Part shown: piece after piece, positions 1 through 39,176 of the stretch | Layout of the letters: every line of letters starts with the position of its first letter | How positions within the stretch are numbered: position 1 is the stretch's first letter | NCBI RefSeq assembly: GCF_000272405.2 | Contig: NZ_AJZM02000255.1 | Coordinates: 1 to 39,176, forward strand | Origin: Vibrio tasmaniensis 1F-187 | Lineage (GTDB): Bacteria > Pseudomonadota > Gammaproteobacteria > Enterobacterales > Vibrionaceae | Length of the DNA stretch: 39,176 bases | Reading direction: 5' to 3' | Made by a program: the position numbers and the translations under genes | Notes under the pieces: generated by a model | The model's database searches: none | Told to the model about the DNA's origin: nothing | The model's input: the letters and a program-made list of their open reading frames with translations, nothing else

Positions 1-1746
1 CTCGATTAGACAGTTTGCTTCGCTCATTGAACGTAGAATACCTGAACCTTGCTTACCGGTTGTTTTTACTTCAAGCACGCCTGATTCGTTCATTGAGAAC
101 ACGCCACGGCTGAACTCAGTACGACCTTGACGAGAACGTAATTGCTCAGTCGCTATCGCGTTCGCTTTCACTGGTGTCCAGTTAGTTTGACCTTGTAGCT
201 TGCGGATTGCAGGTTCTACAAAGTTAATGAACGACACCATCACGGCTACTGGGTTGCCAGGTAAACCGAAGAAAGGTTTGTCTTCAATTTTGCCGTAAGC
301 AAGAGGGCGACCTGGACGCATGTTGATACGCCAGAAGTTAATCTCACCCAACTTATCTAACGCGAGTTTGATGTAGTCAGCATCACCAACAGACACGCCA
401 CCTGAAGTCAGAACCATGTCGGTCTCTAACGACGCAGCATGAAGTACATCCATCATCTTTTGTTCGTCATCTTCGATAATGCCGTAATCAACGATGTCGC
501 AACCTAGTTTTTGAAGCATACCGATAATAGTAAAACGGTTCGAGTCATAGATAGAGTTCGGCTTCTGCTCAACACCCGGTGCCTGAACTTCATCACCCGT
601 TGAGAACACACCCACCTTCACTTTACGCAGAACAGGGCAGGTACCGAAACCTAACGACGCCATCATACCCATTTCTGGTGCTTCGATGCGTGTGCCACGT
701 GTAAAGACAGGTTGGCCAATTTCTAAATCTTCACCGGCCATACGGACATTTTGTCCAACTGAGATTTTAGCGTCAGGGAAGCTAACTTTATCGCCATCTT
801 GCACGGCTTGCTCACGCATCACAACAACATCAACGCCATTTGGCATTGGTGCACCCGTCATGATCTTAACAGCTTCACCTTGTTGAACGGTTTTGTCGTA
901 GCTGTGACCAGCCATAACTTCAGCAACGATGTTGTAGCTGTCCAATTCAAGATCTTCACTACGAATCGCGTAGCCATCCATTGCAGAATTAGTATTCTGT
1001 GGGACGTTGATTGGCGAGATCACATCTTCAGCCAACACACGACCGTAGCCTTGCAGTAATTCAACACTCTCTGTGAGATCAAGCGCGTCAATGCTATCAA
1101 CAATCTTTTGTTGGCCCTGAGTTACGGTTAAACCTGCTGGAGAGAACGAATCACAACACACCGCGGGCGCTGCGTCTTTTGAAGATGAGCATGACGCTGC
1201 TTTGCCTTTTGTAGAGGAAAGGTCAAAGGACTGCGCGTAATCGATGATGAAATCACGAATCGCTTCTAAGTCGTTGATCGACATTTGAGGTAAGTCAGAT
1301 TCAACGTGGCTATCAGCAGCAATAGCAATGATGTTGTCATCGTTTTGGTACAACCAAGGTTTACCCACTTCATCACGGTGGAGCTCGATTTTAGGGAAAG
1401 CAATGTTCTTACAGCCTTCAACCAAAATCAGATCAAGTGTGTTGGTATCAAAACGAGTCAACAGGTAATCAAAATCGGCTTCTGCTTCTGGAGTCTCAGT
1501 CATCATCACATGACGGTTACGCGAAGCTATCAGCATTTGATTTGCGCCCGCTTTGCGTAAACGGTAGCTGTCTTTGCCCGGCTTATCGACATCAAAATCG
1601 TGGTGAGCATGTTTTAGCACACCAACTTTTAAACCCGACTCTGTCAATAAAGGAAGCAGAGCTTCTAATACGGTTGTTTTGCCTGTGCCACTGTAAGCAG
1701 CAAACCCCAATAGAGGAAGGTTAGGGCGTTGTTTAGAATCTTTCAT
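1..1746 (-). CDS. moeA: MobB-MoeA fusion: molybdopterin-guanine dinucleotide adaptor + molybdopterin molybdotransferase (3' end outside window)
   Basis: An open frame runs from an ATG at 1746 to the window edge: 582 codons without a stop, so the C-terminus is missing. Residues 1-170 look like MobB, with a P-loop near the start (AAYSGTGKTT) and a conserved HAHHDFD stretch. From about residue 200 the protein is MoeA: NSAMDGYA, MTGAPMPNGVD, LTSGGVSVGDADYIK and RPGRPLAYG followed by FGLPGNPVAVM. MoeA inserts molybdate (or tungstate) into adenylylated molybdopterin, and MobB assists MobA-dependent nucleotide attachment. The linker carries three cysteines (C186, C197, C198). The start codon shares one base with the mobA stop (TAATG), which suggests translational coupling. 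Neighbouring tupABC supplies the oxyanion. Fusion of the two domains is, as I recall, usual in Vibrio. Confidence 0.93.
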   Translation of the reverse strand, partial: MKDSKQRPNLPLLGFAAYSGTGKTTVLEALLPLLTESGLKVGVLKHAHHDFDVDKPGKDSYRLRKAGANQMLIASRNRHVMMTETPEAEADFDYLLTRFDTNTLDLILVEGCKNIAFPKIELHRDEVGKPWLYQNDDNIIAIAADSHVESDLPQMSINDLEAIRDFIIDYAQSFDLSSTKGKAASCSSSKDAAPAVCCDSFSPAGLTVTQGQQKIVDSIDALDLTESVELLQGYGRVLAEDVISPINVPQNTNSAMDGYAIRSEDLELDSYNIVAEVMAGHSYDKTVQQGEAVKIMTGAPMPNGVDVVVMREQAVQDGDKVSFPDAKISVGQNVRMAGEDLEIGQPVFTRGTRIEAPEMGMMASLGFGTCPVLRKVKVGVFSTGDEVQAPGVEQKPNSIYDSNRFTIIGMLQKLGCDIVDYGIIEDDEQKMMDVLHAASLETDMVLTSGGVSVGDADYIKLALDKLGEINFWRINMRPGRPLAYGKIEDKPFFGLPGNPVAVMVSFINFVEPAIRKLQGQTNWTPVKANAIATEQLRSRQGRTEFSRGVFSMNESGVLEVKTTGKQGSGILRSMSEANCLIE

Positions 1747-2330
1747 TATTGAAGCGTTCCGAATTGGGTGAGTTCTTCTGGCGTGTTGAGATTAACAAAG
1801 CAGTTAGGAGAATCGCTAAAATCAACGTATTCCGTGACACACTCTTTGTACAGCAAGATAATTTTACGATCACCACGTTCCAAAAACGCTTCTAACTTTG
1901 GTAGAACACGTTTGTGGAATAGGGTGAATACTGGTTGCTTAAATTCGCCATCATGCGCGACAAGAATGTCGCTGTCTTCTTTTACTGCTGCACAAAAACG
2001 TTCAACAAGGTCATCACTAATCTGTGGGCTGTCGCAAGGGACAAAGCCGACCCAATCTGTGCTCGCGTTTTTAAGGCCAGCATGAATGCCGCCCAATGGG
2101 CCTGGATAGTCAGGGAAAGAATCGGAAACAACCGGTGCAAATGCTTGGTAACTGTCTAAGTTACGGTTGGCATTGATGGTAATGCTGACATCTTGTTGTG
2201 ACAGCTTGTTAATAACGTATTGAATGAGCGGAGAACCGTTGAGCTCAACGAGTCCTTTATCTTTTCCGCCCATGCGGCTGGCTTGTCCGCCAGCCAAAAT
2301 AACCCAACTAGTTTGCGTTGGAAGCAGCAT
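1746..2330 (-). CDS. mobA: Molybdenum cofactor guanylyltransferase MobA
   Basis: A 194-residue cytoplasmic nucleotidyltransferase that joins GMP to molybdopterin, giving the bis-MGD cofactor used by formate dehydrogenases of the DMSO-reductase family. The N-terminus carries the signature [16 protein letters not shown] (residues 11-26). [19 protein letters not shown] and VNLNTPEEL all match E. coli MobA closely as I recall it, and the length is the family's usual one. The ATG at 2330 lies inside the end of tupC (23-base overlap) with a purine-rich AAGAGAA upstream. The stop overlaps the mobB-moeA start by one base. It therefore sits mid-operon between tungstate import and cofactor insertion. 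Confidence 0.95.
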
Positions 2331-3027
2331 AAATATTCTCTTGTGCTTTGTTCTTTTTAATAACTTGCAGAAGCGGTGATTCAGTCAAAGTGTTGTCCTT
2401 GATCCACCACTGCTTCTTACATAAATCGGTTAACGCGTTAGTTTGGTGGCTAGTGATGACCAAACTCGCGCCTCTCTGAAGAAGATCTTCGGCCATAATC
2501 ACCAATCTTTCAATAGATTCTTTGTCTAAAGAAGCACTTGGTTCATCCATAAGCAAGATTGAAGGCTTAAGAATCCAAGCACGGGCCATTGCCACGCGTT
2601 GGCGCTCACCACCAGACAACACAGAAATGTGCTCATCTGCCAAGGTTTCTAAACCTACCATTCTTAATGCATTAATTATTTGAGCTCGCTTATCTTTTTG
2701 ACTCTCTTTATTAAAGCGAATGCCATAAGCGACATTTTGGTACACCGAGCCATCAAAAAGGTAAGGAGTTTGGTGGAGATAGATGATGTCTTTAAATTTT
2801 AACCGAGGAAACAGGCTATGTTGCCAGCTTTGTGTCGGAGACTGAATACGGCCAGAGCTCGGCTTGATCAATCCTGATAAGATTTTAAGTAGGGTCGTTT
2901 TGCCAACGCCATTGTCCCCTTTGAGATAAATGGCATCGTTGGGGCCGATCGACAATTCGGGGATGTGGAACAAAACACGCTCTTTGTAGCGCATTGAAAT
3001 TTGCTGCGTTGTTATTTTTATACTCAT
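2308..3027 (-). CDS. tupC: Tungstate ABC transporter ATP-binding protein TupC
   Basis: A 239-residue ABC ATPase energising oxyanion import. Visible motifs are Walker [10 protein letters not shown] (about residues 38-46), signature [14 protein letters not shown] (about 137-150), Walker [13 protein letters not shown] and the H-loop in TSHQ. It follows tupB by 10 bases, and its Shine-Dalgarno (AGGA) sits at the tupB stop. It is shorter than ModC and lacks the C-terminal molybdate-binding extension, which fits the TupC subfamily. The substrate call rests mainly on TupB and TupA next door. Its end overlaps mobA by 23 bases. Confidence 0.9.
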
Positions 3028-3037
3028 GACAGCGTTC

Positions 3038-3736
3038 CTAAGTTCTTAAATAGCCTTTTCCTCTCACACTGGAAAGGAAAAAGTTAAGGGCTAATGCCAA
3101 TGCTAATAACACCATACCGAGGGCGACGCCTTGAGCGAATGCGCCTTTGTGGCTTTCCATGGCGATAGCTGTTGGGATGTTTCTTGTCATCCCCATAATG
3201 TTGCCACCCACCATCATTGAACAACCTACTTCTGTGACGATACGAGAGAAGGCAGCAATGGTTGCAGCCAATAGAGGGAAACGAGTTTCCCAAATCAAGG
3301 TACACGCGACTCGTGTTGTTGATACGCCAAGAGTGCGCGCTGTTTCTACTGCTCGGCGGTCACTGGCCTGCAGAGCGCCATGCATCATCGCAACTAGGAT
3401 AGGGAAACAGATCAGCATCTGACCTAGAATCATCGCCTTTTGCGTGAACAGTAATTGCCAGTCACCTAAAGGACCAGAACGAGAGAGCATCATGTACATC
3501 AACAAGCCAATTACCACGGTCGGTATCGCTTGTAAGGTGTTGATCACCGAAAGCAGCGCCCATTTACCGGGGAATTCGGTGTAAGCCAGTAAGAAAGCCA
3601 TAAGGATTGCAGGAACAATCACTAATGAGATGGCGGACAAAGATACACTGAAGGATACCGCGACGATTTGCCACAATTCGTGGTCAAAACTCACCAGTAG
3701 ATTCATTGCATCAATCGTTGTTTGCCATAAGGTCAT
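3038..3736 (-). CDS. tupB: Tungstate ABC transporter permease TupB
   Basis: A 232-residue inner-membrane permease with about five or six hydrophobic segments. The EAA-type cytoplasmic loop reads ETARTLGVSTTRVACTLIWE. The TupB-typical stretch EVGCSMMVGGNIMGMTRN (about residues 165-185) precedes IPTAIAME. That sequence is characteristic of TupB/WtpB-like permeases rather than ModB. It is separated from tupA by 277 bases containing two hairpins, so tupBC-mobA-moeA may be expressed at a different level from the binding protein. Confidence 0.9.
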   Translation of the reverse strand: MTLWQTTIDAMNLLVSFDHELWQIVAVSFSVSLSAISLVIVPAILMAFLLAYTEFPGKWALLSVINTLQAIPTVVIGLLMYMMLSRSGPLGDWQLLFTQKAMILGQMLICFPILVAMMHGALQASDRRAVETARTLGVSTTRVACTLIWETRFPLLAATIAAFSRIVTEVGCSMMVGGNIMGMTRNIPTAIAMESHKGAFAQGVALGMVLLALALALNFFLSSVRGKGYLRT

Positions 3737-3792
3737 GAAGTATCTCGTTTGAATCGATAATAGGCTTTTATCGGTAGTGTCTGATGTTAATC

Positions 3793-3833
3793 ATAGCTGA
3801 CACAAACTATTTGAGCCTGTATTGGTCAGCTAT
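3793..3833 (-). other. Inverted repeat in the tupA-tupB intergenic region
   Basis: A perfect 9-base inverted repeat, ATAGCTGAC (3793-3801) and GTCAGCTAT (3825-3833), with a 23-base loop. It lies about 60 bases upstream of the tupB start in the sense of transcription. No T-run follows, so an RNA-stability or processing structure, or an operator, is more likely than a terminator. Confidence 0.45.
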
Positions 3834-3912
3834 TGTTTCTAAGCGTGAATGCCTTTAAAGCAAGACGGTTTTTAAACGTGATTATTTAGGTGGTCTCGTT
3901 GACTGTTTAGTT

Positions 3913-3958
3913 AAGCGTAGCGCTAGTTGGTTAGGGTTAAACCTTCAACGCTACGCTT
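3913..3958 (-). terminator. Hairpin downstream of tupA, possible partial terminator
   Basis: Perfect 10-base arms AAGCGTAGCG (3913-3922) and CGCTACGCTT (3949-3958) flank a 26-base loop, 56 bases past the tupA stop. There is no good U-tract on either strand. It is therefore a weak terminator at best, or a 3'-end stabiliser favouring tupA over tupB transcript. Confidence 0.4.
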
Positions 3959-3992
3959 TACTCACAACCCACGACTCATTTCTTACAACAAG

Positions 3993-4034
3993 CTATTCTG
4001 CGCTTGCAACCAACTATTCTGCGTTTGCAACAAA
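3993..4034. repeat. 21-bp tandem duplication spanning the tupA stop codon
   Basis: Two adjacent 21-base units (3993-4013 and 4014-4034) are 19/21 identical. On the coding strand the first encodes FVANAE-stop and ends tupA. The second encodes LVASAE-stop in the same frame just beyond. The array therefore duplicates the last codons and the stop, leaving an in-frame relic of the C-terminus in the 3' UTR. Confidence 0.8.
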
Positions 4035-4820
4035 TAGCTGTTTGCCGTGCAGTTTAAAGTCGTTGATCAGTTTCTGGCCTTTAGGGTTAACCAACCAATC
4101 ACTGAATACTTTCGCTGCTTGGTAATTGATGCTTGGGTAGCGTTCTGGGTTAACAAGAATCACTTGGTAAGGGTTAAATAGGTTCTTGTCGCCTTGGAAC
4201 AACACTTTAAGGTCAAGTTTGTTTTGGTAAGCTAACCAAGTACCGCGGTCTGTCATGGTGTAGCCTTGCATTTCAGACGCCATGTTCAGAGTTGGGCCCA
4301 TTCCTTGACCAACGCTGCGATAGCCGCCAAAGTTCGGCTCCATCTTAGTTTGCGCCCAAATACCCATCTCTTTCTTATGAGTACCAGAGTCGTCCCCACG
4401 AGAAACAAACGTCACGTTGTTGTTCGCGATTGCTTTGAACACATCAGCTACTGCTTTTTGAGATTCAATCTTCGCAGGGTCGCTTTGTGGGCCAACGATA
4501 ACAAAATCGTTGTACATCAGCTTACGAGGTAAAACGCCGTAACCTTTTTCAACGAAGTTCGCTTCAGCTTTTGGTGCGTGAGTCATTACCAAATCAACAT
4601 CACCGTTTTCACCCATGCGAAGTGATTTACCCGTACCCGCAGCGAGAACATCAACCTTAATACCAGAATCCTTTTCGAACTCAGGCAATAAGTAGTCCAG
4701 TAAGCCTGAGTGGTAGGTACTTGTGGTTGTCGCCAATTTGATATGAGTGGTGTCTTCCGCGCTGCTAGCCGTGTAACTGACGATAGATAGAGCTGCAATA
4801 GTTAGAGGAATTGCTTTCAT
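4014..4820 (-). CDS. tupA: Tungstate-binding periplasmic protein TupA
   Basis: A 268-residue solute-binding protein for tungstate. The start at 4820 begins a good signal peptide (MKAIPLTIAALSIVSYTASSA), with cleavage near the AED. Upstream in-frame ATGs (to 4895) would bury the signal, so they are less likely. The mature N-terminus ATTTSTYHSGLLDYLLPEF is the TupA hallmark. LAAGTGKSLRMGENGDVDLV and SRGDDSGTHKKE follow, and are oxyanion-contact regions in the family. It is transcribed divergently from the two-component system. It has a long leader and a -24/-12 promoter at 4936-4950, so expression probably needs sigma-54 and an activator. Molybdate selectivity cannot be excluded from sequence, but the family name and motif favour tungstate. 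Confidence 0.92.
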   Translation of the reverse strand: MKAIPLTIAALSIVSYTASSAEDTTHIKLATTTSTYHSGLLDYLLPEFEKDSGIKVDVLAAGTGKSLRMGENGDVDLVMTHAPKAEANFVEKGYGVLPRKLMYNDFVIVGPQSDPAKIESQKAVADVFKAIANNNVTFVSRGDDSGTHKKEMGIWAQTKMEPNFGGYRSVGQGMGPTLNMASEMQGYTMTDRGTWLAYQNKLDLKVLFQGDKNLFNPYQVILVNPERYPSINYQAAKVFSDWLVNPKGQKLINDFKLHGKQLFVANAE

Positions 4821-4852
4821 TATTATTATGTCCATTCTGTTATAAATGAATG

Positions 4853-4891
4853 ACATGCCTCTATTTTTAAAGGGCTCAAAGAAGGGCATGT
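4853..4891 (-). promoter_or_regulatory. Hairpin in the tupA leader
   Basis: A perfect 7-base inverted repeat, ACATGCC (4853-4859) and GGCATGT (4885-4891), lies in the predicted 104-base 5' UTR of tupA. It could influence mRNA stability or initiation. It does not resemble a Moco/Tuco riboswitch well enough to be called one. Confidence 0.3.
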
Positions 4892-4935
4892 GCATAAGAC
4901 GCTAATTGTTGTAATTAGGAATCTACACCTAATAA

Positions 4936-4950
4936 GCAAGCTTAATGCCA
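4936..4950 (-). promoter_or_regulatory. Sigma-54 (-24/-12) promoter for tupA
   Basis: Read on the minus strand the site is TGGCATTAAGCTTGC. GG and GC are exactly spaced as in the consensus TGGCAC-N5-TTGC, with one mismatch in the -24 box and a T after GC. Transcription would start near 4924, about 104 bases before tupA. The divergent neighbour encodes a sigma-54 activator, which makes the site more credible. Confidence 0.75.
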
Positions 4951-5040
4951 ATAAATAGTGCATCAAATTTCATTAAATTGCTGTTATATCGAACAAAACT
5001 GCGTCATTTAGGCTAACAAAATGCATTAAAATATGAGCTA

Positions 5041-5073
5041 GGACAAAATGTCGCACATTGTCCCTGTCGCACA
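5041..5073. promoter_or_regulatory. Candidate activator-binding region (UAS) between tupA and the response regulator
   Basis: This contains the palindrome GGACAAAATGTCG (5041-5053) and direct repeats TGTCGCACA at 5049-5057 and 5065-5073. GGACAA and TTGTCC are also inverted across 5041-5063. It lies about 90-125 bases upstream of the tupA -24 box, the usual enhancer distance, and just upstream of the regulator's ATG, so it could also mediate autoregulation. The same palindrome recurs at the fdh promoters. Confidence 0.6.
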
Positions 5074-5123
5074 AAAGGTTAATTGGTACACTCTGTCCCA
5101 ACTTTCCCCATCGGTTAATCATT

Positions 5124-6587
5124 ATGTCTTTACCTAGTTCACCTGCATCGAACCTCAACCCAAACACATTGACTCAATATCAAGCGTTTTCCGTCTTGGT
5201 CGTGGACGATGAAGTAGGGATGCAGGCTATTCTAAAGAAGGCTCTGGGTAAGTTCTTTGGCAAGGTATCGAGTGCAGGATCCGTTGAAGAAGCTGAAATA
5301 CTGCGTTCAAGCGAACATTTTGATCTCATTGTTCTTGATATCAACCTGCCAGGACGCTCCGGCATTGAGTGGGAAGAGGCTTTTAACAACAACGACAAAC
5401 GTGCTGATGTTATTTTCATGACTGGCTATGCTGATCTAGAGATGACCATATCCGCGCTTAAGCTTGGCGCTTCAGACTTCATTCTTAAACCTTTCAATTT
5501 AGAACAAATGATACAAGCTGTACTACGTTGTATGGATAAGCGACTCGACCAAAGAATGCAGTACGCGTTGAAGCGTGATGTTAGTCGTCATATCAAGACC
5601 GAACTGATCGGCAATTCAGACAAGACCAAACAGCTTAAATTGCTGATCAGTCAATTTGCTCCGTCTCGAGCTTCCGTTTTGATAGAAGGTGAGTCGGGTA
5701 CAGGTAAAGAGTTGGTTGCGCGAGGTGTACATGAAGCCAGTAAACGCACAGGTCCATTTGTGCCAATCAACTGTGGTGCGATTGCTCCAGAACTTCTAGA
5801 AAGTGAACTGTTTGGACATACATCAGGCGCATTTACCGGTGCGAAGAAAAACCGTGAAGGCCTTTTCCGAGTCGCAAGTGGCGGCACCTTGTTCCTAGAT
5901 GAAATAGGTGAAATGCCACTGCCAATGCAAGCAGCGCTGTTACGTGTGTTAGAGCAACGTACTATTCGTCCAGTTGGCAGTGAGAAAGAGATCGCTGTCG
6001 ATGTACGTGTCGTCGCAGCAACAAACCGAAACCTTCAAGAAGAGGTCGATAAAGGCCACTTCCGTCGCGATCTGTTCTACCGACTCAATGTACTTAAGAT
6101 TGATGTTGTGCCATTGAGAGAACGACCGTCTGATCTGATAGAGCTTGTTCCATACTTCACTCGTCTTTTATCTAGTGAACTGGGTATGCCGGTTCCAAAC
6201 TGGGCACATGAAGATATCTTGGCAATGAATGAATACGAATGGCCGGGCAATATCCGCGAACTTAAGAACTTAGTCGAAAGATGCATTCTTTTAGACAAGC
6301 CACCAGCACACTATTGGCGAGAAGTGAATGGTGATCCAGCCCCAACCAGCATTTCAGTGACGGTGTCACATGGGGCGGAAATACCAAACTTGAATAATGT
6401 AGACGCAGCTGAGGGTTACCCGAACACTTGGACACTCAAAGAAGTCGAGAAATCTCACATAGAACAACTGGTGAGTTTTCATGATGGCAATAAATCTGCA
6501 GCAGCGAGAGATCTCGGTGTGGCGCGTAAAACACTAGAGCGTAAGTACAAAGAATGGAACACAGAAGGCTCTGAATATGCCGATTAG
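5124..6587 (+). CDS. Sigma-54-dependent two-component response regulator (NtrC family)
   Basis: A 487-residue cytoplasmic transcription activator. The receiver domain (about 22-140) has acidic D28/D29, phospho-acceptor D72 (VLDINLPG), T100 and K122. The AAA+ domain has Walker A GESGTGKE (189-196), the sigma-54 contact loop GAFTGA (235-240) and Walker B TLFLDEIGEMP. A Fis-type helix-turn-helix (NKSAAARDLGVARKTLERKY) closes the protein. I chose ATG 5124; an in-frame TTG at 5058 would start within the putative operator and add a non-conserved tail. The 3' end overlaps the kinase gene by 11 bases, so they form one two-component system. Flanking -24/-12 promoters at tupA, fdhD, DUF3305 and the fdh operon are its likely targets. 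This is inferred from location, not shown. Confidence 0.93.
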   Translation: MSLPSSPASNLNPNTLTQYQAFSVLVVDDEVGMQAILKKALGKFFGKVSSAGSVEEAEILRSSEHFDLIVLDINLPGRSGIEWEEAFNNNDKRADVIFMTGYADLEMTISALKLGASDFILKPFNLEQMIQAVLRCMDKRLDQRMQYALKRDVSRHIKTELIGNSDKTKQLKLLISQFAPSRASVLIEGESGTGKELVARGVHEASKRTGPFVPINCGAIAPELLESELFGHTSGAFTGAKKNREGLFRVASGGTLFLDEIGEMPLPMQAALLRVLEQRTIRPVGSEKEIAVDVRVVAATNRNLQEEVDKGHFRRDLFYRLNVLKIDVVPLRERPSDLIELVPYFTRLLSSELGMPVPNWAHEDILAMNEYEWPGNIRELKNLVERCILLDKPPAHYWREVNGDPAPTSISVTVSHGAEIPNLNNVDAAEGYPNTWTLKEVEKSHIEQLVSFHDGNKSAAARDLGVARKTLERKYKEWNTEGSEYAD

Positions 6588-8604
6588 ACGTCATTGGTGG
6601 ACAAAGTGGGCGTTCCGGTTCAAAACCATGGTGCGTTATCGCCTGCTATTTCTAACATCCGCTCCCATCATTCTTACTTTGTGTGCGCTTGTCGCTATAA
6701 CACTGTATTGGTCAGTACATTACACGTGGCAGGGTGCTCTGATTGATGTCGATGAGCGTTTGGATGTTGCCGACAACAGTATCCATTTAATTCAGAACCA
6801 ACAGGCCTATAACGTTCAAGCATTTGCTGAGTCTTACAACTTCCGAATCAAACTCACGAGTGATATTTCGAAAGAAGAGCTCACACGTTGGGTTTCAGAA
6901 AACAAATCTCGCTATGAACTCGATTTTCTACGCTGGCGTAGCGTCGAGAGCATGGAGAAAAAGCTTGAATACCTCAACCTGACACACAAAGAATCGTTCT
7001 TTAGTGTATTGAGCCAAAACGAACTCAACGATTTAGACCAAAACCTTGCCAGGCAAGCCGAAGTCCCAATGCTCAATAGTCAAAATGTTGAAACTCGAGG
7101 TTTAGTTAGCCGCACCGTTGTGTCGATTCGTGACAAGAATGATCATGTAATTGGTTTTCTTGATGGCGGGATCCTCCTTAATAACAGCACACAGTTAGTT
7201 GATCAGATCAGCAATCTCATTTATCCGCAACGCGAGGGCTTTAATCGCCGCATTGGTACCGTCACTGTGTTCCTTGATGACCTACGTGTCAGCACTAATG
7301 TACCGTTGAGCAGCGAAGAAAGTGCAGGGCGCGCAATTGGTACTCGTGTTTCTCACGAGGTTCATTCTAGAGTATTGAATGAAGGCAAAGAGTGGCTAGA
7401 TAGAGCGTATGTTTACGACGCTTGGTACATCACTGCGTATCAACCGATTCATGACCAATTCGATAACGTCATCGGCATGCTCTATACCGGTTATCTGATT
7501 TGGCCATTGGTGGAAACGTACTTAACCAACCTTGGTGAAATCAGCATTACGATTGTGTTGTTGTTACTGGCTTCTGGTTTGATCGTTCACCGTGGTGCGC
7601 GTGATCTTTTTAATCCTATTGAACGCATCCATAAAGTCGTCAAGCTAGTGCAGATGGGGCAAGACAAGCGAATTGGTACTCTTGGTTTGAACGATCAACA
7701 CGAGCTGACTTTGCTCGCTAAACAATTCGATAAGATGTTGGATTTGCTGCACGAACGTAATCAAGAGATCCAACAAGCCGCTTCAGAACTCGAATGTAAG
7801 GTTCATTCTCGTACTGCTAGCTTGAAAGAGAAAACCGAAGAACTCGAACTACATATCAAACTATTAAACCAAGCTCGAGACAAGCTGGTGGTCAACGAAA
7901 AGTTAGCCGCGCTAGGCGAATTAACCGCGGGCATTGCCCATGAGATTAATAATCCGACAGCGGTGATTCTTGGCAATGTCGAATTAATGAAGTTTGAACT
8001 CGGTGACGAAGTCGCTCGTGTAGATGAAGAAGTCCACGCGATCATGGAACAGATTGACCGAATCCGAAATATCACACGAAGCCTGCTTCAGTATAGCCGT
8101 CATGGCGGTGTACAAGATGAGATCACTTGGCAACACATTAATCCAATCGTGGATGAAAGTATTACGCTCGTAAAAACAGGCGCGAAAAAGAAAGGCATTG
8201 TCTACGTATCACAACTGCATGCTAAAACGTCTGTGGAAGTTAACCGAAACCAACTTTTGCAGATTTTGGTTAACCTACAGATGAACGCGATTCATGCCAT
8301 GGACGGACAGGGCACATTGACTATCTCAAGTGAAGACTGGGTGGAGAATGGCGTGTCTCATGGTGCAATCGTTCATGTTGAAGATGAAGGGTGTGGTATC
8401 AAAGAAGAACAATTGAAACGCATCTTTTCACCTTTCTACACCACCAAACGTGACGGTACAGGCTTAGGCTTATCAGTATCTCAAAGTATCTTGAGCCAAA
8501 CGGGTGGCGAGATACGTGTCGAATCAGAAGTAGGCAAGGGAAGCCGCTTTAGTATCTACCTTCAGCAAAAAGCGACGCCACAGTTGTTGGTGTCTAACCT
8601 ATAA
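6577..8604 (+). CDS. Membrane sensor histidine kinase with periplasmic Cache-like domain
   Basis: A 675-residue kinase. TM1 is at about residues 22-48, a large periplasmic sensor region at 49-318 (dCache-like fold suspected), TM2 at 319-338, a HAMP at about 340-395 and a coiled coil up to 440. HisKA has the phospho-acceptor H455 in GIAHEINNP. The HATPase has the N-box (NLQMNAIHAM), DEGCGI (603-608) and GTGLGL (627-632). The class resembles DctB/NtrB-type kinases that pair with sigma-54 activators. The gene overlaps the response regulator by 11 bases, so they are co-translated. A periplasmic small-molecule signal such as formate, or a respiratory cue, is plausible but is not readable from the sequence. 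Confidence 0.93.
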   Translation: MPIRRHWWTKWAFRFKTMVRYRLLFLTSAPIILTLCALVAITLYWSVHYTWQGALIDVDERLDVADNSIHLIQNQQAYNVQAFAESYNFRIKLTSDISKEELTRWVSENKSRYELDFLRWRSVESMEKKLEYLNLTHKESFFSVLSQNELNDLDQNLARQAEVPMLNSQNVETRGLVSRTVVSIRDKNDHVIGFLDGGILLNNSTQLVDQISNLIYPQREGFNRRIGTVTVFLDDLRVSTNVPLSSEESAGRAIGTRVSHEVHSRVLNEGKEWLDRAYVYDAWYITAYQPIHDQFDNVIGMLYTGYLIWPLVETYLTNLGEISITIVLLLLASGLIVHRGARDLFNPIERIHKVVKLVQMGQDKRIGTLGLNDQHELTLLAKQFDKMLDLLHERNQEIQQAASELECKVHSRTASLKEKTEELELHIKLLNQARDKLVVNEKLAALGELTAGIAHEINNPTAVILGNVELMKFELGDEVARVDEEVHAIMEQIDRIRNITRSLLQYSRHGGVQDEITWQHINPIVDESITLVKTGAKKKGIVYVSQLHAKTSVEVNRNQLLQILVNLQMNAIHAMDGQGTLTISSEDWVENGVSHGAIVHVEDEGCGIKEEQLKRIFSPFYTTKRDGTGLGLSVSQSILSQTGGEIRVESEVGKGSRFSIYLQQKATPQLLVSNL

Positions 8605-8637
8605 CTTTTTAGCTTTAACCTCGAATCGAATCCAACC

Positions 8638-8657
8638 ATATTATCACCCGATAATAT
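8638..8657. repeat. Perfect short inverted repeat upstream of the chemoreceptor
   Basis: ATATTATC-ACCC-GATAATAT: two perfect 8-base arms with a 4-base spacer, 34 bases after the kinase stop. It could be an operator or a small hairpin, and no T-run follows. The 8605-8889 gap otherwise holds the hairpin at 8669 and the FNR-like box at 8805. Confidence 0.4.
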
Positions 8658-8668
8658 TTCTACTGCGT

Positions 8669-8698
8669 TTGGGCTGTTACATGAACGTTTCAGCCCAA
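8669..8698. terminator. Hairpin after the sensor kinase gene
   Basis: Arms TTGGGCTG (8669-8676) and CAGCCCAA (8691-8698) with a 14-base loop form a GC-rich stem 65 bases past the kinase stop. A U-tract is lacking, so termination would be weak or Rho-assisted. Confidence 0.4.
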
Positions 8699-8804
8699 GC
8701 ACGAAAATCCCGCACTACTAAACTATCGCCAACTAAATCTCAACCTCTGCCTGTTTGACGAGTACCTCTTTTTTAATATGTAACACAGTGTATATCTTTT
8801 GATC

Positions 8805-8853
8805 TTGATGCATATCATCTGAACTGTAAGGATTTTTGATACATTGACCCCAA
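8805..8853 (+). promoter_or_regulatory. FNR-like box and promoter for the chemoreceptor gene
   Basis: TTGATGCATATCAT at 8805-8818 matches the FNR consensus TTGAT-N4-ATCAA in 9 of 10 specified bases. A weak -10 (TACATT, 8840-8845) would put the start near 8852 and the box centre at about -41, the class II activator position. This suggests induction when oxygen is low. It is a prediction only, and CRP-family cross-recognition is possible. Confidence 0.5.
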
Positions 8854-8889
8854 ATTCATAATCAAAAAATATAATAAAGTCAGTCAGCT

Positions 8890-10509
8890 ATGAAATTAAG
8901 TAATCTATCTATTAAATCAAAACTTATCTCCATCGTCATTTTATCGGTTGTTCTATTGGTAATGGCGTCATCTTTCAACCTAATGCAACAACGTGAAAGC
9001 TCAATGCAAGAGCGCCAAGATAAACTCAGTGCCCAAGTCGAAACCGCGGTCAGCTTAGCGAGCTACTATTACAGCCAACGTAACGTGCTCGGTGAAGAAG
9101 CAGCAAAGAAACAAGCACTGCAAGCAATTGAAACGCTTCGTTACGACACCACCAATTATTTCTGGATCTTAAACCAACAACTCAACGTTGTTATCCATCC
9201 ATTAAAACCTGAACTCAATGGCAAGAACGCAGGTAACTTTAAAGATGGTGCAGGTAAACACCACTGGCGTGAGATGGTCACCATTTCACGTACCCCAGAG
9301 GAGAAAGGGTTTCTTGATTATCAATGGATGAGCCCGCAAGGTGAACTCAAAGACAAGATCTCATATGTACAGCTATTCCCTGAGTGGAATTGGATTGTTG
9401 GCTCGGGAATCTTAGTTGCGGATATTCAAGACGCTTTCTATGCATTAGCGCTCAAAGAGGGACTGGTCGCGGTTGTATTATCAGGCCTGTTATTTGCTAT
9501 GGGCTACGCGATTTCTAACAATATCCTTGTGCCACTTAACAAGCTTATCGACAACACTCACAAAATTGCCGATGGCGATCTTCGTGTACGCATGAGCATG
9601 ACACGCAAAGATGAACTGGGCGATATGAGTCAGCAAATTGATACCATGCTCGACAAACTGCAAAGCACGCTTCGCACAGCCAATGAATCGGCGGATTTGT
9701 CCAGCAACATGGCGAGCCACATTGCTCAAGCCAGTGAAGAAGCAGCAACCAGTGTTAACTCACAACATGCACAGCTTGAATTATTATCGACTGCAATGAC
9801 AGAGATGAGCGCGACCATTTCTGATGTCGCTGTGAATGCCGAAAATACAGCCGCTAGCACCAATAAGGTTGTCGACCACGCAAACCAGAATGACCAAAAC
9901 ATGCAGGTAACGTCTGAGACTATATCTCAGGTTTCAGAGAACATTTCGACCGCGAACAACTTAGTCAGAGATCTGCAATCAGGCGTGACTGAAATAAGCC
10001 AAGTTGTTGGAGTGATTCGTGATGTATCAGAACAAACGAACTTGTTAGCGCTCAACGCAGCAATCGAAGCGGCGCGTGCAGGAGAGCAAGGAAGAGGATT
10101 TGCGGTTGTTGCTGATGAAGTCCGTAACCTTGCTAGCCGCACTCAGAATTCAACCAACGAAGTGCAATCCACGATTGAGAAACTGACTCAACAAGCAGAA
10201 CGCACCTTTAAGGCAATGCAAAGCAGCAACGAGAAAGTTGATCACAGCGTTAACGCGTCTAACGAAACTCGCCAGCAACTCGATGTGATTGTGAATGAAC
10301 TGCATAACGCTAACGACATGGTCGCACAGATCGCCGCAGCCTCAGAGCAGCAAAGCACGGTAGCAACTGAAATGAGTGAAAGTGTCACTGGGATTCATCT
10401 CGCTGCAAATGAAGTACTGCAGGCCTCACAATCGCTCGCAGAAGACAGTCAGAAAATGGCGAACACTACAGAACACCTTACTGAGCAATTGAAATACTTT
10501 AAGGTTTAG
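8890..10509 (+). CDS. Methyl-accepting chemotaxis protein with Cache sensor
   Basis: A 539-residue transmembrane chemoreceptor. TM1 is at about 10-30. The periplasmic region (31-190) has the single-Cache hallmark YFWILN, then [19 protein letters not shown] and [16 protein letters not shown]2 lies at about 192-213, HAMP follows ([19 protein letters not shown]), then the signalling hairpin whose tip [19 protein letters not shown] plus [15 protein letters not shown] lies near residues 378-412. There is no C-terminal NWETF-type CheR tether. The ligand is unknown; sCache_2 receptors often bind small organic acids. It is a single gene between its own promoter region and a strong bidirectional terminator. 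The FNR-like box suggests a role in anaerobic taxis near the respiratory genes. Confidence 0.93.
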
Positions 10510-10550
10510 CCTCAATAGGACTATTAGCTTGAAGATAAAAAGCTCATAAA

Positions 10551-10590
10551 AAAACACCTCCGCACTTGCTATAAGTTCGGAGGTGTTTTT
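10551..10590. terminator. Bidirectional intrinsic terminator
   Basis: AAAACACCTCCG (10551-10562) pairs perfectly with CGGAGGTGTTTT (10578-10589), and the inner ACTT/AAGT extends the stem. There are A- and T-runs on both sides. It serves the convergent chemoreceptor and MscS genes. Confidence 0.9.
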
Positions 10591-10640
10591 ATTTATGGCT
10601 AGTCATTTGCTATAAGAAACAAACATCAAAAGCATCAAGC

Positions 10641-11528
10641 CTAATGCGCTGCCACTGAAATCTTCGGTGGGTTGATGTTGTGCTTCTTAAACTCTTTCAT
10701 CACACGCAAGGTAATGTCGGTTTCAAATAGCTTCTCATACGCAGTATCCACAACATAAGCCTTACAGGTTAGCTGTATCGCTAGGTAGTTATCGGTAATC
10801 GTCTGTTTAACCAAAACCGTTACAGGTTTCGGCAAGTGGATATAACGACTAGAAGACGCCGCTTCTTGAATCAGGTCGCGGGCTAGGGTGATGTCTTCAT
10901 CCATACCGACGTAAAACGGAATCACCACCTGCATGTCCAATGCGCCATAGTTACCACTGGTGGTCACTTCATTTAAGAACTTGTTGTTCGGAATAGTAAT
11001 GATGTCATCGTTCAGGGTTCTCATTCGTACCGAACGTAAACCAATGGTGATGATGTCGCCGTAGTTGCCTTCGAACGTGACGCGGTCACCAACCTGAAAG
11101 GGTCTGTCAATCATCACAGTGATGCCGGCGATAAACGATGCTGCCAAGTCTTTAAGCGCAAAGCCGACCGACACGGCGAGGGTACCACCAATCAAAGCTA
11201 AGATTTGGTCGTTGATTCTAAAGCTCATCATGAACACGATAAGACCGGTGCTCACGTAGATAAAGAACTGAGTAAACGATTGCAGTTTTTGTAGCAGCAT
11301 TCGATATTGCACGAACTGACTACCAAAACTGGTCACTAACGAATTGATGAACTTAAGCAACAACCACATTGCGGCAATAACGATCATGGAGAAGAACACG
11401 CCGCTCCATCGCACCAAGCTCGCTATCTTAGAGATGTTTTCTACGTTGGCTAACTCTTCCGTCGCAAAGGTCGGGAAACTGACAGCACTTGCCAAGCCAA
11501 CAAATAGTAGGATAAATAACTTCTTCAT
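10641..11528 (-). CDS. MscS-family small-conductance mechanosensitive channel
   Basis: A 295-residue protein with a signal-like N-terminus (to about residue 22, ending TFATEE), TM segments at about 38-62 and 84-107, and a glycine/alanine-rich pore helix (IGGTLAVSVGFALKDLAAS). The MscS signature MIDRPFQVGDRVTFEG begins the beta domain, and a cytoplasmic alpha/beta domain follows. The family releases solutes on hypo-osmotic shock. The gene starts one base after the stop of the upstream 781-residue membrane ATPase-like gene, so the two are almost certainly co-translated. The channel may be gated or modulated by that partner, which is inference. Confidence 0.9.
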   Translation of the reverse strand: MKKLFILLFVGLASAVSFPTFATEELANVENISKIASLVRWSGVFFSMIVIAAMWLLLKFINSLVTSFGSQFVQYRMLLQKLQSFTQFFIYVSTGLIVFMMSFRINDQILALIGGTLAVSVGFALKDLAASFIAGITVMIDRPFQVGDRVTFEGNYGDIITIGLRSVRMRTLNDDIITIPNNKFLNEVTTSGNYGALDMQVVIPFYVGMDEDITLARDLIQEAASSSRYIHLPKPVTVLVKQTITDNYLAIQLTCKAYVVDTAYEKLFETDITLRVMKEFKKHNINPPKISVAAH

Positions 11529-11529
11529 T

Positions 11530-13875
11530 TTACTTCACCAGTAGATGTTGACGATCAAGAACGTTAGTAATGTGGCGGAACCAGTGCTCGGAAATTCGAG
11601 CCTTTTCTTCATGCCAACCAATATAACCACGGCTTTCAAAGTAACGCAGAATCCCCGTTATCTCTGCCGTGCTCAGCTGTGTACATTCAGACAACACTTC
11701 CGGCGAAGCGATTTCCAGTTGCACGATAGAACGAAGTACAGCCAACATAGGTTTCGGCATATTCTCTAGTTCCTGCGCTTCAGGGACATGGAATAAACGT
11801 ACTACCGCTTGATCTGTCTCTTTATTTCGGTTCAAAGAGAGTCGGAAGAAACGCAGCGCAACGGTAGGGTTGCCATCAGAGTAGTGCCACAAAATTCGAT
11901 AGAAACCTTGGCGTGCACGTTCTTCTTCACTCATATCATCTTGGTCCCATTGCTTAGGGACCACTAAGCCATCAAAAGACAGCGGCTTCTCAAGCTCCGT
12001 ATTGATACGGCTATTTAGAAGTTCACCCACTTGTTTCTCTGTCCAACGCGGAAGGAAGCACACCAAATCAAACAGCAGACGCTCACCACGCGCTCTATCC
12101 ACAAATCGCCAACTTGATTTGGCGATCGATATCACGACACGGTGGTTCTTTTTAGAACGACGCAGAAGGTTGGTCAAACGAATCAAATCAGACAGACCGC
12201 CAACCATTGGTTTCACCAGTCGTTGAGCGTTATCTATCGCGATAAGGTAAGTGGTATTGCTCTTACGAAGGTGCGCTAATATTTGAATTTCAGTTGCTTC
12301 TTCTTCCAAGCCAATGCTCACGGCTAAATGCGCTAAGAGCTCTTGGTAACCCGCGTAAGGGCAGCTTACATATACGGGCTCAGCGTTAGATACTTTGTGC
12401 AGCAAGGTATAAAGCAGCGTTGTCGCGCCCACACCACGCTCACCTGAAACAATACAGATAGCCGGGCTGTCTGACATCAAGTAGCGAGACAGTTGCTTAA
12501 CCTCGTCACCGGCATAGTCAATTAACGTACTGTCTATATTACCTGGCAGAATGTATTCATAGGTTTGATCGCCTTTGATTCGAACCAAGTTTTGCTGATT
12601 CTTATCGAGATCTGACTGCTTAGCCACTTCGATTCTAAACAGATACGCCAAAGCTTGGCTAAACAGCGTGTAGTTAGACAGAAGGGCCATAATTCGGTGT
12701 TGGAAGTTGTAAACGCTCAGCCACACGATACCAATGGCTGTCGCCAATATATTAAGTAACAACGTATCCTTACGGTTTACTGCCCAATTCACCCAAACCG
12801 GACGATCAGAGATGTGTTGAAGTGTATCGAAGACCTTCGCTCTCCATAATCGGAGTACTGAAACCGTAACCAATACAAACCAGAAAAACAGAGCACTATA
12901 TATCCAACTATAAATCGTGCCTTTGCCTAGCGTAATACTTGATATTTGCAGAATCACACCCGCCACGATGAAGCTCCACACGTAACGGCGGATAGTCGAT
13001 AGGCGCAGCGCGATCACTTCTTGATTGGATGTACGACCCAAACGGTAGGCAAATTCCAAAATAAAGCTGATGGCAATCGAACCACCTAGAATCCACCACG
13101 TGAAGATCTCCAGGAAAATCAAATGTTGCAGACTAGGGATACTAGAAAGCACTCTCAATGACAATGTGATGGCAATTAGCCAAGCAATCGCACTTTCAGC
13201 GCGGCTGATGTACCAAATGACACGAACCAGAAGAGGAGGGTTCGTTTTCGCTTCAAGAAAGTTAATTCGAAACAACTCAATTAAGCGAGTGCTGTTAGCA
13301 AGCCACCACACTAAACCGAAATAGATGAACAACACTTTTAACGACGCACCAATCACAGGCACGGGCGAAATAAAGATATCGTTAACTAACGCCTTGAAGC
13401 TTCGGATTTGGAAGTATGCAAGATACTCAATATTGAGCTTAGTTAATTCCCATTCTTGCTTAAACTGGGTAACACCATAAGGGCCAAAACCGGTTAGGCG
13501 CTCTTTGTTCGCAGAGTTCGTCTGTTCCAGAAGATGTTGTTTACTGACGTTTAAGCTATTCAAAGTGACGTAACTGGTTTGAACCTCAAACCATTGAACG
13601 ACGTCGTTGTTATCTCTATAAGCTTTTATCTGTTGCTCGAAGATTTTGATTTCCTGCTTTTGAACTCGCAGAACTTCAGCTAACAAGATATTGACTTGGC
13701 GTCGGTCCGACGACTCCATAAAGAGGGGATCGGGTAACGAATCAATTCGAGCATCGAGGTCAACAGCAGAATCGGATACCTGCGGCTGAGATTGTAAGTC
13801 ATATTCCAAGTTGGCATGACTAGGCCATGAGAGAATGGCTAAAGTGAGGAGTAAGAAGCGCGATAGTGAACGCAT
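11530..13875 (-). CDS. Large membrane protein with degenerate ExeA/AAA-like ATPase domain
   Basis: A 781-residue protein that I do not recognise as a named family. A signal peptide (about 1-21, ending SHA) leads into a helical periplasmic stretch (30-160). About six hydrophobic segments follow (near 174-196, 222-246, 255-280, 300-318, 323-346, 375-392). Residues 440-720 form a cytoplasmic P-loop-like domain, and a winged-helix-like C-terminus (about 730-775) follows. The Walker A analogue reads GERGVGATT, with A484 where lysine is expected. The Walker B analogue reads LIAIDNAQRL, with N549 where the catalytic glutamate is expected. It may bind but not hydrolyse nucleotide. It is coupled (1-base gap) to a MscS channel gene, which suggests a regulator or scaffold of that channel. 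Confidence 0.85.
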   Translation of the reverse strand: MRSLSRFLLLTLAILSWPSHANLEYDLQSQPQVSDSAVDLDARIDSLPDPLFMESSDRRQVNILLAEVLRVQKQEIKIFEQQIKAYRDNNDVVQWFEVQTSYVTLNSLNVSKQHLLEQTNSANKERLTGFGPYGVTQFKQEWELTKLNIEYLAYFQIRSFKALVNDIFISPVPVIGASLKVLFIYFGLVWWLANSTRLIELFRINFLEAKTNPPLLVRVIWYISRAESAIAWLIAITLSLRVLSSIPSLQHLIFLEIFTWWILGGSIAISFILEFAYRLGRTSNQEVIALRLSTIRRYVWSFIVAGVILQISSITLGKGTIYSWIYSALFFWFVLVTVSVLRLWRAKVFDTLQHISDRPVWVNWAVNRKDTLLLNILATAIGIVWLSVYNFQHRIMALLSNYTLFSQALAYLFRIEVAKQSDLDKNQQNLVRIKGDQTYEYILPGNIDSTLIDYAGDEVKQLSRYLMSDSPAICIVSGERGVGATTLLYTLLHKVSNAEPVYVSCPYAGYQELLAHLAVSIGLEEEATEIQILAHLRKSNTTYLIAIDNAQRLVKPMVGGLSDLIRLTNLLRRSKKNHRVVISIAKSSWRFVDRARGERLLFDLVCFLPRWTEKQVGELLNSRINTELEKPLSFDGLVVPKQWDQDDMSEEERARQGFYRILWHYSDGNPTVALRFFRLSLNRNKETDQAVVRLFHVPEAQELENMPKPMLAVLRSIVQLEIASPEVLSECTQLSTAEITGILRYFESRGYIGWHEEKARISEHWFRHITNVLDRQHLLVK

Positions 13876-14336
13876 AAAAGTCTCTTAGAATTATGAGGTT
13901 AGGATTACTATAGTTAGATAATCTTACTTTGTGAAATCCAACCCCGTATCGGGGGCGAGTACTTTATTCCTGTTTCGATCGATTTTGTCATGAAATTGTC
14001 AGGGATTAGGCTAGTATTTGAGCATCTTGGCTATGTCTGTGCCTGCTTTGATCGGGTTGGTTTTACTGTAACTGATCAGCATACGATATATTCAATGGTC
14101 GGCATGATTTGGGACGTTATATCTCTCCCATTTTAGGGCGCCGTTTGATATTTTGTTTTCCCTGAAAATCAGCGGCTTTTCGTCGATAAATAGAAAATCA
14201 AAAGTGTGAGTCAGCTCAAACTATGATTTGGTTGGGTTATCACTCACTTAATAGCGGGTAATTGCAATCAAGACTTGCAGTTAAAGCCCCGAACAAGTAA
14301 CGTTGCGGCGTTTTTCACATTAAAAAGGTAACGGCA
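13876..14336. promoter_or_regulatory. 461-base divergent intergenic region (ATPase/mscS operon and ybiT)
   Basis: No gene is visible. It holds a GC palindrome CCCCG-TAT-CGGGG (13942-13954) about 70 bases upstream of the minus-strand operon. Toward ybiT there is a CRP-like site TGTGA-GTCAGC-TCAAA (14205-14220, one mismatch from TGTGA-N6-TCACA) next to a possible -10 TATGAT (14222-14227). The CRP-like position does not fit class I or II activation well, so it could repress or be chance. The ybiT leader is roughly 100 bases. Confidence 0.35.
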
Positions 14337-15920
14337 TTGATCTCCACAGCAAATATCACCCAACAATTCGGCGCTAAGCCACTTTTCGAAAATATTTCAG
14401 TTAAGTTCGGCGAAGGCAACCGCTACGGTTTAATCGGCGCGAATGGCTGTGGTAAATCGACGTTCATGAAGATCCTATCTGGTGAACTTGAGCCAAGTGC
14501 TGGTAACGTAAGCTACGATCCAAACGAGCGCGTAGCTAAACTAAACCAAGACCAATTTGCTTACGAAGAATTCACGGTAATCGACACGGTTATCATGGGT
14601 CACAAAGAGCTTTGGGCTATTAAGCAAGAGCGTGACCGCATTTACTCTTTGCCTGAAATGAGCGAAGAAGACGGCATGAAGGTAGCTGATCTTGAAGTTC
14701 AGTTCGCTGAAATGGACGGTTACATGGCAGAAGCGAAAGCGGGTGAGCTTCTTCTTGCGGTAGGTATTGAAGAATCTATGCACTTCGGTCTAATGAGCGA
14801 AGTAGCACCAGGTTGGAAACTTCGTGTTCTATTGTCTCAAGTACTGTTTGCAGACCCGCATATCATGCTTCTTGACGAACCAACGAACAACCTGGACATG
14901 GACACCATCAAGTGGTTGGAAGATACGCTAAACCAACGTAACTGCACAATGATCATCATTTCGCACGACCGTCACTTCCTAAACTCTGTTTGTACACACA
15001 TGGCTGACCTTGATTACGGCGAACTTCGTCTATTCCCTGGTAACTACGATGAGTACATGACAGCTGCGACTCAAGCTCGTGAGCGTCTACTGTCTGACAA
15101 CGCTAAGAAGAAAGCACAAATTGCTGAACTTCAAACGTTCGTATCTCGTTTCTCTGCTAACGCATCTAAAGCGAAGCAAGCAACGTCTCGTGCTAAGCAG
15201 ATCGATAAGATTCAACTAGACGAAGTTAAAGCATCTAGCCGTCAAAACCCATTCATCCGTTTTGAACAGTCTAAAGAGCTATTCCGTAACGCACTTGTGG
15301 TTGAAAACCTATCTCAAGGTTTTGAAGAAGACCTATACAACAAGTTCGACGGTATTTTCGAAGTAGGTGAGCGTGTTGCTATCATCGGTGAGAACGGTGT
15401 GGGTAAAACAACGCTACTTAACACACTAGCTGGCGCTCTTGAGCCACGCACTGGTGAGTACAAGTGGTCTGAAAACTCTAACATCGGTTACTACGCTCAA
15501 GATCACGCACACGATTTCGAAACAGACATGAACTTGTTTGATTGGATGAGCCAATGGCGCCAAGAAGGCGAAGACGAGCAGGTTGTTCGTGGTTTCCTAG
15601 GTCGTATGTTGTTTGGTCAAGACGACATTAAGAAATCTGTAAAGGTTATCTCTGGTGGTGAACAAGGTCGTATGCTTCTTGGTAAGATCATGATGCACAA
15701 GCCAAACATCCTGCTTATGGATGAACCAACGAACCACATGGATATGGAATCTATCGAAGCGCTTAACTTGGCTCTTGAGAACTACAAAGGCACATTGTTC
15801 TTCGTATCTCACGACCGTGTGTTCGTAGACTCGCTTGCAACTCGTATCCTTGAAATCAAAGATGGCAAGATCAACGATTTCCGCGGTACTTACGCTGAGT
15901 TCTTGAAAGCACGCGGCTAA
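14337..15920 (+). CDS. ybiT: ABC-F family ATPase YbiT
   Basis: A 527-residue soluble protein with two ABC domains and no membrane segments, associated with the ribosome in this family. The TTG start at 14337 aligns with the E. coli YbiT N-terminus as I recall it, and AAGGTAA stands 7 bases upstream. Domain 1 has GANGCGKST and [10 protein letters not shown]. The linker runs through [22 protein letters not shown] and SRAKQIDKI. Domain 2 has GENGVGKTT, a [11 protein letters not shown] signature and [14 protein letters not shown] factors such as EttA act at the ribosomal E-site, and YbiT's own role is less defined. It is a single gene ended by a strong terminator. Confidence 0.95.
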
Positions 15921-15996
15921 GCTTTAAGTTAGCCTTAGTTTTCAACTCAATGCGTTGGAAATTCAGGCATAAGCTATAAACCGAAAATTAAAAATT

Positions 15997-16034
15997 AAAA
16001 ACGCCGTCATACTGAAAAGCATGACGGCGTTTTT
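15997..16034. terminator. Intrinsic terminator after ybiT (bidirectional)
   Basis: AAAAACGCCGTCAT (15997-16010) pairs perfectly over 14 bases with ATGACGGCGTTTTT (16021-16034), with a 10-base loop. It sits between convergent ybiT and fdhD. Confidence 0.93.
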
Positions 16035-16163
16035 GTATCTTGTATCTAGCTAAGTTTCTATGTATCTATCCTTGAAGGGTCACTAACTCTTTACATCAGA
16101 ACTTTACAATTAGAAGCGGTTAGTGAATCTCCAATCGAACCTACGCTTTTTTCCGACTGCTGA

Positions 16164-16991
16164 TTATTCACCTTTCACATCAAATTCAATCTTCTCTGCG
16201 CCAGTGAACACTTGGAAACGCAGGCCTTTAGCGCGAGCAATGGTCGTGATACCAAATTGCTGAGCCAAGTCTAAACCCATTTGCGTTACGCCTGAACGTG
16301 ATAACAGAACAGGAATACCCATCTGCGCCACTTTGATGACCATTTCAGAAGTCAGGCGGCCAGTAGTGTAAAAAATCTTATCTTCACCAGACTCTTTGTT
16401 AAGCCACATCTCACCAGCCAACGTATCTACTGCATTGTGACGGCCAACATCTTCAACAAACGATAGAACCTTGTCGTCTTTGCAAACAGCGCAACCATGT
16501 ACCGCGCCAGCTTTCTTGTACGTGTCGTTGTAATGAGTCAGTGCTTCTAAAGCCGTGTAAATTTCAGATTGCTTAATTTTGGTCTGAGGCACTTGGTAAT
16601 CTTCCAACTGCTTCATCACGTTACCAAACATGGTGCCCTGACCACAGCCAGAGGTCACCGTCTTCTTCTTAAGCGCTTGCTCAAGCTGGCTCGTATCTTC
16701 ATTGGTAATGACCGCTGCAGAGCTGGTTTCCCAATCGATGATGATAGATTCAACTGCTTCAGGGTCAGAAAGGAAGCTTTGGTTCTTCAAATAACCCAAG
16801 ACTAAAGATTCAGGACGCGAGCCGAGCGTCATCAGAGTTACGATCTCTTTCCAGTTCAACATGACGGTAAGAGGGCGTTCACAAGCGATCTGTTTGGTTA
16901 GCTTCTCACCATATTCATCAAACACTTCAACTTCGATTGTTTGAAGTGGGTTTTCACTAGTTTTTATTATGTTTGGTTTTACCACAGTCAC
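16164..16991 (-). CDS. fdhD: Formate dehydrogenase accessory sulfurtransferase FdhD
   Basis: A 275-residue protein of the FdhD family, which transfers sulfur from IscS to the Mo/W-bisMGD cofactor before insertion into formate dehydrogenase. Recognisable stretches are ERPLTVMLNWKEIVTLMTL, GRHNAVDTLAGE, TGRLTSEMVIKVAQMGIPVLLSRSG and AKGLRFQVFTGAEKI. The usual CxxC loop of E. coli FdhD (C121/C124) appears here as SGCGQGTMFG: C116 is present but the second cysteine is glycine (G119). Another CxxC, C167-C170 (HGCAVC), lies 50 residues on. The gene is divergent from the DUF3305 gene. A weaker -24/-12 promoter lies 96 bases upstream. Confidence 0.93.
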   Translation of the reverse strand: MTVVKPNIIKTSENPLQTIEVEVFDEYGEKLTKQIACERPLTVMLNWKEIVTLMTLGSRPESLVLGYLKNQSFLSDPEAVESIIIDWETSSAAVITNEDTSQLEQALKKKTVTSGCGQGTMFGNVMKQLEDYQVPQTKIKQSEIYTALEALTHYNDTYKKAGAVHGCAVCKDDKVLSFVEDVGRHNAVDTLAGEMWLNKESGEDKIFYTTGRLTSEMVIKVAQMGIPVLLSRSGVTQMGLDLAQQFGITTIARAKGLRFQVFTGAEKIEFDVKGE

Positions 16992-17086
16992 GTCCTACTT
17001 AATGAGATAGCGATTTAAAGAGATAAGAAGTTAACAAGAGGGTCTAACGCCGATCTTGTTCATCGATTCTTTAACTCATGCTTAAA

Positions 17087-17101
17087 GCAAATCTTATTCC
17101 A
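17087..17101 (-). promoter_or_regulatory. Putative sigma-54 promoter for fdhD
   Basis: The minus strand reads TGGAATAAGATTTGC, with GG and GC at correct -24/-12 spacing but CAC of the -24 box degenerate (AAT). The predicted start is near 17075, 84 bases before fdhD. It is weaker than the three sites at tupA, DUF3305 and fdh, and is supported mainly by company. Confidence 0.5.
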
Positions 17102-17173
17102 AAATAACGGGTATTCAGGAAAACATGAAGCATTTGATTAAAATAGCGCAAAATATGGGAGTTCACCGAGTGG

Positions 17174-17217
17174 AGTTGTCTGAAATAACCAGTATCGACT
17201 AACGTTAAGTGACAACT
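17174..17217. promoter_or_regulatory. Inverted repeat between the divergent fdhD and DUF3305 promoters
   Basis: AGTTGTC (17174-17180) and GACAACT (17211-17217) are perfect 7-base inverted arms 30 bases apart. They contain TTGTC/GACAA half-sites like those in the 5041-5063 region. The location, between two -24/-12 promoters, suits an activator-binding region for both. Confidence 0.4.
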
Positions 17218-17260
17218 TGATGACGAACATCGTAGATGCGCTATTGAAGTTAACCTGTAT

Positions 17261-17275
17261 TGGCGTGTTTATTGC
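17261..17275 (+). promoter_or_regulatory. Sigma-54 promoter for the DUF3305/DUF3306 genes
   Basis: TGGCGTGTTTATTGC has TGGC and TTGC at exact -24/-12 spacing, preceded by T and followed by T. The predicted start is near 17287, 68 bases before the ATG. The 363-base gap 16992-17354 holds this site, the fdhD promoter, an inverted repeat and a palindrome at 17303. Confidence 0.72.
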
Positions 17276-17302
17276 TTTATAGCGCTTATAGGATTGAGCT
17301 AA

Positions 17303-17315
17303 GTACAAAATGTCC
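17303..17315. promoter_or_regulatory. ACAAAATGT palindrome copy in the DUF3305 leader
   Basis: GTACAAAATGTCC is one mismatch from the perfect palindrome GGACAAAATGTCC. It lies just downstream of the predicted DUF3305 start and about 230 bases upstream of that of fdhD. It could be an enhancer for fdhD or a negative site for DUF3305. Confidence 0.45.
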
Positions 17316-17354
17316 TAAGCACATTCAGGCCAAAGAAAATCAATTGGGTGAAGT

Positions 17355-17819
17355 ATGTCTGAGATAAAAGAATTCAAAGAACAATACGAAAAAACAGAAG
17401 CAGCTTGGCCAATAGGTGTCCAAAGAATAGAGAAAGAGATCAAAACAGGTATCTGGGTAACCACTCAATGGGAATTGAAGGGGTTTGAATTGTCACCAGA
17501 AGATGACGCCCCAGACGTTTGTTTACTTCAATTACATAAAGATGAACGTACAGACTATCGATTCAACCTAAGCTCTCAGCAACCTAAGCTTTTCTTAGTA
17601 ATGGATAATGTCGATTCTGATGTTAAGCCCGTCATTCAGTTACTTACTGCCTCACAAACCGTTGCAGGGCAATACATGGACGGTGACAACCAAGTACTTT
17701 CCTACGACATTCCATTACCAGTACAAGCTTGGATGGAAGCGTTCATCGGTCGTCATGGCGAGTTATTAGAAACAAGACGTAAGAAACGCAAAGGCGCGGG
17801 AAGATCAAATGGCAACTAA
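17355..17819 (+). CDS. DUF3305 domain protein of the formate dehydrogenase locus
   Basis: A 154-residue soluble protein with no signal peptide or membrane segment. It contains aromatic/aliphatic stretches typical of the DUF3305 family (WPIGVQRIEKEIKTGIWVTT near the N-terminus) and a basic C-terminal tail (RRKKRKGAGRSNGN). The GGGTGAAGT before the ATG is the ribosome-binding site. It overlaps the DUF3306 gene by 11 bases. As I recall, the two DUFs occur as a pair in proteobacterial fdh clusters. The function is not known; an assembly role for formate dehydrogenase is inferred from location and from its sigma-54 promoter. Confidence 0.82.
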   Translation: MSEIKEFKEQYEKTEAAWPIGVQRIEKEIKTGIWVTTQWELKGFELSPEDDAPDVCLLQLHKDERTDYRFNLSSQQPKLFLVMDNVDSDVKPVIQLLTASQTVAGQYMDGDNQVLSYDIPLPVQAWMEAFIGRHGELLETRRKKRKGAGRSNGN

Positions 17820-18423
17820 CTTCTTTAGCCGTTGGTCTCAACGAAAGCTTGATGAATCCACTGACGAACCTTTGGAAGTAGAGCAAACACTGGAAGCAGC
17901 AGCGCCTCAGTCTTTAGAGAGTGAAGCTTCAGAAACCAATGAAGATGTTCATGTTGCTGACGTTCAAGATCCCGCACCAGAAGCCACTGAAGATTTGTCT
18001 GTTGCCCAATTATTGGTATCAGAAGCCTCTGAAAGCGTAAAAAAAGCGGCATTGCGTAAACTATTCCTCTCAGAAGAGTTCAACGTTCGTGATGGTTTAG
18101 ATGATTACGACGACGATTACAGCAATTTGAAGTCTCTGTCTGAAGGAGTTGCAGAAACTCTTCGCGATTGGGTAAAAGACAAGACAGAAGAAGACACAGT
18201 AAACGAACCTGAACAAGCCGCTGATAATGAAGAAGAAACTTTGATTGATGAGGTTGATGACTCTATTAATGAAGCCGAAGAGACCGAGTCAGAACTCAGT
18301 GAAAGTGACGAAATTGCGGGTGAAGAAAAAGGACTGTATAAAAACACAGTGACCGATAATAAAGCTACAATGTCAGACGAAGCTGACCTAAAAAATGTGG
18401 GACAAAATATACCACACAAATAA
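17809..18423 (+). CDS. DUF3306 domain protein, acidic, formate dehydrogenase locus
   Basis: A 204-residue, very acidic protein. The N-terminus MATNFFSRWSQRKLDE is the family's most recognisable motif. The core (about 84-125) reads KKAALRKLFLSEEFNVRDGLDDYDDDYSNLKSL, with the rest low-complexity Glu/Asp/Ser. It is predicted largely disordered, without membrane segments. It overlaps its DUF3305 partner and ends at a terminator (18452-18487). An adaptor or chaperone-like partner of the basic-tailed DUF3305 protein is a guess based on opposite charge. The biochemical role is unknown. Confidence 0.82.
   Translation: MATNFFSRWSQRKLDESTDEPLEVEQTLEAAAPQSLESEASETNEDVHVADVQDPAPEATEDLSVAQLLVSEASESVKKAALRKLFLSEEFNVRDGLDDYDDDYSNLKSLSEGVAETLRDWVKDKTEEDTVNEPEQAADNEEETLIDEVDDSINEAEETESELSESDEIAGEEKGLYKNTVTDNKATMSDEADLKNVGQNIPHK
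18400..18412. promoter_or_regulatory. Degenerate ACAAAATGT-type site at the end of the DUF3306 gene
   Basis: GGACAAAATATAC, within a larger TGTGG...CCACA inverted repeat, matches the left half of the 13-base palindrome but not the right. It is a possible distal half-site, 133 bases upstream of the fdh -24 box. A second partial copy (GTCAAAATGTAC on the minus strand) lies at 18427-18438. Confidence 0.3.
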
Positions 18424-18451
18424 TAGGTACATTTTGACTAAACACTCAATG

Positions 18452-18487
18452 AACCGCTTGCGACAAAATGTCCCAAGCGGTTTTTTT
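18452..18487 (+). terminator. Intrinsic terminator whose loop is the palindromic activator site
   Basis: AACCGCTTG (18452-18460) pairs with CAAGCGGTT (18474-18482) and a T-run follows, giving a textbook terminator for the DUF3305/DUF3306 unit. The loop (18461-18473) is CGACAAAATGTCC and contains the perfect palindrome GACAAAATGTC (18462-18472). That also places the palindrome about 75 bases upstream of the fdh -24 box, a usual enhancer distance. One sequence may serve as both RNA hairpin and DNA operator. Confidence 0.8.
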
Positions 18488-18544
18488 ATACGCACAATAA
18501 ACGCTATAAACCATTAAGTCACTGATATATAACACTTATTAAAT

Positions 18545-18559
18545 TGGCATGGCATTTGC
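18545..18559 (+). promoter_or_regulatory. Sigma-54 promoter for the formate dehydrogenase operon
   Basis: TGGCATGGCATTTGC, preceded by T and followed by T, has exact -24/-12 spacing and only one departure from TGGCAC-N5-TTGC. Transcription would start near 18571, leaving a leader of about 155 bases before the first gene. The leader ends with a small TCCAT/ATGGA hairpin by the ribosome-binding site. The 18424-18725 gap holds nothing else apart from the terminator. Confidence 0.78.
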
Positions 18560-18725
18560 TAAATAACGTTCATTATCAACTTTTTTGTAGATAGACGAGT
18601 TCAGGGTCTAACGAATGGCACACTAGCTAAAGAGTTAGTTGTTAACGGATTACTCAGCAAGTTCTCTATCGCTTACTACAATGAAGGTTGAACAGATTAT
18701 CCATGTCCATAGATGGAACTGAGCA

Positions 18726-20387
18726 ATGCTTAAACAATTATTAGAACAAGCAACTTCAAATAACGCTAAAGCAAGACTGTATGCATTTGAAAATACAGTA
18801 GAGTTAACAAATCTGATTCCACCTACTGTTAGCTACGAAAGCGGCGGTAACACACTTGTTATTGGTCCAACTGCGATCATTGAAAGTGCTGCGGCGCAAT
18901 TACCTCAATTAACGAGCTTAACCTTATTGTCAACAGACGGCGAAAAGGGCACAAACCCAGAACTGTACTTCGCGAATTCGGTTCAAGTATCGGGTTTCCT
19001 CGGCACGTTTGAAGTCATGATTGAGAGTAAAGGCACATCAAGCAACCTAGCGAAAGTCGCCATTAATCACGATTGTTTCGATGTTGTTCTAGACCTATGT
19101 CTGAACAGCTGCATGACAGAAGAAGTACCTGTTCCTGGTTATTACCCAGTAGGGCGAGGCTATCCAAAACTGGCCGAAGCACTGGAAGAGATTCCAACGC
19201 TAATGGGCACGTTCGATAAGCCTAAGTTCTTCCGTTTAGACACCGACCTTTGTGCGCACAGTTCACGTGGCGTTAAAGGCTGTGAGCGTTGTGTTGATGC
19301 TTGTCCTGCTGGCGCACTATCAAGTGAAGGCTCAGACAAGACAGGTCACAAGATCGAGATTAACCCTTACCTATGTCAGGGCGTTGGGACTTGTGCAACA
19401 AGCTGTCCTACAGAAGCGATTACCTATGCGCTTCCAAATCCTGACGATACGCAAAAGTTCATTGAACGTACGCTAGCTAACTATGAACATGCAGGCGGTC
19501 TGGACCCAATCGTACTTATCTGTAGCTCACGTCATGAAACTTACAACGTGATGGCTCTTAAAGCGCTACCAGATAACGTGATTCCAATCGTTGTTGAAGA
19601 ATTGCCTTCTATTGGTATTGATACTTGGTTTGCAGCGTTAGTGAATGGCGCAACTCAGGTTCTGTTTGCTGCTTCTCGCTTTATGCCAGAGACGATCATT
19701 CGTGTCCTAAATAACGAAGTAGGGATCGCTCAAGAGTTACTAGACCAAATCGGTGTTCCAAAAGAAACCATCGATATCCTGTATTTGGAATCTCTACGTG
19801 AAGGGCCTCCAACACTGTGTGTTGATTCGTTCGATCTTGCACTTGGCGATCTTCAAGGCAATAAACGTCAACGTCTATTCACAGCACTTGACGCGATGTC
19901 TTCATCTCGTATTCCTGTTGAAAACATTGTTGAGCTTCCTTCGAATGCGCCTTATGGCACGGTTTCATGTGAAAGCAAAGATTGTACTTTGTGTATGAGT
20001 TGTGTGGCGGTTTGTCCTACACGTGCTCTTCATACCGATGGCGCGTCTCCATCACTTAAGTTTGTAGAACAAGACTGTATTCAATGTGGTCTGTGTGAAA
20101 AGGCATGTCCTGAGAATGTTCTTACTCTGACTCCTCGTATGAATTGGGTGAAAGAAGAACGTCAGAAGGCTGTTGTGATTCATGAAGAGAAAGCAGCGGA
20201 ATGTTTACGTTGTCATAAACCATTCGCACCGCAGTCTATGATTGACATGTTACAAAGCAAGTTACGCGGTCACTCTCATTTCTCAGATGAGACAGCAATT
20301 AATCGTATTGCGATGTGTGAAGACTGCCGTGTGGTAGACATGTTCGATTCAATGGCTCAAGACCCATTGAAACAATTGAAATACTAG
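18726..20387 (+). CDS. Multi-cluster 4Fe-4S ferredoxin-like protein of the fdh operon
   Basis: A 553-residue cytoplasmic iron-sulfur protein. After a 165-residue N-terminal part with C117/C125/C129 come two ferredoxin motifs (C176, C186-xx-C189-xxx-C193; C217, C223, C227). A 190-residue middle domain follows (260-410; FAASRFMPETIIRVLNNE, resembling HdrA/MvhD-like domains). Two canonical CxxCxxCxxxC motifs (420-430, 451-461) and paired CxxC (493/496 and 531/534, zinc- or rubredoxin-like) complete it. No signal peptide or membrane segments are seen. It is the first gene after the sigma-54 promoter, 3 bases before the chaperone gene. It may carry electrons or help mature FdhA; the exact role is unknown to me. 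Confidence 0.85.
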   Translation: MLKQLLEQATSNNAKARLYAFENTVELTNLIPPTVSYESGGNTLVIGPTAIIESAAAQLPQLTSLTLLSTDGEKGTNPELYFANSVQVSGFLGTFEVMIESKGTSSNLAKVAINHDCFDVVLDLCLNSCMTEEVPVPGYYPVGRGYPKLAEALEEIPTLMGTFDKPKFFRLDTDLCAHSSRGVKGCERCVDACPAGALSSEGSDKTGHKIEINPYLCQGVGTCATSCPTEAITYALPNPDDTQKFIERTLANYEHAGGLDPIVLICSSRHETYNVMALKALPDNVIPIVVEELPSIGIDTWFAALVNGATQVLFAASRFMPETIIRVLNNEVGIAQELLDQIGVPKETIDILYLESLREGPPTLCVDSFDLALGDLQGNKRQRLFTALDAMSSSRIPVENIVELPSNAPYGTVSCESKDCTLCMSCVAVCPTRALHTDGASPSLKFVEQDCIQCGLCEKACPENVLTLTPRMNWVKEERQKAVVIHEEKAAECLRCHKPFAPQSMIDMLQSKLRGHSHFSDETAINRIAMCEDCRVVDMFDSMAQDPLKQLKY

Positions 20388-20396
20388 GAGTTGGCC

Positions 20397-21065
20397 TTGG
20401 ATACTCATTTGGATCAGGCACAAGAGCCTGAGCTCGCAAAAGAATTAAAGCAAGAACAGACACTAAGAACTGAAATCTATCTGGTTCTTTCTGCATTGTT
20501 TCGTAGCGCACCTTCTGAAGAGGTGATCAACTTTCTCAAGACGCTAGACATTGAAGCGTCTGAGAGTGCGATGCAAAAGGCTTGGATTGCGATTCAACAA
20601 GCCGCAACCGAATCAAACCGCGAAGCACTAGAAGATGAGTATCAGAATCTTTTCATTGGCATTGGCCGCGGAGAGATTGTTCCATTTGGCTCTTGGCATA
20701 GAACTGGCGCCATGATGGAAAAACCATTAGCAGAGATTCGTCATGACCTAGAACTTTTAGGCATTGAACGTGATGATCAAGTGAAAGAACCAGAAGATCA
20801 TATCGCGGCTCTTTGTGAAGTAATGGCGATGCTAACCGATGAAGAAGACGCGCTACAACAAGCCGTTTTCAATAAACATATCGGGCCTTGGTTTAACTCT
20901 TTTACACGTCAGCTTGAAAGTGCAGAAAGTGCGAACTTCTACAAATCAGCAGCACAGCTATGTGAAGCATTCTTAACGTTGGAGCAGGTTCGTTTCAGCG
21001 TGAATACAAAAAGCAGTAAACACAAATTAAAGATTGATGTGAAAAACGTCACTGATTACGAGTAA
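20397..21065 (+). CDS. TorD-family molybdoenzyme chaperone
   Basis: A 222-residue, all-helical cytoplasmic protein. The TorD/DmsD family signature appears as EYQNLFIGIGRGEIVPFGSWH (about 84-104), with EDHIAALCEVMAMLTDEE after it. Such chaperones bind the Tat signal of a molybdoenzyme and hold it until the cofactor is inserted. Here the natural client is FdhA. A TTG at 20397 sits 6 bases after a perfect AGGAG; the TTG at 20391 abuts it and is less likely. The gene follows the ferredoxin stop within 10 bases. Confidence 0.88.
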   Translation: MDTHLDQAQEPELAKELKQEQTLRTEIYLVLSALFRSAPSEEVINFLKTLDIEASESAMQKAWIAIQQAATESNREALEDEYQNLFIGIGRGEIVPFGSWHRTGAMMEKPLAEIRHDLELLGIERDDQVKEPEDHIAALCEVMAMLTDEEDALQQAVFNKHIGPWFNSFTRQLESAESANFYKSAAQLCEAFLTLEQVRFSVNTKSSKHKLKIDVKNVTDYE

Positions 21066-21138
21066 TCGAGCAGTACGCGATTATATCGATAGAGGGGCAT
21101 GAAGCCTCCAAAAAGATCTACCGCAAGGTAAGGAAGCA

Positions 21139-21342
21139 ATGATGAAAGATAACAAAGAAATAGATACAAGCCGTAGAGACTTACTCAAAGGTTTAACGAC
21201 TGCAGCCGTTGCTGGTGCCGTTGTCGCTGGTACAACGAAAGTGGCAACTGCTTCAGAAACGGTTGAAATGCCGAAAGAAGACGTGAAGAAGACGGGCTAT
21301 CGTGAAACGCAACATATTCGCGATTACTACGACACACTTTAG
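21139..21342 (+). CDS. Small twin-arginine peptide of the formate dehydrogenase region
   Basis: A 67-residue protein consisting mostly of a Tat signal: SRRDLLKG (residues 11-18) followed by an alanine/valine-rich segment and VATASE. About 30 hydrophilic residues follow, ending HIRDYYDTL. It matches the 'formate dehydrogenase region TAT target' family that I recall beside FdhA in many proteobacteria. AAGGA precedes the ATG; the second ATG (21142) is equally possible. It lies 10 bases before fdhA. It is probably a small periplasmic or membrane-anchored accessory subunit, function unknown. Confidence 0.85.
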   Translation: MMKDNKEIDTSRRDLLKGLTTAAVAGAVVAGTTKVATASETVEMPKEDVKKTGYRETQHIRDYYDTL

Positions 21343-21352
21343 GAGATAACGG

Positions 21353-24208
21353 ATGAAACTTGTCAAACGCTCCGATAGTGTGAGCAAAGAAACCAATCAA
21401 CTGGGTGTGTCTCGACGTGCCTTCATGAAAAACACCTCATTAGCAGCTGGTGGCGCGGTAGTAGGCGCAAGTCTATTCGCTCCAGGCATGATGAAAAAGG
21501 CGCAAGCTAAGTCAGTCGATCCTGAAGCAAAAACAGAAGTGAAACGCACTATCTGTTCTCACTGTTCTGTGGGTTGTGGTATTTACGCTGAAGTTCAAAA
21601 CGGTGTTTGGACGGGTCAAGAGCCTGCATTCGATCACCCATTCAACGCTGGTGGACACTGTGCTAAAGGTGCAGCTCTGCGTGAACACGGCCACGGTGAG
21701 CGTCGTCTTAAGTACCCAATGAAATTGGAAGGCGGTAAGTGGAAGAAGCTTTCTTGGGAACAAGCGATTGAAGAGATCGGTAACAAGGCACTAGAACTTC
21801 GTAAAGAGTCTGGCCCTGATTCGGTTTACTTCCTAGGTAGTGCAAAACACAGTAACGAGCAAGCTTACGCATTCCGTAAGATGGCGTCTTTGTGGGGAAC
21901 AAACAACGTTGACCACCAAGCGCGTATTTGTCACTCAACCACAGTAGCCGGTGTTGCAAACACTTGGGGTTACGGTGCGATGACAAACTCGTTCAATGAC
22001 ATGCACAACTGTAAATCGATGCTGTTCATTGGTTCAAACCCTGCAGAAGCTCACCCAGTAGCAATGCAGCACATCCTAATCGCGAAAGAGAAGAACAACT
22101 GTAAGATCGTTGTGGCAGATCCTCGTCGTACGCGTACGGCTGCGAAATCTGATCACTATGTTTCTCTACGCCCGGGGTCAGACGTTGCGTTTATCTGGGG
22201 TGTGCTATGGCATGTCTTTGCTAATAAGTGGGAAGACAAAGAATTCATCCGCCAACGTGTATTTGGCATGGACGAGATCCGTGAAGAAGTCGCGAAGTGG
22301 AGCCCAGCAGAAGTTGAACGCGTAACAGGCGTAAGCGAAGAAGACGTTTACCACACAGCAAAACTGCTTTCTGAGAACCGTCCAGGTTGTATCGTTTGGT
22401 GTATGGGTGGTACTCAACACACGACGGGTAACAACAACACACGAGCTTACTGTGTACTTGAGCTTGCGCTAGGTAACATCGGTAAATCAGGCGGCGGTGC
22501 AAACATCTTCCGTGGTCACGATAATGTACAAGGCGCAACTGACCTTGGCGTACTGTCTGACACACTTCCAGGTTACTACGGCTTGTCTGAAGGTTCTTGG
22601 CGCCACTGGTCTAAAGTTTGGGACATCGATTTTGACTGGGTGAAAGGACGTTTCGACGACAACGCATACGGCGGTCAAAAACCAATGAACAGTGCAGGTA
22701 TTCCTGTATCTCGTTGGGTTGATGGCGTACTTGAAGACAAAGACAAGATCCGTCAGCGCGAAAACATCCGTGCCATGTTCTACTGGGGTCACGCGGTGAA
22801 CTCTCAGACTCGTGGTCCAGAGATGAAGAAGGCGATGCAGAAGCTGGATATGATGGTTATCGTTGACCCATATCCAACAGTTGCAGCAGTGATGAACGAT
22901 CGCACAGATGGCGTTTACTTGCTTCCAGCAACCACTCAATTTGAAACCTACGGCAGCGTAACGGCATCAAACCGTTCTCTACAGTGGCGCGACAAGGTTG
23001 TTGATCCTCTGTTCGAATCTAAGCCTGATCACGAAATCATGTACCTTCTTTCTAAGAAGCTTGGTTTCTCTGATCAACTGTTCAAAAACATCCGTGTTGA
23101 GAACAACCAACCGTTGATTGAAGACATCACTCGTGAATTCAACAAAGGTATGTGGACGATCGGCTATACAGGTCAAAGCCCAGAACGTTTGAAAGAACAC
23201 CAGCAAAACTGGCACACGTTCCACAAAACAACGCTTGCTGCAGAAGGCGGCCCAGCGAATGGCGAGACTTACGGTCTTCCTTGGCCATGCTGGGGCAACC
23301 CAGAGATGAAACACCCAGGTACGCATATCCTTTACGATACGTCTAAACCGGTTGCTGAGGGCGGCGGTAACTTCCGTACTCGTTTCGGTGTCGAATTTGA
23401 AGGTCAAAGTCTATTAGCTGAAGACAGCTACTCAAAAGGCAGCGAAATCAAAGACGGTTACCCAGAATTCAGTGACAAACTGCTGAAACAACTGGGTTGG
23501 TGGGACGATCTAACCGCAGAAGAGAAAGCTTCAGCGGAAGGTAAGAACTGGAAGACTGACGTTTCTGGTGGTATCCAGCGTGTGGCTATCAAACACGGTT
23601 GTATCCCGTTTGGTAATGCGAAAGCGCGTGCGATTGTTTGGACATTCCCAGACCGTGTACCTCTACACCGTGAGCCACTTTACACGCCACGTCGTGATCT
23701 TGTTGCTGATTACCCAACTTGGGACGACAAAGAAGCGATTTTCCGTGTTCCTACGTTGTACAAGTCAATTCAAGACCAAGACAAGTCTGCTGAATACCCA
23801 ATCATTCTGACTTCTGGTCGTCTGGTTGAGTACGAAGGTGGTGGTGAAGAAACACGTTCAAACCCATGGCTAGCAGAACTTCAACAAGAGATGTTTGTTG
23901 AAGTGAACCCGAAAGACGCAAACGACATTGGCTTTAAAGATGGTGATGATGTTTGGGTTGAGGGTGCAGAGAAAGGCCGTATCAAGGTGAAAGCGATGGT
24001 CACTCGTCGTGTGAAACCGGGTTTAGCGTTCTTGCCGTTCCACTTCGGTGGTAAGTTTGAAGGCGAAGATTTGCGTTCTAAATACCCTGAAGGCACTGAT
24101 CCTTACGTTATTGGCGAAGCAGCCAATACAGCAACCACATATGGTTACGACCCTGTCACGTTGATGCAGGAAACGAAAGTAACCCTTTGTAATATTCGTA
24201 AAGCGTAA
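21353..24208 (+). CDS. fdhA: Formate dehydrogenase catalytic subunit (W/Mo-bisMGD), cysteine form
   Basis: A 951-residue periplasmic enzyme oxidising formate to CO2 and passing electrons through FdhB to FdhC. The Tat signal is VSRRAFMKN (RR at 21-22). One 4Fe-4S cluster is bound by C68, C71, C75 and C103 (CSHCSVGCG...C). The metal ligand region QARICHSTTVAGVANTWGYG aligns with E. coli FdnG/FdoG but has Cys (C193, codon TGT) in place of selenocysteine, with the essential His next. MGGTQHTTGNNNTRAYCVLE and GNIGKSGGGANIFRGH are cofactor-contact regions. The C-terminal domain includes SGRLVEYEGGGEETRSN. Nearby tupABC suggests tungsten may be the physiological metal. AGGAG stands 8 bases before the start. 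Confidence 0.95.
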   Translation: MKLVKRSDSVSKETNQLGVSRRAFMKNTSLAAGGAVVGASLFAPGMMKKAQAKSVDPEAKTEVKRTICSHCSVGCGIYAEVQNGVWTGQEPAFDHPFNAGGHCAKGAALREHGHGERRLKYPMKLEGGKWKKLSWEQAIEEIGNKALELRKESGPDSVYFLGSAKHSNEQAYAFRKMASLWGTNNVDHQARICHSTTVAGVANTWGYGAMTNSFNDMHNCKSMLFIGSNPAEAHPVAMQHILIAKEKNNCKIVVADPRRTRTAAKSDHYVSLRPGSDVAFIWGVLWHVFANKWEDKEFIRQRVFGMDEIREEVAKWSPAEVERVTGVSEEDVYHTAKLLSENRPGCIVWCMGGTQHTTGNNNTRAYCVLELALGNIGKSGGGANIFRGHDNVQGATDLGVLSDTLPGYYGLSEGSWRHWSKVWDIDFDWVKGRFDDNAYGGQKPMNSAGIPVSRWVDGVLEDKDKIRQRENIRAMFYWGHAVNSQTRGPEMKKAMQKLDMMVIVDPYPTVAAVMNDRTDGVYLLPATTQFETYGSVTASNRSLQWRDKVVDPLFESKPDHEIMYLLSKKLGFSDQLFKNIRVENNQPLIEDITREFNKGMWTIGYTGQSPERLKEHQQNWHTFHKTTLAAEGGPANGETYGLPWPCWGNPEMKHPGTHILYDTSKPVAEGGGNFRTRFGVEFEGQSLLAEDSYSKGSEIKDGYPEFSDKLLKQLGWWDDLTAEEKASAEGKNWKTDVSGGIQRVAIKHGCIPFGNAKARAIVWTFPDRVPLHREPLYTPRRDLVADYPTWDDKEAIFRVPTLYKSIQDQDKSAEYPIILTSGRLVEYEGGGEETRSNPWLAELQQEMFVEVNPKDANDIGFKDGDDVWVEGAEKGRIKVKAMVTRRVKPGLAFLPFHFGGKFEGEDLRSKYPEGTDPYVIGEAANTATTYGYDPVTLMQETKVTLCNIRKA

Positions 24209-24219
24209 GGAGTCTTAAA

Positions 24220-24828
24220 ATGGCTAGAATGAAATTTCTTTGTGACACCAAACGTTGTATCGAATGTAACGGTTGTGTCACTGCATGTAAGAACGAAAAT
24301 GATGATGCTCTGGAATGGGGTATTCAACGTCGCCGCGTTGTGACACTGAACGATGGTGAACCGGGTGAAAACTCTATCTCAGTCGCATGTATGCACTGTA
24401 CTGATGCCCCTTGTATGGCAGTTTGCCCAGCAGACTGTTTTGAACATACAGAAGACGGCATCGTACTTCATAATAAAGATCTATGTATCGGTTGTGGTTA
24501 CTGCTTGTTTGCTTGTCCGTTTGGCGCACCTCAATTCCCTAAACAGGAAGCCTTTGGTGAGCGCGGTAAAATGGACAAATGTACCTTCTGTGCTGGCGGC
24601 CCTGAAACAGAACCAGGTTCTGTGGAAGAGCGTCAGAAGTACGGTGCGAACCGTATTGCTGAAGGCAAGCTACCAATGTGTGCTTCGCTTTGTTCAACAA
24701 AAGCGCTGCTTGCAGGTGATGCTGAGCAAGTCTCTGATATCTTCCGTCAGCGTGTTGTAGAACGCGGAGCGAAAGGTGCTGGTTGGACAGACGGCAACGA
24801 CCTTTCTTACGATGCGATGAAGAGCTAG
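24220..24828 (+). CDS. fdhB: Formate dehydrogenase iron-sulfur subunit
   Basis: A 202-residue ferredoxin-like electron-transfer subunit with four cysteine clusters: CDTKRCIECNGCVTACK, CMHCTDAPCMAVCPADC, CIGCGYCLFACPFG, and CTFCAGG plus MCASLCSTKA. It relays electrons from FdhA to the cytochrome b subunit. It has no Tat signal of its own, so it should be exported with FdhA. It lacks the C-terminal TM helix of E. coli FdnH and is shorter (about 290 there), resembling the FdhB of epsilon- and gammaproteobacterial FdhABC. It is preceded by AGGAG and 11 bases after fdhA. Confidence 0.93.
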   Translation: MARMKFLCDTKRCIECNGCVTACKNENDDALEWGIQRRRVVTLNDGEPGENSISVACMHCTDAPCMAVCPADCFEHTEDGIVLHNKDLCIGCGYCLFACPFGAPQFPKQEAFGERGKMDKCTFCAGGPETEPGSVEERQKYGANRIAEGKLPMCASLCSTKALLAGDAEQVSDIFRQRVVERGAKGAGWTDGNDLSYDAMKS

Positions 24829-24841
24829 TTAGGAGAGACAT

Positions 24842-25915
24842 ATGCTTACAATGTTTAAGCGTCTCTTCCTTGTTGTGCTGCCGATGTTGGCAGCACTAGC
24901 AATGCTGTCTCCTTTGAGTCATGCATCTGAGACGAACTCATCACAAACTCAATCGAGCTCTGCTGAAAGAGAAATCACACAACTTGCTGGCGCTGATTTT
25001 TGGCGACAAGTAAGAAACGGTGAGGAAGGTTACACCACATCTCAATCTGCTGAGCACGGTGTGTTAATCAGTACGCCCGGGCAAACGTGGTACATATTGA
25101 AAGAGAAGTGGATGTCGCCAGCCGGTGCCGTCGCTATCTTTGGCAGTATTGCTTTCGTTACTCTAATGTACGTTGTGATTGGCCCATTAATGCTGAGTGC
25201 GCCAAGAACTGGCCGTAAGATCAAGCGTTGGTCTCGACTGGATCGTGCGTTGCACTGGAGCATGGCGTTTACTTTCTTAACGCTCGCGTTCAGTGGTTTG
25301 ATGTTGGTTTACGGCAAGCACTTTTTGAAGCCGTATATTCCAACTGACCTTTGGGGCTTTATCGTTCTATTGGCGAAGCAATACCACAACTACATCGGCC
25401 CGATTTTCTATGTGCTATTGATGGCTGTTCTTATCAAGTGGTGGCGCAAGTCGATCTTCAAAATGGTCGATATTCAGTGGTTCATCAAACTAGGCGGCAT
25501 GGTAGGGAAACACAAAGGTTCTCATCCATCGGCAGAGTTTTCGAACGCGGGTGAAAAAGCGCTATTTTGGCTGCTTATCGTTATGGGCAGTGTCGCAGCG
25601 ATCAGTGGCTTGGTGTTAGATTTCCCAATCTTTGGCCAAACACGACGTGATATGGAGCTTTCGAACTTAGTTCACATGCTTGCTGCTCTGATCCTTATCT
25701 GTGGTTTTGTGTTCCACATCTACATCGGCCTGTTCGGTATGGAAGGCGCACTAGAAGGTATGGTAACGGGCGAAGTCGATGAAACTTGGGCTAAAGAACA
25801 TCATGACCTTTGGTACAAAGAAGTGATGGAACAAGAGAAAAACGGCGTTGAACAAAGCGCTAACGTAGCAACAGAGAAAATGGAAGGGGTGAATAAGAAT
25901 GAACAAACCTCATAA
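24842..25915 (+). CDS. fdhC: Formate dehydrogenase cytochrome b556 subunit
   Basis: A 357-residue membrane subunit that binds two b hemes and reduces quinone. An N-terminal signal peptide (to about residue 29, LSHASE) precedes a periplasmic segment. TM helices lie at about 94-118, 138-158, 172-200, 241-260 and 275-298. Candidate heme ligands are H138 (RALHWSMAF), H182, H278 and H292 (LVHMLAA...FVFHIYIG). The FSNAGEKALFW motif is typical of the FdnI/FdoI family. The signal peptide and extra N-terminal domain make it longer than E. coli FdnI (about 217). The last codons overlap the next gene by 17 bases. Confidence 0.93.
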   Translation: MLTMFKRLFLVVLPMLAALAMLSPLSHASETNSSQTQSSSAEREITQLAGADFWRQVRNGEEGYTTSQSAEHGVLISTPGQTWYILKEKWMSPAGAVAIFGSIAFVTLMYVVIGPLMLSAPRTGRKIKRWSRLDRALHWSMAFTFLTLAFSGLMLVYGKHFLKPYIPTDLWGFIVLLAKQYHNYIGPIFYVLLMAVLIKWWRKSIFKMVDIQWFIKLGGMVGKHKGSHPSAEFSNAGEKALFWLLIVMGSVAAISGLVLDFPIFGQTRRDMELSNLVHMLAALILICGFVFHIYIGLFGMEGALEGMVTGEVDETWAKEHHDLWYKEVMEQEKNGVEQSANVATEKMEGVNKNEQTS

Positions 25916-26315
25916 GGGTATTTGGGTTGCTTACATCCTAAGCTGCTTTACACCATTTACTTGTCTTCTCTCTGGTGTGATTGCCATTATCTACGCGGGC
26001 TATCGTTTAGATAAAGGCGAAGACGGCGAAGTAGTGGATACCCATTACTACGGCTTGATTCGCTCGTTCTTTTTGAACCTGACGTTTTTTGTTGTGCTTA
26101 TCGTCACGGTAGCGACCTCAAACGGCGTGTTAATTGGTGTGAACGATTACTGGTATCAAAACCATATTATCGATGACATCGCTTACTACATTCCATATGT
26201 GGGCATGTTATTTGGTGGTGTGGCGATTGTGGTGTGGTTTATTCGTATGTATCAAGGCATGCAGCGTTTAAGTCAAAACCTACCGCAAAACCCGACAACA
26301 GGTCCAAACCTTTAA
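25899..26315 (+). CDS. Small membrane protein, last gene of the fdh operon
   Basis: A 138-residue protein with about four hydrophobic segments (near 10-33, 50-72, 88-100, 102-118), resembling DUF4870/Tic20-like proteins. It begins inside fdhC (17-base overlap) behind GGGGTGAATAAG, so it is translationally coupled to the cytochrome subunit. A terminator follows 83 bases after the stop. No function is assignable. Assembly or membrane anchoring of the Fdh complex is a guess from position. Confidence 0.78.
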   Translation: MNKPHKGIWVAYILSCFTPFTCLLSGVIAIIYAGYRLDKGEDGEVVDTHYYGLIRSFFLNLTFFVVLIVTVATSNGVLIGVNDYWYQNHIIDDIAYYIPYVGMLFGGVAIVVWFIRMYQGMQRLSQNLPQNPTTGPNL

Positions 26316-26398
26316 GCGTTTATATGTAAGCCGTTCGGGTTACCAAACTCGATAATAGCTCCTTTGCGATGAGTTAACTGTAATCAGCGAAAGACCTT

Positions 26399-26431
26399 AA
26401 AAGCCCTGTGATTCATTTCACTGGGCTTTTT
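26399..26431 (+). terminator. Intrinsic terminator ending the fdh operon
   Basis: AAAAGCCC (26399-26406) and GGGCTTTT (26423-26430) pair, with an inner GTG/CAC extension, and T at 26431 follows. It separates the fdh operon from amt. Confidence 0.85.
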
Positions 26432-26475
26432 GTCGTTTGGGCGCTAGGTAACTGATCTAATGCCTTATATTGACC

Positions 26476-26508
26476 GCATCAATATGGTGCAATTCCCACA
26501 ATTGGTGC
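26476..26508. promoter_or_regulatory. NtrC-type enhancer upstream of amt
   Basis: GCATC-AATAT-GGTGC (26476-26490) is one base from the NtrC consensus GCACY-N5-GGTGC. A second half-site, GGTGC, lies at 26504-26508. The position, about 115 bases before the -24 box, is typical for NtrC enhancers. Confidence 0.55.
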
Positions 26509-26601
26509 AATCAGTTATCGAATGTTTTCTCTCTCTGAGAACCAATAAAGTGCACCTAAGAAATTAACCACAAAGAATCAATAACTTAAAACCAAACTCT
26601 G

Positions 26602-26616
26602 TTGCACGTTTTTTGC
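26602..26616 (+). promoter_or_regulatory. Sigma-54 promoter for amt
   Basis: TTGCACGTTTTTTGC matches TGGCACG-N4-TTGC except for the first G of the -24 element, with exact spacing. The predicted start is near 26628, about 100 bases before the chosen ATG. This also rules out the upstream TTG at 26613 as a start codon, since it lies inside the promoter. Confidence 0.68.
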
Positions 26617-26726
26617 GTAACCAAGTTGGAACGCATCTTGCGTTTACTGTTGAGTCTTTAATTAATTACGACATCAATTCGCACGGTTCTAGTGCAATTG
26701 AGACAAAGCTAAGGGAGAGAGCTTTA

Positions 26727-27947
26727 ATGAGTCAAACGGTTAACCAAGTTCATAGCGCAGTACAGAGCTTGACGCAGAGTTCGGATACTCTGTTTTTATT
26801 ATTAGGCGCCATCATGGTCTTCTTAATGCACGCAGGCTTTGCATTTTTGGAAGTAGGTACAGTTAGAAAGAAGAACCAAGTTAATGCGTTGGTTAAGATC
26901 CTCTCGGACTTTGGAGTCTCCGCCATTGCTTACTTCTTTATCGGTTATTGGGTCGCTTACGGCGCGCACTTTTTTGCCGACGCAGAAACGCTATCGCAAG
27001 GGAATGGATACGAGCTAGTTAAGTTTTTCTTCCTAATGACCTTTGCCGCAGCAATCCCTGCGATTGTATCCGGTGGTATTGCAGAACGTGCACGTTTCTA
27101 TCCAATACTCATCGCAACACTGTTCACCGTAGGCTTTGTTTATCCATTCTTTGAAGGCATCATCTGGAACGGTAATTTTGGTTTCCAAGATTGGCTTGAG
27201 GCGCAATTCGGTCATGGCTTCCATGACTTCGCGGGCTCTGTTGTCGTTCATGGTGTTGGCGGCTGGATTGCATTGGTCGCGGTTTACTTCCTTGGCATGC
27301 GTAAAGGCCGAATCCGCGCTGGCAAACACACCAACTTCGCACCATCGAACATCCCTTTCTTAGCATTAGGTTCTTGGATCTTATGTGTGGGTTGGTTTGG
27401 CTTCAACGTGATGTCTGCTCAAGCAATCAATGGCATTAGTGGACTCGTGGCGATGAACTCACTCATGGCAATGGTCGGCGGTATTCTTGCGGCTCTAATT
27501 GCAGGTAAAAATGACCCAGGCTTCATTCACAATGGACCTTTAGCTGGTCTCGTCGCTATTTGTGCGGGTTCAGATTTAATGCACCCACTTGGCGCTTTGG
27601 TGACTGGCGGCGTGGCAGGCGCGCTGTTTGTTTACCTATTTACTTACATGCAAAACAAAACACAGATAGATGATGTACTGGGTGTGTGGCCTCTACACGG
27701 CGTATGTGGTGCTTGGGGTGGCATAGCAGCAGGTATCTTCGGTTCGCAAACATTCTGGGGGCTAGGGGGCGTAAGCTTTACTGCTCAGGTGATTGGTACA
27801 CTAGCAGGCATTACGGTAGCTTTAATCGGTGCATTGGTTGTCTACGGTGTGTTGAGCAAAGTAACTGGCCTAAGGTTAAGTGAAGAAGATGAGTTTAATG
27901 GCGCGGATCTTTCAATCCATAAGATCTCGTCTATCAACGAAGACTAA
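26727..27947 (+). CDS. amt: Ammonium transporter (Amt family)
   Basis: A 406-residue inner-membrane channel-like transporter with about eleven TM helices. Visible signatures are HAGFAFLEVGTVRKKN near the N-terminus, DFAGSVVVHGVGGW (first pore His and the conserved Asp), GWFGFNVMSA and WPLHGVCGAWGG (second pore His). The ATG at 26727 has GGGAGAG 7 bases upstream. It lacks a cleavable signal like that of E. coli AmtB. No glnK precedes it, unlike the enteric glnK-amtB pair. The NtrC-type enhancer and -24/-12 promoter point to nitrogen-limitation control, separate from the fdh regulon. Confidence 0.95.
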   Translation: MSQTVNQVHSAVQSLTQSSDTLFLLLGAIMVFLMHAGFAFLEVGTVRKKNQVNALVKILSDFGVSAIAYFFIGYWVAYGAHFFADAETLSQGNGYELVKFFFLMTFAAAIPAIVSGGIAERARFYPILIATLFTVGFVYPFFEGIIWNGNFGFQDWLEAQFGHGFHDFAGSVVVHGVGGWIALVAVYFLGMRKGRIRAGKHTNFAPSNIPFLALGSWILCVGWFGFNVMSAQAINGISGLVAMNSLMAMVGGILAALIAGKNDPGFIHNGPLAGLVAICAGSDLMHPLGALVTGGVAGALFVYLFTYMQNKTQIDDVLGVWPLHGVCGAWGGIAAGIFGSQTFWGLGGVSFTAQVIGTLAGITVALIGALVVYGVLSKVTGLRLSEEDEFNGADLSIHKISSINED

Positions 27948-28003
27948 CGTCGTTCGTTTTGATGGGGTAAAGCTACATCTAGTAGACATCAGTTAACAAA
28001 TCT

Positions 28004-28026
28004 AAGCGGCTTCGGTCGCTTTTTTA
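28004..28026 (+). terminator. Intrinsic terminator after amt
   Basis: AAGCGGC-TTCG-GTCGCTT (one G-U pair) with a UUCG tetraloop followed by T's. The rest of the 27948-28204 gap shows only the cobB ribosome-binding site (AAAAGGA). Confidence 0.88.
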
Positions 28027-28204
28027 TTTCTGTGAAAAGCAAAACAGAGAGTTTGAGTAAGAACGGCAACAACTATCAAGCGAGTTATGTCACAAATAGC
28101 CAATGAATTCAGTTGGCTAAGACTATGGTCTAATCCCTAAAACTATTGTTGGAATTTGAACAGTGCTAAGCTGTTACCAAGTGACATATTGAAAAGGACG
28201 TTAT

Positions 28205-28939
28205 ATGCATTTCCCATATCGAAATATCGTAATTCTTACTGGCGCCGGTATCTCTGCGGAGTCGGGGATACAAACATTCCGAGCACAAGACGGATTATGG
28301 GAAAACCATAAAATCGAGGATGTTGCGACACCTGAAGGTTTTGCAAAAGATCCTGACCTTGTACAAGCGTTTTACAACAAGCGTCGTCATGGATTACAGA
28401 GTGAAAATATCTTTCCAAATTCAGCCCACAAGGCGCTAGGAGAGCTTGAAGATAAGCTCGATGGCAAAGTAACTATCATCACTCAGAACATCGACAATCT
28501 GCACGAGAGAGGCGGTAGCAGCAATATCATCCACATGCACGGTGAGCTTCTTAAGGCACGTTGTAGTGAGTCAAACCAAGTTCTAGAGCACAAAGACGAC
28601 ATTCATACTGGTGAATTGTGCCATTGTTGCCAGATACCAGCTCAAATGCGCCCTCATATTGTGTGGTTTGGCGAAATGCCATTGAGGATGGGCGACATTT
28701 ATTCAGCGTTAGAAGAAGCTGATTTGTTCATCTCGATCGGCACGTCAGGTGTGGTTTATCCAGCCGCAGGTTTTGTACATGATGCTAAAATGCATGGAGC
28801 ACATACGATCGAGATAAACCTCGAACCCAGTGCGGTAGAGAGTGAGTTTGAAGAGAAACGTTACGGTAAGGCGAGTATCGAGGTACCTAAGCTAGTCGGT
28901 GAGCTATTGCTGTCAGAGAAGGGGTCTCTAACGGCCTGA
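28205..28939 (+). CDS. cobB: NAD-dependent protein deacylase CobB (class III sirtuin)
   Basis: A 244-residue sirtuin removing acetyl and probably succinyl groups from lysines using NAD. It has NAD-binding [10 protein letters not shown] (13-22), [12 protein letters not shown], catalytic H112 in [11 protein letters not shown], and zinc cysteines around C120 and C139-C142 (CHCC). Y57 and R60 (YNKR) are the residues linked to desuccinylase activity in E. coli CobB. It corresponds to the short form without the N-terminal extension. AAGGA stands 7 bases before the ATG, and it is a single gene. Confidence 0.95.
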
Positions 28940-29048
28940 CCTTGTGCCAATAAATTGATTGACCCGCTTAAGGTTGGAACTTGAGAGCTCGTTATCAGCA
29001 ACAGTTATCATTTATCAGTGGCAAACTGACATTTATTCAGATAAGGCT

Positions 29049-29933
29049 CTAGTCATCGGTTTGCCTTGTTGTTTCTATATTCAGGCAATTTGTCTCTAGA
29101 TTAGGACAAGACGTGCACCAAGAGTTTTGAACAGGTCGTTGAGCTTTTTTCATTTCGTACATCGCCTTATCGGATTCAACCAATGCCTGTTTAAAATTAT
29201 CTCGGCTGGTCACTTCGATACCGTAAGAAAAACTAATGTTCTCACCATGCAGTAAGTTATTGACTTGGCTGACAAACTCACCACCACGACCGAGCTGAGC
29301 CGTTGCAACAAACTCATCACCACCCACTCTAAACACCATTTCATCTTCCAAAGCAGTTTGCCTCAGAGCCTGAGAGAAACGAACAATCATTAAATCTCCA
29401 ACTTTGTGGCCTTTAAGGTCGTTTGCCTCTTTTAGTCCATCTAAGTCGAAGTAAATGAGCTCAAACTCTGCAAGTTTGATCGCGTCAAACTTCTTGCGAT
29501 TATACAAACCAGTAAGCTCGTCGCGTTTACCTTGGTCTTTGATTTTTCCAGTTAATTCTGTAATGCCGTAAGCGATCAATAGAAATGCGATTTGTAGCAA
29601 CCCGTCTTCCAAGAAGGTATCTATTAGTTCATTTTGGTCAGCCCACTCATCAAGATGTTTAAGCTCGGTTGATACGTCATAAAATAGGTTAAAAATGAGT
29701 AATAGAGCGCCGTAGCGAAGAACTTTGTGGGGACGAATTGAATGACGCGCAACATAATAGATGTACATAGTGATCACGAGGGTATTTGTTTCGAAAAACA
29801 AATCATAGTTTGAATCAATATGAATAAATGAACTCAAGCCAAGCATCAACAGTGATGCTAACAGCATAAAAGTCACAACTAACAGGATAGGGTTTGCTTG
29901 CATATGTAATCGCACTTCGTATTGTTTGCTCAA
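29049..29933 (-). CDS. Membrane-bound GGDEF diguanylate cyclase
   Basis: A 294-residue protein with about four N-terminal TM helices (13-35, 45-62, 73-87, 110-127) and a C-terminal GGDEF domain. The domain begins RDELTGLYNRKKFD and has the intact active-site motif VGGDEF. The expected RxxD inhibitory site five residues upstream is not seen (ALEDEMVF there), so product inhibition is probably absent. A tail with three cysteines (SWCTSCPNLETNC) is unusual and might bind a metal or form a redox switch. It makes cyclic di-GMP. It is convergent with cobB and directly downstream of the pot operon terminator. Confidence 0.9.
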   Translation of the reverse strand: MSKQYEVRLHMQANPILLVVTFMLLASLLMLGLSSFIHIDSNYDLFFETNTLVITMYIYYVARHSIRPHKVLRYGALLLIFNLFYDVSTELKHLDEWADQNELIDTFLEDGLLQIAFLLIAYGITELTGKIKDQGKRDELTGLYNRKKFDAIKLAEFELIYFDLDGLKEANDLKGHKVGDLMIVRFSQALRQTALEDEMVFRVGGDEFVATAQLGRGGEFVSQVNNLLHGENISFSYGIEVTSRDNFKQALVESDKAMYEMKKAQRPVQNSWCTSCPNLETNCLNIETTRQTDD

Positions 29934-29954
29934 TCCTATATAAATTCTGAATAA

Positions 29955-29982
29955 AAATAAAGCGGCTTACGCCGCTTTATTT
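29955..29982. terminator. Intrinsic terminator after potD1
   Basis: AAATAAAGCGGC-TTAC-GCCGCTTTATTT, a perfect 12-base stem with a 4-base loop. On the minus strand it is followed by a T-rich stretch. It ends the pot operon and lies upstream of the GGDEF gene. Confidence 0.85.
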
Positions 29983-30017
29983 AACTTACTAGCAACAATT
30001 AAATTTTTGCTAACAAA

Positions 30018-31055
30018 TTAGTTGTCTACTTTAAGTTTTTGAAAGTACTCGTCATAAATAACGCTCGCTTCGCCAACTTCGTCTTGCCAAACACCATTAT
30101 CCATCACTGATTGTGGCGGGAAAACGTTCTTATCTTCAGAAAATTCTTTCGGAAGAAGAGGGTAAGCAGTTTTAACGGGTGTTGGGTAACCGATCTCAAG
30201 AGCAATTTTCGCAGCGTTTTCAGGGCGAAGTAGGAAGTCGATCATCTTATGTGCCGCTTCAGTGTTCTTAGCACCAGCTGGAATCGCTAGGCTATCCATC
30301 CAGAAGATAGCGCCTTTCTCTGGCCAGATAATGTCAATCGTTGCGCCTTCTTGACGTGCCATGTAAGCAGAGCCATTCCAAAGCATACCAAGAGACACTT
30401 CACCCGCTAGGTAAGGGTTTGCTGGGAAATCTGAGTTAAATACCAATACGTTTGGCATTAGCTTACGAAGTTCTTCGTACGCTTCTTTGATTTCTTCAGG
30501 ATTAGTCGTGTTTGGAGAGTAACCCAGTTTAGACAGTGCGATATGGAAAACTTCACGAGAGTCATCCATCATCATCAGTTGACCTTCCCACTGTGTATCC
30601 CACAGATCGCCCCAGTTTTTAACTGAAGACTTGTCTAGCATATCTGAGTTGATACCAATACCCGTTGCGCCCCAGATGTATGGGATCGAGTAGTTGTTAT
30701 TTGGGTCAAATGGCTTATCTAAGTAATTTGGATCCAAATCTGCAAAGTGGCTTAGCTTAGTTTTATCAAGCTCTTGAAGCATGCCTTCTTTACGCATCTT
30801 AGAAACGAAGTAAGTAGAAGGAACGACCAAGTCGTAACCCGTACCTTGAGTTTTTAACTTAGCGTACATGCTTTCGTTAGACTCATAAGTTGAGTAATAG
30901 ACTTTAATGCCAGTCTCTTCGGTGAAGTCTTCTAGTACTTCATTTGGAATATATTCAGACCAGTTGTAAAAATACAGTTCTTGGTCAGCTGCGAAAGAGG
31001 GTGTAGAAAGTAAAGTAGCAGCACACAATGCGCCGGTATACAGTGTTTTTTTCAT
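30018..31055 (-). CDS. potD: Polyamine-binding periplasmic protein PotD (copy 1)
   Basis: A 345-residue solute-binding protein. The signal peptide is MKKTLYTGALCAATLLSTPSF, using the ATG at 31055, which has CGGAA upstream; an in-frame ATG at 31070 is less likely. The mature start ELYFYNWSEYIPNEVLEDF, then YESNESMYAKLKTQGTGYDLVVPS, is typical of PotD. The acidic ligand site probably includes the WSEY region. It matches the V. cholerae PotD1 position, as the last gene of potABCD2D1. That protein is reported to bind norspermidine and spermidine. It differs from the upstream copy in the ligand-contact region. Confidence 0.92.
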   Translation of the reverse strand: MKKTLYTGALCAATLLSTPSFAADQELYFYNWSEYIPNEVLEDFTEETGIKVYYSTYESNESMYAKLKTQGTGYDLVVPSTYFVSKMRKEGMLQELDKTKLSHFADLDPNYLDKPFDPNNNYSIPYIWGATGIGINSDMLDKSSVKNWGDLWDTQWEGQLMMMDDSREVFHIALSKLGYSPNTTNPEEIKEAYEELRKLMPNVLVFNSDFPANPYLAGEVSLGMLWNGSAYMARQEGATIDIIWPEKGAIFWMDSLAIPAGAKNTEAAHKMIDFLLRPENAAKIALEIGYPTPVKTAYPLLPKEFSEDKNVFPPQSVMDNGVWQDEVGEASVIYDEYFQKLKVDN

Positions 31056-31152
31056 TACTGTTCCGTTCATTTGTTTGATTTGGAGCTGGGTATTGAACCC
31101 AAAGTAAATGGATTTCTAAAAATCGCGCTAAATTATAGCAGTGATATAACAA

Positions 31153-31176
31153 AATAGGCAGCCTAAGCTGCCTATT
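31153..31176 (-). terminator. Hairpin between potD2 and potD1
   Basis: AATAGGCAGC-CTAA-GCTGCCTATT is a perfect 10-base stem. On the minus strand TTTTGTTAT follows. It looks like an intrinsic terminator inside the operon and may set the ratio of the two binding proteins. Confidence 0.65.
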
Positions 31177-31282
31177 CATTGATATTCTTATTTTTAGTTT
31201 GTTGATTACCTAACTAGGCTTGTTAAGTAAACCAGTTACTTATTAGCCTCTTTTGACCGGAGCAATTAGATAACAAACTCGC

Positions 31283-32317
31283 TTACTGACCGGCTTTAAG
31301 TTTCATGAAGTAATCTTCGTACTTCACCGTCTTATCACCAACCGCAGCTTGCCATTCCACACGATCAAGGTCTTCTTGAGATGGGAACAGCGCAGGGCTG
31401 TCTTTAAACTTCTCGTTAGACGCTTTAACGGCTGTTAGGTAGCCTGTGTCACGAGAGATTTGCTCTGCAATTTCTGGGCGAAGTAGGAAGTCGATCATCT
31501 TATGAGCTGCATCTACGTTTACCGCACCAGAGCTAATCGCAAAGTTATCAACCCAACCGATACCGCCTTCTTTAGGGAAAACCAGTTTGATTGGTAGACC
31601 TTCGTTTTGCGCAGCAGCAGCAGAACCATTCCAAAGCATACCAAGACCCACTTCACCAGACATGTATGGCGCACCAGGGTTATCTGAGTTAAATACTAGA
31701 ACGTTCGGCATTAGCTTTTGTAGTTCAGCGTAAGCTTCGTCGATCTCTTTCTCGTTGGTTGTGTTACCAGAGTAACCTAACTTACGCAGTGCGATGTGGA
31801 ACACTTCACGCGTGTCGTCCATCATCATCAGTTGGCCTTCAAGCTCTGGCTTCCATAGATCAGCCCAGCTTTGGAAGTCTTCCGGATCGTATATTTCAGT
31901 GTTAACAGCAAGACCTGTAATCGCAACTACGTGTGGAATAGAGTAGTCGTTGCTTGGGTCGTACGGCTTATCTAAGTAGTTAGTATCTAGGTTCTTGAAG
32001 TTGTACAGCTTAGTTTTGTCGATTTTTTGTAGCATACCTTCGTCACGCATCTTAGAAACGAAGTAAGTCGACGGCACAACTAGGTCGTAGCCTTTGTTGT
32101 GTGTTTTTAGCTTTGCGTACAAGGTTTCATTCGACTCGTAAGTTGAGTAGATAACCTTGATTCCAGTTTCATCAGTGAACTGTTCTAGAATCTCACTATT
32201 GATGTAAGGTCCCCAGTTCATGAATACCAATTCTTTGTTATCTTTTGCAAATGATGATGCAGATAACATTGAAAGCGCACATGCACTACCAGCTAATAGA
32301 GTAGCCCATTTTTTCAT
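31283..32317 (-). CDS. Polyamine-binding periplasmic protein PotD (copy 2)
   Basis: A 344-residue paralogue of the downstream PotD, with signal peptide MKKWATLLAGSACALSMLSASSF. The ATG at 32317 has GGAG 9 bases upstream; the 32332 ATG overlaps it. Shared core stretches include YDLVVPSTYFVSKMR, EGQLMMMDD, REVFHIAL and KMIDFLLRPE. The N-terminal contact motif reads WGPYINSE rather than WSEYIPNE, so substrate preference may differ. It corresponds to V. cholerae PotD2. Confidence 0.9.
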   Translation of the reverse strand: MKKWATLLAGSACALSMLSASSFAKDNKELVFMNWGPYINSEILEQFTDETGIKVIYSTYESNETLYAKLKTHNKGYDLVVPSTYFVSKMRDEGMLQKIDKTKLYNFKNLDTNYLDKPYDPSNDYSIPHVVAITGLAVNTEIYDPEDFQSWADLWKPELEGQLMMMDDTREVFHIALRKLGYSGNTTNEKEIDEAYAELQKLMPNVLVFNSDNPGAPYMSGEVGLGMLWNGSAAAAQNEGLPIKLVFPKEGGIGWVDNFAISSGAVNVDAAHKMIDFLLRPEIAEQISRDTGYLTAVKASNEKFKDSPALFPSQEDLDRVEWQAAVGDKTVKYEDYFMKLKAGQ

Positions 32318-32454
32318 TGACGTTAGCTCCAAACTAAACGTTGCCTAAAGGCAGTAGATAGAAAAACAGAATGGCAATTTACCATTCTGTTTATGAATAA
32401 CACTTTTGTTAAACTTGAATCTTATCAAGTCCGTCTCAGTAAACAGTAGGAGAC

Positions 32455-33225
32455 TTACTTGATTTTCTCTCTCGCTAACAACTGAGAAATAATCACCAGT
32501 ATTAACGACACCACTAACATCACTGTTGCTAGGGCGTTGACCTCTGGAGATATACCGACTTTAACCATCGAGTAAATCTTCAGTGGCAAGATTTCGTAAG
32601 TTGGACCTGTTACGAAAGAGCTGATGATCACATCGTCCAAAGACAGAGTGAAGCTCAATAACCACCCCGCAGCAACCGCTGGCTTAGCAAGAGGCAGGAT
32701 GATCTGTTTTAGAATCGTCCACTCACTTGCACCTAAGTCTTTTGCTGCTTCTAGCATCTTCACATCAAAGCCATTCAAGCGACTGTAAACCGTTACCACA
32801 ACGAACGGTTTACAGAAAGTAATGTGCGCTGCAAGTAGGGTAAAGAACCCAAGTTGCACACCCATAACCAAGAATAGCGCAAGAAGCGAAATCGCCATTA
32901 CGATATCTGGTGACATCATCACGATGAACAACATGCCATTGACGATGCCTTTACCTTTAAATTGGTAACGGAATAGGGCAACGGCTGTCAGGCTTCCGAC
33001 AATCGTTGCGGCAGTCGCTGAGAACACCGCTACGTTGATCGAATGCCACGCAGCCTGCATTAGGCTGTCGTTGTTAATCAGCGCGTCATACCACTTGGTG
33101 GTAAAACCACCCCATTTCATGCCGAATTTATTGGCATTAAATGAGTTTGCAATCAATACGATAATAGGTAGGTATAGAAAAGCGTATACCAACGCCATAA
33201 AGCTGAACTTAACTGTGCGACCCAT
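32455..33225 (-). CDS. potC: Spermidine/putrescine ABC permease PotC
   Basis: A 256-residue permease with six TM helices. The EAA loop reads [20 protein letters not shown]. The family motif SLDDVIISSFVTGP follows and is highly conserved in PotC. The ATG shares one base with the potB stop (position 33225). It is followed by 137 bases without a strong terminator before potD2. Confidence 0.94.
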   Translation of the reverse strand: MGRTVKFSFMALVYAFLYLPIIVLIANSFNANKFGMKWGGFTTKWYDALINNDSLMQAAWHSINVAVFSATAATIVGSLTAVALFRYQFKGKGIVNGMLFIVMMSPDIVMAISLLALFLVMGVQLGFFTLLAAHITFCKPFVVVTVYSRLNGFDVKMLEAAKDLGASEWTILKQIILPLAKPAVAAGWLLSFTLSLDDVIISSFVTGPTYEILPLKIYSMVKVGISPEVNALATVMLVVSLILVIISQLLAREKIK

Positions 33226-34082
33226 TAGTCTAGCTCCACTTTCTTATTCAATAACTTGCCTGCACGGTAGTAGGCATAAAGCATCACAGCCATTGCCACG
33301 GTCAGTGCAATACTCGTCGCAGCGCCAAACGGCCAGTCCCGAGCATTGAGTACTTGGCTCTTAATCACGTTACCAATCAGCAGGTTCTTTGCTCCGCCTA
33401 ATAGGTCAGAGATGTAGAACATACCTAATGCAGGTAATAACACCAATAAACAACCGCCGACAATACCTGGCATAGTCAGTGGTAACACGACTTTCAATAG
33501 CGTTTGCAGTTTGTTCGCACCTAAATCTTTAGCCGCTTCTAAATAAGTGTCGTCTAGCTTTTCGATTGCTGAGTACAACGGCAAAATCATGAACGGGAGT
33601 AGGATATACACTAAACCGATCATTACTGCCGTTTCTGAATACATAATACGAAGTGGCTTATCGATAATGTCTAACGCCAACAAGCCTTTGTTCAACACAC
33701 CTTGAGTACCCAGAACCACTTTTAATCCGTAAGTACGAATCAGTGAGTTAGTCCAAAATGGCACAATCACTAAAAACAACATGATTGGACGCCACTTCGC
33801 AGGCATCTTTGCCACGATATAGGCGAACGGGTAACCAATGATTAAACAAAGCAGGGTAGCAACGATTGCCATATAGAAAGAGTGCATCAGCACTTTAAAA
33901 TACAGCGGATCAGCCAAACGCACATAGTTATCGAGAGTAAAGGTCATCTCAATCAAGTTAGCTTCATCACGAGTTAAGAAGCTAGTACCGATGATCATGA
34001 TGTTTGGAATCATCACGAACAGCACTAACCAACCTGTGATTAAAGCAACAATTGCGTTTTGTAAATTAAACTTCTTGCTCAT
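33225..34082 (-). CDS. potB: Spermidine/putrescine ABC permease PotB
   Basis: A 285-residue permease with six TM helices. The EAA loop is [20 protein letters not shown], followed by [15 protein letters not shown], as in E. coli PotB. It starts 17 bases inside potA and ends one base into potC, so the whole transporter core is translationally coupled. Confidence 0.94.
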
Positions 34083-35181
34083 CTTCTAATACCACTTCCC
34101 AGCTCTCAACCCAAGTTACTGCAACTTTTTGGCCCAGTGAGTGATCAACATCAGGGTCATCTTCGTTGAAGAATTCGCTAACCATGACACGCATACCCGA
34201 CTCAAGTTCTACGACTGAATCTAATGTCATGCCTTTATAGGTTCGCTCGACAATGTAACCAACAATACCGCGTTGCTCAGATTCTTTGATTTCTTCGATA
34301 CGAAGATCTTCAGGGCGAAGCAATACTTGCAGTTTTTGACCCGGTGTTACGTCTTTATCGTGATAGATAATGGACTCTTCACCTTCGATTGTCGCAACAA
34401 TGCGCTTTTCATCTTGACGAGATTTAGCTGTCGCTTCGAATACGTTAATTTCACCAATGAAACGCGCTACGAATAGGTTCTTAGGCTCTTCGTAGATCTC
34501 TCTTGGTGTTCCGTCTTGTTCAATCACGCCATCACGCATAACAATAATGCGGTCGGACATAGAGAGTGCTTCTTCTTGGTCATGCGTTACAAAAATGAAC
34601 GTGATACCAAGTTGGCGTTGCAGTTGTTTCAGCTCGATTTGCATCTGTTTACGTAGTTTGTAATCAAGAGCAGATAAAGATTCATCCAACAAGAGAACTT
34701 TAGGCTTATTAACGACAGCACGAGCGATTGCGATACGTTGCTGTTGGCCGCCAGATAGCTGGTGTGGCTTTCGTTGTGCCATTTGCTCTAAGCGCACCAT
34801 TTTCAAAGCATCCATTACACGAGGTTCAATCTCGCTGCTTGGAACTTTCTGCATGCGTAAGCCAAATGCCACATTATCGAAAACGGTCATATGCGGGAAT
34901 AGGGCATAGCTTTGGAAAACAGTGTTTACATGCCTTTGTTCAGCAGGAACTTGGGTTACGTTCTGTCCAGCTAATAGTATTTCACCACTATCCGCCGTTT
35001 CAAAACCCGCAATCATTCTTAGCACGGTTGTTTTACCACAACCTGATGGGCCTAAAATCGTGAGAAACTCACCATGATTTACGTTTAAATCCAGATTGCC
35101 GATGACTTCCTTACCATCGAAACTTTTACTGATGCCAGTTAGCTGTACTACTGGCTTCCCTACTGATTTTTTAGCGTTCAA
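34066..35181 (-). CDS. potA: Spermidine/putrescine ABC ATP-binding protein PotA
   Basis: A 371-residue ATPase. Walker A is GPSGCGKTT (about 44-52), signature [14 protein letters not shown], and Walker [15 protein letters not shown], with the Ser after DE typical of PotA. The H-loop is in [11 protein letters not shown], and a C-terminal TOBE domain follows ([11 protein letters not shown]). The start is TTG at 35181 with GGTGGAG upstream; it is the only sensible initiation before the conserved core. It is the first gene of the pot operon, with a sigma-70-like promoter at 35244-35271. Confidence 0.93.
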
Positions 35182-35243
35182 CGTCTGTTTTTCTCCACCT
35201 TGGTTCTATTTGAGACCTGTTGCTATACACCTCTAAGGCGCGC

Positions 35244-35271
35244 ATCATAATCACCAAAAACGTGAATTCAA
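35244..35271 (-). promoter_or_regulatory. Sigma-70-like promoter for the pot operon
   Basis: On the minus strand, TTGAAT (35271-35266), a 16-base spacer and TATGAT (35249-35244) stand 63 bases upstream of the potA TTG. The remainder of the 35182-35510 gap shows an imperfect inverted repeat (TTGTTGGGT/ACCCTAACAA, about 35340-35362), a TATAAT at 35443-35448 for the plus-strand gene, and a TAGGTGC/GCACCTA hairpin at 35473-35501. Confidence 0.5.
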
Positions 35272-35510
35272 AGCATTTTTTATCTTTCGAAGACAAAAAA
35301 ATTCGCAGGTAAAAGTAAACATCCTTTACCATACTGTTATTTGTTGGGTTCACACCCTAACAAGTGTCTAATTATTAACCATTAAGACGTAAAAGCAAGC
35401 CTTGTTACAGATTCATATTTTAGTTTGCATCCGACATATGGGTATAATGAAGGTAATTTTTTATCAATAAGTTAGGTGCCTTCGTTTAGTTGGCGCACCT
35501 AGGTATCAAT

Positions 35511-36359
35511 ATGAACAACGACATCGAAAAAGATTTTAATTTGGGCGGTAGTATCGACCGTGCACTTTCCGGCGATTATGAGCTCAAAGCAACGGCTGTA
35601 TTCCAAGAGGCTTGGAAACATACGATAAGTCACTTTCTTTCGTTTTCCCCTGCGATTGTTGCGCTAATGTTCGTACAATTGGCTATCTTTTATATCGCAC
35701 TAAAACTGCAACTTGGTGACCCTGCAGTTATCTTAGATGCGGTAATCGACCCTGAGGCCTTTACACCCCAGATCGTTGAATCGATTTTCATTGCGAATTT
35801 TAGCTATGAAGTCGTCAGTGCACCTATCTATGCCGGCATCTGTTTAATGGCAATGAGCCATGCTGCAGGTCTTCAAACTAAAGTGCGCCACATAGGCAAA
35901 GGTTTACAGTTTACGATCCCCGTTATTCTAGTGACTTTGTTCAGCCTAATGCTTCAAGGCATCGCTGGTATGATTCTGCCATTTCTGTCTATCTACTTCT
36001 CACTTGCGTTCAGCAACTCAATTCTGCTGATTTGTGATAAAAAAGTTCCACCGATGCAATCGCTATTACTTTCTCTAAGAGCAGTAAATAAGAAGATCTT
36101 CGTAGTCGCGTCTATATACCTAATGGTTATGCTGATGTTCATCGTTGCTGCGATGATGTACGGCATTGGCTTGATCTTCGTTCTTCCATTCTTCTTCCAC
36201 GTGAAAGGTATCGTTTACCGTGAAATGTTTGGCATCAAGCTGAAGATAATTGCATCAGACCGCCCAATGAGCGATGACGATAGCGATGGCGGTAACAATA
36301 ACGGCAACAACAGTAGCCATGGTAACAAGAACAAAAACCCGCAGGTCTTCGATGCGTAA
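35511..36359 (+). CDS. Polytopic membrane protein of unknown function with Asn/Asp-rich tail
   Basis: A 282-residue protein with about six hydrophobic segments (near 45-70, 95-125, 142-165, 165-185, 200-225, 225-245) and a low-complexity hydrophilic tail SDDDSDGGNNNGNNSSHG. It recalls YciC/BPSS1780-like families, but I cannot name it. The ATG at 35511 has AGGT 6 bases upstream, next to a hairpin. An in-frame TTG at 35490 is rejected. The last 8 bases overlap the glucosaminidase gene (ATGCGTAA), so the two are coupled. A role in cell-envelope maintenance is only inferred from that. Confidence 0.78.
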   Translation: MNNDIEKDFNLGGSIDRALSGDYELKATAVFQEAWKHTISHFLSFSPAIVALMFVQLAIFYIALKLQLGDPAVILDAVIDPEAFTPQIVESIFIANFSYEVVSAPIYAGICLMAMSHAAGLQTKVRHIGKGLQFTIPVILVTLFSLMLQGIAGMILPFLSIYFSLAFSNSILLICDKKVPPMQSLLLSLRAVNKKIFVVASIYLMVMLMFIVAAMMYGIGLIFVLPFFFHVKGIVYREMFGIKLKIIASDRPMSDDDSDGGNNNGNNSSHGNKNKNPQVFDA

Positions 36360-37200
36360 TAACGACAAAGGCAGCGCGAGTAAATCTCTTGCGCTCAAGG
36401 TAACAACACTAGCAATCGTGGGTTCTATCTCACTGATTGGCCCATACCTTTACCAAGAAGAAGAACGCCGACGTACGACAGAACAGAGCTCTACTTCAGC
36501 AGACCAATTTGATGACTTGACTGTTGCTTCAAGCGCACCAAACTTTGCGGCTATTAAGGATGTAAACGAGAAAAAAGACGCGTTTTTCTCGTTCCTACGC
36601 CCAAGCATCAAGATTGAAAACAAACGTATCACCAAAGAGCGTGCGTTTTTAACTAAGATCTCTGAATCAGGTATTACGAATATTGATTCAGAAGACATGT
36701 CGTATGCGAAAAGGCTAGGGAAGTTATACAGCTTGCCAGTGCCATCTTCAGGATTAGATCAAGCTTGGCTTACGGAAATGCTTAGTCGCGTAAACGTACT
36801 GCCAGAGGCGCTTGTATTAACACAGGCTGCCAATGAATCGGCTTGGGGGACATCACGTTTCGCCACCAAAGCAAACAACTATTTCGGACATTGGTGTTAC
36901 AGCAAAGGTTGTGGCCTTGTTCCGCTACAACGTAACGAAGGCAGCTCGCATGAAGTAGCAACATTTTCTTCAAGCCAAGAATCCGTACACCGTTACTTCA
37001 TGAACCTTAATCGTAACCGTGCCTATGCAGATTTAAGAGCCATTCGTGCGCAACTGGCAGCAAATGGTAATGATCTGTTAACCAAAGAAACGGCGACCGA
37101 ATTGACCAATGGCTTGTTAAAATATTCTGAGCGAGGTTCAGACTATGTGACTGATTTACAAGCTATGATCCGTCACAACAAGGTATACTGGGAAAAGTAA
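36352..37200 (+). CDS. bax: Bax-like membrane-anchored glucosaminidase
   Basis: A 282-residue protein with an N-terminal signal-anchor (about 14-34), a variable linker (40-75), and a C-terminal glucosaminidase domain (PF01832-type). The catalytic region is LTQAANESAWGTSRFATKAN followed by NYFGHWCYSKGCGLVP, where Glu of NESAWG is the expected acid. E. coli Bax has the same arrangement. The family cleaves N-acetylglucosaminyl bonds in peptidoglycan. I chose the ATG at 36352 (CAGGT upstream), because the in-frame extension to 36274 translates the neighbour's low-complexity tail. Confidence 0.88.
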   Translation: MRNNDKGSASKSLALKVTTLAIVGSISLIGPYLYQEEERRRTTEQSSTSADQFDDLTVASSAPNFAAIKDVNEKKDAFFSFLRPSIKIENKRITKERAFLTKISESGITNIDSEDMSYAKRLGKLYSLPVPSSGLDQAWLTEMLSRVNVLPEALVLTQAANESAWGTSRFATKANNYFGHWCYSKGCGLVPLQRNEGSSHEVATFSSSQESVHRYFMNLNRNRAYADLRAIRAQLAANGNDLLTKETATELTNGLLKYSERGSDYVTDLQAMIRHNKVYWEK

Positions 37201-37323
37201 CTCATTTGGATATCCGTTTGATTGACTTCTTTAGTCAATTTGACACCAAGCAATATCGCAAAAGAACAGCTCATTGGCTGCTCTTTCTATTTATAAACGC
37301 TCAACTTCAACAAGATTATAATA

Positions 37324-37974
37324 ATGAAAAAGACAGCACTCGCTTTATTAGCCACTTTAAGTTTTGGGGTTTCTCTTCCAGCTTCGGCGCAAGAATACAT
37401 GTTCACGTATTCTAAACTCTATACTCAGCTGAAAAACAACACCAAAGAAGGGCACGATGATGTCAAAGTTGCGGTGTTCTTTGTTGACCAACAAGCACAG
37501 AAAACCTGTCACATCAGCAAAGCTTGGATGGAGAAAGAAGAGCACTACGAAGAGCTAAAAGTGTCTCCTGCGAATGAGCTGCTTCTACCTGTAGATCAAA
37601 ACCTGCGCTCAGCAAATCCTCTTATCTTTGTGCAAACCCAAGAACAAGAGTGCGCATATTCGCTCGTTGTAATGACTCAAGAGCCTTTAGCTGGCAATGT
37701 TGAAGTTGCACAACTAGAAAGCCTGTTACCACAGATGCAGGCAATGCTAGAAGACGTCAGCGGCATGTTCTCTAGCTGGTTCACACCTGATATCCAAGGG
37801 TTAACGTTGGAGTTCAATGACAAGCTTGAAGGCAACATTGCTCTATCTAACGGTAAACAGATCCCAATTAAAGAAGGGCGTGCTAAATTCACCTTAGAAG
37901 AGCTGAATGGAAGTGACAGCATCACTTTACCAGAGCCAACGGTTCGCGTATTACCGTACATTCCCGCGCAATAA
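37324..37974 (+). CDS. Secreted protein of unknown function (DUF2987-like)
   Basis: A 216-residue protein with a clear signal peptide (MKKTALALLATLSFGVSLPASA, cut before QEY). The mature part begins YMFTYSKLYTQLKNN, which I associate with the DUF2987 family of marine gammaproteobacteria. It has two cysteines (TCHISKAW and ECAYSLVV) that may form a disulfide. The rest is a mixed alpha/beta sequence without repeats, so it is probably periplasmic. No function is known to me. A terminator follows at 38018. Confidence 0.78.
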   Translation: MKKTALALLATLSFGVSLPASAQEYMFTYSKLYTQLKNNTKEGHDDVKVAVFFVDQQAQKTCHISKAWMEKEEHYEELKVSPANELLLPVDQNLRSANPLIFVQTQEQECAYSLVVMTQEPLAGNVEVAQLESLLPQMQAMLEDVSGMFSSWFTPDIQGLTLEFNDKLEGNIALSNGKQIPIKEGRAKFTLEELNGSDSITLPEPTVRVLPYIPAQ

Positions 37975-38017
37975 GTCTAGCTAGAAGCACTCCCTACGCT
38001 TTGAGGAAGTAGTTCTT

Positions 38018-38054
38018 AAGCAGCCTGGTCTTTTAGAGAAGGCTGCTTTTCTTT
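38018..38054 (+). terminator. Intrinsic terminator before ttcA
   Basis: AAGCAGCCT (38018-38026) pairs with AGGCTGCTT (38040-38048), followed by TTCTTT. Confidence 0.85.
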
Positions 38055-38171
38055 GTCTACTATACAAACCTCGAATTTGTTAAGACGCGTTTATCTAACC
38101 GTTTAGAGAGCTTAAAGCTCAAAAGAATCGGAATCTTTCCAATACTCAGCTTGTTAATCCTGCCGTTACTA

Positions 38172-38200
38172 TTTCAACATCAAATAAAAATCCGTATAAT
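38172..38200 (+). promoter_or_regulatory. Sigma-70-like promoter for ttcA
   Basis: TTTCAA (38172-38177), a 17-base spacer and a perfect TATAAT (38195-38200), 64 bases upstream of the ttcA ATG. Confidence 0.55.
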
Positions 38201-38263
38201 CCACGCCCTAAAACAGTCCCACTAGCAATCTACAGTCGGTAATACGACGGTGTGAGAGTCGCA

Positions 38264-39157
38264 ATGAACCAAAACGAAAATAAAAAAGAAACACTTGAAT
38301 TCAACAAGCTTCAGAAACGTCTGAGACGAAATGTTGGAAATGCCATCGTTGACTACAACATGATCGAAGAGAATGACGTAGTAATGGCATGCATTAGTGG
38401 CGGTAAAGATTCATTTGCGATGCTAGATATTTTGCTACGTTTACGTGAAGCTGCACCTATCAAATTCGATGTTGTTGCCGTAAACCTAGACCAAAAACAA
38501 CCTGGCTTTCCTGAGCATATTCTTCCTGAGTACTTCGAAACTCTGAACATTCCTTACTACATCGTAGATAAAGATACGTACTCCGTAGTTAAAGAGAAAG
38601 TGCCAGAGGGTAAAACAACTTGTGGTCTATGTTCTCGTCTTCGTCGTGGTACTTTGTACTCGTTTGCAGAGAAAATTGGGGCGACTAAGATTGCTCTTGG
38701 CCACCACCTAGACGATATTGTTGAGACGATGTTCCTGAACATGTTCCACGGTGCACGCTTGAAAGCAATGCCGCCAAAATTGCGTTCTGATGATGGCCGT
38801 AACGTTGTTATTCGTCCACTGACTTATTGTCGTGAAACGGACTTAATCCAATACGCAGAGCACCTAGATTTCCCAATCATTCCTTGTAACCTGTGTGGCT
38901 CTCAAGAGAACCTACAGCGTCAGAACATTAAAGCGATGTTGATTGATTGGGATAAGCAAACGCCAGGTCGTGTTGAGAAGATTTTCAAGTCAATTCAGAA
39001 CGTAAGTCCAAGCCAACTGGCTGACCGAGAATTGTTTGATTTCGTAAACCTTCCACTAGACCGTAGTGAAGATCGCAAGGCCTACGAATTCGAAGAAGCT
39101 GAAATTTCCTCTTCAAATATTGATGAGTCAATGTTCATCGACGTGACTAACGTATAA
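38264..39157 (+). CDS. ttcA: tRNA 2-thiocytidine synthetase TtcA
   Basis: A 297-residue cytoplasmic enzyme forming 2-thiocytidine at position 32 of certain tRNAs in an ATP- and Fe-S-dependent reaction. The PP-loop SGGKDS is at 45-50, with the CxxC pairs C120-C123 ([12 protein letters not shown]) and C208-C211 (CNLCGSQ) that hold the cluster. [18 protein letters not shown] is the expected PP-ATPase core. I took ATG 38264; the in-frame GTG at 38252 would add MRVA only. The full gene ends 19 bases before the window edge. Confidence 0.95.
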
Positions 39158-39176
39158 TACCAATCGTAGTAAATAA

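Follow-up and report, generated by a model that had tools for sequence, protein, structure and literature searches.

A predicted formate-responsive two-component σ54 system at the formate dehydrogenase genes of Vibrio and its relatives

The window considered here, that is, the whole stretch of 39,176 nucleotides of contig NZ_AJZM02000255.1 from Vibrio tasmaniensis 1F-187, carries a tup unit for metal import and cofactor synthesis and, further downstream, genes for a formate dehydrogenase (FDH) and its assembly:

1-1746, minus strand: mobB-moeA-like fusion, with which the visible part of the tup operon ends (frame open at the window edge; from its sequence we take it to be MobB/MoeA)
1746-2330, minus strand: mobA, molybdenum cofactor guanylyltransferase (TIGR02665, above cut-off)
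2308-3027, minus strand: tupC-like ABC ATPase (Pfam ABC_tran; NCBIfam TupC 106 bits, cut-off 400)
3038-3736, minus strand: tupB-like permease (NF041773, 178.7 bits, cut-off 320)
4014-4820, minus strand: tupA-like substrate-binding protein (NF041772, 252 bits, cut-off 400)
16164-16991, minus strand: fdhD, sulfurtransferase for FDH (TIGR00129, above cut-off)
17355-17819, plus strand: DUF3305 gene (PF11749)
17809-18423, plus strand: DUF3306 gene (PF11748)
18726-20387, plus strand: fdhX, Fe-S protein (Fer4 domains)
20391-21065, plus strand: TorD/DmsD-type chaperone (PF02613; DmsD/TorD models below cut-off)
21139-21342, plus strand: small protein with a Tat-like signal (frame read; no Pfam match)
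21353-24208, plus strand: fdhA, FDH catalytic subunit (TIGR01591, 477.7 bits, below the cut-off of 666)
24220-24828, plus strand: fdhB, FDH3 beta (NF038355, above cut-off)
24842-25915, plus strand: fdhC, cytochrome b (TIGR01583, above cut-off)
25899-26315, plus strand: short last gene, for which no family was found

A first-pass annotation of this DNA had assigned the import system to tungstate. This is a tentative assignment by homology: TupA is the sole family match of the tupA-like protein, but the scores of all three components fall under the curated NCBIfam cut-offs.

Four σ54-type promoters with -24/-12 elements had been placed upstream of tupA, fdhD, DUF3305 and fdhX, and all of them were found there:

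4935-4950, minus strand: promoter of the tupA operon, TGGCATTAAGCTTGCT, one mismatch to TGGCACN5TTGCW
17086-17101, minus strand: promoter of fdhD, the weakest, TGGAATAAGATTTGCT, two mismatches
17261-17276, plus strand: promoter of the DUF3305-DUF3306 unit, TGGCGTGTTTATTGCT, two mismatches
18545-18560, plus strand: promoter of the fdhX operon, TGGCATGGCATTTGCT, one mismatch

Matches to TGGCACN5TTGCW number 189 in the window, against a mean of 185.4 in shuffled sequence, and the tupA and fdhX sites alone stand out, since they are the only two of the 189 with at most one mismatch; in a scan of the window by itself the fdhD and DUF3305 sites are indistinguishable from chance. What renders the latter two credible is their conservation across genomes possessing the response regulator described below (RR). 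When a site was defined as GG-N10-GC with at least 9 of 11 consensus letters no more than 350 bp upstream of the gene, it was present in 29 (tupA), 28 (fdhX), 26 (DUF3305) and 24 (fdhD) of 30 genomes that have RR together with the tup and fdh operons, the window's own genome included. Shuffled upstream regions contain such a site in ∼2% of cases, and the control genes mobA, torD and fdhA in 2, 3 and 3 of the 30 genomes, respectively. The fdhD promoter, previously judged the weaker one, is indeed the least often conserved, and the tupA promoter was found at all 57 named loci with tupA.

The genes of a putative regulatory pair separate the tupA promoter from the remaining promoters:

5124-6587, plus strand: RR, NtrC-type response regulator (ATG start) with receiver, AAA+ domain with GAFTGA, and Fis-type helix-turn-helix (HTH)
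6577-8604, plus strand: HK, histidine kinase with an sCache_3_3 sensor, in which R237, T240 and T256 match formate residues of PacF

The same interval also holds genes for a methyl-accepting chemotaxis protein (MCP), an MscS-type channel, a protein matching AAA_22 and an ABC-F-like protein. The σ54 activator with intact GAFTGA and its kinase, as first annotated, are confirmed: the receiver of RR matches Response_reg, and the aspartate of its DINLP/DIRLP motif is kept in 32 of 32 sequences; the AAA+ domain possesses the Walker motifs and the GAFTGA loop; and the C-terminal part matches HTH_8 (E 3e-8). RR is predicted to activate σ54 promoters once phosphorylated.

Beyond what the first-pass annotation had described, a palindrome, GACAWWWTGTC, lies upstream of both the tupA and the fdhX promoter and represents a putative enhancer:

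5042-5052, unstranded: putative enhancer UAS1 of tupA, GACAAAATGTC, a perfect palindrome
5085-5098, unstranded: second, imperfect site near tupA, GGTACACTCTGTCC, closely upstream of the RR start
17304-17314, unstranded: enhancer-like but imperfect site, TACAAAATGTC, on the downstream side of the DUF3305 promoter and the upstream side of the fdhD promoter
18426-18438, unstranded: second site upstream of fdhX, GGTACATTTTGAC
18462-18472, unstranded: putative enhancer UAS1 of fdhX, GACAAAATGTC, perfect in 29 of the 30 RR-bearing genomes

UAS1 of tupA is present in 27 of these 30 genomes and at 57 of 57 named tupA-bearing loci. Its companion was recognised in 23 genomes, always 45 bp away (centre to centre), but not in the remaining 7 of 30; the companion at fdhX, missing in 2 of 30, is spaced 33-35 bp from UAS1 in all 28 genomes having both. 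The enhancer-like site between DUF3305 and fdhD occurs with at most one mismatch in 13 of the 30 genomes, or in 14 if one counts the perfect palindrome that overlaps the DUF3305 start in genome G007; a site recognisable in fewer than half of the genomes counts against the regulon that we favour. Enhancers were scored by mismatch count, a strict position weight matrix being too harsh for imperfect sites. In the window's own genome the palindrome alone occurs at 13 places, compared with 8 for a reversed control, while the composite of enhancer and promoter matches only the two window sites at tupA and fdhX. For this reason no wider regulon is claimed, and the regulon looks local. A palindrome at 745-755, inside the mobB-moeA-like frame, was taken as chance, as were additional composite matches in some genomes (e.g., G009 C3, G011 C1 and G032), located away from tup and fdh.

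Comparison of upstream regions between genomes with and without the regulator, a check that the first-pass annotation had itself proposed, gave the following pattern: the sites are kept in most RR-bearing genomes, and in six genomes with tup and fdh genes but no RR these promoters and enhancers are absent, although the six may represent one to three lineages rather than independent tests (tree of lineages with seven near-identical loci omitted). Among RRs accompanied by tup genes (n = 30), 28 have GAFTGA and two GSFTGA, and one or the other was read in 55 of 57 named tup-bearing loci (L111 and L114 could not be parsed); in the RRs found without tupA nearby, GAFTGA is lost in four of four. The best RR tree, from which near-identical rows of five genomes were omitted, requires two changes for this loss, the number of losses being uncertain; neither the placing of L104 (match length not a multiple of three, very long branch) nor the rooting was used. 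Three comparisons, namely that the enhancer sequence is shared, that the six RR-less genomes lack both promoters and enhancers, and that the four RRs found without tupA nearby have lost the σ54 contact loop, support the earlier suggestion that RR drives all four promoters as one regulon.

That the fdh operon depends on RpoN in V. cholerae and V. parahaemolyticus is already published (PMC9817140, citing Dong and Mekalanos 2012). The same source lists VP1501 and VP1508 as RpoN-dependent hypothetical proteins, which probably extends the published dependence to tupA and DUF3305, and reports an EMSA in which RpoN by itself gave no shift of the VP1510 promoter; its accessible portion does not say which activator, enhancer or signal acts on these genes. 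For RR and HK, no publication was found in a search working on titles and abstract openings with subscription literature mostly beyond its range; the view that the circuit had not been described in detail is qualified by the RpoN dependence of the fdh operon (accessible portion of PMC9817140). Since the published dependence comes without a named activator, one may ask if another enhancer-binding protein activates these promoters while RR and HK control something else; the absence of enhancers and promoters from the six RR-less genomes, and the loss of GAFTGA where tup is absent, make this very improbable. Equally, the palindrome might belong to a different regulator such as AphA, for which a ChIP peak lies between VC1522 and VC1523 (PMC6855506). 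The sequence printed for that peak in the part of the paper available is, however, free of the palindrome, and genomes devoid of RR do not have the palindrome at these genes; we give this assignment hardly any credence.

Regulation by RR invites comparison with the formate regulon of E. coli, in which FhlA is the formate-answering σ54 activator of formate dehydrogenase genes. FhlA works as a single protein in the cytoplasm, binds formate through a region of its own and lacks a receiver domain. The two systems share a σ54 activator, formate (inferred here) and formate dehydrogenase genes, but the present one splits sensing and activation between two proteins, a kinase with its Cache sensor in the periplasm and a response regulator, and includes metal import and cofactor genes. 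RR is not a member of the FhlA family, as it has a receiver domain and scores 232 bits against the formate hydrogenlyase activator model, which requires 830; among the 25 NCBIfam matches listed, there is likewise no model whose curated cut-off it reaches. Domain order, GAFTGA and Fis-type HTH are those of NtrC-type pairs such as AtoSC, ZraSR and DctBD, a class for which paired upstream sites are known, whereas the targets and the sensor differ.

The sensor of HK is clearly of the sCache_3_3 type (PF17202, 98.3 bits, cut-off 28.8), and the triad R237/T240/T256 is kept in 37, 37 and 36 of 37 sequences, respectively (36 plus the window, drawn from 91 usable sensor stretches). The triad corresponds to the formate residues R142, T145 and T158 of PacF (PMC12501870, as far as accessible), an equivalence derived from motif order and from alignment with 8py1; the second threonine follows the arginine by 19 residues in HK and by 16 in PacF. 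HK shares its sensor fold and the PacF-like R/T/T with the Cache_3 formate chemoreceptors (PacF, Atu0526, McpF, 8py0/8py1); these are chemotaxis receptors, while HK, a kinase with a larger sensor, probably acts on transcription. Cache folds are widely shared. Before the profile and fold searches, the HK sensor sequence on its own gave a weak match in the PDB (E 0.02). Formate is the likely ligand of HK, a proposal going beyond the first-pass annotation: the two structures best aligned by VIA are both formate-bound, and the target enzyme of the regulon oxidises formate. In Atu0526, R115A still binds formate, even more tightly, while chemotaxis is lost (PMC8698456, in the part available), so that an arginine by itself is no proof of formate binding at this position. 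RR could also drive the regulon in response to another small carboxylate or to metal or cofactor status. The ligands of Cache domains are diverse, and Foldseek, which in contrast to VIA ranks 8py0 4th and 8py1 9th, places several non-formate Cache sensors above or beside them; the match to 8py1 spans 128 residues, so that a large part of the sensor (in the modelled fragment, probably around residues 60-180) has no equivalent there; and HK persists alongside mobA in four tup-less loci. Set against the sCache_3_3 assignment, the conserved triad and the formate-bound best structures, these points leave a different signal unlikely, though a serious contender.

A further feature coincides with the fdhX enhancer:

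18451-18487, plus strand: hairpin and T run after DUF3306, a likely intrinsic terminator enclosing the fdhX enhancer

The hairpin (-18.9 kcal/mol, z -6.1) is followed by seven T at 18481-18487. A consensus terminator scanner found none, probably owing to the internal C-C mismatch of the hairpin, and Rfam has no match within the window. The enhancer lies in a covarying hairpin: positions of the outer stem are paired in 76% of cases versus 48% in shuffles (none of 500 reaching the observed value; six duplicate sites omitted from the alignment), and stems slid along the alignment in 35-45%. One could hold that the structure is merely an extended DNA operator, as suggested by the scanner result, by the lack of a stable hairpin at 10 of 36 fdhX sites, and by T-rich stretches following 12 of 27 tupA sites, such that the T run alone says little. 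We find this doubtful in view of the covariation, the lack of any comparable stem extension at the tupA enhancers, and the 19 of 36 fdhX sites combining a stable hairpin with at least six T in eight bases. The hairpin is thus probably also a terminator. This overlap, too, goes beyond the earlier annotation, and our literature search, judged from titles and abstract openings, found no publication plainly on an enhancer inside a terminator.

The sequences, their conservation, the co-loss, the domain and fold matches and the RNA covariation, all seen directly, are best explained by a formate-responsive two-component σ54 system that controls a formate dehydrogenase regulon in Vibrio and relatives, a reading to which we assign a probability of about 0.72. 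HK would most likely bind periplasmic formate through its sCache_3_3 module and then phosphorylate RR, dimers of which would bind the paired sites, i.e., the palindrome and, at a distance of 34 or 45 bp, its imperfect companion. By looping the DNA, RR would activate σ54 polymerase at two main promoters, that of tupA, for metal import and synthesis of the cofactor, and that of fdhX, for the enzyme and the proteins assembling it, and in addition at those of DUF3305 and fdhD. The fdhX enhancer may, in many relatives, double as the terminator hairpin ending the DUF3305-DUF3306 unit. More tentatively, and with odds that we place well short of even, the system might constitute a membrane-bound two-component formate sensor with a separate type of formate regulon alongside that of FhlA, in which the fdhX enhancer is part of the upstream unit's terminator and RR binding and DUF3305-DUF3306 transcription interact, with an occupied enhancer opposing a passing polymerase at one and the same palindrome.

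Taken together, a conserved regulon of the Vibrionaceae, listed as RpoN-dependent in published tables that leave two of its genes unnamed, can be given a proposed signal, activator and set of binding sites, and the prediction of a formate-responsive histidine kinase is directly testable. The coincidence of target loss with loss of the σ54 contact loop constitutes a natural experiment, and the enhancer within a terminator a compact cis element with possible cross-talk. If the proposal is true, metal supply and enzyme assembly are tied into one switch.

Comparison across genomes lends good support to the proposal of the first-pass annotation that a single sigma-54 regulon spans four -24/-12 promoters, those of tupA, fdhD, DUF3305 and the fdh operon (first gene fdhX), and the support comes from an enhancer and from tests of co-loss. 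The genes concerned are arranged in the window as follows.

mobB-moeA-like gene, mobA, tupC, tupB, tupA: minus strand
NtrC-type sigma-54 response regulator gene (RR) and adjoining histidine kinase gene with an sCache_3_3 sensor (HK): divergent from the tup genes
8890-10509: MCP gene with an sCache_2 sensor, next after HK
MscS-type channel gene, AAA_22-match gene, ABC-F-like gene: with the MCP gene after HK, ahead of fdhD
fdhD: minus strand, after the ABC-F-like gene
DUF3305-DUF3306, then fdhX-torD-small Tat-like protein-fdhABC: after fdhD

An sCache_2 MCP gene also follows HK in the fetched stretches of eight relatives; other stretches may end too early.

A pattern scan found all four promoter sites present in the window; those at tupA and fdhX alone are exceptional in it by mismatch count, and those at fdhD and DUF3305 need comparison. 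RR, tupA, fdhX, fdhD and DUF3305 were searched for in 61 genomes (own, genus and other families of the order) and, at the thresholds used, each was detected in 32; RR and the four target genes co-occur, except in G013 and G022 (RR only) and in G014 and G015 (tup and fdh without RR). Scanning 350 bp upstream of each gene in the 30 genomes with all five (own included) yielded GG-N10-GC sites matching at least 9 of 11 consensus letters at tupA in 29, at fdhX in 28, at DUF3305 in 26 and at fdhD in 24, compared with a rate of about 2% in shuffles and with 2-3 of the 30 genomes at control genes. The exceptions are G021 at tupA, and G001 (8/11) and G041 at fdhX.

Common to the upstream sequences, and absent from the first-pass annotation, is a palindrome, GACAWWWTGTC with TG/CA flanks; 27 of the 30 genomes have a perfect copy ahead of tupA, and 29 have one ahead of fdhX. 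It is accompanied by a second site, an imperfect one, 45 bp off at tupA in 23 of the 23 genomes where this is recognised (7/30 are without one) and 33-35 bp off at fdhX in 28 of the 28 with both recognised (2/30 without), and two perfect sites stand 22 bp apart in at least nine genomes of a family sample (n=197). The steps of this series (22/34/45) are each close to one helical turn, which suggests side-by-side binding at paired sites. The imperfect tupA site precedes the RR start by about 25-40 bp and may serve in RR's own control too. The fdhD/DUF3305 interval holds a site with at most one mismatch in 13/30 genomes, the window's copy being situated downstream of the DUF3305 promoter. A perfect palindrome overlaps the DUF3305 start in G007. 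Near the DUF3306 gene end, GGGACAAAATATACC (18398-18412) resembles the enhancer, and its part AAATATACC is found again in many relatives; the sequence being coding, this likeness may be due to chance.

A composite pattern (palindrome plus sigma-54 promoter) matches in 30/30 genomes having RR and tup among the 61, as well as in G020 and G032, both without these genes; its reversed control matches once in the 61. In the family sample (tupA in 150, RR in 143), where matches were counted per genome wherever placed, 137 of the 143 genomes with RR have one, and the control matches seven times in all; five of the other six carry both elements at tupA at other spacing, and the sixth, G222, is without tupA. 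Matches also occur in 9 of 54 RR-negative genomes: six look unrelated to tup and fdh, by placement or by absence of tupA; G072 (93% complete) and G141 (87%) have HK beside tup with RR missing or partial; and in G201 (85%) the matched sequence, from which alone it was judged, resembles fdhX sites. In six genomes with tup and fdh and without RR (G014, G015, G071, G087, G177, G183), the scanned stretches hold no palindrome, none of the four genes has a site of at least 9, and no HK was found in the fetched stretches. These genomes stand at three places in the FdhA tree, and may be of one origin. In RR-negative loci L024, L025 and L121-L124, fdhD-tupABC-mobA forms one co-oriented block. G080, with tup and without RR, keeps a 9/11 tupA site with no adjoining palindrome and no fdh genes nearby, a state that looks like decay.

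RR is kept without tupA nearby in four cases, namely G013 and G022 (whole genome searched for tupA, fdhX, fdhD and DUF3305), G222 (searched for tupA only) and V. albus (fetched 10 kb each side). All four proteins have lost GAFTGA, the sigma-54 contact loop, and retain phospho-acceptor and Walker A motif; mobA adjoins the retained RR-HK pair in each (loci L023, L034, L105 [V. albus], L125). The 30 RRs that do accompany tup carry GAFTGA in 28 cases and GSFTGA in two. Absence of tup thus goes together with loss of the contact loop, as far as these samples were parsed, and the GAFTGA-less RR with its receiver Asp may have come to work with a different sigma factor. Among named genomes, some of whose species are shared with the first set, 57/58 scanned loci had tupA beside RR, all 57 with a promoter of at least 9/11 and a perfect palindrome. 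In V. metoecus OP3H (L104:10001-11444) the length of the RR match is no multiple of three, and it is not readable in one frame (real change or sequencing error).

The fdhX palindrome caps a more extended hairpin with a T run behind it (18451-18487; -18.9 kcal/mol, z -6.1). Over 30 distinct sites, 76% of the cells for the five outer pairs are paired versus 48% in shuffles (0/500 as high), both-sided changes in the outer stem number 45 cells versus 17, and pairing falls to 35-45% when the stem is slid. The tupA palindromes are without the outer stem (mean -5.4 versus -15.0 kcal/mol at fdhX), and a T-rich stretch alone also follows 12/27 of them. A consensus terminator scanner did not call the fdhX hairpin. 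As a stable hairpin with at least 6 T in 8 bases is found at 19/36 fdhX sites and no stable hairpin at 10/36, the putative terminator duty, if real, would be clade-dependent, and the enhancer duty general.

By gene order we take VC1522/VC1521 to be RR/HK and VC1523 to be tupA; in the searched literature VC1522 itself comes up in two papers only, one naming it as a neighbour of AphA and the other including it in a list of expression data. In the accessible part of PMC5816637, VC1510-VC1518, VC1523 and VC1524 have positive values in one table, whose column heads lie outside that part, and VC1514-VC1516 are up in ribD and ribN mutants. According to PMC9817140, deletion of rpoN in V. parahaemolyticus lowers VP1510-VP1515 by 3.17-4.75, VP1501 by 1.45 and VP1508 by 1.84 log2; VP1501, VP1508 and VP1510 are flagged as V. 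cholerae RpoN ChIP-seq peaks, and VP1510 is not shifted by RpoN alone. The VP1501 site printed there is the G030 tupA promoter letter for letter, and that of VP1510, a pattern with two ambiguous letters, matches the G030 fdhX promoter; the VP1508 pattern has no exact match among the fetched loci, and gene order and similarity suggest that VP1508 is DUF3305.

The second sCache_3_3 domain of the own genome (L131; G000 C126:8021-8341, minus strand) belongs to an MCP in which R, +3 T and +16 T are spaced identically to PacF, the formate chemoreceptor with an Arg/Thr/Thr triad, making this MCP a candidate formate chemoreceptor. Formate is also the probable signal of RR/HK. This signal, the enhancer, the co-loss tests and the enhancer/terminator overlap are the main additions made here. 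RpoN control of the enzyme operon was already known; the activator, its predicted sites and its probable signal appear to be new, as far as the searched literature shows.
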